A stretch of 64,000 nucleotides of DNA from Rhodoferax sp. (lineage in GTDB: Bacteria > Pseudomonadota > Gammaproteobacteria > Burkholderiales > Burkholderiaceae_C), in assembly GCF_028688795.1 (NCBI RefSeq), contig NZ_JAQTXM010000029.1:1-64000 (forward strand), written 5' to 3'. The translations under genes and the position numbers were made by a program. This document shows positions 1 through 64,000 of the stretch, piece after piece. Under the pieces are notes generated by a model. The model had not been told where the DNA came from. It made no database searches and worked only from the letters and a program-made list of their open reading frames with translations. Position 1 is the first letter of the stretch, and every line of letters begins with the position of its first letter.

Positions 1-44
1 CGGGCTCTGGAAAGCGGTACCCTGCTAGAGAAATCTTCGACAAG

Positions 45-83
45 AAAATGCCCTCCAAACCGTTACGGCTCAGAGGGCATTTT
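45..83. terminator. Bidirectional intrinsic terminator
   Basis: A perfect 11-bp inverted repeat, AAAATGCCCTC at 45-55 and GAGGGCATTTT at 73-83, encloses a 17-nt loop. The flanking A and T runs allow it to work in either direction. It separates whatever lies left of the window from the repressor gene. No gene could be identified in bases 1-44; one forward frame closes with TAG at 26-28 but is too short to assign. Confidence 0.75.
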
Positions 84-153
84 AACAAATCAACCCAAAA
101 GCGTCAACACTTTAAACTACCGGCTAGGCGACAGCGATGCGGGGCTTTTCTAA

Positions 154-182
154 TTGCACTCGCATGTTTGCGATGCTAGTAT
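154..182 (+). promoter_or_regulatory. Predicted sigma-70 promoter of the LacI-family repressor gene
   Basis: A TTGCAC -35 box (154-159) and a TAGTAT -10 box (177-182) are separated by 17 bp. The operator palindrome starts 4 bp after the -10 box, so bound repressor would cover the transcription start. This implies autoregulation. Confidence 0.55.
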
Positions 183-185
183 TGA

Positions 186-201
186 CTGAAACTGGTTTCA
201 G
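186..201. promoter_or_regulatory. PtxS-type operator O1 (autoregulation)
   Basis: CTGAAACTGGTTTCAG is a 16-bp palindrome with a single central mismatch. It contains the TGAAAC-n-GGTTTCA half-sites known for Pseudomonas PtxS. A second, perfect copy lies at 1368-1383 before the transporter operon. Confidence 0.8.
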
Positions 202-238
202 AAATCTTTAACAAATTCGCAAGTTTGGCCCATTGTCG

Positions 239-1312
239 ATGTCCAGCAAATTAACTCTTTCATCAGTCCAAATCGCTTTGCCAACGTCACGCGCCACGAT
301 TGCGGATGTGGCACGTGAGGCTGGTGTCTCCAAAGCCACGGTCTCACGCTTCCTTAATCACCGCGACAAACTGCTGACCAAAGACATTGCCACTCGCGTG
401 GAAGTCGCCATTGCTGCGCTGTCTTACATCCCCAGCCCAATGGCCCAATCGCTCAAACGAGGACGTTCACGGCTGATCGGTCTGGTTGTAGCAGACGTCA
501 CCAACCCGTTTTCGGTCGCGGTTTTGCGTGGTGCAGAAAAGGCGTGTCAGGAAGCTGGCTACCTGCTGATGATGTTTAACTTGGGTAATGACAGTTGCCG
601 CGAAAGCGAGGCGATTGAGACGCTGACCGCTTATCAAGTGGAAGGCTTCATCTTGAACACGCTGGGCGGTGATGCCAAGGCTGTCACTGAGGCTGCTCGC
701 CACGGCAAGCCGGTTGTGCTGGTAGACCGTCGCCATCACGGCATGCAAGCTGATTTTGTGTCGCTTGACAATGTGGGTGCGGTTCGCATGGGTGTCAGCC
801 ACCTGCTTGGTGCCGGTTATCAGGAGCTTCTGTTTGTTTCAGAACAGATCAAGGGCGTTAGCTCCCGGGAGGAGCGGGAGGCTGCGTTTCGCGCTTTTAT
901 TGGTAATACGGCGCCTGATTCATCCGGCCTGCAAGGTCGAACCTTCGAACACGCAGCCGATGACCCGCAGGCGCTTGATGATGCCCTGCGCAGCCTGCGC
1001 GAGCGTGCTGGCAACCGATTGCCGGCCGTGCTTTCCAGCAATGCAGTGGTGACCTTGCGGGTGGTTGCTGCCATGGCGCGGCTGGGCTGGATGTTGGGAA
1101 CCGATGTCGGACTGATAGGCTTTGATGACACGGAGTGGTCGCCCTACATTGGGCCGGGCCTGAGCAGCATTGCACAGCCGACTGACGACTTGGGTCGCAT
1201 TGCGGCTGGCTGCCTCATCGAGCGCTTGAAAGGCCTGCAATTGCCGCCGCGCCAGATTTTCCTGTCTGGTCAGCTGGTGCCGCGCGGCTCGTCGGTGCAT
1301 ACGGTCATTTAG
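239..1312 (+). CDS. ptxS: LacI-family transcriptional repressor, PtxS-like
   Basis: This is a 357-aa LacI-family repressor. The N-terminal helix-turn-helix and hinge (TIADVAREAGVSKATVSRFL, about residues 20-40) are followed by a periplasmic-binding-protein-like effector domain that begins near IGLVVADVTNPF. It probably represses itself and the operon from 1461 to 7291, because the same palindrome lies in both promoters. In Pseudomonas, PtxS recognises TGAAACCGGTTTCA and is released by 2-ketogluconate; the downstream kgu-type genes fit that role. ATG 239 is preferred over the in-frame TTG at 233; neither has a clear Shine-Dalgarno sequence. The family call is secure. The name ptxS and the effector are inferred from operator and neighbours. 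Confidence 0.85.
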   Translation: MSSKLTLSSVQIALPTSRATIADVAREAGVSKATVSRFLNHRDKLLTKDIATRVEVAIAALSYIPSPMAQSLKRGRSRLIGLVVADVTNPFSVAVLRGAEKACQEAGYLLMMFNLGNDSCRESEAIETLTAYQVEGFILNTLGGDAKAVTEAARHGKPVVLVDRRHHGMQADFVSLDNVGAVRMGVSHLLGAGYQELLFVSEQIKGVSSREEREAAFRAFIGNTAPDSSGLQGRTFEHAADDPQALDDALRSLRERAGNRLPAVLSSNAVVTLRVVAAMARLGWMLGTDVGLIGFDDTEWSPYIGPGLSSIAQPTDDLGRIAAGCLIERLKGLQLPPRQIFLSGQLVPRGSSVHTVI

Positions 1313-1334
1313 CCCTCATTAGGGTTTTCCTTAG

Positions 1335-1364
1335 TTGCAAATTGGAATGGGGCATTCTTATAAT
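1335..1364 (+). promoter_or_regulatory. Predicted promoter of the transporter/kgu operon
   Basis: A TTGCAA -35 box (1335-1340), an 18-bp spacer and a consensus TATAAT -10 box (1359-1364) form a strong sigma-70 promoter. It sits in the gap after the repressor gene, with an operator 4 bp downstream of the -10 box. It should drive the whole 1461-7291 operon. Confidence 0.7.
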
Positions 1365-1367
1365 TAT

Positions 1368-1383
1368 CTGAAACCGGTTTCAG
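1368..1383. promoter_or_regulatory. PtxS-type operator O2 (operon control)
   Basis: CTGAAACCGGTTTCAG is a perfect 16-bp palindrome directly after the -10 box, in the same geometry as O1. Its core is identical to the published PtxS recognition sequence. Repressor bound here would block transcription initiation. Confidence 0.85.
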
Positions 1384-1460
1384 TGCGTCCTTGAAGACAG
1401 GAAGATTGGATCCAGTTGACCTGTAAATTTCTGTGATTAACCTGGCGATTGCGCCTGTCC

Positions 1461-2132
1461 ATGAACTATTCTTTTCAATTCGGTGATGTCTTTGCAGCTT
1501 GGCCGCTGCTGGTCAAAGGTACGCTCAACACCATTGAGTTGTCGGTGCTCGCCATGCTGCTGGGTTTGATGGTGGCCATTGTTTGCGCCTGGGGCAAAAC
1601 TGCTGGGCCGCGCCCGTTGCGCTGGGTCATCAATGCTTACATTGAGCTCATTCGCAACACGCCTTTTCTGGTGCAGTTGTTTTTCTTCTTTTTTGCATTG
1701 CCCGCACTTGGTCTGCGCTGGTCGGCCTACGCCGCTGCGCTGGTCGCGATGGTGGTGAACCTGGGTGCCTACGCCACGGAGATCATCCGCGCGGGCATCG
1801 AGTCCATTCCAAAGGGGCAGATTGAGGCTGGCTTGGCGCTTAACTTGAAGCGCCACGAAATCTTTCGCTTTGTGATTCTGAAACCGGCGCTGCGCACGGT
1901 TTACCCGGCGCTCACCAGCCAATTCATCCTGCTGATGCTGAGTTCGGCCGTGGTGTCGGCCATATCTGCAGACGATTTGACCTCGGTTGCAGCCAATTTG
2001 CAGTCTCAAACCTTTCGCAGTTTCGAAATTTACATCGTTGTGGCCGGCATCTATCTGCTGCTGGCGCTCTCGTTTTCTGCACTGTTTCGGGTAATTTACC
2101 GCCTGACACTCAACTATCCGGCAGGTCGCTGA
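1461..2132 (+). CDS. ABC transporter permease, polar amino acid (HisM/GlnP) family
   Basis: A 223-aa inner-membrane permease of the polar amino acid uptake family. It has several hydrophobic segments, and an EAA-type cytoplasmic loop (EIIRAGIESIPKGQIEAGLA) sits about two thirds along, where the ATPase docks. ATG 1461 is chosen over the in-frame TTG at 1449 because the protein then begins MNYSFQFGDVF, as is usual for the family. It overlaps the next gene as TGATG and is the first gene after the O2 promoter. Family members normally carry amino acids. Here the operon context with kgu-type enzymes suggests a sugar acid, probably 2-ketogluconate. Confidence 0.85.
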   Translation: MNYSFQFGDVFAAWPLLVKGTLNTIELSVLAMLLGLMVAIVCAWGKTAGPRPLRWVINAYIELIRNTPFLVQLFFFFFALPALGLRWSAYAAALVAMVVNLGAYATEIIRAGIESIPKGQIEAGLALNLKRHEIFRFVILKPALRTVYPALTSQFILLMLSSAVVSAISADDLTSVAANLQSQTFRSFEIYIVVAGIYLLLALSFSALFRVIYRLTLNYPAGR

Positions 2133-2785
2133 TGCGTACTTTTGGTTTTTCCGAATTTTTGTTCATTCTTGAGGCTGCAAAATGGACCGTTGCGCTGTCA
2201 ATGATTGCCTTCATTGGTGGTGCCATTGGTGGACTGATCATTGCGCTGTGTCGCACCTCGGACAACCGCGTCGCGCGGCTGCTGTCGAGCGCTTTCATTC
2301 AGATTTTTCAGGGCACACCTTTGTTGCTGCAACTCTTTCTGGTGTTCTTTGGTGCACCGGTTTTGGGGCTGGAGATCAACCCCTGGGTCGCAGCTGGCGC
2401 AGCGCTTATTCTTAACAGCAGCGCTTTTCTGGGTGAAATCTGGCGCGGTTGTATTCAGGCGATACCCAGCGGCCAATGGGAGGCAGCACAGGCACTGAGC
2501 CTGTCCTATGTGTCTCGCATGCGGGACGTGATCTTGCCGCAGGCTGGTCGAATTGCGCTGGCCCCCACGGTTGGCTACATGGTGCAGATCATCAAGGGCA
2601 CGTCCCTGGCGGCCATCATTGGTTTTGTCGAGGTCACACGTTCTGGACAGATCATCAACAACGCCACTTTTCAGCCGCTGATTGTGTTCAGCGTGGTGGC
2701 TGCCATTTATTTCGTGTTGTGCTGGCCCTTGTCTTTTCTGGCTGCACGCATGGAACGACGGCAAGCAGCAGCCCTCACGCGTTGA
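2132..2785 (+). CDS. ABC transporter permease, polar amino acid (HisQ/GlnP) family
   Basis: The second 217-aa permease is homologous to its upstream neighbour and presumably pairs with it as a heterodimer. It has hydrophobic helices and an EAA-loop region (GEIWRGCIQAIPSGQWEAAQ). Its ATG overlaps the stop codon of the preceding gene, which indicates translational coupling. A substrate other than amino acids is inferred from the operon, not from the permease sequence. Confidence 0.85.
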   Translation: MRTFGFSEFLFILEAAKWTVALSMIAFIGGAIGGLIIALCRTSDNRVARLLSSAFIQIFQGTPLLLQLFLVFFGAPVLGLEINPWVAAGAALILNSSAFLGEIWRGCIQAIPSGQWEAAQALSLSYVSRMRDVILPQAGRIALAPTVGYMVQIIKGTSLAAIIGFVEVTRSGQIINNATFQPLIVFSVVAAIYFVLCWPLSFLAARMERRQAAALTR

Positions 2786-2840
2786 GCTATTTTCTCTTTC
2801 TCACCCTGTTATTTATCACCACAACTCTGGAGACTTCACC

Positions 2841-3644
2841 ATGATCAAGCATCTGCAACGTCGCACATTCACGGGCGCCCTGGCGCTGGGCCTGGCCACC
2901 ACCTTGGTTGCCTGGGCGCCCTTTGCCAGCGCACAAAGCGTTGCCGACATCAAGAAAAAGGGCGAGTTGACCATTGGCATGCTGGTTGACTTTCCACCCT
3001 ATGGCACCATGAACAGCAGCAACCAGCCCGACGGCTACGATGCTGACGTTGCCCGCCTGATGGCCAAAGACCTTGGCGTCAAGGTCAATCTGGTCCCTGT
3101 GACCGGCCCTAACCGCATTCCATTTCTTCTGACCAACAAGGTAGATTTGCTGGTGGCCTCGTTGGCGGTCACGCCCGAGCGCGCCAAGCAGGTGCAGTTC
3201 TCCAAGCCATATGCAGCCGCCAGCATTGTGGTGTACGGTGACAAAAAAGCCGGCATCAAGACCGCCGCTGACCTCAAGGGCAAACGCGTTGGTGTGGCCC
3301 GCGCCAGCACGCAAGACGTGGCCTTGACCGCTGTAGCACCCGAAGGCACCGAAATTCGCCGCTTTGATGATGACGCGTCGGCCATGCAAGCCCTGATGTC
3401 CGGCCAGGTGGATGCCATTGGCTGCTCGACCACGGTGGCTGCACAAATCGACAAACGCGCACCGGCCAATACTTTCGAGAACAAGTTCCTGCTGCGCCAG
3501 CAAGTTATGGCCGTGGCCATGCGCCCCGGGCAAGCCGAATTACTGAGCACGGTGGACGACTTCGTGGCCCGTAACACGGCCAATGGCGAGCTCAACAAGC
3601 TCTACCGCAAATGGCTGGAAACCGATTTGCCAAAGATGCAATAA
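2841..3644 (+). CDS. Periplasmic substrate-binding protein of the operon's ABC importer
   Basis: A 267-aa secreted type-II binding protein. A Sec signal peptide (MIKHLQRRTF, then a hydrophobic stretch) has a likely cut after ASA at residue 31. The mature part follows the HisJ/GlnH pattern: GELTIGMLVDFPPYG, PDGYDADVARLMAKDLG, and SLAVTPERAKQVQFSKPY. Arg114 in TPER matches the Arg that holds the alpha-carboxylate in HisJ/LAO-type proteins. In contrast, the Asp that holds the alpha-amino group (DAxxxD motif) appears as Ser196 in DAIGCS. That suggests a ligand with a carboxylate but no amino group, as 2-ketogluconate would be. Start: ATG 2841 after CTGGAGA; longer upstream frames run back into the permease gene and lack a signal peptide. 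Confidence 0.85.
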   Translation: MIKHLQRRTFTGALALGLATTLVAWAPFASAQSVADIKKKGELTIGMLVDFPPYGTMNSSNQPDGYDADVARLMAKDLGVKVNLVPVTGPNRIPFLLTNKVDLLVASLAVTPERAKQVQFSKPYAAASIVVYGDKKAGIKTAADLKGKRVGVARASTQDVALTAVAPEGTEIRRFDDDASAMQALMSGQVDAIGCSTTVAAQIDKRAPANTFENKFLLRQQVMAVAMRPGQAELLSTVDDFVARNTANGELNKLYRKWLETDLPKMQ

Positions 3645-3679
3645 ACCCGGTGCAATATCGCTGATAACGGTGCTTCTAA

Positions 3680-4471
3680 ATGACAGACACAACGCAAACC
3701 TCTCCCGCCGTAGCCCTTGACGCTGAACCCATCATCCGCATCGAAGCGGTAGACAAATGGTTCGGCAAGTTTCAGGTGCTGACCAACATCAACTTGAGCG
3801 TGCGAGCCGGGGAGCGCATTGTGGTCTGTGGCCCGTCGGGTTCGGGCAAGTCAACCCTGATCCGCTGCATCAACCGGTTGGAGACGGTGCAAACTGGCCG
3901 CATCGTGGTGGATGGCATTGACCTGACCGCCGGCGGAAAAAACGTGGACTCGGTGCGGCAGGAGGTTGGCATGGTGTTCCAGCAGTTCAACCTTTTTCCG
4001 CACCTGACCATTTTGCAAAACTGCACACTGGCCCCCATGCGCTCGCGCGGCCTGAGCCAGCAAGAGGCTGAAAGCATCGCCATGAAATACCTCAAGCGCG
4101 TGCGTATTCCAGAGCAGGCGCAAAAATACCCAAGCCAGCTCTCAGGCGGTCAGCAGCAACGCGTGGCGATTGCGCGCGCCCTGTGCATGACGCCCAAAAT
4201 CATGCTGTTTGACGAACCCACTTCCGCACTCGACCCTGAGATGGTCAAGGAAGTGCTGGACACCATGGTGAGCTTGGCCGAAGAGGGCATGACAATGCTG
4301 TGCGTCACGCATGAAATGGGTTTTGCCCGCAGTGTGGCCGACCGCGTGATCTTCATGGCCAACGGCAAGGTCATTGAGGAAGCGCCGCCACAGCAGTTCT
4401 TCAGCAACCCACAGCACGAAACCACGCGTAGCTTTCTGGGACAAATTCTGAATTCGCAACATGCGCACTGA
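3680..4471 (+). CDS. ABC transporter ATP-binding protein, polar amino acid (GlnQ/HisP) family
   Basis: A 263-aa ATPase that energises the two permeases. Walker A is GPSGSGKST, the Q-loop region is [13 protein letters not shown], the signature is LSGGQQQR, Walker B is [14 protein letters not shown], and the switch His is in CVTHEMGFA. All functional motifs are intact. The gene follows the binding protein by 35 nt and overlaps the next gene by 11 nt, so transporter and enzyme genes form one transcription unit. Confidence 0.9.
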
Positions 4472-5339
4472 GAACGATAGCGCGGCGCGTCCTTTCCAGT
4501 CAGGTGTGAGTGTGGCGCGACCCATTTTGATTTCGCTGTCTGCATTCGGCGCGGCTGAAGTGCGCCGCCATGGGCAAGGCTGGTTCAGCGAACTCAGTCT
4601 GGCGGCTGGTGCCGATGGCGTTGAAGTGCGCAGCGAGTTGCTGGTTGACCCGGTCAATGAGCTCCCAGCCATCGCGCATGCCATGCGAACTGTTAGCAAT
4701 CGTCTGGTCTATTCCAGCGCGCAGTACCTCTGGGCAACTGATGGTCAACTTGACACTGCGGCGCTCGAAAGCGCACTGTCAGCCACGCAAACCTTGGGGG
4801 CATCGCGCCTGAAGATGTCTATTGGCGGCTTTGGCGTGGCCTCTCATCGCACCCTGGATGATCTTCAAGCGCACCTGCAAAGGACCAACATTGAGCTGCT
4901 CATTGAAAACGACCAGACACCGATGGCTGGCACGCTGAGCGCCATGCAAAACTTCTTTGCCGTAGCGCATGCCCAAGACCTGTTTTTGGGCATGACATTT
5001 GACATGGGCAATTGGCACTGGACCGGCGAGGACCCACTGCAGGCGGCGACCGCCCTGGCTTCCCAGGTGCGTTATGTGCATTGCAAGGGGGTGCAACGCC
5101 AGCCGCAACGCTGGGTTGCCGTGCCCTTGGCCGAGTCCAGCGCGCCTTGGCGTGCCGTGCTGCGCGCCATGCCTGCTGATGTGCCCTGGGCCATCGAATA
5201 CCCACTCGCCGGCGATGACCTGTTGACTGTCGTTCAGCAGGAAATCGCCCAACTGCGGGGCGTCGCGGTTGGCCTGGCAGGCACGGTCTGCGCGGACAAA
5301 CCCGACATGTCAAAAATCATGCAGAAAGCCACCCCATGA
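4461..5339 (+). CDS. kguE: Sugar phosphate isomerase/epimerase, KguE-like
   Basis: A 292-aa TIM-barrel protein of the xylose isomerase-like/AP-endonuclease-2 superfamily. Strand-end acidic and His residues typical of the metal site are visible in [34 protein letters not shown] and WAIEYPL. It overlaps the ATPase gene by 11 nt and kguK by 4 nt (ATGA). In Pseudomonas a protein of this type, KguE, is co-transcribed with KguK and KguD in the 2-ketogluconate operon, but its reaction is not well defined. The fold is secure; the symbol rests on gene order. A hydroxypyruvate isomerase-like role is an alternative. Confidence 0.7.
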
Positions 5340-6280
5340 GCCACGCGCTGGATGTCATTACCTTCGGCGAAGCCATGATGCTGCTGGTGGCCGACCAGCC
5401 TGGCCCGCTGGAGCAGGCCAAGGCATTTCACAAACGCACCGCTGGCGCCGAAACCAACGTGGCCATTGGCCTGGCACGCCTGGGCCTCAAGGTAGGCTGG
5501 GCCAGTCGGCTGGGCACCGACTCCATGGGGCGGTATCTTTTGGCTGCCATGGCGGGTGAGGGCATCGATTGTTCGCACGTTGTGTGTGACGCGGGCCAAA
5601 AAACGGGTTTCCAGTTCAAGGGCCAGGTGAGCGACGGTAGCGACCCACCAGTGGAATATCACCGTGCCGGTTCGGCAGCCAGCCACATGGGGTTGGGTGA
5701 TATTGATGAAACCTGGCTGCTTAGCGCCCGGCACCTTCACGCTACCGGCGTGTTTCCCGCGATCTCAGCCACCACCTTGCCGGCTGCTCGCAAAACCATG
5801 GAGCTCATGCGCGCCGCCCGGCGCACCGTGTCGTTTGACCCCAACTTGCGCCCTACGCTGTGGGCTACGCCCGAGAAAATGCGCGAGGCCATCAACGACT
5901 TGGCTACTTGCGCCCATTGGGTGCTGCCCGGGTTGGAAGAGGGACGCTTTCTAACAGGTGAGCAGACGCCTGAAGGCATTGCAAGTTTCTACCGTCAACG
6001 CGGTGCCAACTTGGTGGTCGTCAAGCTTGGCAGCGATGGCGCGTTCTATGACGGTGAGGGTGGCAGCGGCTATGTGGCTGGCTTTACAGTGGCAGAGGTG
6101 GTAGACACAGTCGGTGCCGGCGACGGTTTTGCCGTGGGCGTGATCAGCGCTTTGCTCGAAGGACTGAGCGTGCCCGATGCCGTCAAACGTGGCACCTGGA
6201 TTGGCGCGCGCGCTGTCCAAGTGCTGGGCGACAGCGAAGGCCTGCCAACCCGCGCCGAACTCAATCAAGCAGGACTTTGA
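5336..6280 (+). CDS. kguK: PfkB-family sugar kinase, probable 2-ketogluconate kinase
   Basis: A 314-aa PfkB (ribokinase) family kinase. It opens with ITFGEAMMLLV, has the GG-type substrate motif as GAETNVAIGLARLG, and has the catalytic DTVGAGDGFAVG near the C terminus. It most resembles 2-keto-3-deoxygluconate kinases and KguK. Expected reaction: 2-ketogluconate + ATP to 2-keto-6-phosphogluconate in the cytoplasm. It is coupled to kguE by ATGA and sits 3 nt before kguD. A 2-keto-3-deoxygluconate kinase would look similar; no aldolase is nearby, while a reductase is, which favours KguK. Confidence 0.78.
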   Translation: MSHALDVITFGEAMMLLVADQPGPLEQAKAFHKRTAGAETNVAIGLARLGLKVGWASRLGTDSMGRYLLAAMAGEGIDCSHVVCDAGQKTGFQFKGQVSDGSDPPVEYHRAGSAASHMGLGDIDETWLLSARHLHATGVFPAISATTLPAARKTMELMRAARRTVSFDPNLRPTLWATPEKMREAINDLATCAHWVLPGLEEGRFLTGEQTPEGIASFYRQRGANLVVVKLGSDGAFYDGEGGSGYVAGFTVAEVVDTVGAGDGFAVGVISALLEGLSVPDAVKRGTWIGARAVQVLGDSEGLPTRAELNQAGL

Positions 6281-6283
6281 ACC

Positions 6284-7291
6284 ATGCCGACCCCAACAGC
6301 CAACACAACACGCAAAAAAGTTTTGGTCTTTCGCGAATTACCGCTCGATCAGCTCGCTCGCCTGCAAACTTTGCATGACGTGATCGTGGCTAACCCGCGC
6401 CTCCCGGAACAAGCTGCAGCTTTTCATGCGGCGCTGGCCAACGCGGACGGCATGATCGGCTCCAGCTACCCGGTAGATGCGACCCTCTTGGCGGGTGCGC
6501 CGCATCTGAAAGTCATCTCCAGCGTGTCGGTCGGCGTTGACAATTACGATTTGCCCGCGCTGGCGACGCACGGCATCATGCTGTGTCACACGCCCGGCGT
6601 GCTGACCGAAACCACGGCCGACACCATTTTCGCGCTCATCATGGCCAGCAGTCGGCGCTTGGTCGCGCTGGCCGACCATGTGCGCGAGGGCCACTGGACA
6701 CGCAACATTGGCGAAGAACTGTTTGGCTGGGATGTTCATGGCAAGACATTGGGTATTTTGGGCTTTGGCCGAATTGGCCAAGCGCTGGCCCGGCGTGCCG
6801 CATTGGGTTTTGGCATGCCGGTGCTGTTCCACAACCGCCGCCCGATCGATTTACCGAGTGAATTGCCAGAACTGGTCGGCAAGGCCCAGCACACAGCGCT
6901 GGATGACTTGCTGAAACGCGCTGACATTGTTGCCGCTGTGCTGCCGCTCTCTGCCGAGACCCGGGGCTTGATGGGCCAGCGCGAATTTGGCTTGATGAAA
7001 CCAGGTGCAGTTTTTATTAACGGTGCCCGTGGCGCGATCGTGCAGGAATCGGCGTTGCTTGATGCGCTAAATCATGGTTCGCTTCGCGCCGCCGGGCTTG
7101 ATGTGTTTGCAACCGAACCGCTTCCGCTGGACTCACCACTTCGCACTCACCCCAAAGTGACTGCATTGCCACACATTGGTTCAGCAACCTTCGAGACACG
7201 TTACGCCATGGCAGAAATGGCCACCAGCAATCTGCTGCTGGCAATGGCTGGCCAGCCGCCGCTGGCCATGATTCAACTCCAAAGCCAATAA
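6284..7291 (+). CDS. kguD: D-2-hydroxyacid dehydrogenase, probable 2-keto-6-phosphogluconate reductase
   Basis: A 335-aa member of the D-isomer 2-hydroxyacid dehydrogenase family. The Rossmann motif is GILGFGRIGQALARRA, the substrate-binding Arg is in NGARGAIVQ, the Glu in FATEPL and the catalytic His in PHIGSAT. KguD reduces 2-keto-6-phosphogluconate to 6-phosphogluconate, which enters the Entner-Doudoroff or pentose phosphate pathway. It is the last gene of the operon, with only 7 bp before a convergent gene. Glyoxylate/hydroxypyruvate reductase (GhrB) activity is an alternative for the isolated sequence. Confidence 0.78.
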   Translation: MPTPTANTTRKKVLVFRELPLDQLARLQTLHDVIVANPRLPEQAAAFHAALANADGMIGSSYPVDATLLAGAPHLKVISSVSVGVDNYDLPALATHGIMLCHTPGVLTETTADTIFALIMASSRRLVALADHVREGHWTRNIGEELFGWDVHGKTLGILGFGRIGQALARRAALGFGMPVLFHNRRPIDLPSELPELVGKAQHTALDDLLKRADIVAAVLPLSAETRGLMGQREFGLMKPGAVFINGARGAIVQESALLDALNHGSLRAAGLDVFATEPLPLDSPLRTHPKVTALPHIGSATFETRYAMAEMATSNLLLAMAGQPPLAMIQLQSQ

Positions 7292-7298
7292 GCGCTAA

Positions 7299-8027
7299 TT
7301 AAAACTGGATACCCGCAGGGTTGCCTGGGTTAGGCCTGGGCGCCACAGGCGCCACCGCAGGGCGGGAAACTTGTACTGCCGGGACAGGCGTTTCCACTGC
7401 CGCAGGCTTTTCGGGCACGGTCAATGGCGTGGCAGCTGACGAGCGGTAACCTGCGGGCAGTTTGGAGCGCTCCGGGTAACCGGCAGCGTTCAGGTACTGC
7501 GTCCATTCACTGGGCGAGTAACCCGCCACATGCTGCGCACCAATGGTCAGGAAAGGCAGCGATGTGCTGCCACTAAAGCGCTGCAAAGCATCCGCATCTA
7601 GCGCTGTGGCCACTGTTTTTTCCGAGAATGGCACGCCTCTGGCGGTGAGCAGGCTGCGCCCGCTGTCACAAGGCGCGCAGTTGCCACTGGTGTAGATCGT
7701 GACTGGGTATTTGGCGACCACTTGGCGCAACTCGAATGGCAAGGCCGGCCCGACCGGCTGATTGGTCGCCACTGTGTTGTCTGTCGATGTGACTTTGGCA
7801 GCAGGGGTAGCCGGTGGCTTGTCAGAAAACATGACCCGTCCATCAGGTCCGACGATGCGGTACACCTGCTGCGCCTGCGTGGTCAGGGTCCCAAACAAGA
7901 CACTGCCACAGGCCAATGCCGCCAGCCAGCGTGCTACTGAAGGCGCAACAATACCAGAGGTGCGGCCAGAGGCGCAGCAAGCAAATACGCCGGCTGGCGT
8001 TTTGCTCTTTCCTTGAATTAGCTTCAT
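7299..8027 (-). CDS. Exported DUF4124/glutaredoxin-like domain protein
   Basis: A 242-aa protein with a hydrophobic N-terminal export segment (about residues 27-51, ending TQAQQ). A DUF4124-like stretch follows (VYRIVGPDGRVMFSDKPP), then a glutaredoxin-like domain beginning YPVTIYTSGNCAPCDSG with a CAPC redox pair and a cis-Pro region SLPFLTIG. The tail is Pro/Ala-rich. It probably acts outside the cytoplasm on thiols; the substrate is unknown. ATG 8027 has a GAAGGA ribosome site; longer readings lack one. It lies 43 nt after prlC and may be co-transcribed with it. Confidence 0.75.
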   Translation of the reverse strand: MKLIQGKSKTPAGVFACCASGRTSGIVAPSVARWLAALACGSVLFGTLTTQAQQVYRIVGPDGRVMFSDKPPATPAAKVTSTDNTVATNQPVGPALPFELRQVVAKYPVTIYTSGNCAPCDSGRSLLTARGVPFSEKTVATALDADALQRFSGSTSLPFLTIGAQHVAGYSPSEWTQYLNAAGYPERSKLPAGYRSSAATPLTVPEKPAAVETPVPAVQVSRPAVAPVAPRPNPGNPAGIQF

Positions 8028-8070
8028 TTGCAGGTCCTTCAAGTCAGTGTCTGTGACCGGTCTGTGAATG

Positions 8071-10125
8071 TCAGGCGGGCTGCGCCATGCCTTGGTGGCG
8101 CAGCAACGCGTCCAGGGTGGGCTCGCGACCGCGAAAGGCCTTGAACGACTCAATGGCCGGCCGGCTTCCCCCAGCTTCCAGAATGGCTTCGCGGTATTTT
8201 TTGCCCGTTTCTGCATTGGGCAAGCCGTCTGCACCTACGGTTTCCTCAAAAGCCGCATAGGCGTCGCTGCTGAGCACTTCGGCCCATTTGTAGCTGTAAT
8301 AACCAGCCGCATAACCACCAGCAAAAATATGGCTGAAAGTGTGAGCGGTGCGTGCGAAGGTGGGCGGTTGCAGCACAGCGACTTCGTCGCGAACTTGTTG
8401 CAGCAATGGCATCACGTCCTGCGCCGGGTCGTGTGCGGTGTGCAACAACATGTCAAACAGAGAAAACTCGATCTGCCGCAGGGTTTGCATGCCGCTCTGG
8501 AAGTTTTTTGCGGCCAGCATCTTGTCAAACAAGGCACGTGGCAGTGGTTCGTCAGTGTCAACGTGGGCGGTCATGTTTTTTAGCACATCCCATTCCCAGC
8601 AGAAGTTTTCCATGAATTGGCTGGGCAGCTCGACCGCATCCCACTCTACGCCGCTGATGCCGGACACATCACGCTCGTTGACTTGCGTTAGCATGTGGTG
8701 CAGACCATGGCCAAATTCATGGAACATGGTGGTGACATCGTCATGCGTCAGCAAGGCGGGCTTGCCGTCAACACCGCTGGCAAAATTGCACACCAGGTGC
8801 GCCACCGGGGTTTGCAGCTGGTACGTGTCAGGGCGCAACCAACGAGCACGCACGTCGTCCATCCAGGCGCCCCCGCGCTTGCCGCTGCGGGCCGCAGGGT
8901 CAAGGTAAAACTGGCCCACCAGCTCGGTGCGGCCTTCAGCGCTGGTACGTTCAATTCGGTAGAAACGCACCGACTCATGCCACACGGGCGCGTGGTCTTC
9001 GCGAATCGACACTTCAAACAGGGTTTCGACAATCTTGAACAGCCCCGCCAGCACCTTGGGCAGCGGAAAGTACTGTTTGACTTCCTGCTCGTTGAAGGCG
9101 TAGCGCGCTTCCTTGAGCTTTTCGCTCACATAAGGCCAGTCCCAGGATTTGGGGTCGGACAGGTTCAGGTGCTCAAGTGCAAAAGCACGCATGTCGGCTA
9201 GGTCAAGTTCAGCAAACGGGCGGGCGCGTTTGGCCAAGTCGCGCAAAAAGTCCACCACGTGTTGCGGTGATTCGGCCATTTTGGGCACCACCGATAGGGT
9301 GCCAAAATTGGGGTAACCCAGCAGCTTGGCTTCTTCCAGTCGCAGTGCCAGCATCTCGCTGATGATGCTGGAATTGTCAAACTTGGTGCTGTCGCCTGTT
9401 GCTTGATCAGACGCACGGGTTACATACGCACGGTACAGCGTCTGGCGCAGGGTGCTACTGCTGGCAAACTGCATCACTGGTAGGTAACACGGCATTTTCA
9501 GCGTGAGCTTGTAGCCGTCTTTTTCTTCCACTTCGGCTGCTTTTCGCGCAGTGTGTTTCACATCTTCAGGCACGCCCTCCAACTCATCGGTCTGCGCATA
9601 GTAGGCAAAAGCATCGGTCGCATCCAATGCGTTTTCGCTGAATTTTTGACTTAAAAATGCCTGCCGTTCGGCAATCTCGGCAAAGCGATCTTTCTCGGCG
9701 CCCTTGAGGTCGGCGCCACCCAAGACAAAGTTGCGCAAGGCGTTTTTGAGTGCCTGGCGTTGCTCGCTGTTCAGGCTGGTTGGGTCAATGGCGCGGTATT
9801 TGGCGTACAAGCGTTCATCCGCACCCAAGCGCGTATAAAACTCAGTGACTTTCGGTAGCACCGCGTTGAAGGCAGCACGCAATTCCGGTGTGTCAGAGAC
9901 GCTGTTAAGGTGGCTCACCGAACCCCAGGCCCGGGACAGGCGCTCGGTGGCAACGTCAAGCACTTTGGCAATGCCGTCCCAGCTTGGCGCGAAATCCGGG
10001 GCCGTGACAAGCTCAAGCGCGGCATTGGACTCAGTCAATAGCTGCGCAATGGCTGGCTCGACATGCTCTGGCCCAATCTGGTTAAAGTGGGGCAGGCCGT
10101 CAAAGGAGAGGAGAGGATTGGTCAT
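8071..10125 (-). CDS. prlC: Oligopeptidase A (M3 zinc metallopeptidase)
   Basis: A 684-aa cytoplasmic M3-family peptidase, the usual length for E. coli OpdA/PrlC. The zinc-binding HExxH is in TMFHEFGHGLHHM, and the third ligand Glu lies in the downstream conserved stretch around SQFMENFCWE. It degrades short peptides, including cleaved signal peptides. ATG 10125 (MTNPLLSFDGLPHF) matches the family N terminus; the 20-residue in-frame extension upstream does not. It lies 65 nt after folD on the same strand. Confidence 0.92.
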   Translation of the reverse strand: MTNPLLSFDGLPHFNQIGPEHVEPAIAQLLTESNAALELVTAPDFAPSWDGIAKVLDVATERLSRAWGSVSHLNSVSDTPELRAAFNAVLPKVTEFYTRLGADERLYAKYRAIDPTSLNSEQRQALKNALRNFVLGGADLKGAEKDRFAEIAERQAFLSQKFSENALDATDAFAYYAQTDELEGVPEDVKHTARKAAEVEEKDGYKLTLKMPCYLPVMQFASSSTLRQTLYRAYVTRASDQATGDSTKFDNSSIISEMLALRLEEAKLLGYPNFGTLSVVPKMAESPQHVVDFLRDLAKRARPFAELDLADMRAFALEHLNLSDPKSWDWPYVSEKLKEARYAFNEQEVKQYFPLPKVLAGLFKIVETLFEVSIREDHAPVWHESVRFYRIERTSAEGRTELVGQFYLDPAARSGKRGGAWMDDVRARWLRPDTYQLQTPVAHLVCNFASGVDGKPALLTHDDVTTMFHEFGHGLHHMLTQVNERDVSGISGVEWDAVELPSQFMENFCWEWDVLKNMTAHVDTDEPLPRALFDKMLAAKNFQSGMQTLRQIEFSLFDMLLHTAHDPAQDVMPLLQQVRDEVAVLQPPTFARTAHTFSHIFAGGYAAGYYSYKWAEVLSSDAYAAFEETVGADGLPNAETGKKYREAILEAGGSRPAIESFKAFRGREPTLDALLRHQGMAQPA

Positions 10126-10190
10126 GGTCTTGATCAGTTGGGGACAGAGCAGGCTCGCTGCGTGTAGCTGCGGGCAACCCCGCAAAACTC

Positions 10191-11057
10191 TTATATGGCG
10201 GCGCGTTCGGCCGCTTCAAGGGTGTTCATCAACAGCATCGTAATGGTCATGGGGCCAACCCCACCCGGAACGGGGGTGATGTAGCCCGCCACCTGGCGCA
10301 CGCCTTCAAAGTCAACATCGCCACACAGCTTGCCTTCATCATTGCGGTTCATCCCCACATCCAGCACCACGGCGCCGGGTTTGACCATGTCAGCTGTCAC
10401 TACATCGCGCTTGCCCACAGCGGCCACAATCACGTCGGCTTGCAGGGTGAACGCCTTGAGATCTTTTGTGGCACTGTGGCAAATGGTCACGGTGGCATTT
10501 TTTTGCAGCAGCATCAAGGCCATGGGTTTACCCACAATATTAGATCGCCCAATCACCACCGCGTGTTTGCCCTTGAGGTCATAGCCGATGGATTCAAGCA
10601 TTTTCATGCAGCCGTAGGGGGTGCATGGCCAAAAGCCCGGCATGCCCGTCATCAGGGCACCGGCACTGGCAATGTGAAATCCGTCCACGTCTTTGAGCGG
10701 CGAAATGGCTTCAATGACCTTGTTGGCGTCAATGTGCTTGGGCACCGGCAACTGCACCAGAATACCGTGAATGGCGGGGTCGTTGTTAAGGGCTTCAATT
10801 CGCGCCAGCAACTCGGCCTCAGCCATCGTGGCATCAAACTTTTCCAGCACCGAATGAAAGCCGCAGTCCTGGCAGCCCTTGACCTTGTTGCGCACGTAAA
10901 CCTGGCTGGCCGGGTTTTCACCCACAAGAATCACGGCCAGGCCAGGTGTGATGCCGCGCGCCTTGAGGGCACTAGCGCGCGCGGTGATGTCCGTGCGAAG
11001 CTTTTGAGAGAGCGCAATGCCATCGATGATGTGTGCAGTAGGGGTGTTTGTGATCAT
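10191..11057 (-). CDS. folD: Bifunctional methylenetetrahydrofolate dehydrogenase/cyclohydrolase
   Basis: A 288-aa FolD. It interconverts 5,10-methylene-, methenyl- and 10-formyl-tetrahydrofolate using NADP. Signature regions are [18 protein letters not shown] with the catalytic Lys, [23 protein letters not shown] (read here as [15 protein letters not shown]), [14 protein letters not shown] and [13 protein letters not shown]. Length and motifs are complete. The gene is preceded by a repeat-derived terminator that separates it from the response regulator gene. Confidence 0.95.
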
Positions 11058-11072
11058 GTCAAATCCATCAAT

Positions 11073-11131
11073 AAAAAAGCCCGCTAATCCTTATGGGGCG
11101 GGCGTAAGTAGCTATGCTAAAAATAGCAAAT
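11073..11131 (-). terminator. Palindromic repeat copy acting as a terminator
   Basis: Read on the minus strand, the element gives GCTATTTTTAGCATAGCTAC, then TTACGCCCGC, then GCGGGC followed by six T. The GCCCGC/GCGGGC stem plus T run is an intrinsic terminator for the two-component genes upstream (minus direction). The left part matches the ATAGCTnCTTACGC arm of the family repeat found throughout the window, so the terminator seems to be built from a repeat copy. Confidence 0.65.
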
Positions 11132-11133
11132 AA

Positions 11134-11760
11134 TTAGACCTTGGCAGCATTTGGTCCGAGTGCGATTTTGAGCAGATCTGCCACCGTGTTGGCGCCCAGC
11201 TTTTCCATGATGTTGGCGCGGTGGGCCTCGACGGTTTTGATGCTGATGCCCAGGTCGTCGGCGATTTGCTTGTTCAGGCGACCAGCCACAATGCGTTCCA
11301 GCACCTGCGACTCCCGCAGTGTCAGGCGTGCCATCAAGGCATCGCGGTTGATGGCGCTCTGGTATCCGGCAAATGATTCTTTGGCCTGCTCCAGCATGCG
11401 CTCAACCAGAAGCAGCAGTTGCGGCTCGTCGAACGGCTTCTGGATGAAATCCATGGCACCTTTTTTCATGGTGTCAACGGCCATGGGCACATCGCCATGA
11501 CCCGTGATAAAGGCCAGCGGCAGGGGAGAGTTGCTTTCGATGAGCTTGTTTTGTAGCTCCAGGCCCGTCATGCCCGCCATGCGGATATCGACAACCAGAC
11601 AGGCCACCTCACGCGCGTCAAAGCGGCTTAAAAACGACTCAGCCGAATCAAAGCAGCGTACCCGGTAGTCTTTGCCTTCGAGCATCCATTGCAATGAGTC
11701 GCGTACTGCCTCATCATCGTCAACGACGTAAACCGTGCCTTTTTTGGGGATCAAACTCAT
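11134..11760 (-). CDS. FixJ/NarL-type response regulator
   Basis: A 208-aa regulator. The receiver domain (residues 8-120) has the acidic pair D14-D15, phospho-acceptor Asp58 (VVDIRMAGM), Thr86 and Lys108 (FIQKPF). The LuxR-type DNA-binding domain (about 145-205) shows LTLRESQVLERIVAGRLNKQ and the recognition-helix region ISIKTVEAHRANIMEKL. Its start overlaps the kinase stop by 4 nt, so the two form a coupled pair. The genes are divergent from aceE, which makes the pyruvate dehydrogenase operon a candidate target; this is inference only. Confidence 0.88.
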   Translation of the reverse strand: MSLIPKKGTVYVVDDDEAVRDSLQWMLEGKDYRVRCFDSAESFLSRFDAREVACLVVDIRMAGMTGLELQNKLIESNSPLPLAFITGHGDVPMAVDTMKKGAMDFIQKPFDEPQLLLLVERMLEQAKESFAGYQSAINRDALMARLTLRESQVLERIVAGRLNKQIADDLGISIKTVEAHRANIMEKLGANTVADLLKIALGPNAAKV

Positions 11761-14348
11761 GGTGAAACCTGCAATGTGTGTTGTTCAGAACGCTTTATGG
11801 GCGTGGCCGGTAGGGGTTCTGCAATGGGAATCCAGAAGGTAAAGCAGCAGCCCGTGATGACCTCTGCATTGTAGGTGTTCTCTGTTTTCATTCGACCCAT
11901 GTGCGACTCCACGATAGACCGGCACAACGACAGGCCGATACCCATGCCCTCGGCTTTGGTCGAATAAAACGCTTCATACAGGCGCGCCATGACCTCGGGC
12001 GAAATGCCGCCGCCTGAGTCGGTCACCATGAATTCGATCACGGGTTTGTCATCTACCCGAGTCGGGGCCACGCGCAGTTTGACAATGCGCTGCGAGGAAG
12101 GGCGTTGCGCGGAGTCCACCGACTCAGCGGCATTTTTGAGCAGGTTCAGCAACACCTGCTCGATCAGGATGGGGTCCACCAACAAGTTGGGCAAGCTGGG
12201 CGCGACGAATTGGGTGAGCTTGACATTGCGCCTGCGCAACTCGATTTCTGCCAATTCAACCGCCTCGGCCACCATGGTGGCCACATTGGCAACCGTGCGG
12301 TTGGGTTCACTGCGCTTCACAAACGCACGAATACGCTGAATGATCTGCCCTGCCCGATGGGCTTGGCGGCCGGTTTTCTCCAGGGCCCCGAGCAACTCTT
12401 CTTGCGTGATTTGGTTCGCCTTGATGCGTGACACCATGCCGTTGCAGTAGTTGTTGATGGCGGTGAGTGGCTGGTTGAGTTCATGTGCCACGCTGGACGC
12501 CATTTCGCCCATGGTGATCAAGCGGCTGGAGGCTTCGGCGCGCTGAGCTTGAATTTCCGACTGCTCTTCAGCCACCCGCCGGGCGGTGATGTCGGTGGCA
12601 ATCACCATTTGGGCCAGGCGACCATCGACCCAGCTCAAGTAACGGGTACGTACCTCAAGCCAGCGCCCCAGGCTACCCAAATAGATTTCGGAACTCTCGG
12701 CCTCCTTGTCGGACAACTGATCGGTGGGCAGACCCGCATACGCATCCACCGTGTCGCGTGTGTCATCGCTGGCCACAGGGGCGGGCACACCCGCTTCTTC
12801 CACCAGTTGCAGGTGGCCGGCTGCCTGGGTGCCAAACCAAAGGCGGTAGAGCTTGTTGGCAAACAGCAATTCATCTGACCCCAAAGGCGCCACCGAGATC
12901 GACGCATCAAGCGCCTCCAGCACGGTGGTAAAGCGTTCATGCGAGGCCGCCAGCTGATCGCGAATGCGATTGGGCTCGGTGATGTCGGTCATTGATGTCA
13001 TCCAGCCTGTTTGCTGGCCAAAAGCATCGATCAAGGGCGACACATACAAGCGCGCGTCAATCAGGGAGTCATCTCGACGTTTGACCCGAAACTGGATGCC
13101 ACCCGGCGGAATTTTTCCCGCCAGTTCGTCGTTCAGCCGGGTTTGCAGCATGTCAAAATCTTCATCGGGCCAGTAGGGAAAGGGCGCTGTTGTCCCCACC
13201 AGCTCGGATTCAGACCAACCGGTCATGCGGCAAAACGCGTTGTTGACATAAGTGATTCGGCCCTGCATGTCCAGTGTGCGCATGCCGGTCAGCATGGAGT
13301 TTTCCATGGCACGACGAAACGCCGCTTCTTGCATCAGCGCGTCTTGCGCCTGAATGCGCCGGCGTGTGTGCCCCCAGTTGGCCAGCAGCAACCAGGCGGT
13401 GATGCCACTGAGCACCATCACCAGCCAAAACAGGCCGCTGCCAATCACCCCAAGCGAGGTTCGGTAGGCCAGGCCGCGAATCGTCATGCCGTTGCCCACC
13501 GGCGACACCGGCATTTCATAGGTGTTGATCGGGCTGGCCCAAGGCAGCAAGTGGCGTTTGAGCTTGCTCTCAGAGACCGTGGTGCCCGCCAGCAACTTGC
13601 CGTCCGCATCGTGAAAGGACACCGCGTATTTGGAGGTGATCTCACTGGGCACACCGTATCGAAACATGGCGTCTACCGAGTATTCAGCCAGTAAATCCCC
13701 TTTGAAGGTTGCCTTTTCGAGCAAGGGCAAATGCATTTGCAACACCGCTGCCATATCTGTTTCGGCTCGCGGGGTTGAGTAAATGGGCAGCAACAGTTCT
13801 CGCACCAGCTGGTAATTGCTGAGCGTGTCTTTGGTTTCAATCAGGGCACCGCTGGACTGCTGGAACTCCTTGCGTAGCCGGGCAGTGTTGTAACTCGCCC
13901 GCACTTTCCTGTTTTCATCAATCCAGGTCAGGCTTTGCAGCTCAGGGTAAAGATTGGCCAAGGCTTCCGCACGGGTCACAAAATCTTTGTGACTGACCTC
14001 GCGGCTCGACACCTCGCGGGCAAACCGCATCAGCTGTTCTTGTTGCTCCAGCAAGCGCAGGCGCAATCGTTGTTGGGTGTATTCCACATCCCGGTTGATC
14101 GCCTCACGCTCACGGGAGATTTCTTCATACCGCAGGTAAGCAAATGCCGACAGGATGGCGGCCAAAAACAACACCACGGCCGCCAACGGCGCCAACACTG
14201 CAAACCGGTCCTGGCGATGCGGTGATAGCCGGCCCCACCAACGCTTCAAGCGCGCAGAGGGGGTGAGTTTTAAATCGGACAAGGGGACAAAAAGAGGGTG
14301 CAACGGCATGGGCGAAGTGTAGAAGGTTTGCCTCTTTTTAAATGTCAT
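11757..14348 (-). CDS. Membrane-bound PAS-PAS sensor histidine kinase
   Basis: An 863-aa hybrid-free sensor kinase. Membrane segments lie at about 50-72 and 300-324 and flank a ~230-residue extracytoplasmic sensor domain. Two PAS domains follow (about 345-460 and 470-590). The dimerisation domain has His622 in SVAHELNQPLTAINNY, and the ATPase domain has an N box (LLNLLKNAAESV, from 733), DSGGG at 777-781 and GMGIG at 801-805. The HELNQPL form is typical of FixL/DctB-type kinases that act on FixJ-like partners, as here. The start may instead be ATG 14309 (MPLHPLF); neither has a convincing ribosome site. The ligand is unknown. Confidence 0.87.
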   Translation of the reverse strand: MTFKKRQTFYTSPMPLHPLFVPLSDLKLTPSARLKRWWGRLSPHRQDRFAVLAPLAAVVLFLAAILSAFAYLRYEEISREREAINRDVEYTQQRLRLRLLEQQEQLMRFAREVSSREVSHKDFVTRAEALANLYPELQSLTWIDENRKVRASYNTARLRKEFQQSSGALIETKDTLSNYQLVRELLLPIYSTPRAETDMAAVLQMHLPLLEKATFKGDLLAEYSVDAMFRYGVPSEITSKYAVSFHDADGKLLAGTTVSESKLKRHLLPWASPINTYEMPVSPVGNGMTIRGLAYRTSLGVIGSGLFWLVMVLSGITAWLLLANWGHTRRRIQAQDALMQEAAFRRAMENSMLTGMRTLDMQGRITYVNNAFCRMTGWSESELVGTTAPFPYWPDEDFDMLQTRLNDELAGKIPPGGIQFRVKRRDDSLIDARLYVSPLIDAFGQQTGWMTSMTDITEPNRIRDQLAASHERFTTVLEALDASISVAPLGSDELLFANKLYRLWFGTQAAGHLQLVEEAGVPAPVASDDTRDTVDAYAGLPTDQLSDKEAESSEIYLGSLGRWLEVRTRYLSWVDGRLAQMVIATDITARRVAEEQSEIQAQRAEASSRLITMGEMASSVAHELNQPLTAINNYCNGMVSRIKANQITQEELLGALEKTGRQAHRAGQIIQRIRAFVKRSEPNRTVANVATMVAEAVELAEIELRRRNVKLTQFVAPSLPNLLVDPILIEQVLLNLLKNAAESVDSAQRPSSQRIVKLRVAPTRVDDKPVIEFMVTDSGGGISPEVMARLYEAFYSTKAEGMGIGLSLCRSIVESHMGRMKTENTYNAEVITGCCFTFWIPIAEPLPATPIKRSEQHTLQVSP

Positions 14349-14371
14349 ATTATGAAATCACTAGACGCCAT

Positions 14372-14398
14372 TTGAAATATATTAAAAATGGTTATAAA
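14372..14398 (+). promoter_or_regulatory. Possible aceE promoter in an AT-rich gap
   Basis: The 117-bp gap between the divergent kinase gene and aceE is markedly AT-rich. TTGAAA (14372-14377) and TATAAA (14393-14398) resemble -35 and -10 boxes, but the spacer is only 15 bp. A clear AGGAG ribosome site precedes aceE. The promoter assignment is tentative; no clean operator palindrome was recognised. Confidence 0.3.
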
Positions 14399-14465
14399 AT
14401 ATTTCAGCCAACAAATAGGCTAATTCATCTAATATTGACCCGCTTTACAACAACAGGAGACAGGC

Positions 14466-17186
14466 ATGTCAGCGATTCCCGAAAGCCATTCAGGCACATC
14501 TGCGCCCGGCGCACCCGACCTGGACACCCAGGAAACCCGTGAATGGATGGACGCTTTAAGCGCCGTGATCGAGGCCGAAGGCCCCGAACGTGCTCACTTT
14601 TTGCTAGAGCAATTGCTGGAACATGCCCGCCAAAGCAGCATCGACATGCCGTTCTCAGCCAACACCGGTTATGTGAACACCATTGAGGTTGATCAAGAAG
14701 AGCGTTGCCCCGGCAACATCGAAATTGAAGAGCGCCTGCGCGCTTACATGCGCTGGAACGCCATGGCCATGGTGGTCAAGGCTAACCGCCATCACCCGGA
14801 AGACGGGGGCGATTTGGGTGGCCACATTGGCTCGTTTGCCTCATTGGCGCACATGTTTGGCGCTGGCTTTAACCATTTTTGGCATGCCGAGAGCGAAAAC
14901 CATGGCGGCGACTGCCTCTATATACAAGGTCACGTGTCTCCCGGCGTCTATGCCCGTGCTTACATGGAAGGCCGCTTGACCGAAGAGCAGTTGCTCAATT
15001 TCCGCCAGGAAACTGGTGGCAAGGGCTTGTCCAGCTACCCGCATCCCAAATTGATGCCCGAATTCTGGCAGTTCCCCACCGTGTCAATGGGCTTGGGCCC
15101 GTTGATGGCAATTTACCAGGCGCGTTTTTTGAAATACCTGCACGCCCGGGGCATTGCCAACACCGAAAACCGCAAGGTCTGGGTGTTTTGTGGTGACGGC
15201 GAGATGGACGAGGTGGAGTCCCTGGGCGCGATTGGCTTGGCCGCTCGCGAAGGCCTGGACAACTTGATTTTTGTCATCAACTGTAACCTCCAGCGCCTGG
15301 ACGGCCCCGTGCGTGGCAACGGCAAGATTGTGCAAGAGCTTGAAGGCACCTTCCGCGGTGCGGGCTGGAACGTGATCAAACTGCTTTGGGGCGCCAACTG
15401 GGACCCCCTGCTGGCACGTGACAAAGACGGCGCGTTGCGCAAGGTCATGATGGACACGCTCGATGGCGACTACCAGGCCTTTAAAGCCAATGACGGCGCC
15501 TTTGTGCGCAAGAACTTCTTTGGCCGCGACCCAAAAACGCTGGAAATGGTCGCCAAGATGAGCGATGACGACATCTGGAACCTGCGCCGTGGCGGCCACG
15601 ACCCGCAAAAGGTCTATGCGGCTTACCACAAGGCGGTGCACCACAAGGGCCAGCCGACCGTGCTGCTGATCAAGACCGTCAAAGGTTTTGGCATGGGCAA
15701 AAGTGGCGAGGGCAAAAACAACGTGCACCAAACCAAGAAGCTCACGGACGACGACATCAAGGCCTTCCGTGACCGCTTCAACATCCCTGTGCCTGATAGC
15801 CAGATTGCCGACATTCCGTTTTACAAACCAGCGGATGACACCCCTGAGATGAAGTACCTGCACGAGCGCCGCAAAGCGCTCGGTGGCTACCTGCCACATC
15901 GGCGCGCCAAGGCTGACGAGCATTTCACCGTGCCCGCGCTGGAGAACTTCAAGAGCGTGATGGAGCCCACCCCTGAGGGGCGGGAGATTTCCACCACCCA
16001 GGCCTATGTGCGCTTTTTGACACAGTTGCTGCGTGACCAGGCCTTGGGCCCACGTGTTGTGCCGATTTTGGTGGATGAAGCCCGCACGTTTGGCATGGAA
16101 GGCTTGTTCCGCCAGATCGGTATTTACAACCCCGCTGGCCAGCAATACACCCCGGTCGACAAAGACCAGGTGATGTATTACAAGGAAGACAAAAAGGGCC
16201 AAATCCTGCAGGAAGGCATTAACGAAGCCGGCGGCATGTCCAGCTGGATTGCAGCGGCCACCAGCTACAGCACCAGCAACCGCATCATGGTGCCGTTTTA
16301 TGTGTACTACTCGATGTTTGGCTTTCAGCGCATTGGGGACCTGGCCTGGGCCGCTGGCGACATGCAAGCACGCGGCTTCCTGCTGGGTGGCACTTCCGGG
16401 CGCACCACGCTCAACGGCGAAGGCCTGCAACACGAAGACGGCCACAGCCACATCTTGGCGGGCACCATTCCCAACTGCATCAGCTACGACCCCACCTTTG
16501 CGCATGAAGTGGGCGTGATCCTGCACCACGGCCTCAAACGCATGGTCGAGAAACAAGACAACGTCTTCTATTACCTGACCCTGCTGAACGAAAACTACGC
16601 CATGCCAGGCCTGACCCCGGGCACCGAAGAGCAAATCATCAAAGGTATGTATTTGTGCAAACCGGGCACGGATGCGTCAACGGGTCTGCGCGTGCAGTTG
16701 CTGGGCTCTGGCACCATCCTGCGCGAAAGCTTTGTAGCGCAAAAACTGCTGCTTGAGGACTGGGGTGTGACCGCCGATGTGTGGAGCTGCCCTAGCTTCA
16801 ACGAGCTGGCGCGTGATGGCCAGGCCTGCGAGCGTGACAACCTGCTGCACCCCACCGAGACACCCAAAGTGTCATTTGTGGCGCAACAGCTTGAAAACCA
16901 CGATGGCCCGGTAGTGGCATCTACTGACTACATCAAGTCGTATGCCGAGCAAATCCGCTCGTTTATCCCTAAGGGTCGCACCTATAAAGTGCTGGGCACC
17001 GACGGCTTTGGGCGCAGCGACTTCCGCAGCAAGCTGCGTGAGCACTTTGAGATCAACCGCCATTTCATTGTGATTGCCGCATTGAAGGCCCTGAGCGAAG
17101 ACGGCAAAGTGCCGGTGAGCAAGGTGAGTGAGGCGATTGCCAAATACGGCATCAACACCGACAAAGTGAATCCTCTTTACGCCTAA
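14466..17186 (+). CDS. aceE: Pyruvate dehydrogenase E1 component, homodimeric type
   Basis: A 906-aa homodimeric E1 (E. coli AceE is 887 aa). It decarboxylates pyruvate with thiamine diphosphate and acetylates the lipoyl groups of E2. The thiamine motif starts at FCGDGEMDEVESLGAIGL and ends at VINCNLQ. Other family stretches are MRWNAMAMVVKANR, GGHIGSFASLAHMFGAGFNH and SYDPTFAHEVGVILHHGL. The AGGAG ribosome site before ATG 14466 is well placed. It heads the aceE-aceF-lpdA operon, with 109 nt to aceF. Confidence 0.97.
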   Translation: MSAIPESHSGTSAPGAPDLDTQETREWMDALSAVIEAEGPERAHFLLEQLLEHARQSSIDMPFSANTGYVNTIEVDQEERCPGNIEIEERLRAYMRWNAMAMVVKANRHHPEDGGDLGGHIGSFASLAHMFGAGFNHFWHAESENHGGDCLYIQGHVSPGVYARAYMEGRLTEEQLLNFRQETGGKGLSSYPHPKLMPEFWQFPTVSMGLGPLMAIYQARFLKYLHARGIANTENRKVWVFCGDGEMDEVESLGAIGLAAREGLDNLIFVINCNLQRLDGPVRGNGKIVQELEGTFRGAGWNVIKLLWGANWDPLLARDKDGALRKVMMDTLDGDYQAFKANDGAFVRKNFFGRDPKTLEMVAKMSDDDIWNLRRGGHDPQKVYAAYHKAVHHKGQPTVLLIKTVKGFGMGKSGEGKNNVHQTKKLTDDDIKAFRDRFNIPVPDSQIADIPFYKPADDTPEMKYLHERRKALGGYLPHRRAKADEHFTVPALENFKSVMEPTPEGREISTTQAYVRFLTQLLRDQALGPRVVPILVDEARTFGMEGLFRQIGIYNPAGQQYTPVDKDQVMYYKEDKKGQILQEGINEAGGMSSWIAAATSYSTSNRIMVPFYVYYSMFGFQRIGDLAWAAGDMQARGFLLGGTSGRTTLNGEGLQHEDGHSHILAGTIPNCISYDPTFAHEVGVILHHGLKRMVEKQDNVFYYLTLLNENYAMPGLTPGTEEQIIKGMYLCKPGTDASTGLRVQLLGSGTILRESFVAQKLLLEDWGVTADVWSCPSFNELARDGQACERDNLLHPTETPKVSFVAQQLENHDGPVVASTDYIKSYAEQIRSFIPKGRTYKVLGTDGFGRSDFRSKLREHFEINRHFIVIAALKALSEDGKVPVSKVSEAIAKYGINTDKVNPLYA

Positions 17187-17295
17187 GCGGAATTCGGGAT
17201 TTACCTTTCAGCGAAGACTCATGTCGCGAATGCGATGTGAGGTCGACGCGTCAAGGTCGCTCCCACCCATGACTACTTAAAAAGCGAGACACAAC

Positions 17296-19044
17296 ATGGC
17301 AATTATTGAAATCAAAGTACCCGACATCGGCGACTTCGACGAAGTCGCGGTGATCGAACTGCTGGTCAAGCCCGGCGACACGGTCACGGCCGAGCAAAGC
17401 CTGCTCACCGTTGAATCCGACAAGGCCTCCATGGAAATCCCTTCCAGCCACGCTGGCGTGGTGAAGGAGCTCAAGGTGAAATTGGGCGACAAGGTCAGCG
17501 AAGGCTCTTTGGTGCTGCTGCTTGAAGTTGCTGGCGAGTCTTCTGCATCAAATCAGGCTGTAGCTCCCGTGGAACAAGCGCAAGCAGCTACGGTTTCTGT
17601 AGCCGCTTCAGTTGCGCCAGCGGCTTCCACATCAAATCAGCCCGTAGCCCTTGTAGAACCAACGCAAGCAGCTGCAACTTCAGTAGCAACTGGACCGGTG
17701 GAAGTGCGCGTGCCAGACATTGGTGACTTCAAGGACGTGACTGTCATTGAGGTCATGGTCAAGGCAGGCGACACCATCAAGCTGGAGCAAAGCCTGATCA
17801 CAGTCGAAAGTGACAAAGCTTCGATGGAAATCCCCTCCAGCGTTGCTGGCGTCATCAAAGAACTCAAGGTCAAGCTCGGTGACAAGGTCAACATTGGCGA
17901 TTTGCTGGCGATTCTGGAAGGCGTTGCTGTGGCTTCCGCCGTGGCACCTTCGGCACCTGCTGCTGCGCCAGCATCTGCATCAAATATGACTGTAGCCCAG
18001 GTAGAACAAGCGTCAACAGCTATTAATTCTGCAGCTTCAGTTGTAGCAGCAGCGGCCACCGTGGTCGCGCCAGCGCACAACCCCGGTGCGACCACGCTTG
18101 GCTTGCCTCACGCCAGTCCGTCCGTGCGCAAGTTCGCCCGCGAGTTGGGCGTGCCCTTGAACGAGGTCAAAGGCAGCGGCTTGAAAGGCCGCATCACCGA
18201 CCACGACGTGCAAGCCTTCACGCGCTCGGTGATGAGTGGTGCTGTTCAAACGGTAGCTGCTCAGGCAAGCGCCAAAGCTGTGCCAGCCACATCAAGCAAC
18301 GACGGCGCAGGCCTGGGCCTGATTCCGTGGCCAAAGGTTGACTTCACCAAGTTCGGCCCGATTGAGCGTAAGGAGATGAGCCGCATCAAAAAGATCAGTG
18401 GTGCCAACCTGTTGCGCAATGCCATCATGATTCCGGCCGTCACCAACCACGACGACTGCGACATCACCGATCTGGAAGCCTTCCGAGTCTCGACCAATAA
18501 GGAGAACGAGAAGTCGGGCGTGAAAGTCACCATGCTGGCGTTCTTGATCAAGGCATGTGTGTCTGCTCTGAAAAAATTCCCTGACTTCAACAGCTCGCTT
18601 GACGGTGATGCCATCATCTACAAGCAGTATTTCCACATCGGTTTTGCCGCCGACACACCCAATGGCTTGATGGTGCCTGTGATCAAAGATTGCGATAAAA
18701 AAGGCATCTACCAGATTTCGCAGGAAATGAGCGAACTGGCCAAAAAGGCCCGTGATGGCAAATTGAGCCCGGCAGAAATGTCTGGTGCATCGTTCACGAT
18801 CTCCAGCCTGGGCGGAATTGGCGGGCGCTATTTCACGCCCATCATCAACGCACCTGAGGTGGCCATTTTGGGCGTGTGCAAATCGACCATCCAGCCCGTT
18901 TGGGACGGCAAGGCCTTCCAGCCGCGCCTGATGTTGCCGCTTAGTTTGACCTGGGACCACCGCGTGATTGACGGCGCTGCTGCGGCTCGCTTCAACGTCT
19001 ACCTGGGCCAGATCCTGGGCGATTTCCGCCGGGTCTTGCTCTAA
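17296..19044 (+). CDS. aceF: Pyruvate dehydrogenase E2, dihydrolipoamide acetyltransferase (two lipoyl domains)
   Basis: A 582-aa E2. Lipoyl domain 1 (1-80) carries Lys43 and lipoyl domain 2 (134-212) carries Lys174, both in [10 protein letters not shown]. The E3/E1-binding domain is at about 272-307 (ASPSVRKFARELGVPLNEVK). The catalytic domain (about 345-582) ends with DHRVIDG, His555 and Asp559 being the active-site pair. Three inter-domain linkers, at residues 85-103, 113-132 and 229-247, are encoded by copies of the palindromic repeat and share the pattern SNQxVAxVExxQAA. The linkers are otherwise Ala/Pro-rich and presumably flexible swinging arms. Confidence 0.96.
   Translation: MAIIEIKVPDIGDFDEVAVIELLVKPGDTVTAEQSLLTVESDKASMEIPSSHAGVVKELKVKLGDKVSEGSLVLLLEVAGESSASNQAVAPVEQAQAATVSVAASVAPAASTSNQPVALVEPTQAAATSVATGPVEVRVPDIGDFKDVTVIEVMVKAGDTIKLEQSLITVESDKASMEIPSSVAGVIKELKVKLGDKVNIGDLLAILEGVAVASAVAPSAPAAAPASASNMTVAQVEQASTAINSAASVVAAAATVVAPAHNPGATTLGLPHASPSVRKFARELGVPLNEVKGSGLKGRITDHDVQAFTRSVMSGAVQTVAAQASAKAVPATSSNDGAGLGLIPWPKVDFTKFGPIERKEMSRIKKISGANLLRNAIMIPAVTNHDDCDITDLEAFRVSTNKENEKSGVKVTMLAFLIKACVSALKKFPDFNSSLDGDAIIYKQYFHIGFAADTPNGLMVPVIKDCDKKGIYQISQEMSELAKKARDGKLSPAEMSGASFTISSLGGIGGRYFTPIINAPEVAILGVCKSTIQPVWDGKAFQPRLMLPLSLTWDHRVIDGAAAARFNVYLGQILGDFRRVLL
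17550..17603 (-). repeat. Palindromic repeat, in-frame copy 1 in aceF
   Basis: On the plus strand it reads AAATCAGGCTGTAGC, then a central segment, then AACAAGCGCAAGCAGCTAC and GTAGC at the end. The reverse complement fits the family form GCTAC-n-GTAGCTGCTTGCGCTTGTT. It encodes the linker SNQAVAPVEQAQAATVSVA after lipoyl domain 1. Confidence 0.75.
17634..17690 (-). repeat. Palindromic repeat, in-frame copy 2 in aceF
   Basis: The plus strand reads AAATCAGCCCGTAGCCCTTG, then AACGCAAGCAGCTGC and AGTAGCAAC. The reverse complement begins GTTGCTACTGAAGTTGCAGC, the full left arm of the family. It encodes SNQPVALVEPTQAAATSVAT just before lipoyl domain 2, in the same reading frame as copy 1. Confidence 0.78.
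17982..18035 (-). repeat. Palindromic repeat, in-frame copy 3 in aceF
   Basis: The plus strand reads AAATATGACTGTAGCCCAGG, then AACAAGCGTCAACAGCTATT and GCAGC. It encodes SNMTVAQVEQASTAINSAA in the linker between lipoyl domain 2 and the subunit-binding domain, again in the same frame. Confidence 0.75.
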
Positions 19045-19068
19045 CCCGAACCGATAAGGAATAACAAC

Positions 19069-20895
19069 ATGGCACTTATCGACATCAAAGTCCCCGACAT
19101 TGGCGACTTCGCCGAGGTCACCGTGATCGAACTGCTGGTGAAACCCGGCGACACCGTAAAGGCTGAGCAAAGCCTGATCACTGTGGAGTCTGACAAGGCC
19201 TCCATGGAAATCCCTTGCAGCCACGCTGGCGTGGTCAAGGAACTCAAAGTGGCCTTGGGCGACAAAGTCTCTGAAGGCTCCTTGCTGCTGGTACTTGAAG
19301 CAGCGGGTGATTCTTCTATAGAAAATCAGCCTGTAGCAACCGTAGTTAATGCGCAAGCAGCTATTCAAAACGTAGCATCTCCAAGTTCAACGGCTGCCAA
19401 TTATTCCGGCACCTCCGATCTGGAGTGCGACTTGCTGGTGCTTGGCGCCGGGCCCGGTGGTTATTCGGCTGCTTTTCGCGCCGCCGACCTGGGTCTGAAA
19501 GTGATTTTGGTCGAGCGTTATGCCCAATTAGGCGGCGTCTGCCTGAATGTGGGTTGTATCCCCAGTAAGGCGCTGTTACATGTGGCGGCGGTGATTGACG
19601 AGGTTAGCCACCTGGCAGCCCTCGGTGTGGACTTTGGCAAGCCCGTGGTCAACATTGACACCTTGCGCGGACACAAGGACAAAGTTATTACCAAGCTTAC
19701 CGGCGGGCTGGCTGCGATGGCCAAGATGCGCAAAGTGACCATCGTGCGCGGCTACGGTGCCTTCGTTGGTGCCAACCATGTGACGGTCGAAGAGACCAGC
19801 GGCAGTAGCCAAGAGAAGACTGGCAAGACGCAAACCATTGCGTTCAAAAAAGCCATCATCGCTGCGGGCTCACAAGCTGTGCGCTTGCCGTTCATGCCGG
19901 ACGACCCGCGCGTGGTAGACAGCACCGGTGCCCTGGCTTTGAAAGAAGTGCCCAAGCGCATGCTGATTTTGGGCGGCGGCATCATCGGCCTGGAAATGGG
20001 CACGGTTTACAGCACGCTGGGCGCCCGCCTGGACGTGGTCGAAATGATGGACGGACTAATGCAAGGTGCTGACCGCGACCTGGTCAAAATCTGGCAAAAA
20101 ATGAACGCGCCTCGTTTTGACAACATCATGCTCAAGACCAAAACGGTGGGTGCCCGCGCATTGCCAGAAGGCATTGAGGTGACGTTTGCCGCAGCAGAGG
20201 AGGGTGGCACGGCGCCCGCACCACAGGTGTACGACCTGGTGCTGCAAGCGGTTGGCCGCACACCTAATGGCAAGAAAATCGCCGCCGACAAGGCCGGTGT
20301 GACCGTGACCGACCGAGGATTCATCAACGTCGACATCCAGATGCGTACCAACGTACCGCACATCTTTGCTATTGGCGACATCGTGGGCCAGCCTATGCTG
20401 GCACATAAGGCAGTGCATGAAGCGCATGTGGCCGCCGAAGTGATTGCCGGTGAACTGCAAGGCAACAAGGAGTTGGCGGCAGCCGCGTTCAACGCCCGCG
20501 TGATCCCAAGTGTCGCCTACACCGACCCTGAAGTGGCCTGGGTTGGCCTCACCGAAGACCAGGCCAAGGCGCAAGGTATCAAGGTCAAGAAGGGGTTGTT
20601 CCCTTGGAACGCATCAGGCCGCGCCATTGCCAATGGCCGCGACGAGGGTGTCACCAAACTGCTGTTTGACGATTCACCTGAGGCTCATGGCCACGGCAAG
20701 ATCCTCGGCGGCGGCATGGTCGGCACCCACGCGGGTGACATGATCGGAGAGGTGGCGCTGGCGATTGAGATGGGCGCGGACGCCATCGACATTGGCAAAA
20801 CCATTCACCCGCACCCCACGCTGGGCGAAAGCATCGGCATGGCGGCTGAAGTGGCACATGGTAGTTGCACGGATTTGCCGCCGGCGCGCAAGTAA
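19069..20895 (+). CDS. lpdA: Dihydrolipoamide dehydrogenase (E3) with N-terminal lipoyl domain
   Basis: A 608-aa E3 fused to its own lipoyl domain (1-80, Lys43 in [10 protein letters not shown]). The flavoprotein part starts near residue 119 with [17 protein letters not shown]. The redox pair Cys158/Cys163 is in [15 protein letters not shown], the NAD-binding motif is [14 protein letters not shown], and the C-terminal active-site His-Glu lies in [16 protein letters not shown]. It reoxidises the dihydrolipoyl groups of AceF. Lipoyl-E3 fusions are known in several betaproteobacteria. The lipoyl module and its repeat-derived linker are very similar to those of aceF, which suggests module duplication within the operon. 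Confidence 0.96.
19323..19376 (-). repeat. Palindromic repeat, in-frame copy in lpdA
   Basis: The plus strand reads AAATCAGCCTGTAGCAACCG, then GCGCAAGCAGCTATT and GTAGC. It encodes residues 85-103 ([19 protein letters not shown]), exactly the position of copy 1 in aceF relative to the lipoyl domain. It could have spread together with the lipoyl module rather than as a separate insertion. Confidence 0.75.
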
Positions 20896-20912
20896 CGCGG
20901 GTCATCCCCAAG

Positions 20913-20941
20913 AAAAAAGCCCGGTTAACCCGGGCTTTTTT
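20913..20941. terminator. Intrinsic terminator after the pdh operon
   Basis: The perfect stem AAAAGCCCGG/CCGGGCTTTT has a 4-5 nt loop and is followed by T residues, 18 bp after the lpdA stop. It closes the aceE-aceF-lpdA transcript. The A run on the left would allow function in the other direction too. Confidence 0.88.
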
Positions 20942-20944
20942 ATT

Positions 20945-21256
20945 ATTGCGGCAAGCGCCTTAGTGCTGAATTATCGTGGGTGTAGGCGCTGATTGCACCG
21001 ATATCCATGCTGTGACCTGTTGCCAAACAACGGGGGCAATTCGTTATGTAAGCGGTGTGCATGAGGCATTAAGCAGGCGTATAAACTTTCCCGGCGCGTA
21101 TCACCGCAACAATTGCGAATTGTCATTAAGAACGAAACTGCCCATGCTGAACATAGCAAGTGGGTAGGGCACACAAATTGCCCGGCTTTTGAGCACTGGA
21201 TGGCGCCGAATTTTGGTCATGCAAGAGATCTGAAAAAACCAATGGAGACAAATGTC
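20945..21256. other. Intergenic region without an identifiable gene
   Basis: About 310 bp between the pdh terminator and the acyl-CoA synthetase start. Short frames exist in it but none has a ribosome site or recognisable sequence. It presumably holds the promoter for the next gene; no convincing -35/-10 pair or operator was found. A GGAGA ribosome site lies at 21245-21249. Confidence 0.6.
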
Positions 21257-22951
21257 ATGGACACCATTTCATCTGGCCATCTGGCGCTACAACGCCTTTA
21301 TTACTGGGAAAAGACCGCGCCCAATCAAATCGCGCTGACCCAACCAATGGGCGGCGGCGTGCTGCAAAACTTCACCTGGGCCCAAGTGGGCGACCAGGTG
21401 CGCCGCATGGCCACCCACCTCAAAGCGCAGGGTTGGGAGCCGGGCGCAAAAGTGGCCATTCTTTCCAAAAACTGCGCCTGGTGGATGATGAGTGACCTGG
21501 CCATCTGGATGGCGGGTTATGTGTCTGTGCCTCTGTACCCTACGCTGGCGCATGACACCGTGAGGCAAATTTTGACGCACAGCGAAGCGCGCGCCTGTTT
21601 TGTTGGCAAGCTTGACGACTGGACCAGTATGAAAGCTGGCGTGCCCCCCGACATGCCTTGCATCAGCTACCCGCTGTCGCCGGCAGATGCCCTCAAGCGG
21701 TTTGAAGGCTGGAACGCCATTGTGGCCCGAAGCGCACCGCTGCAGGGTGAGCCGATTCGGAACGCAGATGAGCTGGCCACCTTGATTTACACCTCGGGCA
21801 CCACTGGCGTGCCCAAAGGCGTGATGCACAGCTTTGGCACACTGGCTTGGGCAATTGGCACGGGCGCGGCCAGTGTGGGCATGAGTCAGGATGACCGAAT
21901 GTTGTCGTATTTGCCTTTGGCCCATGTGGTGGAGCGCGTGTTGGTAGAACACGGTTGGCTGGCCACTGGCATACATGTTTTTTTTGCCGAGTCGTTGGAT
22001 ACCTTTACAAGCGACCTGCAGCGCGCACGCCCAACGATTTTCTTCTCGGTGCCCCGGCTGTGGGTCAAGTTTCAGCATGGGGTACACCACAAGTTGCCGC
22101 CAGCCAAGCTTGACCGGTTGTTGTCTATCCCCATCATTGGCGCGCTGGTACGGCGCAAGGTTAAAAAGGCGCTGGGGTTGGACCAGTGCCGTTTTGCTGC
22201 TGGTGGCGCGGCCCCCATGCCTGTGCCATTGCTGGCCTGGTACCGAAAGCTGGGTTTGCCCATCAATGAAGGTTATGGCCTGACAGAGAATTTGGCCGTG
22301 TCCAACCTCACGCTGGCTGGCCAGAACCAGGAGGGCACGGTTGGCCCAGCTTACCCGGGTGTCGATGTTCGGATCGACGCCACGACCGGCGAGATCCAAA
22401 TGCGCAGCCCGGCGCTGATGTTGGGCTATTACAAAGCGCCCGACTTAACCCGTGATGCGTTCACGCCTGACGGCTGGTTGCGTACCGGGGACAAAGGTCA
22501 AATTGACACGCAGGGCAACCTGCACATCACCGGCCGCGTTAAAGACCTGTTTAAAACCAGCAAGGGCAAGTACGTGGCACCGGCCCCCATTGAAGACAAA
22601 CTGGTGATGCACGACGCGATTGAAGCTTGCGTAGTCACCGGGGCCAACCTGGGCCAACCACTGGGCATTGTGATGCTGAATGCCGAGGCTTTGGCCCGCG
22701 CGGCAAACCCGGGCGCACGGGTAGAACTTGAAACCTCTCTGGCACGTCACTTAAAGTCGATCAACCAAGTCCTCGACCCACACGAACAGCTCAAGTGTCT
22801 TGTGGTAACGACGACCACTTGGTCGGTAGAAAACGACATTGTCACGCCCACTTTCAAGGTTAAGCGCAACCGCATTGAAGACCTTTACTCGGCGTCTTAT
22901 GAACGCTGGGAGTCTTCTGGGCAGTTGGTGATCTGGCAGACCACTTCTTAA
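21257..22951 (+). CDS. AMP-forming acyl-CoA synthetase (long-chain fatty acid-CoA ligase type)
   Basis: A 564-aa adenylate-forming enzyme. The ATP motif is LIYTSGTTGVPKG. Further motifs are YGLTENLAVSN, WLRTGDKG and the hinge region ITGRVKDLFKTSKGKYVAP. It activates a carboxylic acid, probably a fatty acid, to acyl-CoA through an acyl-adenylate. Start ATG 21257 is set by GGAGA 7 nt upstream; the longer in-frame reading passes through sequence with no family similarity. It stands alone between terminator and methyltransferase. The exact acyl chain cannot be read from the sequence. Confidence 0.88.
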   Translation: MDTISSGHLALQRLYYWEKTAPNQIALTQPMGGGVLQNFTWAQVGDQVRRMATHLKAQGWEPGAKVAILSKNCAWWMMSDLAIWMAGYVSVPLYPTLAHDTVRQILTHSEARACFVGKLDDWTSMKAGVPPDMPCISYPLSPADALKRFEGWNAIVARSAPLQGEPIRNADELATLIYTSGTTGVPKGVMHSFGTLAWAIGTGAASVGMSQDDRMLSYLPLAHVVERVLVEHGWLATGIHVFFAESLDTFTSDLQRARPTIFFSVPRLWVKFQHGVHHKLPPAKLDRLLSIPIIGALVRRKVKKALGLDQCRFAAGGAAPMPVPLLAWYRKLGLPINEGYGLTENLAVSNLTLAGQNQEGTVGPAYPGVDVRIDATTGEIQMRSPALMLGYYKAPDLTRDAFTPDGWLRTGDKGQIDTQGNLHITGRVKDLFKTSKGKYVAPAPIEDKLVMHDAIEACVVTGANLGQPLGIVMLNAEALARAANPGARVELETSLARHLKSINQVLDPHEQLKCLVVTTTTWSVENDIVTPTFKVKRNRIEDLYSASYERWESSGQLVIWQTTS

Positions 22952-23062
22952 GGGACAGCAGCCAGAGACGGCAATTGGTAACAGGCAGATTAGCCAGAAG
23001 CCTATACTGCGCGTTCTTTTTCCTACTGCCAGACGCTGACTCACGCGCCTGGCGCACCCCCG

Positions 23063-23782
23063 ATGCCCGGCTATCTGACCAAGCAAGAGAGCATCGCCGT
23101 AGCGGGTGTGCCCAACCTCATCATTCGTTCATTACTTGACCGCCAGCAGTTTTTTGATCCTGCCGGGGAGGGCGCGCGACTGGGTATTTCGTCTGCGACC
23201 TGGCCCTTGTTTGGGTTGCTGTGGCCATCGGGCGCCGAGTTGGCCGCACGTATGGCCCGACACCCGGTGCGCAGCGGCGAACGTGTTCTGGAGATCGGTT
23301 GTGGTTTGGCGCTGGCCAGTTTGGTGGGGCATCGTCGCGGTGCAGACGTGACCGCAAGTGACTGCCATCCGTTGGCAGGGATTTTTCTGAAGGAAAACCT
23401 GCGCTTGAACGATTTGTCTGACATGCGGTACCGAACTGGCCAATGGGGCCAGCCTGAAGACGATGCTTTGGCCGTGCCGACGAGTTCGCTGGCCCTGAAG
23501 GTCAGCGGCCAGTTTGACCTGATCATGGGCAGTGATGTGTTGTACGAGCGCGATGACGCTGGTGTGTTGGCTGCGTTCATTGATGCGCACGCGATGCCGG
23601 TGTCACAGATCTGGATCGTGGACCCACATCGGGGCAACCGTCCGGCCTTTAGCCGGCGCATGGCCAGCCATGGATTCAGTTTGGTCGAAGAACGGCTGGA
23701 TCGACTGGAAAGTGCGCAGCAGACTGCGTACCGAGGGCGTTTGTTAACTTACTCGCGTGGGGCTTGTGTTGTTGGCACTTAA
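23063..23782 (+). CDS. Class I SAM-dependent methyltransferase, ETFB/protein-lysine type
   Basis: A 239-aa Rossmann methyltransferase. Motif I is VLEIGCGLALASLVG, followed by DVTASDCHPLA (acidic residue for SAM) and FDLIMGSDVLYERDD. The SDVLYE stretch resembles the lysine methyltransferases METTL20/ETFB-KMT and nicotinamide N-methyltransferase-like proteins. The target is unknown; a protein lysine is possible. The start ATG 23063 lacks an evident ribosome site, and a later start is possible. It converges on the ankyrin gene with a 35-bp AT-rich gap. Confidence 0.75.
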   Translation: MPGYLTKQESIAVAGVPNLIIRSLLDRQQFFDPAGEGARLGISSATWPLFGLLWPSGAELAARMARHPVRSGERVLEIGCGLALASLVGHRRGADVTASDCHPLAGIFLKENLRLNDLSDMRYRTGQWGQPEDDALAVPTSSLALKVSGQFDLIMGSDVLYERDDAGVLAAFIDAHAMPVSQIWIVDPHRGNRPAFSRRMASHGFSLVEERLDRLESAQQTAYRGRLLTYSRGACVVGT

Positions 23783-23817
23783 CATAATATACATCGTATA
23801 AAGTGTGTTGTTACTCA

Positions 23818-24498
23818 TTACCAGGTCCCTTTAGGCTGAAGGCCACGTACAAAAGCAGAAATGATGTTGGCTGAATCGGTGCGATTGCCGCGGTTGGCAA
23901 AGTCCAAAGCACTTAATCCCTGCGAATTCTTGAGTAAAGGGTCTGCGCCAGCTTCAAGCAACAGCTTGACTGCGGACTCGGTGCCGTAAAGTGCGGCCAT
24001 CATCAGCGGCGTGGTGCCGTTGGGTGATGCGGCGTCGATGTACGCGTTTTCTTCCAGCAGCAGGTTCATCGCTTCCAGATGTCCGTTGGTGGCCGCGTAA
24101 TGCAAAGGTGCCCAGCCGGGTTTGTTGACGTCAGCTCCTTGTCGGATCAATAGCTGGCAAAGTGCGGTTTCACCTTTGAGCGCGGCTAGCATCAAGGGAC
24201 TTTCATCTGCCGCATTTCTCACCTCAACCTTGGTCTTCGGCGACTTGGCCAAGACAAGCGCCACATTCAACGCCCCCGATTTGACGGCCAGCAACAGGCC
24301 AGCTGTGCCTGCAGCATCGACTGTATTGGGGTCGAACCCACGCAACAAAAGCTCGCTGACTTTCGCCGCGTCATCGCGCTCGATGGCGGAAAAAAAATCA
24401 TCATACGAGCCCGCATGAGAGACTGAAAAGCAAGTTAAAACAAGAAGATATATCACTTTTTTAAAGTGATTAATGAGGTTTATTAAGCTTGATTTCAT
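23818..24498 (-). CDS. Exported ankyrin-repeat protein
   Basis: A 226-aa protein with a signal peptide (hydrophobic VIYLLVLTCFSVSHA, cut near residue 29). About five ankyrin repeats follow, with recognisable cores such as ADESPLMLAALKGETALCQL, GWAPLHYAATNGHLEAM and GTTPLMMAALYGTESAVKLL. It is a periplasmic protein-binding scaffold of unknown partner. Its ATG overlaps the tatD stop (ATGA), so it is the last gene of the mltG-tmk-holB-pilZ-tatD operon. Confidence 0.85.
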   Translation of the reverse strand: MKSSLINLINHFKKVIYLLVLTCFSVSHAGSYDDFFSAIERDDAAKVSELLLRGFDPNTVDAAGTAGLLLAVKSGALNVALVLAKSPKTKVEVRNAADESPLMLAALKGETALCQLLIRQGADVNKPGWAPLHYAATNGHLEAMNLLLEENAYIDAASPNGTTPLMMAALYGTESAVKLLLEAGADPLLKNSQGLSALDFANRGNRTDSANIISAFVRGLQPKGTW

Positions 24499-25292
24499 GA
24501 TGACAGCACGCCTGAAAAGAGCGCATCAAAGTTACGACTGGTCGCTTCTGCAATCGCTTCTAGGGGTAACTGCTTGATCTGCGCCAACTGGGTAGCCACA
24601 AATGGCACGTACGACGGGTTATTGGTTTTACCGCGATAAGGCATAGGCGCCAGGTAAGGGCTGTCGGTTTCAATCAGCAAGCGATCAAGCGGCACCAATG
24701 CCGCCACGTCGCGCAAATTCTGCGCCGTCTTGAAGGTCAAAATGCCTGAAAACGAGATGTAAAACCCCAAGTCAAGTGCTTGACGGGCTACCGCGGCGTC
24801 TTCGGTGAAGCAGTGAAACACACCGCCGGCCGAGCCAGTTGAGCCGTCTTCGCCCTCCTCCCGCAGGATCGCCAAGGTGTCCTCAGAGGCCTGACGGGTG
24901 TGAATGACCAGCGGTTTTGCCAGTTGCCGGGCCGCGCGGATATGGGTGCGAAAGCGCTCGCGCTGCCAATGCATGTCAGCCACGCTGCGGCCGTTGAGTC
25001 GGTAGTAATCCAATCCGGTCTCACCTATCCCCACCACCCGTGGCAGCACACCAAGCGTTAGCAGGTCATTGAGGGTGGGCTCTTGCACGCCTTCGTTGTC
25101 CGGGTGCACGCCGACTGTGGCCCAAAAATTGTCGTATTCAAGTGCAAGTTGATGCACACCACCGAACTCCTCAAGTGTGGTGCTAATGCACAAGGCTCGG
25201 TCAACTTTGGCGGCTGCCATGGCTTGGCGGATGGCTGGCAGCTCGGCAAGCAGTTCCGGGAAATTTAGGTGGCAATGAGAATCTGTGAACAT
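24495..25292 (-). CDS. tatD: TatD-family metal-dependent hydrolase
   Basis: A 265-aa TIM-barrel hydrolase. Metal ligands are visible in TDSHCHLNF, GIGETGLDYY, LVIHTRQA, GVFHCF and LIETDSPYLAP. TatD proteins act as 3'-5' DNA exonucleases or D-aminoacyl-tRNA-related hydrolases. This member could equally be called YcfH, which in other bacteria also follows holB. It lies 38 nt downstream of the pilZ gene. Confidence 0.9.
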   Translation of the reverse strand: MFTDSHCHLNFPELLAELPAIRQAMAAAKVDRALCISTTLEEFGGVHQLALEYDNFWATVGVHPDNEGVQEPTLNDLLTLGVLPRVVGIGETGLDYYRLNGRSVADMHWQRERFRTHIRAARQLAKPLVIHTRQASEDTLAILREEGEDGSTGSAGGVFHCFTEDAAVARQALDLGFYISFSGILTFKTAQNLRDVAALVPLDRLLIETDSPYLAPMPYRGKTNNPSYVPFVATQLAQIKQLPLEAIAEATSRNFDALFSGVLSS

Positions 25293-25330
25293 ACATGACG
25301 CTGTGCAACCAGACTGGGTTGCTGACAGGT

Positions 25331-25729
25331 TTAAATGGTTTGTGTGGAACGGTCTGACGCCAGCTGACCCACCAGCATCTCTTCAATTTTGAGCTTGAGC
25401 GCATGGGCTTTTTCGTCATTGGGAAACATCACCCCCACGCCTTGGGTGCGGTTGCTGACCGCTTTGGGTGGTGTTACCCAGGCGACTTTGCCTGCCACCG
25501 GGTAACGTTGCGGGTCGTCAGGCAGCGAAATCAGCACATAAACTGGGTCACCAAGCTGGTAGTCGCGAACGGTAGGAATGAACAAGCCACCGGTCGCGAA
25601 AATTGGAATGTAAGCCGCATAAAGTGCTGATTTTTCTTTCACAGCCAGCTGGATAACGCTGGGACGTGGCAGAGCCGCTTGTGGTTTCACAGAAACTGCG
25701 TCATTTTGGCTATGGGTCAAGTCGATCAT
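25331..25729 (-). CDS. pilZ: PilZ-domain protein of type IV pilus assembly
   Basis: A 132-aa protein that matches PilZ encoded beside holB in Pseudomonas and beta-proteobacteria: VIQLAVKEKSALYAAYIP, GGLFIPT, LGDPVYVLISLPDD and GKVAWVTP. The Arg-rich c-di-GMP-binding signature (RxxxR) of other PilZ domains is not present, as in the founding PilZ, which works through PilB/FimX contacts. It overlaps holB by 4 nt. Confidence 0.85.
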   Translation of the reverse strand: MIDLTHSQNDAVSVKPQAALPRPSVIQLAVKEKSALYAAYIPIFATGGLFIPTVRDYQLGDPVYVLISLPDDPQRYPVAGKVAWVTPPKAVSNRTQGVGVMFPNDEKAHALKLKIEEMLVGQLASDRSTQTI

Positions 25730-26730
25730 GTTTTTGAGTTTAGAGCGAATTGCGCCTGGCTGACCAAAGCTTCTTGCATCAAACCGGTATTAAATGGATG
25801 TTCTACCGTTTTCATGGCATTTGACAGGGCCCGCCCCCAAGTCGTCAAACTCTGCCAAGTGCCAGTTTTGGGCAAATCAACGGCCTCAAAAAAACGGGGT
25901 GAGGCGCCGCTGCGTTGTGCCAGCAAGTCATGACACAGCTTGTGCAACGCATCCACCGTTTGGGCTGGTGTCCAGTCTTTGAAAATGCTTACATCGCCGC
26001 TTTGCACGGCGCGTGGCAGGCGCGGCCACAACTCACTGATCGCGGCATATTGAAGGGCGTCTTGTGGTCGACCGCCGGCTGCGCGCAGCATCACGCGGGC
26101 TTGCTTGTCGGACACGCCCTGCCCTTGCAACCATGCCATGGCACTGGGTTGATCAGGCCAAACCATGGTGTGGCCAAGGCACCGGCTGCGAATGGTGGGC
26201 AACAATTGATGGGCAGCCTCAGTGGCCAATACAAATTTCACATCGCCGGCGGGCTCTTCCAGGGTTTTGAGCAAGGCATTGGCTGTGTAAATATTCATGC
26301 GCTCTGCCGGAAACACCAGCACTGCCTTGCCGCGACCGCGTGCGCTGGTGCGTTGTGCAAATTCAACCGCATCACGCATGGCATCTACGCGAATTTCTTT
26401 GCTGGGTTTGCGCTTTTTGCTGTCAATTTCATCTTGCGCTTTTTCACCCAGCGGCCAGTTCAGGGCCAGCATCACTGTTTCTGGCATCAGCACACACAAG
26501 TCAGCGTGGGTATGCACGTCGATGGCATGGCAACTGCCACAGGTGCCGCACGCACCCTGCGGCGTGGCCCGCTCGCACAGCCAGGCCCTTACCAGCGCCG
26601 ATGCCAACTCGTGTTGCCCCAAGCCAGATGGCCCGGCCAGTAGCCAGGCGTGGCCGCGCTGCGCCAACAAAGTTTGGGTTTGTGCTGCTATCCAGGGCGC
26701 AATGGTGCTGGGGCCGAGTGGTGTGCTCAT
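25726..26730 (-). CDS. holB: DNA polymerase III delta-prime subunit
   Basis: A 334-aa clamp-loader subunit. The zinc site is four Cys in [16 protein letters not shown]. The nucleotide loop is degenerate ([10 protein letters not shown], no Lys/Thr), which is normal for delta-prime because it does not hydrolyse ATP. The SRC motif appears as [11 protein letters not shown] 26730 gives a 4-nt overlap with tmk. A longer reading into tmk is less likely. Confidence 0.9.
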
Positions 26731-27392
26731 GCCAGCCAGCCTTTTTGCTTGACCGCTGCCAGCACATCCAGCCACACGGCGTCACGGCTTTGGTCTGCTG
26801 CAATGCGGGCGAAACGTTGCGGCTGGGCCTGAAATCGGGCTTGGTAGCCAGCGCGAACGCGGGCAAAAAACGTGACGGGCTGTGCTTCAAACTTATCGGG
26901 TATGCGGGCGCCGACCAATCGTTCCGCGGCAATCTCGGGGGCCAAATCGAACCACACCGTGAGTTCTGGTTGACGAATAAAATCACCATCTAGAGCTTTA
27001 ACAGTCTGCACAAGCAGCTCTAGAAAAGATAGCGTTTTCAGATCAAAGCCGCGCCCGCCACCCTGGTAGGCGAAGGTGGCGTCGGTGAAACGGTCGCACA
27101 GCACCACGTCACCCCGGCCCAAAGCGGGCTCAATCACTTGTTGCAGGTGGTCACGCCGCGCTGCGAACACCAGCAGCGCTTCTGTCATGGCGTCCATCGG
27201 GTCGTTGAGCACGAGGGCGCGCAGTTTTTCGGCCAGCGGGGTGCCGCCAGGCTCACGGGTTAGTGTTACCACCCTGCCCTGTGCCCTGAAGGCTTGCGCC
27301 AGGCCGTCGATGTGCGTGGACTTGCCGGCACCGTCGATGCCTTCAAAGCTGATGAAAATGCCGCTGCTGGTCATGGTTGGGTTTTGAGTCAC
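26727..27392 (-). CDS. tmk: Thymidylate kinase
   Basis: A 221-aa dTMP kinase. The P-loop is [11 protein letters not shown], the DR(Y/H) motif appears as [17 protein letters not shown], and the lid follows. Compared with E. coli Tmk it has roughly eight to ten extra residues after GRGFDLKTL. That segment, residues 120-138, is encoded by an in-frame palindromic repeat. The start is GTG 27392 (GTGA overlap with the mltG stop) or ATG 27374. Confidence 0.93.
26980..27033 (-). repeat. Palindromic repeat, in-frame copy in tmk
   Basis: The plus strand reads AAATCACCATCTAGAGC, then CACAAGCAGCTCTAG and GATAGC. It has the same 42-bp spacing between the AAATC end and the CAGCT box as the copies in aceF. 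It encodes residues 120-138 of thymidylate kinase in a variable surface region. Confidence 0.6.
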
Positions 27393-28372
27393 TGGCCGCG
27401 CTGGAATTTGTTGACCGCGCGATTGTGCGCGTCCAGGTTGTCGCTGAATTGGCTGCTGCCGTCGCCACGTGCCACAAAGTACAAGGAGCGGCTGACGGCC
27501 GGTTGGGCTGCGGCCATTAAAGATGCTTTGCCGGGCATGGCAATCGGTGTGGCTGGCAGGCCAGTCCGCGTGTAGGTGTTCCAGGGGGTGTCGGCGAGCA
27601 AATCGCGCCGACGCAGGTTGCCGTCAAACTGATCGCCCAAACCATAGATCACCGTGGGGTCGGTTTGCAGCATCATGCCAATGCGCAGGCGGTTGGTGAA
27701 CACCGAGGCAATCATCGGGCGGTCTGCGGCGCTGCCGGTTTCTTTTTCGACGATGCTCGCCAGCGTCAGCAAATCGTCCGGGGTTTTCAGTGGAGAGTCG
27801 GTTGCGCGCATGGCCCAGGCCGCAGCCAGGTGGTGGTCCATGGCACGCAGGGCGCGTTGTAGCACTTTCAAGTCGCTGCTGCCTTTGGCGTAGGTGTAGG
27901 TATCGGGGTAGAACCGCCCCTCAGGCGCAAGTGCTGGTCGGCCCAGTTTATTCATGATTAAATTAGGTTCTAGCCCTTTTGAATCTTGCGTAAGGTGCTC
28001 TGCTTTTAAGAGTGCTGCACGCACCTGCTTAAATGTCCAGCCTTCGACCAGCGTCACCGAACGCAAGGCTTCTTCCCCGCGTGTGAGTTTGGACAGCAAG
28101 CTGCGCGGTGTTAGCCCAGCTTCAAGCTCGTAGCTGCCGGCCTTGATCAAGCGGGCCTGGCCGGACAATCGAAACCACCAGTACAGCAGTGCGGGAGAGA
28201 CGTTCACCCCGCTTGCCACCGCATCCTGAACCACGCCACGCGGTGTGGTGCCGGGCTCAATGGACAAGTCCAGCGTGGGTGCGCTCAGGCTAAACGGCTT
28301 GTTCACCCACCAAAACGCCAAACTGCCAAAAGCCAGCGTCAATACAAATACAAAACCGATGAATCGACGCAC
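27389..28372 (-). CDS. mltG: Endolytic murein transglycosylase
   Basis: A 327-aa MltG (YceG). One N-terminal membrane helix (about 3-23) anchors it to the inner membrane. The YceG domain carries [24 protein letters not shown], the catalytic ASIVEKETG (Glu209) and PTVIYGLG. It cuts nascent glycan strands. Residues 120-138, between the WTFKQ and GRFYPDT blocks, are encoded by a repeat copy. It is the first gene of a six-gene operon and divergent from ygfZ across 32 bp. Confidence 0.93.
27960..28015 (-). repeat. Palindromic repeat, in-frame copy in mltG
   Basis: The plus strand reads AAATTAGGTTCTAGCCCTTT, then TTGCGTAAGGTGCTC and AGTGC. The spacing matches the aceF copies, though the sequence is more diverged. 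It encodes [18 protein letters not shown], a loop between two conserved MltG blocks. Confidence 0.5.
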
Positions 28373-28404
28373 AACCCTGTTACCTTATCAAAAATGGACT
28401 GCGC

Positions 28405-29349
28405 ATGATAATTCACGCCATGCACACCACACTCGAAGGCGTAGCCCCGCTGACACATTCAGGGCTAATCAGGGCACAAGGCGACGACGCCGCCAAATTT
28501 TTGCACGGTCAATTAACAAGTGACTTCTCGCTTCTGGGGCTTTCCGAGGCCCGGTTGGCTGGTTTTTGCAATGCCAAAGGTCGTTTGCAAGCCAGTTTTA
28601 TTGGCTTCAAGCGCAGCCAAACTGACATTTTGCTCATTTGCAGCCCAGACATTCTGGTAAACACCCTGAAACGTTTGAGCATGTTTGTGATGCGCGCCAA
28701 GGTCAAGCTGACTGACGCCAGCGCTGATTTTTCGGTGTATGGGCTGGCTGGTTCAGCCGCCGTGACTGCTTCACAAAAGATAACGGCTTACGCTGGTGGT
28801 GCTTGGGCTAAAGCTGATTTTGATGAGGCATCTTTGGTAACACTTTACCCCGTCGACGGTGTGCCACGGGCTTTATGGATTACCCCGGCTGGAATGCAGG
28901 CACCCGCTGGCGCACCCATGACGGCCGAACAATGGGCCTGGGGTGACGTGCGCAGTGGCATAGCCACTGTGACGCAACCCATTTTTGAGGCGTTTGTGCC
29001 TCAAATGCTCAATTACGAATCCGTTGGCGGCGTTAATTTTAAAAAAGGCTGCTACCCCGGACAGGAGGTGGTGGCCCGCAGTCAGTTCAGGGGCACTTTG
29101 AAACGTCGTGCCTATTTGGCCTATTCTGAATCGGCTCTGCAAGCAGGCGACGAGTTGTTTGCCCCGGACGATGCCAGCCAGCCCTGCGGCCTGGTGGCAC
29201 AAGTGGCCCAAGCGCCGAACGGTGGTTTTGACGCAATTGTGTCAATGCAGATTACGGCATTTGGAGCCGGGGGGGTGCGTGCGCAGGCAGCTGATGGCCC
29301 TGTGCTGGTTTTGTCGCCTCCGCCCTACCCGTTGCTCGCGGATATCTGA
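28405..29349 (+). CDS. ygfZ: Folate-binding iron-sulfur cluster repair protein YgfZ
   Basis: A 314-aa YgfZ/GcvT-like protein. The family signature K-G-C-Y-x-G-Q-E is present as KKGCYPGQEVVAR, with the redox-important Cys. It uses tetrahydrofolate and helps keep certain Fe-S enzymes such as MiaB active. Start ATG 28405; ATG 28420 is an alternative. Residues 121-140 overlap a repeat-like sequence in the variable middle. Confidence 0.9.
   Translation: MIIHAMHTTLEGVAPLTHSGLIRAQGDDAAKFLHGQLTSDFSLLGLSEARLAGFCNAKGRLQASFIGFKRSQTDILLICSPDILVNTLKRLSMFVMRAKVKLTDASADFSVYGLAGSAAVTASQKITAYAGGAWAKADFDEASLVTLYPVDGVPRALWITPAGMQAPAGAPMTAEQWAWGDVRSGIATVTQPIFEAFVPQMLNYESVGGVNFKKGCYPGQEVVARSQFRGTLKRRAYLAYSESALQAGDELFAPDDASQPCGLVAQVAQAPNGGFDAIVSMQITAFGAGGVRAQAADGPVLVLSPPPYPLLADI
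28766..28822 (+). repeat. Diverged palindromic repeat, in-frame copy in ygfZ
   Basis: It reads CTGCTTCACAAAAGATAACG then GCTTACGC, and ends GGGCTAAAGCTGATTTT. It fits the left arm and the GGGCTAnAG-CTGATTT right arm of the family, with one base missing. It encodes about residues 121-140 of YgfZ. Confidence 0.5.
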
Positions 29350-30798
29350 TCAGCGGCTTGCGCCTTCGAACCAGATTGAATTGCGTCCGGCATCTTTAGC
29401 GTGGTACATGGCTGCATCGGCAACCCTTAACAGGTCATTCTGATCGGCGTCTGTGCCAAGAAACACAACCATGCCAATGCTTGCAGTGCAATGGTGCAGC
29501 GCTTTACTGTCTGCCAAGCCTTCGCGCACCACGGTGAGCGAATAGGGCTCAGCAAGCTTATTTCGGATTTTTTCGGCCACCAAGTGTGCTTGCTCCTCGG
29601 ACTTGACTTGATCGGACGTCAATTCGCTGACCAGCACTACATATTCATCGCCACCAAAACGTGCCACGGTGTCGGTCGCGCGCACGCAACCGGTGAGACG
29701 GTTCGCCGCCTCGATCAGTAGCAAATCACCGACCGCATGGCCATGTGCATCGTTCAGTGGTTTAAAGTTATCGAGGTCCAAAAACATCAGTGCGCCGTAA
29801 CAGCCCGAGCGTGTGCTGGCCGCCAGTGCCTGGGTAAGCCGGTCATCAAGGAGGCGGCGATTGGGCAGATTTGTCAACGGGTCAAAAAACGCCAGTTGGC
29901 GCACCTGGTTTTCCAGCAGTTTGCGCTCGGTGATCTCGCGCGTGATGCCGTGGTAGCCGACGATGACGCCTTCTGCATTGAGCTCTGGCTTGGAAAGCAC
30001 CTCACCCCAAAGCACGCGGCCATCTTTGCAGTGGTGTTGCACTTCAAAGGTTAAAAAACCAGTCAGAGCCCCAGATTGCCTGGCATGCTGACTTTTTTGT
30101 ATGATGTGTTTTACCGATTCGACACCTTCTTCGGTGAACATCTCAAACGCTGAGTGGCCAACGACGTCTGTGGCCTTGTAACCACGCAACCGTTCATCGG
30201 CTGGGCTGATGTACGTTACACAAAGATTGCGATCAGTCTTCCAAAGCACATCCAGCGTGTCTTCAGTCAACAAGCGATACAAGGATTCGCTGTCATGTAG
30301 CGCCTGAGTGCGCTCTTCCACCAAAGCCTCAAGGGCCTCGTTTTGCTCGCGCAAGCCCTTCATGGGGTAGACCTCGCCGTCTTGCACCAAGTGGTAGGGA
30401 ATCGAAATCCCACTGTGCACAATTTTCCAATCTGAGCCTTCGAGGTGGAAGATCAAGACCAATCGTGCGACCTCTGTCGACAGCACATGGTCCGGTATGG
30501 GCAGGTGAATGTGAAAGAACGCCGTTACAACGACCACATTGTCACTGATGTCCTGCAAGGCGACGTCCAGCATCTCAATGCGAATTCGACCAGGTACCTG
30601 GGAAAAATCGTGACGCGTGATCTCTTCCCAAGCTCTTCGGTCTTTGACCAGAAAATCGCCGCCACCGGTGTAACCGCTGAAGTTGTCGCTGAATCGTGTG
30701 GTCAGACGATCGTCACGGGCGGCGTACATCTCAATGTACGCGTCAAACAGCGAGCGAATAAGACGTTCGCGATCAGCACGTGGGGTGGACATAATCAT
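29350..30798 (-). CDS. NTF2-like/PAS/GGDEF diguanylate cyclase
   Basis: A 482-aa predicted cytoplasmic protein with no membrane segment. The first ~125 residues look like an NTF2/SnoaL-fold domain (RSLFDAYIEMYAARDDRLTT, FHIHLPIPDHVLS, VHSGISIPYHL). A coiled-coil stretch (REQNEALEALVEERTQAL) and a PAS domain with PAC (about 170-295) follow. A GGDEF domain has catalytic GGDEY and an upstream I-site RATD. It should make c-di-GMP with product inhibition. The TTG further upstream is rejected; ATG 30798 or 30792 is the likely start. The NTF2-like sensor input is unusual and its ligand is unknown. Confidence 0.85.
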   Translation of the reverse strand: MIMSTPRADRERLIRSLFDAYIEMYAARDDRLTTRFSDNFSGYTGGGDFLVKDRRAWEEITRHDFSQVPGRIRIEMLDVALQDISDNVVVVTAFFHIHLPIPDHVLSTEVARLVLIFHLEGSDWKIVHSGISIPYHLVQDGEVYPMKGLREQNEALEALVEERTQALHDSESLYRLLTEDTLDVLWKTDRNLCVTYISPADERLRGYKATDVVGHSAFEMFTEEGVESVKHIIQKSQHARQSGALTGFLTFEVQHHCKDGRVLWGEVLSKPELNAEGVIVGYHGITREITERKLLENQVRQLAFFDPLTNLPNRRLLDDRLTQALAASTRSGCYGALMFLDLDNFKPLNDAHGHAVGDLLLIEAANRLTGCVRATDTVARFGGDEYVVLVSELTSDQVKSEEQAHLVAEKIRNKLAEPYSLTVVREGLADSKALHHCTASIGMVVFLGTDADQNDLLRVADAAMYHAKDAGRNSIWFEGASR

Positions 30799-30880
30799 TG
30801 GTAAATGGGCCAATAGGGTTGGCTGGCATCTTGCACCAAATAACTATTTATAGATACCCGTCGGGTTAACTCTGCGTAAT

Positions 30881-31096
30881 TTAAACCCGGCGTGCCCAAG
30901 GTCCAAGCATCATTTTTTCGAGCGAGTCAATTTGTCGTTCAAACTTTGCCCAGCTTAGCAATGATCTTTCAATCAGTCCAAATTGCACGGCCTTGGCGTA
31001 CTGTTCGCGGGCCATGTCAAATGGCAAGCCTTGCATCAGCGCGGCGGTGCGGCCCAAACTGGCGGCGGTCTTGCTGAAGTCTTGTGAATTGTTCAT
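30881..31096 (-). CDS. Small hypothetical protein
   Basis: A 71-aa protein, MNNSQDFSKTAASLGRTA at the start and EKMMLGPWARRV at the end. It looks alpha-helical and amphipathic with no membrane segment. An AAGGAG ribosome site precedes ATG 31096, which supports real translation. It follows the DUF3563-like gene by 11 nt and is probably co-transcribed with it. I do not recognise the family. Confidence 0.55.
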   Translation of the reverse strand: MNNSQDFSKTAASLGRTAALMQGLPFDMAREQYAKAVQFGLIERSLLSWAKFERQIDSLEKMMLGPWARRV

Positions 31097-31107
31097 GGTT
31101 GGCTCCT

Positions 31108-31290
31108 TCACGGCATTTTGTTGCCAAATATCAAACTGCGGGCATGGTCTCGGGCGGCAAAATCGACCAGACGCATGCGACGCTCAAGGTCAAACATATC
31201 GACCGACTCGCAGAGGTAAGCTTCATCACGCTCTTTTTGGCTTTGAAAATTGGAAATGAGCGCTTTGATAAGCGCTATCAGGTTGGACAT
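31108..31290 (-). CDS. Small DUF3563-like protein
   Basis: A 60-aa protein with an N-terminal helix (MSNLIALIKALISNF). A motif follows that resembles DUF3563 small proteins: REDAYL-type EAYLCESVDMFDLERRMRLVD. AAAGGA lies upstream of ATG 31290. Members are tiny proteins of unknown function in Burkholderiales. It forms a two-gene unit with the small gene downstream. Confidence 0.6.
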   Translation of the reverse strand: MSNLIALIKALISNFQSQKERDEAYLCESVDMFDLERRMRLVDFAARDHARSLIFGNKMP

Positions 31291-31314
31291 GGTGAGTCCT
31301 TTCGAAGTTAGCAA

Positions 31315-31753
31315 TGGCGCATTCTAAGGGTTTACCCTAATCTGTACTGAGATACGGTCTTTCAGTTGTTGCATTGCAACAAGCGGTGGATCAATGGCAA
31401 CCCGGTCATAGACGTTGCCGATGCAAGAGGAGTTCCTCGTCACAGACGAGCAGCAACGCAACATGCTGATTTTGCGCAGATGCATGTCTTCATGGATGGC
31501 GACGTTCTGGTCGGACCCGACGCATTGCGCCCGATGGCGGCCATGTTGGGAATGACGTTGACTGTCTCTAAACGCTTGCGTTGCCACCGTTTAGGCTGAA
31601 GTGGATGGGCCGCACATCGGCTTTTTGCTTTTTAGCGATCCAGTGGATACGCCGTCTACGCGCCGGACACCTCAAAAATTGTCATCGCACTCTGCTCTGA
31701 AAAAGAGCTGGCTTAGCACCTGCTGGTGGCAAGTGAGCAGGGCAATTCATCAT
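31315..31753. other. 439-bp region with no assignable gene
   Basis: It lies between the small-gene pair and the esterase 3' end. Short open frames on both strands (for example 31366-31599 plus) lack ribosome sites and known motifs. It may hold the promoter of the small-gene pair at its left end, or the remains of a decayed gene. I found no repeat copy, tRNA or IS end in it. Confidence 0.5.
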
Positions 31754-32704
31754 TCATGCAAAAGCATTTCGCAAGGCATTTGCGGCATCCAGATGGCATG
31801 TCAGCGCCTGTGGAATGGCACGGCCCATCTTGATGAATTCATGCGTCACACCGCGGTAAATGTCCAGATCTACCAGCACGCCTGCCGCCCTTAATTTGTC
31901 TGCATACTGCAGGCCTTCATCGATCAGCGGGTCACATTCAGCCAGGCCAAACCAAGCCGGGGCTACGCCGTCCACGTCACTGGCCATCAAGGGTGCAAAG
32001 CGCCAGTCTTCGCGGTCACGTCGGTTGGGTATGTAGAGGTCGAAAAAGTAGTCGATGTGCGCCGCTTCCAGCACAAAGCCATGACCAAAGGTTTTGTGCG
32101 ATGGGGTGTCTGCGTGGGCCGTGGTGCCGGGGTAAAACAGCAGTTGTAATTTGAGTGTGATGCCTTGCAGGCGCGCCTGCAAGGCGCAGGCCGCTGCCAG
32201 GGTGCCACCAGCGCTGTCTCCGCCGACTGCGATGCGGGTCGGGTCCAGGCCTTTTTCTGCGCCCTGTTGGGTCACCCACTGCACCGCATCCCAGGCGTCT
32301 TCAAAAGCAATTGGAAAGCGGTGTTCTGGTGCCAACCGGTAGCCAACCGACAACACGGTGCAACGCGCCAGGTGGCTCAAGGTGCGGCACAACACGTCGT
32401 GTGTGACGATGCTGCCAATGGTGAAGCCACCGCCGTGCAGGTACACCAGCACCGGCAGCGGGCCGTCTGCCGGTGCATACAGGCGCACGGGCAACTCGAA
32501 CCCATCGCGTGCGGGCACCGTGAAACTTTCCACACGGTGCAATTTGGGCGGTGCCAGGTCCAGCACACCGGCGTTGACTTCATAGGCCGCCCGCGCTTGT
32601 TGCGGTGTCAGGGCGTGTAGCGGTACTTGTCCCGCGCGCGCCATGCGCTCCAGCACGCCGTGCATGGCGGGGGTCAGTAAGGCGCGCGGGTTTCGATGGG
32701 GCAT
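31754..32704 (-). CDS. Alpha/beta hydrolase, hormone-sensitive-lipase (GDSAGG) family esterase
   Basis: A 316-aa serine esterase. The oxyanion motif is YLHGGGFTIGS, the nucleophile is in GGDSAGGTLAA, and the acid and base of the triad are likely in AECDPLIDEG and VTHEFIKMG. It hydrolyses short-chain esters or amides; the natural substrate is unknown. ATG 32704 (MPHRNPRALLTPAM) is preferred; a 59-residue upstream extension is unlike the family and would overlap the leader of the divergent gene. Confidence 0.85.
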   Translation of the reverse strand: MPHRNPRALLTPAMHGVLERMARAGQVPLHALTPQQARAAYEVNAGVLDLAPPKLHRVESFTVPARDGFELPVRLYAPADGPLPVLVYLHGGGFTIGSIVTHDVLCRTLSHLARCTVLSVGYRLAPEHRFPIAFEDAWDAVQWVTQQGAEKGLDPTRIAVGGDSAGGTLAAACALQARLQGITLKLQLLFYPGTTAHADTPSHKTFGHGFVLEAAHIDYFFDLYIPNRRDREDWRFAPLMASDVDGVAPAWFGLAECDPLIDEGLQYADKLRAAGVLVDLDIYRGVTHEFIKMGRAIPQALTCHLDAANALRNAFA

Positions 32705-32845
32705 GGTGGGGCAATGTCTTGGTACAGTGGAGTCACATGCTACCAAGCGCAGACGACAAACATGACCGGGATATCGTCTGGCATCAACATTGCTTGTTAC
32801 CACGCAAGGCAATGCCTGGCTTCTTTCAATCATCGAGACACCCAC

Positions 32846-35800
32846 ATGTCCATTCACGCAGCACTGAACCACGTTACCCACTACACCTATGACCGGCTGG
32901 TCAATTTAGGCCCTCAAGTTGTCCGCCTGCGCCCCGCCCCGCACTGCCGCAGCAAAATCATTTCGTACTCGCTCAAGATCGAGCCTGAAGGCTGCTTTCT
33001 GAACTGGCAGCAAGATCCGTTTGCCAACTACCAGGCACGCCTTGTTTTTCCGGACAAAACCAAAGAGTTCAAGGTCACGGTCGATGTGGTCATGGACATG
33101 GCGGTTTACAACCCATTTGACTTCTTCCTGGAGCCTGCTGCCGAAGAGTTTCCCTTCGCTTATGAGCCCGACCTGAAGCAAGAACTGGCCCCGTACCTGG
33201 TGCCTGAACCGGTCACGCCTTTGGTGCAGGCCTATCTGGAAAAAATTGACCGAACCAAACGTCGCAGCGTGCTGTTTCTGGTTGACCTGAACCAGAGCGT
33301 GCACGAAGCCGTGAGCTACACCATTCGCATGGAACCCGGTGTGCAGGCACCAGAAGAAACGCTCACGCTGGGCTCAGGTTCATGCCGGGACTCGGCTTGG
33401 CTGATGGTGAACCTGTTGCGCCATTGCGGCTTGGCAGCACGCTTTGTCTCGGGCTACCTGATTCAACTCAAGCCCGACGTGAAATCGCTCGACGGCCCCA
33501 GCGGCACCCAGGTTGACTTTACTGACCTGCACGCCTGGTGCGAGGTGTATTTGCCGGGCGCGGGTTGGGTCGGGTTGGATGCAACCTCAGGCCTGCTGGC
33601 CGGTGAAGGCCACATTCCGCTGGCCTGCACACCGCAGCCATCCGGCGCAGCACCGATTGAGGGCCGCTCTGACAAATGTGAAGTGGAGTTTGCCCACCAC
33701 ATGCAGGTGACCCGCATTTACGAATCGCCGCGCGTGACCAAGCCTTACACCGAAGAACAGTGGGCCGACATCATGTCTCTGGGCGAGGCGGTAGACAGCG
33801 AACTGGTCGCCGGAGACGTGCGCCTGACCATGGGTGGTGAGCCCACTTTTGTGGCCAACAGCGACCGCGATGCACCAGAATGGAACACGGATGCACTTGG
33901 CCCAACAAAACGGGGTTTTGCCACCGAATTGGTGCACAAATTGCGCAAAGAGTACGGCGAAGGGGGCTTTTTGCACTACGGCCAAGGCAAGTGGTACCCC
34001 GGTGAGCAGTTGCCACGCTGGGCGCTCAACATCTATTGGCGTGCGGACGGTCAACCCGTCTGGGCCAACCCTGCGCTGTTCACCGATGAGCGGCATCCCA
34101 CACACTACAAGCCTGAAGATGCCAGCCGCTTCACCCAGTTGCTGGCCGCCAAACTCGGTGTCACCGGCAAGTTTGTTCAAACCGCGTATGAAGATACTTG
34201 GTATTACCTGTGGCGCGAACGCCGCCTGCCGGTCAATGTGGACCCGTTCAACTCCAAACTGGACGACGAGATGGAGCGCGCCCGCCTGCGCCGTGTTTTT
34301 GAGCAAAAACTTGACACGCCCGTAGGCTACGTGTTGCCGATCAAGGTGGCAGGTTATGACGACATGTATGGCGCAGCCTGGACTACTGGTCCATGGTTTT
34401 TACGAGATGAGCGCATGTACCTGATGCCCGGTGACTCGCCCATGGGCCTGCGCCTGCCGTTGGATTCATTGCCTTGGGTGAGCGAGGCAGATTTTCCGTA
34501 CATGATCGAGCAAGACCCGTCTGTGCTGGTAGATGCCCTGCCCGCCCATGCCACCGTGGCGACCAAATACGCGCCAGGCACGGCAGGCTTGTCGCTGGGG
34601 CTGGCTGCACGCCGTGTAGCGGCCGCAGCATCTGTGGCATCAGGCAATAAATTTTCTGCCACCAGCTATCTGGCAGGCACAGGCCCGCAGCCGGAAGCGG
34701 CTCGCAAGATGCAAGCGGCCACCGGCCCTGCATCCGACTCCAGCGCGGCCACACATGCCCAAAGCATCAGCCAGTCAGAACCTGGCGACTTTGCCCGTGT
34801 GCCAAGTGCGCAGGAGTCTGCCCACTGGGTGACTCGCACTGCCTTGTGTGTCGAAGTGCGAGACCCACGTCGTGCCAGCGGCCCCAAGGCGGAAGCCGTG
34901 GGCACCAGTTCGGGCGTGTTGTATGTGTTCATGCCACCGCTTGAAAAGCTGGAGCATTACCTGGATTTGCTGGCTGCCATTGAAGCCAGCGCGCAAGAAC
35001 TTGGCATGCAACTGGTGCTGGAAGGTTACCCGCCTCCGCGTGACCCGCGTCTGAAATTGCTCAGTGTCACGCCCGACCCCGGTGTGATTGAGGTCAACAT
35101 CCACCCGGTGACGAACTGGAAAGAACTGGTGGCCAATACCGAGTTCTTGTACAACGCCGCGTTTGAGTCACGCCTGAGCGCTGAAAAGTTCATGACCGAT
35201 GGCCGCCACACCGGCACCGGTGGTGGCAACCACTTTGTGATGGGGGGTGCCACGCCCTCAGACAGCCCGTTTTTGCGTAAACCCGAGCTGCTGGCAAGCC
35301 TCCTGCTGTACTGGCACAACCACCCGTCGTTGAGCTACCTGTTCAGCGGCATGTTTGTCGGGCCCACCAGCCAGGCCCCGCGCGTAGATGAGGCCCGCAA
35401 CGACCAACTGTACGAGCTTGAAATTGCCATTGAGCAAATTTACAAGAACCGCGACCTTTACGGCCAAAGCATGCCGCCGTGGTTGGTTGACAGGACGCTG
35501 CGCAACATCCTGATCGACGCCACTGGTAATACGCACCGAAGCGAAATCTCCATCGATAAGATGTACTCGCCCGACTCCGCCACGGGCCGTTTGGGCCTGC
35601 TGGAGTTGCGCGCCTTCGAGATGCCGCCACACCCGCACATGAGCAGTGTGCAGCAGTTGCTGTTGCGTGCCCTGATTGCCCGGTTCTGGAAAACACCATA
35701 CCGCGCGCCTGCCAGCCGCTGGGGCACCGAGTTGCATGACCGATTCATGCTGCCAGCCTTTATTCAAGCCGATTTCAACGACGTGATGGCCGAGATGCGG

Positions 35801-36406
35801 ACAGCTGGTTACGCCTTTGACGACAGCTGGTTTGCACCACATGTGGAGTTCCGCTTCCCGCTGGTCGGCTCGGTGTGTTCGGCAGGCATTGAACTTACCT
35901 TGCGCAATGCGCTGGAGCCTTGGCATGTGATGGGCGAGGAAGGCGCACCAGGCGGCACTGCCCGTTATGTAGATTCATCGCTGGAACGCATGGAAGTGCG
36001 CGTCACCGGCCTGAACGAAAGCCGCTATGTGGTCACCTGCAACGGTCACGCCTTGTCGCTGCAACCCACCGGCGTGGTGGGCGAGTTTGTTGCCGGTGTG
36101 CGCTACAAGGCATGGAACCCGCCCAGCAGCCTTCACCCCAGCATTGGTGTGCACGCTCCGCTCACGTTTGACATTGTCGACACCTGGATGAAGCGCTCTC
36201 TGGGCGGCTGCCAGTACCACGTGTCGCACCCGGGCGGTTTGAGCTACGAGAGCCTGCCGGTGAATGCCAACGAAGCCGAAAGCCGGCGCCTGTCACGCTT
36301 TACCCCAATGGGCCACACGCCAGGCCTGATGCATGTGCCACCAGCCACCATCAACGTGCCGGGCAGCCGTGAATTCCCCTTTACGCTGGATTTGCGTCGG
36401 GTGTAG
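32846..36406 (+). CDS. Transglutaminase-like/DUF2126 putative amidoligase protein
   Basis: An 1186-aa two-part protein. An N-terminal bacterial transglutaminase-associated beta domain (1-85) is followed by a transglutaminase/protease-fold core with the triad Cys180 (GSCRDSAWL), His229 (DLHAWCEVYL) and Asp245 (GLDATSG). From about residue 325 a DUF2126 region runs to the end, with landmarks RLTMGGEPTFV and FLHYGQGKWYPGEQLPRWAL. DUF2126 is annotated as a putative amidoligase related to glutamine synthetase-fold ligases. It belongs to a conserved set with ATP-grasp/alpha-E and a second transglutaminase, found here at 40162-43937. It may modify or ligate peptides; the substrate is unknown. ATG 32846 starts the family N terminus (MSIHAALNHVTHYTYDR). 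Confidence 0.88.
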   Translation: MSIHAALNHVTHYTYDRLVNLGPQVVRLRPAPHCRSKIISYSLKIEPEGCFLNWQQDPFANYQARLVFPDKTKEFKVTVDVVMDMAVYNPFDFFLEPAAEEFPFAYEPDLKQELAPYLVPEPVTPLVQAYLEKIDRTKRRSVLFLVDLNQSVHEAVSYTIRMEPGVQAPEETLTLGSGSCRDSAWLMVNLLRHCGLAARFVSGYLIQLKPDVKSLDGPSGTQVDFTDLHAWCEVYLPGAGWVGLDATSGLLAGEGHIPLACTPQPSGAAPIEGRSDKCEVEFAHHMQVTRIYESPRVTKPYTEEQWADIMSLGEAVDSELVAGDVRLTMGGEPTFVANSDRDAPEWNTDALGPTKRGFATELVHKLRKEYGEGGFLHYGQGKWYPGEQLPRWALNIYWRADGQPVWANPALFTDERHPTHYKPEDASRFTQLLAAKLGVTGKFVQTAYEDTWYYLWRERRLPVNVDPFNSKLDDEMERARLRRVFEQKLDTPVGYVLPIKVAGYDDMYGAAWTTGPWFLRDERMYLMPGDSPMGLRLPLDSLPWVSEADFPYMIEQDPSVLVDALPAHATVATKYAPGTAGLSLGLAARRVAAAASVASGNKFSATSYLAGTGPQPEAARKMQAATGPASDSSAATHAQSISQSEPGDFARVPSAQESAHWVTRTALCVEVRDPRRASGPKAEAVGTSSGVLYVFMPPLEKLEHYLDLLAAIEASAQELGMQLVLEGYPPPRDPRLKLLSVTPDPGVIEVNIHPVTNWKELVANTEFLYNAAFESRLSAEKFMTDGRHTGTGGGNHFVMGGATPSDSPFLRKPELLASLLLYWHNHPSLSYLFSGMFVGPTSQAPRVDEARNDQLYELEIAIEQIYKNRDLYGQSMPPWLVDRTLRNILIDATGNTHRSEISIDKMYSPDSATGRLGLLELRAFEMPPHPHMSSVQQLLLRALIARFWKTPYRAPASRWGTELHDRFMLPAFIQADFNDVMAEMRTAGYAFDDSWFAPHVEFRFPLVGSVCSAGIELTLRNALEPWHVMGEEGAPGGTARYVDSSLERMEVRVTGLNESRYVVTCNGHALSLQPTGVVGEFVAGVRYKAWNPPSSLHPSIGVHAPLTFDIVDTWMKRSLGGCQYHVSHPGGLSYESLPVNANEAESRRLSRFTPMGHTPGLMHVPPATINVPGSREFPFTLDLRRV

Positions 36407-36488
36407 CTCAGACGGTTGCGTCAAGACCATGCCGGAGTCATGGCAACTGGGTTTTATAGAATGAAACACGTTTTAACCTAGTTAACAC

Positions 36489-39344
36489 ATGTCATTGATA
36501 AACCAGACTGCCACGGACTTGTCCACAAAGGATGCGTCCGTGGCACGCTCATTGACATGGCGCTATGCCATAGCCTTGGCGCTGGTGGCAAGCTTGTCCA
36601 GCGCGGCCTGGCTCAGTCTGCATTGGGTCATCACCGAGCAAAAAAGTACCGCAGCGGTGGTCAATATCAGTGGCCGCCAACGCATGTTGAGTCAGCGCAC
36701 AGCACTCTTTTCAAACCTGCTGGTCAGCGCGGCGCCCCCTGAGCGCCCCCTCATTCGGGACAGCCTGGCGGAGGCCATTGAATTGATGGCGCGCTCGCAT
36801 CAAGGATTAACACAAGGTGACGTCGGGTTGGGATTGCCCTACACCATGACGCCTGCCGAACGCGCCTTGTATTTTGAAGGAGCCCAACCGCTGGACGCCC
36901 AAGTACGCACCTACATCGATGCGGTGCGTCGTTTGTTGCGTGCAGCCGATAACGATTTGGCGGCGGGAACTCCTGAACTGGCCTTCATTACCCGCACGGC
37001 TACTGGCCCACTGGTCAGCGCACTGGATGCCATGGTGCGCCTGTACCAACAAGAGGGTGAAGCCACCGTGGCGCGGCTTGAAAAGGCGGAAACGCTGTTT
37101 TGGCTGGTCACCTTGCTGCTGCTGATGCTGGAAGCGGCGCTGATTTTCCACCCCTTTACCAAGCATGTGAACAACGTCATCGGCAAATTGCAGCATGCCA
37201 CCCGGCAGCTGCAAAGGCATCAAGATCACCTCGAAGAACTGGTGATTCAGCGTACCGAAGACTTGAATTTGCGCACCATCGCGTTAACGGACAGTGAGGA
37301 AAAGTTTCGACTCATCAGCACCGCTGCGCAAGATGCCATTGTGATTATTGGGCCCCATGACGAGTTGGTTTATTGGAACCCAGCGGCTGAGCACATGTTT
37401 GGCTATGCGTTCAACGAACTTGACGGCATCACCTTTCATAGCCTGCTGGTGCCGCCTGAGCATCGAGATGCAGCCGAGATCGGGTTGAAACGGTTCAAAT
37501 CAAATGGGGAAGGCCCGTTGATGGGTAAGCGTTTTGAGGCGGTTGCACTCAAAAAAGACGCTGAAGCGTTCCCCATTGAGCTGTCGGTGTCGGCTGTCAT
37601 GCTGGAGGCGGGTTGGCATGGCATTGCCATCATTCGTGACATCACGCAGCGAAAGCGGATTGACGCTGAACTGCGCATTGCCGCCACGGCTTTCAATGCC
37701 CAGATGGGAATGACCATCACCGATGCCAACAACATCATTTTGCGTGTCAACAAAGCGTTTTCGGATATCACGGGCTATTCTGCAGAAGAGGTGATTGGAA
37801 AAACGCCTCACTTGCTGAGTTCCGGGCGTCATGACGATGCGTTTTACAAAGCCATGTTTGCAACCATTGTGGACACCGGCATGTGGGCCGGCGAAATTTG
37901 GAACCGGCATAAAAACGGCGAGGTCTTTCCAGAGTGGCTCACTATCACGGCGGTAAAAAGTGATGAGGGTGTGGTCACCCACTATGTGGCAGCCTTCAGC
38001 GACATCAGCGAGCGAAAGGCCGCTGAGAGCCAAATCCGCAACCTGGCGTTTTATGACCCACTGACCAACTTGCCCAACCGCCGCCTGCTCATGGACAGGT
38101 TGGAACTGGCCATGATCGCAGGGGAAAGGCGCCAACACGTGAATGCGCTGTTTTTCATCGACCTGGATAATTTCAAAGCCATCAACGACACCTTGGGACA
38201 CCATATGGGTGACCAGTTGCTACAACAAGTCGCCCAACGCCTGAACGCCTGTGTACGCAACGGCGACACGGTGGCTCGCCTGGGCGGCGATGAATTTGTG
38301 GTGATGCTGGAAAATCTCAGTGACAACACCACCGATGCCGCCATCCAGGCCGAATTGGTGGGCTGCAAAATCCTGAGCAGCCTGCAAGAGCCCTACCCCA
38401 TTGCGGCGCATGTCTGCCGCGCCACCGCCAGCATTGGTGTCGCGCTGTTCGCCGACCAAAGTGTGAGCGTGGACGACCTGCTCAAACGTGCTGACATGTC
38501 CATGTACCAAGCCAAAGCCAGTGGTCGCAACACCCTGCGATTTTTCGATCCGCAGGTACAAGCGGCGGTGCAGGCCAAGGCTGAGCTCGAAGTGTCGCTG
38601 CGAGAAGCCATTGAGCAGCACCAGTTCTGCTTGTATTACCAGCCACAAGTGACTGCCAATGGCCAGATCACGGGCGCTGAGGCCCTGGTGCGATGGTTGC
38701 ACCCCGTCAGAGGCATGGTGTCACCGGCAGACTTTATTCCTCTTGCTGAACAAACGGGACTGATTTTGCCGCTAGGCGCCTGGGTCATGCGGACTGCGTG
38801 CGAACAACTGGCGCAATGGGGACAGTCTGCATTGCAATCACATTGGGTGCTGGCTGTAAACGTCAGCGCCCTGCAGTTTCGCCACCCGGATTTTGTAGAA
38901 CACGTTGTCGACACGCTAACGCGAACAGGCGCCAACCCGCAGCGCTTGAAGCTGGAGTTGACTGAGAGCCTGTTGCTGGACGATGTAGGCGACATCATTG
39001 CCAAAATGACCGCGCTCAAGGCCACGGGTGTCAGTTTCTCGCTGGATGACTTTGGCACCGGCTACTCGTCGCTGGCCTACCTGAGCCGTTTGCCCCTTGA
39101 CCAACTGAAAATTGACCAAGGGTTTGTCAAAGACATTGAAACCAGTGAGAACGCCGTGGTGATTTGCGCCGCCACCATTAGTCTGGCACACAGCCTGGGA
39201 CTCAAAGTGGTTGCAGAGGGTGTCGAAACACTAGCCCAACTCCATTTGTTAAGCACGGTTCACAACTGCGATTTCATTCAAGGCTATTTGTTCAGCCGAC
39301 CACTACCTGTGGCCGACTTTGAAGCCTTCGCGCTTGGCCGGTGA
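36489..39344 (+). CDS. Membrane GGDEF-EAL protein with PilJ-like sensor and two PAS domains
   Basis: A 951-aa c-di-GMP enzyme. A first membrane helix (about 25-50) is followed by a PilJ-type N-terminal sensor region with INISGRQRMLSQR-type signature (VNISGRQRMLSQRTALF). The second helix is at about 200-222. Then come PAS domains (about 270-390 and 395-515), GGDEF (near residue 600, I-site RNGD upstream) and EAL (E731-A-L). The EAL domain keeps LTESLL, DDFGTGYSSL, KIDQGF and AEGVET, so it looks catalytically competent. It could both make and degrade c-di-GMP. The PilJ-like domain resembles nitrate/small-ligand sensors. It lies between members of the amidoligase gene set. Confidence 0.9.
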   Translation: MSLINQTATDLSTKDASVARSLTWRYAIALALVASLSSAAWLSLHWVITEQKSTAAVVNISGRQRMLSQRTALFSNLLVSAAPPERPLIRDSLAEAIELMARSHQGLTQGDVGLGLPYTMTPAERALYFEGAQPLDAQVRTYIDAVRRLLRAADNDLAAGTPELAFITRTATGPLVSALDAMVRLYQQEGEATVARLEKAETLFWLVTLLLLMLEAALIFHPFTKHVNNVIGKLQHATRQLQRHQDHLEELVIQRTEDLNLRTIALTDSEEKFRLISTAAQDAIVIIGPHDELVYWNPAAEHMFGYAFNELDGITFHSLLVPPEHRDAAEIGLKRFKSNGEGPLMGKRFEAVALKKDAEAFPIELSVSAVMLEAGWHGIAIIRDITQRKRIDAELRIAATAFNAQMGMTITDANNIILRVNKAFSDITGYSAEEVIGKTPHLLSSGRHDDAFYKAMFATIVDTGMWAGEIWNRHKNGEVFPEWLTITAVKSDEGVVTHYVAAFSDISERKAAESQIRNLAFYDPLTNLPNRRLLMDRLELAMIAGERRQHVNALFFIDLDNFKAINDTLGHHMGDQLLQQVAQRLNACVRNGDTVARLGGDEFVVMLENLSDNTTDAAIQAELVGCKILSSLQEPYPIAAHVCRATASIGVALFADQSVSVDDLLKRADMSMYQAKASGRNTLRFFDPQVQAAVQAKAELEVSLREAIEQHQFCLYYQPQVTANGQITGAEALVRWLHPVRGMVSPADFIPLAEQTGLILPLGAWVMRTACEQLAQWGQSALQSHWVLAVNVSALQFRHPDFVEHVVDTLTRTGANPQRLKLELTESLLLDDVGDIIAKMTALKATGVSFSLDDFGTGYSSLAYLSRLPLDQLKIDQGFVKDIETSENAVVICAATISLAHSLGLKVVAEGVETLAQLHLLSTVHNCDFIQGYLFSRPLPVADFEAFALGR

Positions 39345-39357
39345 AGCCCCGGAGAAT

Positions 39358-40092
39358 CTACGGGTTAGTTTGAAGCACCGCCTTGACGTCGCGCAGGTCC
39401 ATGCCCAGCATGTCGGCGAATGCCTCAGGGGTTTTGCCACTGGCTTCATAAGCTTTAAGCAGGGCCGCGCGGCGCGCGCGTTGCTGGTCCACTTCAGCCA
39501 GTGCATCGTCCAGCACCACTTGAATAGCCTCAGCAGGCGCGCCAATCCGCGCCAGATAGTCTTGCCTGGACAAACCAGATTGCTCATACGCAGCCACCAA
39601 TTGCGCGTAGAGCTTAGGCCTCAGGTCGTCCTTGCTGCGGGCTTGACGGCGCTGGAACAACTCAACAATTGACAGATAAATATGTTCTGGGGCGACAGCT
39701 TCCACCGGGTTGCCTTGAAGATCATGGCGTTTCAGGCCAGATGCCACGCTTTGCAAGTAGCGCGTGGAGCGGGTGTGCACACCCAGCGCTGTTTTCAGGG
39801 TGTCTCGCTTGAAGTCGTCAGGGTGGGTTGCCAACAGTTCCTGAAAAATACCCAATTTAAGCGGCAGAAAGCGCTGACCGAACAACTGAGGGTAAAGCTC
39901 AAACAGTTTTTCCAGTACCGGTTGTGCGGACTCAAGGCGGTTTTTAGCTTTGGGTGCTGAGGATACAACCGCAACTGGCGCAGCGGCATCGGCCAAAAGT
40001 TCAGTATTTGTCTCAGTTGCTGGTGGGGCAAAGGGTGTGATGGAAGCGGTTTCAGGCAATTCGGTAGCCATGTCGGTCGTGGTGTCAGTCAT
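39358..40092 (-). CDS. ProQ/FinO-family RNA chaperone
   Basis: A 244-aa protein. A low-complexity acidic/Thr-rich N terminus (1-75) leads into a FinO/ProQ domain (about 76-185): LEKLFELYPQLFGQRFLPLK, then LGIFQELLATHPDD, LKTALGVHTRSTRYLQSVA and the region RHDLQGNPVEAVAPEH. The C-terminal helical tail is basic then acidic. It binds structured RNAs, small RNAs and mRNA 3' ends. ATG 40092 (MTDTTTDMATEL) is likely; a 22-residue upstream extension is not family-like. It is divergent from the ATP-grasp gene across 69 bp. Confidence 0.85.
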   Translation of the reverse strand: MTDTTTDMATELPETASITPFAPPATETNTELLADAAAPVAVVSSAPKAKNRLESAQPVLEKLFELYPQLFGQRFLPLKLGIFQELLATHPDDFKRDTLKTALGVHTRSTRYLQSVASGLKRHDLQGNPVEAVAPEHIYLSIVELFQRRQARSKDDLRPKLYAQLVAAYEQSGLSRQDYLARIGAPAEAIQVVLDDALAEVDQQRARRAALLKAYEASGKTPEAFADMLGMDLRDVKAVLQTNP

Positions 40093-40161
40093 GTCGGGCA
40101 ATGTGTTGGGGGAACCCGTGATTGTCAACCAAAGCGCCGCATCGCTGGCATACTCCAAAGT

Positions 40162-42879
40162 ATGAGTGAAGCACCCCTGTTACAAAGCCAGAATCAGAGC
40201 CGTCCAACCCCGTCAGTTGACACCCTGGCGCTGCATTGCCACGCAGCCCCCGGGCACTTTGATGAGCTCTCGGGCAAGGCAACGTTGGCAAACTCCCGTC
40301 AGGCTGAACCAGCTACTGATTCAGTAGCTTCTAGTGACGTATTGACAAGATCTTGGGCAGACTTTTTCTCGGAACTGTCAGTTGATAGCGCGGATGACAT
40401 GGACCAGCGCGCCGCCAGTCTGGCACGTCAGATACGCGACAACGGCATCACCTACAACGTTTATGCTGATGAAAACGGACCGCAACGCCCGTGGTCGCTG
40501 GACGTTTTTCCGTTGCTGGTTGACGCAGCCAACTGGCGCCACATTGAAACCGGCGTACTGCAGCGGGTGCGGCTGCTGGAGCACATCATGGCCGATGTGT
40601 ATGGGCCGCAAGCGCTGTTGCGCCAGGGCTTTTTGCCCCCTGCGCTGGTGCATGGCCACCCCGGCTACCTGCGTGCCATGCACGGCGTCAAGCCCGTGGG
40701 TGGGCGTTACCTGCACATTGCGGCGTTTGATTTGGCACGCGGGCCGGATGGCAACTGGTGGGTGGTGGGGCAGCGCACCCAGGCCCCATCCGGCTTGGGC
40801 TACCTGCTGGAAAACCGCCTGGCCATCTCGGCCCAGTTTCCGCAAGCCTTTGGCAAGCTGCGGGTACAGCGGCTGGCAGGTACCTACCGCGCCCTGATGG
40901 ACAGCTTGCGCAGCATGAGCCCACTGGGGCAAGACGCCCACCTGGCACTGCTGACCCCCGGTCCCTACAACGAAACTTATTTTGAACACGCCTACCTGGC
41001 GCGCTACCTGGGCCTCACACTGGTAGAAGGCGGCGACCTGCTGGTGCGCGACGAGCATCTGTTCTTGAAAACCCTCAAAGGCTTGGTGCCAGTGCATGGC
41101 CTCTTGAAACGAGTGGACGACGAGTATCTGGACCCGCTCGAATTGCGCGCAGACTCCACATTGGGCGTACCCGGGCTGCTGCAAGCCATTCGGGCCGGCA
41201 ACGTGCTGGTGGCCAATGCCCCAGGCACTGCATTCTTGGAGTCCCCCGCCCTGCTGGGTTTTTTGCCGGCACTGTCGCGCCATGTGTTTGGCGAAAAATT
41301 GACCTTGCCGGCCTTGGCCACGTGGTGGTGCGGTGAGCGCGGTGCCATGCAAGAAGCGCTGGAAAATTTGAAGAGCTGCGCCATCAAACCGACCTACCCC
41401 GGTTCGCCAAGCCACGGTAGTTTTGACTCGGTGCTGGGCGTTCAGCAAGACCAGCCCGCCCTGGACGAGTGGGTGGGGCGCATCATGCGCCAGCCCGAAG
41501 AACACACGGTGCAGGCCTACACGCCGCTGTCTCAAATGCCTGCCTGGCAATCGGCCAGCAAGAGTAATGCAGACGATGTGCCGGGCAGCCAGCTGAGGGC
41601 GCGCTCCGTAACGCTGCGGGTGTTTGCCGTGTCTGATGGTGCACAAGGCTGGCGTGTGCTCCCTGGTGGCCTGGCGCGAGTGGCCAGCCGCGGGCAAGAG
41701 ATCACCGCCATGCAGCGTGGCGGCAGCAGCGCCGATGTCTGGGCCCTGACTCAGGGCGAGGTAGACGCCAGCACGTTACTTGCTCCGCACCTGACCCCCG
41801 AGAGTCTGATGCAACGCAAGCGCCTTGTGACCAGCCGCGCCGCGGAAAACCTGTTTTGGCTGGGGCGATACACCGAGCGCGCAGAAAATGCCATTCGACT
41901 CGCAAGGCTGACCCTGGAATGCCTGCACGGTGAAGAGCAATCCAGCCCGGCGCTGATCACCTGGCTGGGCCAGATGGCGCTGACCAACACGCTGGTGTTG
42001 CCCGGTGTGCCCACGCCGGCGCAGGCGGTGCGGGTATTTGAGCGCTCCTTGATTGACAGCCTGGGCAGCACGGCAGGTGCTACCAGCGTGGGTTTTTACC
42101 TGCGCGCCCTCAAAATGGCGGCCTCGACCGTGCGCGAACGCTTATCCCAGGAACATTGGCGCATCATCACCCGAGCCGAAGAAGACCTGTTCAGCCGTTT
42201 TGCCGAAGCACGCCAAAGGAGTGATTTCTCGACCCTGCATGCGCTGCAAATTCTGAAGGACACCAGCGACCACATGGCCGCCATCACCGGCGCGCAAACC
42301 GACCGCATGACGCGGGACGACGGCTGGCGCCTGCTCAGCATTGGCAGGCACGTGGAACGTCTGGCGTTTCTGGCCGGGGCCTTGAGTAGCGCACTGGCCT
42401 GCGGCAGCCTGAACACCGACAGCGGCTTTGACGCCATGGTCGAGCTGTTTGACAGCGCCATCACCTTCCACGCCCAGTTCCAGCAAAGTCGCGACATGGC
42501 GGCACTGATTGACCTGTTGGTGCTTGACCGTGACAACCCGCGCTCGGTTGCTTGGGTAGCCCACACGCTGCGGGGCCGCTTAGCCAAACTGGCTGGCAGC
42601 GAACCGCATGAATTGAGCGCCATGGCCCTGAAAGTACCTAATCCGAACGTGTGGAGCTTGACGCAGCTGTCCGGCTTGCATGTCGATCTGGCCAGCCCGG
42701 CCTTCGATCAAACCCTTGACGCGCTTCAACCCGCTGATGCACTAGCTATCGCGCGCTTTGAACTTCTCAACCGGGTCTTACAGCAATGCAGGCAGGCGGC
42801 GTTTAACGTCTCAGATGACATCAGCGCCACCTATTTCACGCACAGCGGCCTGGCCAATCGCAGCGTGGGGGCGCTATGA
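40162..42879 (+). CDS. Circularly permuted ATP-grasp and alpha-E fusion protein
   Basis: A 905-aa fusion. After a variable N terminus, a type-2 circularly permuted ATP-grasp domain (about 75-560) shows RVRLLEHIMADVYGPQALLR, YLENRLAIS, LTPGPYNETYFEHAYLARYL and VEGGDLLVRD. The alpha-E domain (about 555-895) begins VTSRAAENLFWLGRYTERAE and is all-helical. These two are often separate adjacent genes; here they are one. ATP-grasp ligases join a carboxylate to an amine, so a peptide or amide product is expected. It overlaps the transglutaminase gene by 4 nt. A repeat copy encodes part of the variable N terminus. Confidence 0.9.
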   Translation: MSEAPLLQSQNQSRPTPSVDTLALHCHAAPGHFDELSGKATLANSRQAEPATDSVASSDVLTRSWADFFSELSVDSADDMDQRAASLARQIRDNGITYNVYADENGPQRPWSLDVFPLLVDAANWRHIETGVLQRVRLLEHIMADVYGPQALLRQGFLPPALVHGHPGYLRAMHGVKPVGGRYLHIAAFDLARGPDGNWWVVGQRTQAPSGLGYLLENRLAISAQFPQAFGKLRVQRLAGTYRALMDSLRSMSPLGQDAHLALLTPGPYNETYFEHAYLARYLGLTLVEGGDLLVRDEHLFLKTLKGLVPVHGLLKRVDDEYLDPLELRADSTLGVPGLLQAIRAGNVLVANAPGTAFLESPALLGFLPALSRHVFGEKLTLPALATWWCGERGAMQEALENLKSCAIKPTYPGSPSHGSFDSVLGVQQDQPALDEWVGRIMRQPEEHTVQAYTPLSQMPAWQSASKSNADDVPGSQLRARSVTLRVFAVSDGAQGWRVLPGGLARVASRGQEITAMQRGGSSADVWALTQGEVDASTLLAPHLTPESLMQRKRLVTSRAAENLFWLGRYTERAENAIRLARLTLECLHGEEQSSPALITWLGQMALTNTLVLPGVPTPAQAVRVFERSLIDSLGSTAGATSVGFYLRALKMAASTVRERLSQEHWRIITRAEEDLFSRFAEARQRSDFSTLHALQILKDTSDHMAAITGAQTDRMTRDDGWRLLSIGRHVERLAFLAGALSSALACGSLNTDSGFDAMVELFDSAITFHAQFQQSRDMAALIDLLVLDRDNPRSVAWVAHTLRGRLAKLAGSEPHELSAMALKVPNPNVWSLTQLSGLHVDLASPAFDQTLDALQPADALAIARFELLNRVLQQCRQAAFNVSDDISATYFTHSGLANRSVGAL
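40311..40367 (+). repeat. Palindromic repeat, in-frame copy in the ATP-grasp gene
   Basis: It reads AGCTACTGATTCAGTAGC then TTCTAGTGACG, and ends TTGGGCAGACTTTTT. It fits the GCTAT-n-ATAGCTnCTnACG left arm well and the right arm loosely. It encodes ATDSVASSDVLTRSWADF in the variable N terminus of the protein. Confidence 0.55.
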
Positions 42880-43937
42880 AATTACGCATCACCCACGAAA
42901 CCGTGTATGACTACCGGCCAGCGGTAGAAACGGCCCAGCACATGGCCTACCTGACACCCCTGCCAACGCAGGCCCAGCAACTGCTGAGCCATCAGCTAGA
43001 GGTGACGCCCAGCCCAACGTGTTTGAGCGAGGCGTTGGACGTGTATGGCAACACCCGTAGTTTTTTCTCGCTGCAAGTCACCCACCGCCAGTTGCGCGTG
43101 GTGGCGCACAGTGAGGTGGCAACCCAACCCAGTGCTCTGCCCAACAGCACTGTGGCCTGGGAAGCCGTGCGTGAACGCCTGCGTTATCTGGCAGGCGCGC
43201 CCTTTGATGCGGCCAGCGAATTTGTCTTTGCCTCGCCCATGGTGCCTAGGCAAAGCGAATTTGCGATGTATGGCCGCCTCAGTTTTCCACCGGGTCGCCC
43301 GGTGTTGGCCGGCGCGCTTGACCTGATGCACCGTATATTTGCCGACTTCACTTATGAGAGCCAAAGCACCGAGGTCAACACCCCTGCGCTGGAAGCCCTG
43401 AACCAGCGTAAAGGCGTTTGCCAAGACTTTGCACACATTTTGATAGCCTGCCTGCGCTCGCTGGGGCTGGCAGCGCGTTATGTGAGCGGCTATTTGTTGA
43501 CGCTGCCGGCGCCCGGCACGGTCAAGCTCAAGGGCAGCGACGCCTCACACGCTTGGGCAGCGGTTTACGTGCCCGACTTGCCCGACGGTCAGCGTTGGGT
43601 CGATCTCGACCCCACAAATGACCGCGCCGGATGGCTTTCACCCGGCGAAGACTATGTGACGCTGGCCATTGGGCGCGATTTTTCAGATGTTTCACCGCTA
43701 CGCGGTGTGATTCATGGCGGGGCCAGCCACACCCTCAAAGTAGGTGTCACGGTAGAACCCGTTGCGCAATGGGTGAGCCCACTGCCGACACAAACCCAGT
43801 TGCGGGGCCTTGAGTCATGCCAGACGCAAGGCTTTGGTTCAGGGACAAACTTTGGGCAGTCACAAAGCCAATCATCAGGGCCTCTGGTGGTGCCATTGGG
43901 CGAGTCATCGCAAAACCAGGGTTCCGGCAGGTCTTAA
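42876..43937 (+). CDS. Transglutaminase-like protein of the ATP-grasp/alpha-E gene set
   Basis: A 353-aa protein. The bacterial transglutaminase N-terminal beta domain (LRITHETVYDYRPAVETAQH) is followed by the core with Cys182 (GVCQDFAHI), His225 (ASHAWAAVY) and Asp245 (VDLDPTND). The conserved end is GRDFSDVSPLRGVIHGG. The tail is Gln/Ser-rich and low complexity. It may act as a cysteine peptidase or amidohydrolase on the product of the ligases. It is translationally coupled (4-nt overlap) to the ATP-grasp gene. Confidence 0.9.
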   Translation: MKLRITHETVYDYRPAVETAQHMAYLTPLPTQAQQLLSHQLEVTPSPTCLSEALDVYGNTRSFFSLQVTHRQLRVVAHSEVATQPSALPNSTVAWEAVRERLRYLAGAPFDAASEFVFASPMVPRQSEFAMYGRLSFPPGRPVLAGALDLMHRIFADFTYESQSTEVNTPALEALNQRKGVCQDFAHILIACLRSLGLAARYVSGYLLTLPAPGTVKLKGSDASHAWAAVYVPDLPDGQRWVDLDPTNDRAGWLSPGEDYVTLAIGRDFSDVSPLRGVIHGGASHTLKVGVTVEPVAQWVSPLPTQTQLRGLESCQTQGFGSGTNFGQSQSQSSGPLVVPLGESSQNQGSGRS

Positions 43938-43954
43938 AATACAGCGGCTTAATG

Positions 43955-44007
43955 TTGCAAATTTAATAGCTACCAATGCATATAAATAAAGGGCTAGCGC
44001 CCATTTC
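43955..44007 (+). repeat. Palindromic repeat, intergenic copy before ridA
   Basis: It reads TTGCAAATTTAATAGCTACC, then AATGC, and ends AAAGGGCTAGCGCCCATTT. The right arm GGGC-TA-GCGCCC forms a short hairpin followed by T-rich sequence. It could end the transglutaminase transcript and lies 27 bp before the next start codon. Confidence 0.75.
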
Positions 44008-44034
44008 TTCATATATTTTTTGAAAGACATCGTC

Positions 44035-44493
44035 ATGAGCATTTACGCCAAACTAACCCAACTCGGTATCACCCTGCCCCCCGTCGCTGCACCTGCAGCC
44101 GCCTATGTGCCCTTTGTTCAGACTGGCAACCTGGTGTTTTTGAGCGGCCACATTGCCAAGAAAGATGGCAAGGTGTGGGCTGGCCAATTTGGCAAAAACA
44201 TGAGCACCGAGGAAGGCAAAGCTGCCGCCCGGGCCATCGCCATTGACTTGCTGGGCACGCTGCATGCCGCCGTGGGCGACCTGAACCGCGTCAAGCGCAT
44301 CGTCAAGCTGATGTCATTGGTTAACTCCACAGGCGATTTCACAGAGCAACACCTGGTGACCAACGGTGCCAGCGAACTCATCGGTGAAGTGTTTGGCCCC
44401 GAGGCCGGCGCACATGCCCGCAGCGCCTTTGGTGTGGCCCAAATTCCGCTGGGCGCATGTGTCGAGATCGAGATGATTGCCGAAGTGGCTTAA
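44035..44493 (+). CDS. RidA (YjgF/YER057c/UK114) family protein
   Basis: A 152-aa small trimeric-fold protein. The motif block [20 protein letters not shown] is followed by the family Arg in [21 protein letters not shown]. RidA-type proteins hydrolyse reactive enamine/imine intermediates; this longer subtype is less characterised. ATG 44035 is chosen over the upstream TTG. The leader contains a repeat copy. The stop shares a TTAA with the stop of the convergent chemoreceptor. Confidence 0.85.
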
Positions 44494-46319
44494 AACGTTT
44501 CCCAATCAGAATCGGCTGCCGGTGCGGGCGTTGACCTGACGGGTGCTTTGGCAGGGGCCGAAGTTTTGGCCATCGCCAGGCGATTCATTGGCCCCGGTCC
44601 AGCGGGCTTGGGGGCCGCAGCCTTTTGAGTGGTGCCCAACTGCTTGGCGGCAGGCCGTGAGGCCAGTGCGGGTTTTGCCCGGGCTGCGGGCAGTTGGGCT
44701 GGCCTGCGGTACGCCAAAGCTTGCGGCCGTGGCGTGATGTCACGCGGTGGGTGCTGCTGCATGGCCAGCGAGGAGCCATTGGTCTTGAACACCGCCACGG
44801 CGCGCGCCAATTGGTCGGCTTGGTCGCGCAGGCTTTCGGCGGCTGCGGCGCTTTGCTCCACCAAAGCGGCGTTTTGCTGGGTCATCTGATCGAGGTTGCC
44901 AATGGCGCCATTGATCTCTGAAATACCATCACTTTGCTCGCCCGACGCTGCGGTGATTTCACCGATCACATCCACCACCTTGCGCACCGACTGCACGATG
45001 TCGTTCATGGTCACGCCAGCGTCAGACACCAATTGGGTGCCAGAGGCCACTTTGTCTACCGAGGTGTTGATCAGCGTCTTGATTTCCTTGGCTGCTTCGG
45101 CACTGCGCTGCGCCAGGCTGCGCACTTCGCTGGCCACCACCGCAAAGCCACGGCCCTGCTCACCGGCGCGTGCCGCCTCTACCGCGGCGTTGAGCGCCAA
45201 AATGTTGGTTTGAAAGGCGATGCTGTCGATGACACCAATGATGTCGGCAATCTTGCGGCTGCTGACGTTGATTTCTTCCATGGTGGTCACCACTTGACGC
45301 ACCACGGCGCCGCCGCGCTCAGCCACAGTAGAGGCGGTTGCCGCCAGTGTGCTGGCCTGGCGCGCGTTGTCGGCGCTGAGCTGCACGGTCTGCGTCAAAT
45401 GGTCCATGCTGGAGGCGGTGGACTGCAGGTTGCTTGACGTTTGCTCGGTGCGTTGGGCCAGGTCGTTGTTGCCAACGGCAATTTCATTGCTGGCATTGGC
45501 GATGCTGTCGGTGCTGTTGCGCACCTGGTTCACCATGTGGCCAAGTGACGCATTCATGCTGGAGAGAGACTTCATCAGATCGCCAAATTCGTCACCACGG
45601 TTGGTGTCAATTTGCATGCTGAGGTCACCCTTCGCAATTCTTGCAGCCAGATCATTGGCGGCCATTAATGGTTGCCGAATAGACCGGATCAACCACGCCG
45701 CACCGGCCATGATGCCCAGCAGAAAAAAGACCACAACACCCGCAATTATTTTCGACGTCGTTGCCCGTGCTTGCTCCATCTCAATCATGAAGGCTGCAGC
45801 AGACTTTTCTTCAATTTGAACGAGATCACGCAGTGCGTTCACGTAAATTTTTTGCGCGGGAACATATTCCGCATTGATCATGGCCAAGGCTTCTTCGGCG
45901 TTGCCGTCTGCTCGCATCTTGCGAGCGGCATCGCGCAAGCTGATCACCTTCTTGCGGTTGGACGCAATGTTTTCCATCTGGGCCTTTTCGTCCGGCGAAA
46001 GCTGCATGGACTCAATGCTCTTCTGGACCTCGTTGATGCGGGCAGTTGTTTCCGCGATGGCTGTCTTGAAAGACGCATCAACCGCCGGATCGCTGCTGAT
46101 GACACTGGCAGTCACCCGCACAGAGTTGGCCAGGGTATCTGCAAACCACTGATTGGCTAATCTGGTGCGTGTATTCAGATCAGTCAGCGTGCTGTTCATC
46201 CGGTCTTGTTGCTCAGCTGTGCGGATGGACACGCCAATCACAAGAAAAACCTGGGCCGATATGATGATCGCTACCGCGATCCAGAGCTTGGCGGCCAGGC
46301 GCAGATTGTTGAAAATCAT
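44490..46319 (-). CDS. Methyl-accepting chemotaxis protein with CheR-docking tail
   Basis: A 609-aa chemoreceptor. TM1 (about 8-30), a periplasmic four-helix-bundle sensor of the 4HB_MCP type (to about 187), TM2 (about 188-210), HAMP, and a signalling domain whose tip reads [20 protein letters not shown] follow in order. The C-terminal tail is Ala/Pro-rich and ends DWETF, close to the NWETF pentapeptide that binds CheR/CheB. ATG 46319 has AAGGAAA 8 nt upstream; the 12-residue extension upstream is rejected. The ligand is unknown. Confidence 0.92.
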
Positions 46320-46370
46320 CAGAATGTTTCCTTGTTTGTTCTCAAGCGCGAACACGGCTTGTTGCTGGTT

Positions 46371-46928
46371 TCAGTGTAATGCACCGTCTCTCAAGGACTG
46401 AGACTCATCGAATCGATGAATCTCCTGGCCTACTACAGCACGTAACTGCTCGGCTGTCACGCAGTGAGGCGCTATTTCAGCCAGCGGCACAAGCACAAAA
46501 GCCCGCTGCATCATGCGTGGGTGCGGTACCACCAACTGTGGGCTGTCGATGCGGGCATCGCCGTAGAGCAGCAGATCCAAGTCAAGTGTCCGCGGCGCGT
46601 TGAGGTAAGGCCGCTTGCGCCCGGCAAGCGTTTCAAGATGCTGCAATTGCATTAGCAGCTCATGGGCGTTGAGATGGGTTTGCACCCCAATCACGGCGTT
46701 CACAAAATCCGGGCCGCTGGCATCTACGGGCGCGCTGCGGTACAGGCCAGATGCGCTCACCAGCCGGGTTTGTGGCATGGCCGCGACCTGCGTTATGGCT
46801 GTGCGCACGGTGGTGGGTGCATCACCCATGTTGCCACCGAGTGCAATGAAGGCCAGCACCTCGGTACGCCCTGCGCCAGCCACGTTGATGGTTCGCAGCC
46901 CGTTGCCGGGTGATGTCACAGGTGTCAC
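46371..46928 (-). CDS. folK: HPPK, 2-amino-4-hydroxy-6-hydroxymethyldihydropteridine pyrophosphokinase
   Basis: A 185-aa folate-synthesis enzyme. FIALGGNMGDAPTTVRTA is the N-terminal signature, and the HPPK hallmark is GRKRPYLNAPRTLDLDLLLY with its two acidic metal ligands. It transfers pyrophosphate from ATP to the pterin. The start is GTG 46928, directly adjacent to the pcnB stop (TGA-GTG); no ATG lies before the family core. pcnB-folK is a standard betaproteobacterial pair. Confidence 0.93.
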   Translation of the reverse strand: MTPVTSPGNGLRTINVAGAGRTEVLAFIALGGNMGDAPTTVRTAITQVAAMPQTRLVSASGLYRSAPVDASGPDFVNAVIGVQTHLNAHELLMQLQHLETLAGRKRPYLNAPRTLDLDLLLYGDARIDSPQLVVPHPRMMQRAFVLVPLAEIAPHCVTAEQLRAVVGQEIHRFDESQSLRDGALH

Positions 46929-48530
46929 TCAGACTTGCGGGTCTTGCGCTGGGGTATCGCCTGCACTTCGATCGGTTGGACGACGGCGGCGGCGGCGTTT
47001 CTTGGGCGCCTGGGAACCATCAAGCGCCGCACCATCCATCGACGAATCCCCCTGGTGTCCGGATGGCTCGGCAGGCAATGCCGTAGCGCTTGGCTTTGAT
47101 GCCCCTTCAACCGTGCCGGCAGGCGCTTTGTGTACCCGTGGCGCACGTGCTGGCCGGGCACGCTGCTGTTGTTCCAGCTTGACGGCATCGACCATGTCAT
47201 TGCGCAAATCGTCGTTGGCCATGCTGAACTCTTCCCACCAATCAGACACCACGATGTCCAACTCGCCGTTCTCGGCACGCAAGCGCATGAAGTCAAAGGC
47301 GGCCCGAAAGCGCGGCTGCTCGGTCAAGCCAAACGGGGCACTGCCTACGCGCTTCTCGAACCGTGGCTGCATCAACCAAATCTCGCGCATGTCGCCAGCC
47401 AACTTGCCGCGGCCCGACACGTCACCAATGCGGGCATTGAACACGTCTTCAATCGCATCTTGCAAGGCCGGATGGGGATTTTGACGCTCGCTGATGCGTT
47501 TGGCCCAGCCATCACGCACATCGGCCCACAACACGCAGGCCAGCAAAAAGCTGGGGGCTACCGGTTTGCCTTCGCCCACCCGGCGGTCGGTGTCAAGCAA
47601 TGCGGCTTTGACGAACGGTGAGTCGACGCGTTCAACCACCACATCCAGCAGCGGGTAAATGCCGTGGGCCAGGCCCAGTTCTTTCAGCTTGTCGATGGAG
47701 GCCAGCGCATGGCCCGTCTGCAGCAGCTTGAGCATTTCATCAAACAGGCGGCTTTGCGGCACCTCTAACAGCAAGCTTCTGCATTTCACCAGGGGTGTGG
47801 CGGTTTTGGGCTCCAGCTTGAAGCCCAGGCCATTGAGCTTGGCGGCAAAACGGATGGCGCGGATGATGCGCACCGGGTCTTCACGGTAACGCGCAGCCGG
47901 GTCGCCAATCATGCGAATGACTTTGGCCTTGGCATCTTTGATGCCGTGGTGGTAGTCGACCACAATTTGTGTCTCGGGGTCGTAATACATGGCGTTGATG
48001 GTGAAGTCGCGGCGCACCGCGTCTTCTTCCTGCGGGCCCCAGACGTTGTCGCGCAGCACCCGCCCGGTGCTGTCCACCGCATGGGTCATGCCGGCCAATT
48101 CGCTCTTGCTGGTTTTCTCGTTACCCGCCACCTGTTCTGCAGCGACGTTGTCAAGGTAAGCGCGAAACGTGGAGACCTCAATCACCTCATGCTCGCGGCC
48201 CCGGCCGTACACCACGTGCACGATGCGAAAACGCCGCCCGATGATGAAAGCCCGGCGAAACAGCCCTTTGACCTGCTCCGGCGTGGCGTTGGTCGCCACG
48301 TCAAAATCTTTTGGGGCCAGCCCGAGCATCAGATCACGCACGGCACCGCCTACGATGTAAGCCTCAAAACCCGCCTGTTTCAACGTGCGCACCACACCTG
48401 ACGCTCGCTCGTCGACCAATTTGGGGTTGATGCCGTGCTCGGCCGGACCAATCTCCATGCGTTTGCCAAATGGGTGTTTGGCCGCCGGGGCAGGTTTGCC
48501 CAAAAGTTTATTGATGAAATTTTTGATCAT
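46929..48530 (-). CDS. pcnB: Poly(A) polymerase I
   Basis: A 533-aa nucleotidyltransferase. The catalytic region is IVGGAVRDLMLGLAPKDFDV, with the DxD metal ligands, followed by the family blocks RRAFIIGRRFRIVHV and RRDFTINAMYYD. It adds 3' poly(A) tails that promote RNA decay. It is longer than E. coli PcnB (465 aa) because of a low-complexity C-terminal tail with a six-Arg run and Pro/Ala/Asp stretches, which may bind RNA. Confidence 0.93.
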   Translation of the reverse strand: MIKNFINKLLGKPAPAAKHPFGKRMEIGPAEHGINPKLVDERASGVVRTLKQAGFEAYIVGGAVRDLMLGLAPKDFDVATNATPEQVKGLFRRAFIIGRRFRIVHVVYGRGREHEVIEVSTFRAYLDNVAAEQVAGNEKTSKSELAGMTHAVDSTGRVLRDNVWGPQEEDAVRRDFTINAMYYDPETQIVVDYHHGIKDAKAKVIRMIGDPAARYREDPVRIIRAIRFAAKLNGLGFKLEPKTATPLVKCRSLLLEVPQSRLFDEMLKLLQTGHALASIDKLKELGLAHGIYPLLDVVVERVDSPFVKAALLDTDRRVGEGKPVAPSFLLACVLWADVRDGWAKRISERQNPHPALQDAIEDVFNARIGDVSGRGKLAGDMREIWLMQPRFEKRVGSAPFGLTEQPRFRAAFDFMRLRAENGELDIVVSDWWEEFSMANDDLRNDMVDAVKLEQQQRARPARAPRVHKAPAGTVEGASKPSATALPAEPSGHQGDSSMDGAALDGSQAPKKRRRRRRPTDRSAGDTPAQDPQV

Positions 48531-48613
48531 TTATGTTTGTTTTCTTAACTATGCGATACCAAGCGCTGTCGTCATTGGGAACGCAGTGATGCGATACGGC
48601 CTTGGCCCTGATT

Positions 48614-49279
48614 TTAGAAAAGCTCGAGTATGCGCCAGCCACGTGCCAGAGCCACCTCGCGCAACCCCGCATCAGGGTTGGTGGCCACCGGGTAGTTGAC
48701 CCTTTGAAGCAGGGGCAAATCATTGCTTGAGTCGCTGTAAAAAGTGCTTTCGACATCGCCCCAGGTCATATGACGGGCATGCAGCCATTGCTCAACCCGT
48801 GCCACCTTTCCTTCACGAAATGACGGCGTGCCATCGATTTCCCCGGTGAACCAGCCGCTTGCCGAGTCACGCTCCAGCTTGATGGCAAGCAGCTCATGCA
48901 CACCAAATGCATGGGCAATGGGTGCGGTGACGAATTCGTTGGTGGCTGTGATGATCACCACCACATCCCCCGCCGCCTGGTGCTGCTGCACCAGTGCCAA
49001 AGCCTGAGGCTTCATGGCTTTTTTAACCACAGCCCTCATGAAATCTGCGTGAGCAGCTTCTGAATTTATAGCACCCTGACGGCGCATTGCGGCGGTGGCG
49101 AAGCGGATATATTCGTGAATATCGAGCGTGCCGGCTTTGTATTGTTCGTAAAACACCTCGTTGCGTTGAGTAAATTCTGCCGCGTCGTTCCAGCCCAGTG
49201 CGGTGGTGAAGACACCCCACTCGTAGTCCGAGTCCATGGGAATCAAGGTGTGATCCAGGTCAAAGAGCGCCAGTTTCAT
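48614..49279 (-). CDS. HAD-IB family phosphatase
   Basis: A 221-aa HAD hydrolase with motif I ALFDLDHTLIPMDSD, motif II VVIITATN, a motif III Lys region and motif IV YSDSSNDLPLL. It resembles the phosphoserine phosphatase-like (HAD-IB) proteins found beside hda in Burkholderiales; the substrate is unknown. The start lies 2 nt after the hda stop. Residues about 69-84 overlap a repeat-like sequence. Confidence 0.87.
   Translation of the reverse strand: MKLALFDLDHTLIPMDSDYEWGVFTTALGWNDAAEFTQRNEVFYEQYKAGTLDIHEYIRFATAAMRRQGAINSEAAHADFMRAVVKKAMKPQALALVQQHQAAGDVVVIITATNEFVTAPIAHAFGVHELLAIKLERDSASGWFTGEIDGTPSFREGKVARVEQWLHARHMTWGDVESTFYSDSSNDLPLLQRVNYPVATNPDAGLREVALARGWRILELF
49026..49073 (-). repeat. 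Repeat-like sequence within the HAD phosphatase gene
   Basis: On the minus strand it reads GTGCTATAAATTCAGAAGC, then TGCTCACGC, then ATGAGGGCTGTGGT. It resembles both arms of the palindromic family. The encoded residues include AHADFMR, which looks like family sequence, so chance or an old domesticated copy are both possible. Confidence 0.35.
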
Positions 49280-49281
49280 CG

Positions 49282-49968
49282 TTAGGTGTTGTCCATCATG
49301 GTTTTAATCAGGGGAATGGTGACGGCGCGCTGGGTCTGAAGGGCGTAGCCGTCCATCAGGTCAAGCAGCTCCATCAAGCTGCCCAAGTCACGGCTGAAGC
49401 GCGTCAGCATGAAGTCCATCACCTCGTTAGTCAAAAAAATACCGCGTGTATCGGCGGCCTGGCGCAGCACCGCGCGGCGCTCGGGCTCACTCAAGGCCTG
49501 CAGGGCAAACACATGGCCCCAGCCCAGGCGGGTGCGCAAGTCGTCGCGCAGCTTCAGGTCGGCAGGCGGCAGGCTGCCCGCAGCCAACACGGCCAGTTGC
49601 AGGGTTTGCGCGTGCACAAACCAGTTAAATGCCACGTGTTGCAATTCGGTATTAAAGGCATGCACGTCATCCATCAAGACACAAGCCCAGTTTTCGTCGA
49701 ATTCTGGCGGCGCCTGCACATTTGGGTCGAGCCAGCCCACAGACTCGCCTTGCTGCTGCAGCGCTGCGCGCAAAGCCTGGAGCAAATGCGTTTTTCCGCA
49801 GCCGTTGCCGCCCCACAAGTAGGTGGGCACGGGAGAGCGCAGCGTACTGGTGGCGTCACCGAGCCAGAGTGTCAGGTGCGCAACGGCGGCTTCGTTGGGG
49901 CCCGCGCAAAAATTTTTCAGGCTCGGGCCAGTGGGCAGACCCATGTCAAGCACCAGTTGTTGCATCAT
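49282..49968 (-). CDS. hda: DnaA regulatory inactivator Hda
   Basis: A 228-aa (or 227-aa) AAA+ protein with DnaA-like domain III. Walker A is LWGGNGCGKTHLL, Walker B is ACVLMDDVHAF, and sensor regions follow. The N-terminal clamp-binding motif is QQLVLDMGLP. With the beta clamp it stimulates ATP hydrolysis by DnaA after initiation. The start is ATGATG at 49968/49965, overlapping the permease stop; the AGGA ribosome site lies inside the adjacent 9-bp tandem repeat, and spacing favours the second ATG. Confidence 0.92.
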   Translation of the reverse strand: MMQQLVLDMGLPTGPSLKNFCAGPNEAAVAHLTLWLGDATSTLRSPVPTYLWGGNGCGKTHLLQALRAALQQQGESVGWLDPNVQAPPEFDENWACVLMDDVHAFNTELQHVAFNWFVHAQTLQLAVLAAGSLPPADLKLRDDLRTRLGWGHVFALQALSEPERRAVLRQAADTRGIFLTNEVMDFMLTRFSRDLGSLMELLDLMDGYALQTQRAVTIPLIKTMMDNT

Positions 49969-51077
49969 GCGTCCTGTGCGTCCTGTGCGTCCTGTGCGTC
50001 CTGGTACAGCGTGCTGCCAATGTACGCAGTGCGCAGACGCCGAATGGCCACCAGCAGCACGGCACTGAGCGGCAGCGCAATCAGCACGCCAACAAACCCC
50101 AGCAAATGGCCAAACGCCATCAAGGCAAAAATAACGGCCAACGGGTGCAGGCCAATGCGCTCACCCACCAGCCGCGGCGTCAGCACAAAGCTTTCTACCA
50201 ACTGCCCAATGCCATACACCACCGCCACCATCACCAGCGCGCTGACGTGGCCGGTTTGGGCGGAAAACTCCAAAAACCCGGCCAGGGTGGCCAGAATCAG
50301 GCCCAGACCAAATCCTAGGTAGGGAATAGCCACTGCCAAGCCGGTGAACACGCCAATCGGCAAGGCCAGATCGAGCCCAAACAGCGCTAGACCAGCACTG
50401 TAGTACACCGCCAGCACCACCATCACCAGCAATTGGCCGCGCAGGTATTGGCCCAACACGGCGTCGGCCTCTTCGGTAAAGCTGTCTACCGCCGAGCGCA
50501 AGCGGGGAGGCACCAGCACCAGCAGCAGCCCCATAAAACGGCGCCACTCCATCAGCAGGTAAAACAGCACCACAGGGATCAGCACCGCATTGCCCACCAC
50601 TGATAGCGCGACACTACCGCCGAGCTTTGCTGACGCCAGCAGGCGGCCCAGCATGTCTTCAAAATTGGCATTCAAGTGCTCCATGGCAAAGGCCTTGAGG
50701 CTCGCCACATCCAGCGTCAGCTTTAGTCCAAACTGGGACAACAAAGGTTGCGAAGCGGCAGTGAAGCGGTCAAGCATGGGCGGCACCTGCTCGCGCAGCA
50801 GCGGCAGTTGCTTGACCAGGATTGGCACCACGAGCAGCATCAGGGCCAGCAACATAAGCAGAAAAACCACCTCAACCAGCACCACAGCGGCCAGCCGAGG
50901 TATGCGCCCGCGGCCCAGATGGTCAAGCCAATCCACCACCGGGGTCAGCGCATAGGCCAGAATGGCAGCCACCACAAAGGGGGTCAACACCGGTGCCAGC
51001 AGCCACAACACGGCGACCGCGCCCAGCAACAATGCGCCCCAGGCGGTGGCTCTTTTTTGTGTGGAAGTAAATTGCAT
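49965..51077 (-). CDS. AI-2E family (PerM-like) permease with QDA-repeat tail
   Basis: A 370-aa inner-membrane protein with about eight hydrophobic helices (for example WGALLLGAVAVLWLLAPVL and VVLVEVVFLLMLLALMLLVV) and the family stretch AIPYLGFGLGLILATLAG. Function in this family ranges from Na+/H+ antiport to signal export; none can be assigned here. The C terminus is a four-fold QDA repeat made by a 9-bp tandem repeat. It is divergent from purM across 180 bp and overlaps hda. Confidence 0.87.
   Translation of the reverse strand: MQFTSTQKRATAWGALLLGAVAVLWLLAPVLTPFVVAAILAYALTPVVDWLDHLGRGRIPRLAAVVLVEVVFLLMLLALMLLVVPILVKQLPLLREQVPPMLDRFTAASQPLLSQFGLKLTLDVASLKAFAMEHLNANFEDMLGRLLASAKLGGSVALSVVGNAVLIPVVLFYLLMEWRRFMGLLLVLVPPRLRSAVDSFTEEADAVLGQYLRGQLLVMVVLAVYYSAGLALFGLDLALPIGVFTGLAVAIPYLGFGLGLILATLAGFLEFSAQTGHVSALVMVAVVYGIGQLVESFVLTPRLVGERIGLHPLAVIFALMAFGHLLGFVGVLIALPLSAVLLVAIRRLRTAYIGSTLYQDAQDAQDAQDA
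49968..50003. repeat. 9-bp tandem repeat, four units
   Basis: TGCGTCCTG is repeated four times without error (CAGGACGCA on the minus strand). It encodes QDA x4 at the end of the permease, and its last unit supplies the AGGA ribosome site of hda. Copy-number change would keep frame because each unit is three codons. Confidence 0.95.
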
Positions 51078-51257
51078 CGAAATGGCGAAAAGCCGGGCCC
51101 TTAAAACAAAAGTTCAGCGCAGACCCACTTAAGCAAGTGGCGTCGCAACTAAAATCTGGCCAAATTCTATCGGGCTTGACCGCAGCAGCTTTCTTTTTGG
51201 CAGTTTTGCGGACCCACAGGCCAAGCCCACACCCTTTTCCCCTCATCGACCCAAGCC

Positions 51258-52310
51258 ATGACCACTTCCAACACCCCTACCACTCCCCTATCGTACAAAG
51301 CCGCGGGCGTTGACATTGACGCAGGCGACGCGCTGGTGGAACGCATCAAGCCTTTGGCTAAAAAGACCATGCGCGAAGGCGTGCTGGCTGGCATTGGCGG
51401 CTTTGGCGCGTTGTTTGAAGTGCCCAAGCGCTACAAGGAGCCTGTGCTGGTGAGTGGCACCGATGGTGTCGGCACCAAGCTTAAATTGGCATTCGAGTGG
51501 CAAATGCACGACACCGTGGGCATTGACCTGGTGGCCATGAGTGTCAACGACGTGCTGGTGCAAGGCGCCGAGCCGCTGTTTTTTCTGGACTACTTTGCCT
51601 GCGGCAAGCTCGATGTGGACACCGCAGCCGCTGTGGTGGGCGGCATTGCCAAGGGCTGCGAGCTGTCCGGCTGTGCGCTGATTGGTGGCGAAACCGCTGA
51701 AATGCCCGGCATGTACCCAGCGGGTGAATACGACCTAGCTGGTTTCGCTGTGGGTGCGGTCGAAAAATCAAAAATCTTGACCGGTGCCGACGTGAAGCCC
51801 GGCGACGTGGTGCTGGGCCTGGCCTCCAGTGGCGTGCACTCCAACGGTTTTAGCCTGGTGCGCAAGTGCATTGAACGCGCCGAAGGCGCTGGCAGTGTGC
51901 CCGCCACACTAGACGGCAAACCTTTCAAACACGCCCTGATGGAGCCCACCCGCCTGTATGTGCTGAACGTACTGGCGGCGCTTAAGCAGCACCCGATCAA
52001 GGCGCTGGCCCACATCACCGGTGGCGGTTTGCTTGAAAACATTCCCCGCGTGCTGCCCGAAGGCATGGCCGCGCACCTGGTCAAGGGCAGCTGGCCGCAA
52101 ACCGAGCTGTTTGCCTGGCTGCAGAAAACCGCTGGCATTGACGACATCGAGATGAACCGCACCTTCAACAACGGCATCGGCATGGTGGTGGTGATTGACG
52201 CAGCCAACGCTGCCGCTTGCGCTGCCACGCTGCGCGCTGCGGGTGAAACCGTGTTCGAGATTGGTGTGATTGCCGAGCGCGGTGACGCGGCGGCGGTGTT
52301 GGTGCGCTAG
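51258..52310 (+). CDS. purM: Phosphoribosylformylglycinamidine cyclo-ligase (AIR synthetase)
   Basis: A 350-aa PurM. It closes the imidazole ring of FGAM to AIR with ATP in purine synthesis. Family blocks include [63 protein letters not shown] and [14 protein letters not shown]. Complete length. It is divergent from the permease and followed by a repeat copy. Confidence 0.96.
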
Positions 52311-52382
52311 CCATCATGGGCCGCTTGGGGCGGGCTTTAGTTTGCTTTGGTTGATTCAAGTCGACCAAAGCATGGCGCCAAA

Positions 52383-52439
52383 TTTGCTATCTATTAAATA
52401 GCTGCTTACGCTTATTATATAAGGGCTAGAGCCCGATTT
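52383..52439 (+). repeat. Palindromic repeat, intergenic copy after purM
   Basis: This is the clearest copy. It reads TTGCTATCTATTAAATAGC, then TGCTTACGC, and ends TAAGGGCTAGAGCCCGATTT. The right arm GGGCT-AGAG-CCC is a small hairpin with trailing T. It lies 12 bp before the next start codon and is effectively the leader of the MFS gene. Confidence 0.85.
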
Positions 52440-52451
52440 ATCATATAAATC

Positions 52452-53645
52452 ATGGCCACACGCTTTGCCACCCTGCGGCAGATTCCGGGCAGCATCTGGG
52501 CGCTGGGATTTGTGAGCCTGCTGATGGATGTGTCGAGCGAGCTGATCCACAGCCTGCTGCCGGTGTTCATGGTCACCGCTTTGGGCATCAGCGTTTTTAC
52601 AGTAGGGCTGATCGAAGGCGCGGCCGAAGCCACGGCGCTGATCGTCAAAGTGTTCTCAGGCGCTTTGAGCGATTACTGGGGCAAGCGCAAACCCCTGGCG
52701 GTCCTGGGCTATGGCCTGGGGGCGTTCACCAAACCGCTGTTTGCACTGGCCACCTCCAGCGGCTTGATCATTACTGCCCGCCTGGCCGACCGCGTTGGCA
52801 AAGGCATACGCGGCGCCCCACGTGACGCTTTGGTGGCTGACCTGGCACCGCCCGAACTGCGCGGTGCCGCCTTTGGCCTGCGCCAGTCGCTTGACACCGT
52901 GGGTGCGTTTCTGGGGCCAATGCTGGCGGTGGGTTTCATGCTGCTTTGGCATGACGACTTTCGGGCTGTGTTCTGGGTCGCCAGCGTGCCCGCCTTTTTG
53001 TGCGTGGCACTGCTCATCTGGGGCGTGCAAGAGCCCGATAAGCCGCTGGCTGTCAAACGCCTCAACCCCATCAGCCGTTCCAACCTGGCGCGCTTGAGCC
53101 CAGCCTATTGGTGGGTGGTGGGCGTCGGTGCGGTGTTCACCCTGGCGCGGTTTTCTGAGGCTTTTCTGGTGCTGCGCGCCAACGAAGGTGGGTTGGCGCT
53201 GGCCTGGACCCCGGTGGTGCTGATCAGCATGAACGTCGTCTACGCCGCCTGCGCCTACCCGTTTGGCAAGCTGGCCGACAAGTTACCCCACACGCAGCTG
53301 TTGGGCTGGGGCTTGCTGCTGTTGATTGGCGCTGACGCTTTATTGGCCTACAGCAACAGTGGCGTAGTGTTTTGGGCTGGCGTGGCACTGTGGGGCCTGC
53401 ACATGGCCATGACACAAGGCCTGCTGGCCGCCATGGTGGCTGACACAGCCCCGGCTGATTTGCGTGGCACAGGCTACGGCTTTTTCAATCTGCTCAGTGG
53501 CTTGGCCATGCTACTTGCAAGCGGGCTGGCGGGTTGGCTGTGGCAGAGCTTCGGTGCAGCCACCACGTTCATGGCTGGCATCGGATTTGCGGGCGTGGCG
53601 CTAGTGCTGATGGTGCTACGACCACGCGGCTCGGCTCCAAGCTAG
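52452..53645 (+). CDS. Major facilitator superfamily transporter
   Basis: A 397-aa carrier with about 12 membrane helices. The MFS loop motif region appears as LSDYWGKRKPLAVLGYGLG, followed by ARLADRVGKGIRGAPRDALVADLAP, a pattern typical of a resistance-type MFS subfamily. The substrate is unknown. No Shine-Dalgarno sequence precedes ATG 52452; the AT-rich end of a repeat element lies there instead. The stop shares CTAG with the stop of the convergent DinB gene. Confidence 0.85.
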   Translation: MATRFATLRQIPGSIWALGFVSLLMDVSSELIHSLLPVFMVTALGISVFTVGLIEGAAEATALIVKVFSGALSDYWGKRKPLAVLGYGLGAFTKPLFALATSSGLIITARLADRVGKGIRGAPRDALVADLAPPELRGAAFGLRQSLDTVGAFLGPMLAVGFMLLWHDDFRAVFWVASVPAFLCVALLIWGVQEPDKPLAVKRLNPISRSNLARLSPAYWWVVGVGAVFTLARFSEAFLVLRANEGGLALAWTPVVLISMNVVYAACAYPFGKLADKLPHTQLLGWGLLLLIGADALLAYSNSGVVFWAGVALWGLHMAMTQGLLAAMVADTAPADLRGTGYGFFNLLSGLAMLLASGLAGWLWQSFGAATTFMAGIGFAGVALVLMVLRPRGSAPS

Positions 53646-54157
53646 GCAAGGGCCTGGGCTTGTCTGCGCGATGGCTCGCGGACATGGAGAAACTTGGTAT
53701 ACAGATCACGGGGCGGGGCAACAGCCATTGACTTCAACACCTGCCCCACGTTCCCTCGGTGATATGACCCGTGCGTAATGACATGAAACAGCATCTCTTC
53801 ACGAGACATTTGGCCGACATCACCATCGGTGAAGCGGAAGGAAATGCTTTCATTGAGTTGTTTATCGGTAATCGTGGCAACGTGGCTTTCAAACCAGGCA
53901 TCAGTTTCTGCGACGGCGAATTGAAGGTCACCGAGTTTAGGTGTGGCTTGCGTATTTGTCGCCGTGTAGTTATGCGGTTCACCCGTCAAGTGGGCCCGAA
54001 ATATCTGGTCCACGACATAGATGTGGTTAAGCGTGCGAATGGCAGAGTGGATGGCAGCGGCGTGCGGCTCAGAGCTCACTGTAGCAAGCACGTTGAACAG
54101 CTCATTATTGGCCCAGGATTTTTGTGCAAGCAGTGACTGAAGTGAGGTTTTGGACAT
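53642..54157 (-). CDS. DinB-family (DUF664-like) putative metalloprotein
   Basis: A 171-aa four-helix-bundle protein. The DinB His ligands are suggested by RTLNHIYVVDQIF and HVITHGSYHRGNVGQVL. Members are metal-binding thiol transferases or hydrolases, such as bacillithiol or mycothiol transferase relatives; the substrate here is unknown. It converges on the MFS gene with a 4-nt overlap. Confidence 0.83.
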   Translation of the reverse strand: MSKTSLQSLLAQKSWANNELFNVLATVSSEPHAAAIHSAIRTLNHIYVVDQIFRAHLTGEPHNYTATNTQATPKLGDLQFAVAETDAWFESHVATITDKQLNESISFRFTDGDVGQMSREEMLFHVITHGSYHRGNVGQVLKSMAVAPPRDLYTKFLHVREPSRRQAQALA

Positions 54158-54445
54158 GATGTGGGGCGGTTAGTTGTTGACTGGCCTAAGTAATTTATAC
54201 CGCAAAACTCGCGAATGTAACTGGCCATGCGTACGCCCAAAGCGCGGGCATTGACGCCATCTTCTTTAACGCGCGGACGCCAGGCCTGGCTCAATGGATG
54301 CGCGTTGCACAACAAGAAAAGCCATCAAGCGCCCTTTAAGGAATTCACAATTCATGTCTCAATTTGACTGATACTTGTCGTTCTTCAGTCGGCTTTATGA
54401 TTGATCTAAGCGCATCATTGAACTTTTCAACTCACGGGAAAATCT

Positions 54446-55006
54446 ATGAAAACATGTCTTATTTTGATTGATGCACAGGAGTCATTCCGCCAGCGTCCGT
54501 ATTTCACCGACACTGACCTGCCCGCCTATCTGGTCGCACAAAACGCCCTGATTGACGGTTGCGTGGCCCAGGGCGTGCCGATTGTTCGGGTTTTTCACGT
54601 CGACGGCCCAAAAGTGGTCAGCAACCCGTTTTCTATCGAATCCGGCTTTGTGCAGCCGCTGGCCGAGTTACACGCTTTTGAAGCCTCAGCCACATTTATC
54701 AAGGGGCGCCACAGTGCACTGGTAGGCACCGGGCTGGAGGTGTGGCTGACACAACTAGGCATCCAGAGGCTGATCGTCAGCGGTATTCGCACCGAGCAAT
54801 GCTGCGAAACCACCACGCGCCACGCCTCTGACTTGGGCTGGTCGGTGGACTACTGCCTGGATGCCACGCTGACCTGGGACATGCAGCATCTGGACGGCTC
54901 TACGCTGAGTGCCGCCGACATCAAAGCCCGCACCGCGGCCGTGCTGAAAGATCGCTTTGCCACGGTTTGCAGCGCTGCTCAGGCGCTGGAGCGGACAGCA
55001 GGTTGA
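54446..55006 (+). CDS. Isochorismatase-family cysteine hydrolase
   Basis: A 186-aa alpha/beta hydrolase with the catalytic triad Asp9 (LILIDAQES), Lys86 (FIKGRHSAL) and Cys119 (GIRTEQCCET). It may hydrolyse a C-N bond, as nicotinamidases and ureidoacrylate hydrolases do. Only 10 nt separate it from a GlxA-type regulator, which suggests that the regulator controls it or shares its substrate. Confidence 0.87.
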   Translation: MKTCLILIDAQESFRQRPYFTDTDLPAYLVAQNALIDGCVAQGVPIVRVFHVDGPKVVSNPFSIESGFVQPLAELHAFEASATFIKGRHSALVGTGLEVWLTQLGIQRLIVSGIRTEQCCETTTRHASDLGWSVDYCLDATLTWDMQHLDGSTLSAADIKARTAAVLKDRFATVCSAAQALERTAG

Positions 55007-55016
55007 CAGGCAATTT

Positions 55017-56012
55017 ATGACCAGACAGACAGCGGCCATTACACCGATCCAGGTGCTGTTCGCCCTGCTGCCCGACAGCTTGGCGCTGGATTGGGCTGGG
55101 CCGGCTGAGGCCTTGCGCATCGCCAACCAGGCGTTGCTGGCACAGGGCCAGCCCGAGCGCTTTGTGCTGCGGTTTGTTGGGCCAGTCAGTGAAGCAGTCA
55201 GTTCGGTCGGCCTCAGACTGGCTGGTCTTGAGGCGCTGCCTGACAAGCTGACCGAGCCAACCTGGGTGGTGCTGGTGGGTCAGCCGGGTGCCACGATTCC
55301 GGTGCAATCCGAGGCGACCCAGGGGCTGCTGCACTGGCTGCGTGGCCTGCGGCTGCAAACCCATAAACTGGAGCTGATGACGGTGTGTGCGGGCGCTTTA
55401 TTGGCAGCGCACGCGGGCTTGCTGGCGGGCCACCACGTGACCACGCACCACCACCATCTGGCTGAATTGCAGACGGTGGAGCCTGCGTGTCATGTGGTTG
55501 AAAACCGGGTGTTTGTGGAAGACGCGCCGGTGTACAGCAGCGCAGGCGTGACCACTGGCGTGGATTTGACACTGCACCGCATGGCACAAATCTGTGGCGA
55601 GCCCATCACCGCGCTGGTGGCACAAACCATGGTGGTGGCCATGCGTCGCGGCCCAAACGACCCGGAGCTGTCACCGTTTTTGGCCTACCGCAACCACCTG
55701 CACCCTGCCCTGCATCGCGTGCAGGATGCCATCAGCAGCCAGCCCGCTGCCGAGTGGCATTTGGCCAGCATGGCAGCCGTGGCCTGCACGTCGCCCCGAC
55801 ACCTGACGCGGCTGTTCATGGCGCACGCCGACATTGCGCCGCTGCAGTACCTGCGTCGCATCCGGCTGGCGGTGGCACAAACGGCGCTGCAGTCTGGCCG
55901 CAATGTGACGCAAGCCGCGGCGCTTGCCGGGTTCAGTTCCGATACTCAATTGCGCCGGGCCTGGCATCAGTTGGGTGAAACGGGAACACCGTCGAACCCA
56001 AATTCACTATAG
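55017..56012 (+). CDS. GlxA-type AraC-family regulator (DJ-1/PfpI-like domain plus HTH)
   Basis: A 331-aa regulator. The N-terminal DJ-1/PfpI-like domain (about 8-195) contains VCAGALLAAHAGLLAGHHVT. The C-terminal AraC domain (about 220-320) contains MAAVACTSPRHLTRLFMAH and ALAGFSSDTQLRRAWHQL, its two HTH motifs. ATG 55017 is chosen because the longer frame overlaps the isochorismatase gene. It probably regulates its neighbour; the effector is unknown. Confidence 0.87.
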   Translation: MTRQTAAITPIQVLFALLPDSLALDWAGPAEALRIANQALLAQGQPERFVLRFVGPVSEAVSSVGLRLAGLEALPDKLTEPTWVVLVGQPGATIPVQSEATQGLLHWLRGLRLQTHKLELMTVCAGALLAAHAGLLAGHHVTTHHHHLAELQTVEPACHVVENRVFVEDAPVYSSAGVTTGVDLTLHRMAQICGEPITALVAQTMVVAMRRGPNDPELSPFLAYRNHLHPALHRVQDAISSQPAAEWHLASMAAVACTSPRHLTRLFMAHADIAPLQYLRRIRLAVAQTALQSGRNVTQAAALAGFSSDTQLRRAWHQLGETGTPSNPNSL

Positions 56013-56072
56013 TTATAGTAGCTGTTTATGCATGTTTTATAAGCACTAGAAGGCTAAAAGGCTTATAAATTT
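56004..56072 (+). repeat. Palindromic repeat, intergenic copy after the GlxA-type gene
   Basis: It reads CACTATAGTTATAGTAGC, then TGTTTATGC, and continues TAAGCACTAGAAGGC with AAAAGGCTTATAAATTT. It overlaps the last codons of the regulator. The AAGC..GCTT and GCCTT/AAGGC segments can fold, so it may act as a terminator between convergent genes. Confidence 0.65.
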
Positions 56073-56125
56073 CAAGCAACGACTGGCGCAAGGTGCGGAA
56101 GGCTTCAGCCCGCCAGTGCATCGGC

Positions 56126-57079
56126 CTATTTGCTGAGAATTTCCTTCTGCAAGGCGAGGTACGCTGGCAGGCGCGCGCCACCCAGTGTCACGGCTTTAGA
56201 GATGGCTTGGCGGGCCTCTTGACGGCGGCCCAACTCCAGCAGCACTTGGGCCAGATTGTTCCAGCCGTCAGCAAAATCGGCGTGTTTCAGGACGGCGTGG
56301 CGAAAGGCTTTGGCTGCCACTTCACGTTGCCCTAGGGCGTAAGCTGTGTTGCCCACACCCAAAAGTGCAGCGCGGTCGTCAGGCCAGCGCTTCACGGCTG
56401 CGGCAAACGCTAGCTGCGCAGCAGCCACATGCACGCGTTCCAACGCCGCTGCCGCTGTGGTGAAGGTTTGTGGCTCGGCAGTGGCTGGCAGTTGACCCGG
56501 CTTCAACGCCAGCATGGCCCAATATTGCCCGCGCGCCCAAGTGCGCTCAAAGGCAAACATTGAAATCTCCATGCGCGCCGTGCGCCCGGAATGCAGCAGC
56601 AACACATGGCGCGCGCGGTCATAGCCCATCACCACAGCGTAGTGCCACACCGGGTAAATCTGAAACGCTAGGTTCTGAAACACCAACACCGGGTGACCGG
56701 CAGCCACCTCGCGCAACACGTCTTCCACTTGTGGCTTCAAAGGGTAAGCCAGCAAGCCCTGGCGACGCGTGGCGGCCAGCATTTCGGGCTGCAGTGAGCC
56801 TTGGCGACCCGGCAGGTAAACCTGACTGACCAAGGCCTCAGGCGTGACCTGCACCCCAGCCGTAGTTGCCACCATGGCCAATGACGCCGGCCCGCATTCA
56901 AAGTCTTCCTGCGGGAAAAACGGCACCTGGGTGAGTTCTACCTGTGCAGGCACGTCTTCTGGCCAGCGGGCGTCCAGCATGGCCACCTGCCGCGTGGCGC
57001 AGCCACCCAAAAACAGCATCGCCCAAACAAAAACCCCCGTCAAAACGGGGGTTCGAAGGCTCAGGCGTTGGCCGATCAT
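56126..57079 (-). CDS. Lipoprotein C39-like cysteine peptidase with TPR region (PA2778 family)
   Basis: A 317-aa predicted lipoprotein. The lipobox FLGGC puts the lipidated Cys at 27. The papain-like/C39 domain (about 45-180) has the nucleophile in EDFECGPASLAM and the His in VWHYAVVMGYD. TPR-like helices follow (about 205-300: LLGVGNTAYALGQREVAAKA and ADGWNNLAQVLLELGRRQEA). It is coupled to the PA2779-like gene by a 4-nt overlap, the same pairing as in Pseudomonas. Residues 9-16 are encoded by a strong terminator-like hairpin. Confidence 0.83.
   Translation of the reverse strand: MIGQRLSLRTPVLTGVFVWAMLFLGGCATRQVAMLDARWPEDVPAQVELTQVPFFPQEDFECGPASLAMVATTAGVQVTPEALVSQVYLPGRQGSLQPEMLAATRRQGLLAYPLKPQVEDVLREVAAGHPVLVFQNLAFQIYPVWHYAVVMGYDRARHVLLLHSGRTARMEISMFAFERTWARGQYWAMLALKPGQLPATAEPQTFTTAAAALERVHVAAAQLAFAAAVKRWPDDRAALLGVGNTAYALGQREVAAKAFRHAVLKHADFADGWNNLAQVLLELGRRQEARQAISKAVTLGGARLPAYLALQKEILSK
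57024..57053 (-). terminator. Terminator-like hairpin inside the start of the C39-peptidase gene
   Basis: On the minus strand AACCCCCGT, loop TTTG, ACGGGGGTT is followed by TTTGTTTG. The perfect 9-bp GC-rich stem plus T-rich tail is a typical intrinsic terminator. It lies 27-56 bases into the coding sequence, just after the coupled start codon. It could attenuate transcription from the PA2779-like gene into this gene. Confidence 0.6.
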
Positions 57080-57471
57080 CGAACCGATCGTGTGAACGGA
57101 AACACCTTGGTCAGGCCCATGATGTCTGTCACCAGCAAAACTATGAACACGGTAAACAGAATGCCCAGCACGTCGCCACCGGCCGGGGCCTGATCAATCC
57201 GACCCGCCAGTTGGGCCACTTCAGCATCGGACATGGCGGCCACACGTTCCATGGCGGCTTGTGCGGTCACGCCTTGGCCGAGCATGGCTTGGCGAACCTC
57301 GGCACGGGCGAAAAACTGGTTCACCGTGTCACGGCTGGCACTTTGGCTGGTTGCCGCAGGCGCGGTGATTTCTTCGGTGGCGACGATGCGAGCCTGCGCA
57401 CTGAACGGCAAGCCTGCTGCGGTGATGCAAACGATCAGGCCAGTGGAGATGATTTTTTTGATGCTGTTCAT
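57076..57471 (-). CDS. PA2779-family small exported membrane protein
   Basis: A 131-aa protein with a signal peptide (IISTGLIVCITAAGLPFSAQA), an Ala/Gln-rich middle with the helical stretch TAQAAMERVAAMSDAEVAQL, and a C-terminal membrane helix (DVLGILFTVFIVLLVTDIMG). PA2779 proteins always accompany PA2778-type peptidases and may be their substrate or anchor. ATG 57471 is preferred over the upstream reading. Confidence 0.8.
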   Translation of the reverse strand: MNSIKKIISTGLIVCITAAGLPFSAQARIVATEEITAPAATSQSASRDTVNQFFARAEVRQAMLGQGVTAQAAMERVAAMSDAEVAQLAGRIDQAPAGGDVLGILFTVFIVLLVTDIMGLTKVFPFTRSVR

Positions 57472-57565
57472 GGGTACTCTTTTGGGTTGTGGCAAAAACC
57501 CCCTGATTCAATCGACATCAGCCGCAAAAGTCAAAGCCACTTACACCTTGACACATCAAAAGTCG

Positions 57566-58435
57566 TCAGCTGATGGCGCGGCGCAACTCTGCCACGCGCT
57601 GGGCAATCGCGGCACGGTCGGTATAGAGATTGGTACTGTTACCGTGCATGGTGTTGGCCAAGTAGGTTTCCAGGTCTTCCAGGGCATGGCCGCTGCGGCC
57701 GGCCTCGGCGTGGGCCAGGCCGCGGTCTCGGTACTCAGTCCAGGCTTGAGGTAGCAGCACGATGAGACGGTCAAGTACCGCAATCAGGCGCGACCAGTCT
57801 TCTTGTCCGGCGTGGATTTCTTTCAGGTTGTGCAGCATGCGGGCAATGATGTCGCGCGGGAGCGCCGCCTGCAGGTACAAGCCCAGCGGCACCTCTTGCT
57901 CGTCCACCAAGCCGTTCATCTGGCGATATGGCTCTAGCCGCTCCGCCAATTCTTCGCGGCTGAGTGACTGGCCCGTAAGCGGGTCAATCACCACCTGCCC
58001 TTCAGATAAATTGACCTTGACCAGGAAATGCCCCGGAAACGCAACGCCACGTGCTTTCAGACCAATACCCTGCGCTAATTCCAGCCAGAGCACCGCCAAC
58101 GAGATCGGTATGGCCAGACGAGTGCGCAGCACCACGTGCACAAAGCTGTTGTCCGGGTCCATGAAATTGTTGAAATTGCCCGCAAAGTTGAGATCGCGGT
58201 AGACAAACTGGTTGAGCGTGCGCAAGCGTTGCAAGGGCCCAGCATCAACCGGCAGACGACGCGTCAAGCGGGCCAGCAACTGGTCCACATCGCCCAACAC
58301 CTGCTGCACGCTGAGGTCAGGGTATTCGTCTTGCGCCAGGCTGATGGCAGCTTCAAGCAGCGGAAAATCCGCGTCGGCATGCACCAGAGCAGAAAAATAC
58401 TCTAGCGGTGTGGGCACGTTCAGACTGAGGTTCAT
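57566..58435 (-). CDS. SirB1-family protein (transglutaminase-like core 2 plus TPR)
   Basis: A 289-aa protein. The SirB1 domain contains FVYRDLNFAGNFNNFMDPDN, RTRLAIPISLAVLWLELA and RGVAFPGHFLVKV. A Cys nucleophile is not obvious, so it is likely non-catalytic. The C-terminal TPR-like part has DRGLAHAEAGRSGHALEDLE. SirB1/YchA proteins are widespread; their role is unknown. It lies 36 nt from murJ on the same strand. Confidence 0.85.
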   Translation of the reverse strand: MNLSLNVPTPLEYFSALVHADADFPLLEAAISLAQDEYPDLSVQQVLGDVDQLLARLTRRLPVDAGPLQRLRTLNQFVYRDLNFAGNFNNFMDPDNSFVHVVLRTRLAIPISLAVLWLELAQGIGLKARGVAFPGHFLVKVNLSEGQVVIDPLTGQSLSREELAERLEPYRQMNGLVDEQEVPLGLYLQAALPRDIIARMLHNLKEIHAGQEDWSRLIAVLDRLIVLLPQAWTEYRDRGLAHAEAGRSGHALEDLETYLANTMHGNSTNLYTDRAAIAQRVAELRRAIS

Positions 58436-58471
58436 GGGCGTGATTGTCTATCAGTGCAGGACATTAAGGGT

Positions 58472-60037
58472 TTACCGCCGTACCAATTGACGCAGTTTCA
58501 TGCCAGCCGCCCACAACGCTATAAAATAAATAGCTACTGACGCAATTAATACAAGGGCTACAAGCCAAATTCTCTTAAATCCTTGGGCGCGCAAGGCAAT
58601 CCAGTCGACGCTGCCGTTGGCCCACATCAAGAACACCGCCAGCAGCGCGCAGGCGGCCAGCACCTGCAGCGTGAATGCACCCCACCCCACCGAAGGCTTG
58701 TAGCTACCGCGTTTAAGCAAGCCCAAAAGCAGCCACAACGCATTCACCATGGCACCGATGCCGATCGACAGCGTCAGCGCCGCATGGGCAAAAATGGGCA
58801 CCAGAAAATAGTTCAATATCTGCGTGATGATCAGCACCGCCACCGCCACCTTGACTGGTGTTTTGGTGTCCTGGTTGGCGTAATAGCCGGGGGCCAGCAC
58901 TTTCAGGGCCACCAGCCCGATCAAGCCCACGCCCCAGCCCATCAGTGCATGGGTAACCTGGCGCACATCGAAGTCAGTCATGGCGCCGTAGTGGTAAAGC
59001 ACTGCCACCAACGGGGTCGGAAACACCAAGAGCGCCACGGCGCACGGCACTGACAACACCACCACCAAGCGCAAGCCCCAGTCGAGCATGGCCGAGTATT
59101 TTGCGGCGTCATTGCTGGCGCGCGCACCGGCCAGTTGCGGCATCAGCACCACGCCCAAGGCCACCCCCAGCATGGCGGTGGGAAATTCCATGAGCCGGTC
59201 GGCATAGGTGATCCAGCTGACGCTTCCCGGGGCCAAATGCGAGGCAATTTGCGTGTTGATCAGCATCGAAATATGTGCCACGCTGACCCCTAGCAGGGCC
59301 GGGCCCATCAGGCGCAGGATGTTTTTGGTGCCCGTATCGCCCCAAGCCATCCGCAGAGCCGACCAGCGCCATCCCAGTCTTGGGTGCAAATTGAGACGCC
59401 TCAAAGCCAGCCATTGCACTGCCAGCTGAAGCACGCCACCCAGCAGCACGCCACCGGCTAGCGCATAAATTGGCTCCAGCCCCAACGTTTTGAACCAAGG
59501 CGCACCCAGCCAGGCCGCGCCAATCATGCAAATATTGAGCAACACCGGTGTCGCCGCAGGCACGGCAAAGCGCTTCCAGGTATTGAGCACCCCAGCGCCC
59601 AAAGCGACCAGCGACATAAAGGCAATGTAGGGAAACATCCAGCGCGTCATGACCACCGCCACCTGGTAGCCGCGAGGCTCTTGCTGCAAACCGCTGGCCA
59701 TGGCCCACACCAAGCCACCCGCACCCAGCACGCCCAGCACGCTCAACACCAGCAGAGCCCACGCCAGCACCGTGGCCACGTGGTCAATCAGTCGCCGGGT
59801 GACTTCCTCGCCGTGCTGGGCTTTGCTGGCAGCCAGCACCGGTATGAAGGCTTGACTGAAGGCACCTTCACCAAAAAGACGACGGAACAGGTTGGGAATG
59901 CGAAATGCCACATTGAACGCATCGGTCATGGCGGATGCGCCAAAGGTCGACGCAATCAACAGCTCGCGCACCAGCCCAGTGATGCGTGACAGCAGTGTCA
60001 ATAACGAGACGATAGAAGCGGATTTGAAGAGACTCAC
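58472..60037 (-). CDS. murJ: Lipid II flippase MurJ
   Basis: A 521-aa membrane protein with about 14 helices. Family blocks include SITGLVRE-type SRITGLVRELLIASTFGASA, AFRIPNLFRRLFGEGAFSQAF and the tail helices. It flips lipid II across the inner membrane for peptidoglycan synthesis. Residues 489-507 (IWLVALVLIASVAIYFIAL), predicted to be the last membrane helix, are encoded by a palindromic repeat copy. Confidence 0.95.
   Translation of the reverse strand: MSLFKSASIVSLLTLLSRITGLVRELLIASTFGASAMTDAFNVAFRIPNLFRRLFGEGAFSQAFIPVLAASKAQHGEEVTRRLIDHVATVLAWALLVLSVLGVLGAGGLVWAMASGLQQEPRGYQVAVVMTRWMFPYIAFMSLVALGAGVLNTWKRFAVPAATPVLLNICMIGAAWLGAPWFKTLGLEPIYALAGGVLLGGVLQLAVQWLALRRLNLHPRLGWRWSALRMAWGDTGTKNILRLMGPALLGVSVAHISMLINTQIASHLAPGSVSWITYADRLMEFPTAMLGVALGVVLMPQLAGARASNDAAKYSAMLDWGLRLVVVLSVPCAVALLVFPTPLVAVLYHYGAMTDFDVRQVTHALMGWGVGLIGLVALKVLAPGYYANQDTKTPVKVAVAVLIITQILNYFLVPIFAHAALTLSIGIGAMVNALWLLLGLLKRGSYKPSVGWGAFTLQVLAACALLAVFLMWANGSVDWIALRAQGFKRIWLVALVLIASVAIYFIALWAAGMKLRQLVRR
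58517..58571 (+). repeat. Palindromic repeat, in-frame copy in murJ
   Basis: The plus strand reads CGCTATAAAATAAATAGC, then TACTGACGC, and ends AAGGGCTACAAGCCAAATT. It is a near-consensus copy, entirely within the coding sequence on the opposite strand. It encodes most of the C-terminal hydrophobic helix of MurJ. Confidence 0.85.
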
Positions 60038-60092
60038 CCGACAAAGTGTAGCCGGGCTGGCTCACCTGACTGCCTGCGGGGTGCGTAGCTGC

Positions 60093-60098
60093 TAGAAT
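60093..60098 (+). promoter_or_regulatory. Probable -10 box of rpsT
   Basis: TAGAAT lies 45 bp before the rpsT start in the 106-bp gap between divergent murJ and rpsT. The -35 position is weak, so the call rests on the -10 box and on position. AAGGAAC is the ribosome site. Confidence 0.35.
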
Positions 60099-60143
60099 CG
60101 CAGGCTTTGCTGACAACATCCACAGACTCAAGGAACATTCATC

Positions 60144-60443
60144 ATGGCATCTGGAAAACCAAAGAAAAAGAACCCCCGCCTGGCATCAGGCCGTAAACGC
60201 GTCCGTCAGGACATCAAAATCAACGCAGCCAACACCTCGCTGCGTTCCAAATACCGCACTGCGGTGAAAAACGTGGAAAAAGCAGTTCTGAGCGGCGACA
60301 AAGTCAAAGCCACAGAGTTGTTTGCCAAGATGCAAGCCGTGGTTGACACCGTGGCCGACAAGGGCATCTTCCACAAAAATAAGGCAGCTCGTGACAAGAG
60401 CCGCCTGTCGACCAAGGTGAAAGCCTTGGCACTCGCTGCCTAA
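60144..60443 (+). CDS. rpsT: 30S ribosomal protein S20
   Basis: A 99-aa basic helical protein that begins [20 protein letters not shown], the S20 N terminus. It binds 16S rRNA early in 30S assembly. It has an AAGGA ribosome site and is followed by a strong terminator. The position next to divergent murJ is typical for betaproteobacteria. Confidence 0.97.
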
Positions 60444-60524
60444 TTTTTAGGCAAATCGCACGAACCTGTCACCTTTTAAATAAAGTCAGGTTCGCCGTTT
60501 GTAACGGGTGCGCTGTCAGCAAAA

Positions 60525-60556
60525 GCAAAAAAGCCGTCTTAGGACGGCTTTTTTGC
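60525..60556. terminator. Bidirectional intrinsic terminator between rpsT and DUF3579
   Basis: GCAAAAAAGCCGTC, loop TTAG, GACGGCTTTTTTGC is a perfect 14-bp palindrome with T runs on both strands. It ends rpsT from the left and the DUF3579 gene from the right. Confidence 0.92.
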
Positions 60557-60623
60557 GTCTGGCCTATAGGACTAAGGTTGGGCACAAGAACAACGCGCTC
60601 ACACTCACGGCCCCAACCAGGTT

Positions 60624-60965
60624 TTATTTTTTGTGGTGATGCCCGTGGTGCGCATGTGAATCCGCATGCGGCGGTTCACCGTGGTGCACTTGCAGCTCGT
60701 TGTCTTTGGCAAAACCCATCACGAAGTCCCAGGCCATCACGTTGTGGGCCCGTAGATCTTCATGCACGATGACACAACGCACGTTGTTGACGCTGTTGGG
60801 GACGCACCAGGGCGAATAGGTCAACTGCCTGCCAGGCAGCGACCCGCCCGGGCGAAATTGACTCATCACCCCGGCAAGACGCTCGGCCCAGTCACTCGGG
60901 CGAAACGCCCGGCCGGCGACTGTGACGCCCAGGATATAAACTTTTTTTGAAGTGTGTGAAACCAT
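60624..60965 (-). CDS. DUF3579 protein with His-rich tail
   Basis: A 113-aa protein. The DUF3579 core reads KVYILGVTVAGRAFRPSDWA, SYSPWCVPNSVN-type TYSPWCVPNSVNNVRCVIVH and AWDFVMGFAKDN. The C-terminal 21 residues contain nine His and could bind metal ions. Its function is unknown. The location between rpsT and argD is conserved in Burkholderiales. Confidence 0.85.
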   Translation of the reverse strand: MVSHTSKKVYILGVTVAGRAFRPSDWAERLAGVMSQFRPGGSLPGRQLTYSPWCVPNSVNNVRCVIVHEDLRAHNVMAWDFVMGFAKDNELQVHHGEPPHADSHAHHGHHHKK

Positions 60966-61031
60966 CGGGTAGAGGTTGTTTAAGGGCCACAGGCAGGTTG
61001 TTGTAGCGCCAATTATTCTAACTTATCTTAT

Positions 61032-61045
61032 GTCTTATACAAGAC
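61032..61045. promoter_or_regulatory. Palindrome upstream of argD, possible operator
   Basis: GTCTTATACAAGAC is a dyad with 5-bp arms and a 4-bp centre in the 240-bp gap between DUF3579 and argD. GTCTT-n4-AAGAC dyads resemble GntR-type regulator sites. The regulator is not known, and the site could serve either divergent gene. Confidence 0.4.
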
Positions 61046-61140
61046 TGAAACAAGTCAAATCATTGATCCAACGCAAGGCTGAAGCGGTTTGTTTGCGCGA
61101 CCTGGTGTTGCCATTTGATCGGTCTAAAATCATCGTTCAA

Positions 61141-61172
61141 CGGCCCAACCTGCGTTGGGCCGCTTTGTTTTT
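61141..61172 (+). terminator. Terminator-like hairpin in the argD leader
   Basis: CGGCCCAAC, loop CTGC, GTTGGGCCG is a perfect 9-bp stem followed by CTTTGTTTTT. It lies 34 bp before the argD start and on the coding strand, so it would stop transcripts entering argD from upstream. It may be an attenuator. Confidence 0.55.
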
Positions 61173-61205
61173 GCCACCCTCGAAAAACCTTCGAAAGACT
61201 GCCCC

Positions 61206-62420
61206 ATGACCGCTGCCAACCCTTTGATCGAAGCCAGTTCCCCGCACGTGATGAACACCTATGGTCGTCTGCCCATTGCACTTAGCCACGGCCAGGGTTG
61301 CCGCGTGTGGGATGTCAACGGCAAAGAGTACCTGGACGCGCTGGGCGGCATTGCGGTCAACACCCTGGGCCACAACCACCCTCAGTTGGTGCCGGCACTG
61401 CAAGACCAGATTGGCAAGTTGATTCACAGCTGCAACTATTACCACGTGCCGCTGCAAGAGGCGCTGGCCAAAAAACTGGTGGAACTCTCTGGCATGACGA
61501 ATGTGTTTTTCTGCTCCACGGGCTTGGAAGCCAATGAGGCTGCCCTGAAGCTGGCGCGCAAGTTTGGCCATGACAAAGGCATTGAGCGACCTGAGATCGT
61601 GGTCTATGAGAAAGCCTTTCATGGACGGAGCATCGCCACATTAAGCGCCACCGGCAACCCCAAGGTGCAGGCCGGCTTTGGCCCGCTGGTGGAAGGCTTC
61701 ATTCGTGTGCCAATCAACAACATTGACAGCTTGAAGGCAGCCACCGAAGGTAATCCCAACGTGGTTGCGGTGTTTTTTGAGGCCATTCAGGGCGAAGGCG
61801 GCGTCAACGCCATGCACCTGGACTACCTGCGCGACGTGCGCGCTCTGTGTAACGAGCGCGACTGGCTGATGATGGTTGACGAAGTGCAATGCGGCATGGG
61901 CCGCACCGGCAAATGGTTTGCCCACCAATGGGCCGGCGTGGTGCCAGACGTGATGCCACTGGCCAAAGGCCTGGGCTCGGGCGTGCCGGTAGGCGCGGTG
62001 GTGGCTGGCCCCAAAGCCGCCCAGATTTTCCAGCCGGGCAACCATGGCACCACCTTTGGCGGCAACCCGCTGGCCATGCGCGCGGGTGTGGAAACCATTC
62101 GCATCATGGAAGCAGATGGTCTGCTGGAAAACGCGGCACGTGTCGGCGCACACCTGAGTCAAGGCTTGGCTGCTGCGCTTTCTGCCGAGCTGGCCAGTGG
62201 TGCTGTGCGTGAGATTCGTGGTCAGGGCTTGATGATTGGCGTGGACCTGGCCAAGCCCTGCGGTGCACTTGTACAGCAGTGTGCCGACCAGGGCCTGCTG
62301 ATCAGTGTCACCGCCGACACCGTGATCCGCCTGGTACCCCCGCTCATCATGACCGAGGATGAGGCCGATGAAGTGATCAGCATTTTGTGCCCACTGGTCA
62401 AGCAACTGCTGCAAGCCTGA
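61206..62420 (+). CDS. argD: Acetylornithine aminotransferase
   Basis: A 404-aa class-III PLP aminotransferase. PLP Lys254 lies in MPLAKGLGSGVPVGA, upstream of which MMVDEVQCGMGRTGKWFAHQ holds the cofactor Asp. It converts N-acetylglutamate semialdehyde to N-acetylornithine and may also act in lysine synthesis. ATG 61206 (MTAANPLIEASSPHVM) is the family start. It is followed by argF after 35 nt, an arginine operon. Confidence 0.93.
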   Translation: MTAANPLIEASSPHVMNTYGRLPIALSHGQGCRVWDVNGKEYLDALGGIAVNTLGHNHPQLVPALQDQIGKLIHSCNYYHVPLQEALAKKLVELSGMTNVFFCSTGLEANEAALKLARKFGHDKGIERPEIVVYEKAFHGRSIATLSATGNPKVQAGFGPLVEGFIRVPINNIDSLKAATEGNPNVVAVFFEAIQGEGGVNAMHLDYLRDVRALCNERDWLMMVDEVQCGMGRTGKWFAHQWAGVVPDVMPLAKGLGSGVPVGAVVAGPKAAQIFQPGNHGTTFGGNPLAMRAGVETIRIMEADGLLENAARVGAHLSQGLAAALSAELASGAVREIRGQGLMIGVDLAKPCGALVQQCADQGLLISVTADTVIRLVPPLIMTEDEADEVISILCPLVKQLLQA

Positions 62421-62455
62421 GCTTGCCCCTGCGCTCTCAACACAGACTGAAAAAA

Positions 62456-63385
62456 ATGCCTTCCATTCAACATTACCTGCAATTCACCGACCTCAATGCC
62501 AGCCAGTACGCCTACTTGTTCGATCGCGCCTCGCTGATCAAAAAGAAGTTCAAGGCCTATGAAAAGCACCAGCCATTGGTAGACCGCACGCTGGCCATGA
62601 TCTTTGAGAAGGCATCGACCCGCACCCGCGTCAGTTTTGAAGCTGGCATGTACCAGTTGGGCGGCAGCGTGGTGCATCTGACGACTGGTGACAGCCAGCT
62701 GGGCCGGGCTGAGCCCATTGAAGACAGTGCGCGCGTCATCAGCCGCATGGTCGACCTGGTGATGATCCGCACCTTTGAGCAAACCAAAATTGAGCGTTTT
62801 GCCGAGTTTTCACGCGTGCCGGTGATCAACGGCCTGACCAACGAGTTTCACCCCTGTCAAATCCTGGCTGATATCTTTACCTTCATTGAGCACCGGGGTT
62901 CGATCCAGGGCAAGACGGTGGCTTGGGTGGGTGATGGCAATAACATGGCTAACACTTGGTTACAGGCGGCCGAGTTGCTGGACTTCAAGGTCAACGTGAG
63001 CACACCAAGCGGCTACGAAGTGAATGAGAAAATAGCTTCTATCGCAGGTAAAGTAAGCGAAGACCACTACCAAACATATAGCAATCCAATGGATGCATGC
63101 CGAGGTGCTGATTTGGTCACCACCGATGTCTGGACCAGCATGGGTTATGAGTCTGAAAACGAAGTGCGCCGCAAAGCCTTTGAAGCCTGGCGCGTGAGTG
63201 CCGACATGATGGCCGTGGCCCAGCCCAATGCCTTGTTCATGCACTGTTTGCCAGCACACCGTGGTGAAGAGGTCGATTCGGACGTGATCGACGGGCCCCA
63301 AAGTGTGGTCTGGGACGAGGCAGAAAACCGCATGCACGTGCAAAAAGCGCTGATGGAATTCTTGCTGCTGGGCCGCCTGTCTTAA
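62456..63385 (+). CDS. argF: Ornithine carbamoyltransferase
   Basis: A 309-aa OTCase. The carbamoyl-phosphate motif is KASTRTRVSFE, then HPCQILAD and the ornithine site HCLPAHRGEEV. It makes citrulline from ornithine and carbamoyl phosphate. ATG 62456 begins MPSIQHYLQFTDLN. The longer in-frame reading overlaps argD and is rejected. Confidence 0.96.
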   Translation: MPSIQHYLQFTDLNASQYAYLFDRASLIKKKFKAYEKHQPLVDRTLAMIFEKASTRTRVSFEAGMYQLGGSVVHLTTGDSQLGRAEPIEDSARVISRMVDLVMIRTFEQTKIERFAEFSRVPVINGLTNEFHPCQILADIFTFIEHRGSIQGKTVAWVGDGNNMANTWLQAAELLDFKVNVSTPSGYEVNEKIASIAGKVSEDHYQTYSNPMDACRGADLVTTDVWTSMGYESENEVRRKAFEAWRVSADMMAVAQPNALFMHCLPAHRGEEVDSDVIDGPQSVVWDEAENRMHVQKALMEFLLLGRLS

Positions 63386-63400
63386 GTACAAGGAGCCACC

Positions 63401-63589
63401 ATGGACAACGACAAAGAGCCGAAGTTTTGGGTGACCGTCCTCAAACTGGTGCTTGGCGCCGTGGTGCTGATCGTCCTGATTGGCTTGGGGCTGTACTACA
63501 CGGCCAAGTTCAACACCTACGAACCAGAAGCCGCTCCCCCTGACACTTGGGGCATCAGCAAAGACTCGCCGATTTTCAAAAGACAGTGA
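63401..63589 (+). CDS. Small single-pass membrane protein
   Basis: A 62-aa protein with one strong hydrophobic helix (about 14-34, VLKLVLGAVVLIVLIGLGLYY). A short Pro/Glu-rich periplasmic tail follows (YEPEAAPPDTWGISKDSPIF). AAGGAGCC precedes ATG 63401, 15 nt after argF, so it is probably co-transcribed. I do not recognise the family. Confidence 0.7.
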   Translation: MDNDKEPKFWVTVLKLVLGAVVLIVLIGLGLYYTAKFNTYEPEAAPPDTWGISKDSPIFKRQ

Positions 63590-63622
63590 TTGTCCCGGCA
63601 GGGGAAACCACTCTTGCCGGCG

Positions 63623-63859
63623 CTATCTGTGGAACTTGACGACCTGTTCGACAGGCTGATTTATCGGTGCATCACTGTTTTTTGGTTTTGCACCCGCAGC
63701 GCAGCCGCCACAACTGTTGCAAGTGCTGCAGGGTTTACTTGGCCCCAACACCCGATGAACCTGACCCAGCCGTTGCCTTAAGCCCACGGGTAACACGTAC
63801 CACGCGCTGTAAAGCGCGGCCAGCAACACAATCACACCCACGATCCAGGTTTGCAGCAT
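63623..63859 (-). CDS. Small membrane protein with Cys cluster, feo-associated (DUF6587-like)
   Basis: A 78-aa protein: an N-terminal membrane helix (WIVGVIVLLAALYSAWYVL) and then a Cys-rich segment SKPCSTCNSCGGCAAG with four Cys that could bind Fe-S or metal. It starts 1 nt after the feoB stop, so it is coupled to ferrous iron uptake. This resembles small feo-linked Cys proteins in beta-proteobacteria. The name is tentative. Confidence 0.65.
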   Translation of the reverse strand: MLQTWIVGVIVLLAALYSAWYVLPVGLRQRLGQVHRVLGPSKPCSTCNSCGGCAAGAKPKNSDAPINQPVEQVVKFHR

Positions 63860-63860
63860 G

Positions 63861-64000
63861 TCAGGCGCCTCCCCACATCAAGGCCAGCCGGTAAGTGACA
63901 AAGCTGGCCAAATACGCCAGGGCAAACAGGTAGCCCGCCAGCAACAGCGGATAACGCCAGGAATTGGTTTCTCGGCGCACCGCCACCAGGGTTGAGATGC
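63861..64000 (-). CDS. feoB: Ferrous iron transport protein B, C-terminal fragment
   Basis: Only the last 46 codons are in the window; the gene runs off the right edge. The translation includes ISTLVAVRRETNSWRYP, then LLLAGYLFALAYLASFVTYR and ends LALMWGGA. The RRETNSW and ALAYLASFVTYR stretches are the FeoB C terminus. It is a GTP-dependent inner-membrane Fe(II) transporter. TGA lies at 63861-63863. Confidence 0.85.
   Translation of the reverse strand, partial: ISTLVAVRRETNSWRYPLLLAGYLFALAYLASFVTYRLALMWGGA

Follow-up and report, generated by a model that had tools for sequence, protein, structure and literature searches.

The genome of Rhodoferax sp. carries an abundant family of one long motif, about 65-70 bp, that recurs on both strands, inside genes and between them. 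At the limited number of sites where their origin can be tested, the copies arose on the spot by point substitution, with some small indels. The motif is constrained at the DNA level in the congeners that bear it and shows no replication polarity. It varies in dialects among lineages and keeps within the limits of the family Comamonadaceae. The explanation towards which we lean is a single duplex recognition motif that would have grown in place and been spread by a molecular drive resembling that of DNA uptake.

An original prediction, made from the letters of the window alone (the whole analysed stretch of 64,000 nucleotides), listed 13 sites of a repeat family. We matched all 13 with a gapless 70-nt profile, 11 of them at 44-90 bits and two (at 28764 and 40308) at 16.8 bits. 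The profile was trained on a set from the same genome, and copies spanning the ends of fetched stretches escape it. The motif consists of the blocks GCTAT, ATAGCTnCTnRCGC, AAGGGCTAgAGGCC, AWWW and TTATAAA at fixed spacing, and its information content is about 63 bits. In the window and 387 kb of the same genome (451 kb together) there are 80 profile matches of at least 14 bits, 78 of them of at least 25 bits, whereas one equally large second-order Markov control and the reversed sequence yield none. Only three matches score between 8 and 25 bits, and the background score (mean of windows sampled along one stretch of the genome) is -104 +/- 20 bits. In the whole genome (4.99 Mb), a strict 14-nt core has 299 occurrences and its reversed pattern two. 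With up to two mismatches, the core occurs 29 times in the window; 15.6 occurrences are expected, and none of 100 shuffles reached the observed number. The repeat family is thus real and strongly over-represented throughout the genome. Its copies include no near-identical pair among 3003 (the best pair agrees at 56 of 70 positions). The profile also found 17 matches of at least 20 bits in 53.5 kb of the congener G121, outside the training set, and none in 39 kb of the congener G214. The predicted abundance, two-strand occurrence in genes and gaps, compatibility with reading frames, unusual density and presence in Comamonadaceae were all borne out.

On the minus strand of the window, a dihydrolipoyl acetyltransferase gene (TIGR01348) holds copies in a lipoyl linker (17538..17607, 53 bits), in a linker (17622..17691, 55 bits) and in the second linker (17970..18039, 55 bits), and a dihydrolipoyl dehydrogenase with a lipoyl domain has one in a linker (19311..19380, 60 bits). 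Other minus-strand copies lie in the dTMP kinase gene tmk (26968..27037, 44 bits), in mltG (27948..28017, 54 bits) and between two minus-strand ORFs (11062..11131, 46 bits). The last overlaps a GC-rich inverted repeat plus an A/T run, and G214 has the same repeat and run without the motif. Two minus-strand sites are new relative to the original prediction: 49007..49076 in a histidinol-phosphatase gene (41 bits) and 63017..63086 within the ORF 62456-63385 (34 bits). On the plus strand, the highest score of the window belongs to an intergenic copy (52382..52451, 90 bits), and a second intergenic copy lies at 43950..44019 (59 bits). The copy at 58514..58583 (77 bits) is near the C-terminal end of murJ, and that at 56002..56071 (69 bits) overlaps the 3' end of a gene. 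Both weak copies (17 bits) are also on the plus strand. One, at 28764..28833, is in a ygfZ-like gene, and the orthologous site of G121 scores 51 bits; the other, at 40308..40377, is close to the start of a 905-aa ORF with no NCBIfam match at E 1e-10.

Of the 78 copies in the 451 kb, 34 lie inside genes, as called by a simple codon-usage script rather than a standard caller, in sequence that is 89.4% coding; therefore genes are under-used. It had been predicted that most copies are in coding sequence and that their coding share is unusual. The former holds for the listed window sites, 9 of 13 of which are in ORFs, but not for the longer sequence, where genes hold a smaller share of the copies than the coding fraction would give, not a larger one. 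Copies favour the 3' ends of genes, and there are 2.8 copies per kb in convergent gaps, 0.87 in tandem and 0.29 in divergent ones. As a base rate, 34 of 374 genes have a copy within 20 nt of the stop codon. Copies within genes that are in the preferred frame are on the opposite strand in 13 cases and on the same strand in 11. In two one-contig genomes, for which 100 of 108 and 50 of 87 places were listed, the strands are interleaved at these places and replichore polarity is absent, by which a KOPS- or Chi-like replication-strand signal was rejected. The first-listed places in several one-contig genomes are all on the plus strand, which we take to be an effect of listing order.

The murJ copy is one case of growth in place. 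Twenty-six orthologues from other families span it, 17 of them ungapped and nine with 1-4 gapped residues. The ungapped ones, to which scoring was confined, score from -46 to -108 bits, i.e., they have no motif; therefore the murJ site grew in place. Residues common to the outgroups (R, YF, AL) persist within the copy. In our genome the site scores 77 bits, in G121 62, in G346 54, in G284 42 and in G214 -2. The alignment with outgroup DNA covered murJ; for six other proteins the comparison was with PDB sequences. The purK copy (67 bits) is ungapped relative to G214 and to the three closest PDB homologues and has a one-residue gap relative to the fourth. A spanning orthologue in G214 was available for 14 of the 34 gene copies. 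The net length difference is zero for seven (murJ, purK, a ybbN-like gene, mltG, histidinol-phosphatase, tmk and one E2 linker) and a single residue for one, which is consistent with point mutation at existing sites; in the remaining six the length differs. Length differences at copies include 8 residues in tmk (relative to the two PDB homologues shown), 4 in the ybbN-like gene and earP and about 9 in a garR-like gene, and those in other loops and linkers range from -38 to 13. The nearest thing to an insertion is the putA copy, with 21 extra residues (17 relative to G214). No clean insertion of about 70 nt was seen at the gene copies with a spanning G214 orthologue or at murJ among the 26 outgroup orthologues.

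Pairing of the arms tells much the same. In 383 copies it is at, or nearly at, the level expected from independence, and the strongest dependences link neighbouring bases. The predicted palindromic character retains slight support, since all 5 bp of the first stem can pair in 28 of 78 copies, compared with 22.5 +/- 2.9 after column shuffling (17 of 500 shuffles reached 28), and there is little or no compensatory change. Rfam has no match in the window at the gathering score, and a permissive search of 221 bases gave one match at chance level. On the outgroup alignment and the weak or absent covariation, we rejected an inserted palindrome. Thus the original prediction stands as to an abundant family on two strands and is not supported as to an inserted element like those of Rickettsia.

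Stretches of G121 (53.5 kb), G214 (39 kb) and G346 (50.8 kb) were chosen for their synteny with the Rhodoferax sp. genome, and site positions are common to congeners. Conservation was assessed for 18 of 62 coding candidates, after exclusion of alignments with more than 10 gap positions; these 18 include orthologues of sites in the net-gap comparison with G214. Relative to G121, conservation is 0.81 and 0.85 at high-information positions versus 0.76 and 0.79 in flanks; relative to G214 it is 0.63 versus 0.70 in genes, i.e., not higher. At fourfold sites, 75 of 108 high-information positions are identical when G121, G346 and G284 are pooled, versus 1470 of 2733 in flanks (p=0.0015); the corresponding numbers for G214 are 13 of 31 and 410 of 892. 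The motif is therefore under DNA-level constraint in the congeners that bear it. Five ungapped sites of G214 (seven gapped ones were excluded) score -21 bits versus -91 at shifted controls, an excess that homology alone predicts. In 1.15 Mb, G214 has three matches of at least 25 bits, versus 78 in 451 kb of the Rhodoferax sp. genome.

Within Comamonadaceae the motif is patchy, and motif-rich and motif-poor species occur in one genus. By hand count, 62 genomes are motif-rich (at least 30 core matches), and ten genera contain both such genomes and others with fewer than 20 core matches. Environmental isolates that bear the motif include Rhodoferax antarcticus ANT.BR and Simplicispira psychrophila DSM 11588. 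The long pattern was found in none of 195 genomes of other families. Exact-core counts overstate the patchiness: G346 has 20 core matches genome-wide, yet 17 profile matches in 50.8 kb. Related lineages have related dialects, with T, C or A at core position 9, in small samples of 6-78 copies per lineage. In mobile DNA, 150 kb of three Comamonadaceae plasmids contained no copies, two plasmid copies exist, and a scan of IMG/VR viral sequences gave one exact match of the long pattern. One integron cassette bears a copy.

The uptake-like explanation could work as follows. Point substitutions and some small indels would build the motif at existing sites, where it would then be held. A competence receptor would prefer motif-bearing DNA, incoming fragments would recombine with the chromosome, and motif-improving variants would thereby spread. 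Sites would accumulate wherever proteins and promoters tolerate the motif, and where a lineage lost or altered the specificity, they would decay or shift to a dialect. We infer biased uptake, its receptor and transformation as the driver. Several observations count against it. The motif's length is several times that of known uptake signals (the DUS has about 10-12 bp), and a rapidly turning-over drive would be expected to leave more than three matches between 8 and 25 bits. Nearby copies are no scarcer for codon-atypical genes (23 and 24 in the two lowest quintiles; 17, 17 and 19 elsewhere). Length differences at some copies, the slight excess of the first stem, the two plasmid copies and the copy at the 3' end of both Y1-transposase ORFs (PF01797) of the genome also weigh against it. 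Of 399 family genomes, 381 contain ComEC (PF03772) whatever their motif number, motif-poor G214 included, so that ComEC does not discriminate; being nearly universal, it was dropped as a marker. GspH/FimT-type pilins occur in all 33 genomes searched. With PilE matches taken at E <1e-49 and genomes labelled by core counts only, 2 of 16 genomes with at least 30 core matches (G349 and G361) and 6 of 13 with fewer have a PilE-FimT gene pair. The pilin search thus gave no clear receptor, and no pilin type tracks motif number cleanly.

Among the rival explanations, binding sites of a chromosome-organising or nucleoid protein, selected site by site for their function and not spread by uptake, seem unlikely, though less so than the others. 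Such a protein would fit with a duplex motif that grew in place, favours neither strand and occupies the same positions in congeners. Copies are also spaced more evenly than random on one 200-kb stretch (CV 0.70, p 0.017), but not on a 167-kb contig (p 0.30) or in the window (p 0.67). The near absence of the motif from G214 is hard to square with an essential role, and about 63 bits far exceed the information that lets a protein locate its site in 5 Mb. An old mobile element (of RPE, MITE or REP type) that was inserted in the ancestor of the family and has since decayed is a poorer candidate. It would account for frame-compatible copies in linkers, for the extra residues of putA and for both PF01797 ORFs with a copy at the 3' end. 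Against it are murJ and purK, which have no insertion relative to outgroups, the lack of near-identical pairs and of appreciable stem covariation, and the base rate of copies near stop codons, which bears on the PF01797 link.

We regard two further readings as very improbable. An RNA-level element (a terminator, attenuator or processing site) would fit the enrichment behind genes and in convergent gaps and the one copy that overlaps a terminator-like repeat; it fits poorly with a preferred frame about equally common on both strands, with so little compensatory pairing and with the lack of Rfam matches in the window. Some other biased conversion (RNA- or retroelement-templated, or nuclease-driven gene conversion), in which short stretches of resident sequence are overwritten, would presumably yield ungapped replacement and high information, but the outgroup-common residues that persist in the murJ copy suggest gradual substitution.

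If the uptake-like drive is correct, motif-rich and motif-poor congeners could be compared directly, as a new test case for whether uptake sequences reflect selection for DNA of kin or passive molecular drive, and mobile genes that carry the motif could be recognised by it as coming from the family. Should another process be the driver, a 63-bit chromosomal motif growing inside conserved genes would be at least as surprising. In the limited collection of literature searched, no such motif family is named and no uptake sequence is linked with Comamonadaceae.

Rickettsia palindromic elements are inserted sequences whose copies lie in protein-coding genes, in both orientations and with the frame kept. 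The present copies share this placement; unlike those elements, the gene copies tested have no clean element-length indel, putA being the nearest. REP/BIME sequences, which are associated with RAYT transposases, are abundant, extragenic, often located behind genes and built of two hairpin-like halves. Our motif resembles them in abundance, location behind genes and two hairpin-like halves, and the genome has two Y1-transposase ORFs, each of which ends in a copy at its 3' end; the motif differs in that 34 of 78 copies are inside genes, in its scant covariation and in the lack of insertion at murJ and purK.

The closest kind is the DNA uptake sequences of Neisseriaceae and Pasteurellaceae, which spread through biased uptake and recombination. 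A 2020 paper names two families with strong uptake-sequence preferences and states that the signals change through point mutation, "i.e. they are not inserted elements" (PMC7811141). According to the same paper, the USS of Pasteurellaceae is like our motif in its very many copies, origin by point mutation and not insertion, rarity in coding sequence, lineage variants, and a core with flanking AT-rich stretches (PMC7811141). The sequences are unrelated, and the USS has AT-rich flanks around a core of 9-11 bp, compared with about 65-70 bp here. The DUS of Neisseriaceae likewise has lineage dialects, and some genomes of that family have no obvious repeat (PMC3630211). The DUS is about 10-12 bp long and has a known receptor, ComP, whereas no clear receptor for the present motif came from the search of pilins; a single genus here includes species rich and species poor in the motif. 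We see an even chance that Comamonadaceae are a further family with independently evolved self-recognition in uptake, by a signal of about 65-70 bp, the longest by far, with dialects and with loss within genera.

A gapless 70-nt profile of the repeat was seeded with the 43 exact matches to RTAGCTNCTNRCGC that the window and a further 387 kb of the same genome contain, and was then refined. In 451 kb of this genome the profile has 80 matches that reach 14 bits, of which 78 reach 25 bits, against none in one equal-size second-order Markov control and none in the reversed sequence; the repeat family of the original prediction is thus confirmed. Motif matches of 29-91 bits are well separated from the background, because sampled windows of this genome have a mean score of -104 bits. 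All 13 sites first proposed in the window are matched by the profile, two of them at only 16.8 bits, and the profile adds two others, at 49007 and 63017. Extrapolation from 80 per 451 kb gives about 880 copies per genome. The bare core, a strict 14-nt part of the motif, occurs 299 times in the whole genome, compared with 2 occurrences of the reversed pattern.

The profile was trained on this genome, and the congener stretches, which lie outside the training data, were picked for synteny. At 20 bits or more, G121 has 17 matches (53.5 kb covered), G346 also 17 (50.8 kb), G284 7 (46.7 kb) and G214 none (39 kb). The last is motif-poor over 1.15 Mb as well (3 matches at 25 bits or more). Core counts in the genus are 299, 296, 20, 4 and 0, and they underestimate diverged motifs: the count of 20 belongs to G346, despite its profile matches.

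At least 30 core matches are found in 62 of 399 Comamonadaceae genomes (counted by hand), with a maximum of 538. The 80 records named among at least 113 core-bearing ones belong to Rhodoferax, Polaromonas, Simplicispira, Giesbergeria, Curvibacter, Acidovorax, Diaphorobacter, Hylemonella and Comamonas, the rest being MAGs labelled Comamonadaceae, Burkholderiales, beta proteobacterium or Pseudomonadota. A longer, stricter pattern has 114 matches in this genome and is present in two of five genomes of the family and in none of 195 genomes from other families of the order. At core position 9 this genome, G121 and a Polaromonas most often have T, G217 has C, and Giesbergeria and Simplicispira have A; in Rhodoferax antarcticus no base holds a majority.

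Genes were called by a simple codon-usage method (374 genes in the 451 kb, 89.4% coding). Only 34 of 78 copies lie within genes and 44 are in gaps or span gene ends, a strong preference for gaps. Among the 41 copies with two called neighbours, 15 are in convergent gaps (2.8 per kb), 23 in tandem gaps (0.87) and 3 in divergent gaps (0.29), and 26 have a stop codon no more than 25 nt away. Gene copies have a lower median score than the others (55 vs 74 bits), as expected if proteins constrain them. A single reading frame is taken by 24 of the 34 gene copies; it splits into 13 on the strand opposite to the gene and 11 on the same strand, which indicates that the motif is indifferent to the direction of transcription. 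The strands interleave in two one-contig genomes, among the places listed (100 of 108 and 50 of 87).

Two local arrangements were also observed. Window positions 17291-19363 include three occurrences of a 300-nt segment, 63-83% alike, spread over two adjacent dehydrogenase-complex genes whose linkers carry motif copies. At G217:C1:310372-310410 two cores face each other with 11 nt between them, forming an inverted pair that resembles the terminator-forming pairs of known uptake sequences.

The original prediction likened the copies to Rickettsia palindromic elements, which are inserted sequences. Growth in place is well supported instead at the sites tested, and the best outgroup test is murJ. 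Its copy is spanned by 26 of 29 orthologues from other families, of which 17 have no gap there and the other 9 have 1-4 gapped residues. The site scores 77 bits in this genome, 62, 54, 42 and -2 in four congeners, and -46 to -108 bits in the 17 ungapped orthologues. Among PDB homologues of PurK, the three closest align across its copy (67 bits) without a gap, and a fourth is one residue off. The 1.15 Mb of G214 compared contain a spanning orthologue of at least 45% identity for 14 of the 34 gene copies; among these 14 the net length difference is 0 residues in seven, 1 in one, and 4, 11, 13, 17, -10 and -38 in the remaining six. A second set from other genomes, which shares part of its sites with the first (18 tested of 62 candidates), gives 0 in eight, 1 in two and 3-21 in the rest. 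Length differences from PDB homologues are about 1, 2 and 21 residues for three putA copies, 4 for a ybbN-like protein, 4 for earP (a Polaromonas copy), 8 for tmk and about 9 for a garR-like protein. Small indels therefore do occur, and no clean element-length insertion was seen among the gene copies compared with orthologues or PDB homologues.

It is also well supported that the motif is constrained at the DNA level at the sites tested. In alignments with at most 10 gap positions inside the copy, identity to G121 at high-information positions is 0.81 for gene copies and 0.85 for other copies, compared with 0.76 and 0.79 in flanks and 0.67 and 0.69 at low-information positions. Against G214 the gene copies give 0.63, 0.70 and 0.63, respectively. 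In these comparisons our own copies were picked for high score and the orthologues were not. At fourfold-degenerate sites, to which the protein sequence is blind, the counts pooled over G121, G346 and G284 are as follows: 75 of 108 high-information sites are identical vs 1470 of 2733 in flanks (p = 0.0015), and against G214 the numbers are 13 of 31 and 410 of 892.

The two supposed hairpins find little or no support in base pairing. In 383 distinct copies arm pairing in both is about equal to the independent-column prediction, and the strongest dependences are between adjacent bases, notably AAA or TTT at positions 39-41. All pairs of the first stem are intact in 28 of 78 copies vs 22.5 ± 2.9 after column shuffling; 17 of 500 shuffles reach 28, so the excess is slight at most. 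The nature of the motif as duplex DNA, and not as a hairpin, is well supported for the sites tested.

No copies were seen in three 50-kb stretches of Comamonadaceae plasmids; about 26 are expected at the density of this genome, from which the hosts' own chromosomes may differ. An IMG/VR scan gave one exact long-pattern match (L304:3271-3340, 53.8 bits), and a phage search gave two low-scoring matches, at chance level. Plasmid R751 has a 54.5-bit copy (L305:1187-1256) within a DUF1010 gene adjoining dfrB3 in a class 1 integron. A low-stringency plasmid search returned 1797 records, with DUF1010 named at the match in 26 of the 30 listed; R751 alone was scored. An excerpt of PMC11662351 proposes a Comamonadaceae origin of dfrB genes, which the R751 copy fits. 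On the IncP plasmid pI2 of Comamonas testosteroni, a copy of 64 bits lies between a pair of catabolic genes (L306:1499-1568). Both Y1 transposase (PF01797) ORFs of the genome carry a copy at the 3' end (L144:1037-1106, 28 bits; L145:2149-2218, 59 bits), the base rate being 34 of 374 genes.

In a survey of pilins no type tracked motif number neatly. A PilE-like and FimT-like pair was observed in L374, L357, L379, L352, L359, L373 and L350; the genomes concerned are mostly motif-poor, except for G349 and G361. The ORFs next to the pair in L350 are presumably pilY1-like and ribD-like. The best PilE-like match of this genome (G000:C56:260245-260697) has one internal stop codon.

The main rival explanation of the motif is that its copies are binding sites for a chromosome protein. 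The alternative, a likeness to DNA uptake sequences, faces several difficulties: the presence of ComEC has no discriminating power for the motif, the motif is long, codon-atypical genes are not depleted of copies and half-grown sites are few. We still regard uptake as the best available explanation, and as slightly likelier to be right than wrong. DNA carrying the motif would be preferentially taken up, and its recombination with the chromosome would result in molecular drive, which we propose because the motif shares features listed for uptake sequences. Section 8 of PMC7811141 describes uptake sequences as evolving by point mutation and as scarce in coding and acquired DNA, and an excerpt of PMC3630211 reports lineage variants. 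The motif is like them in point mutation at the sites tested, in scarcity in coding DNA and in lineage variants, and its absence from the three plasmid stretches would fit scarcity in acquired DNA.
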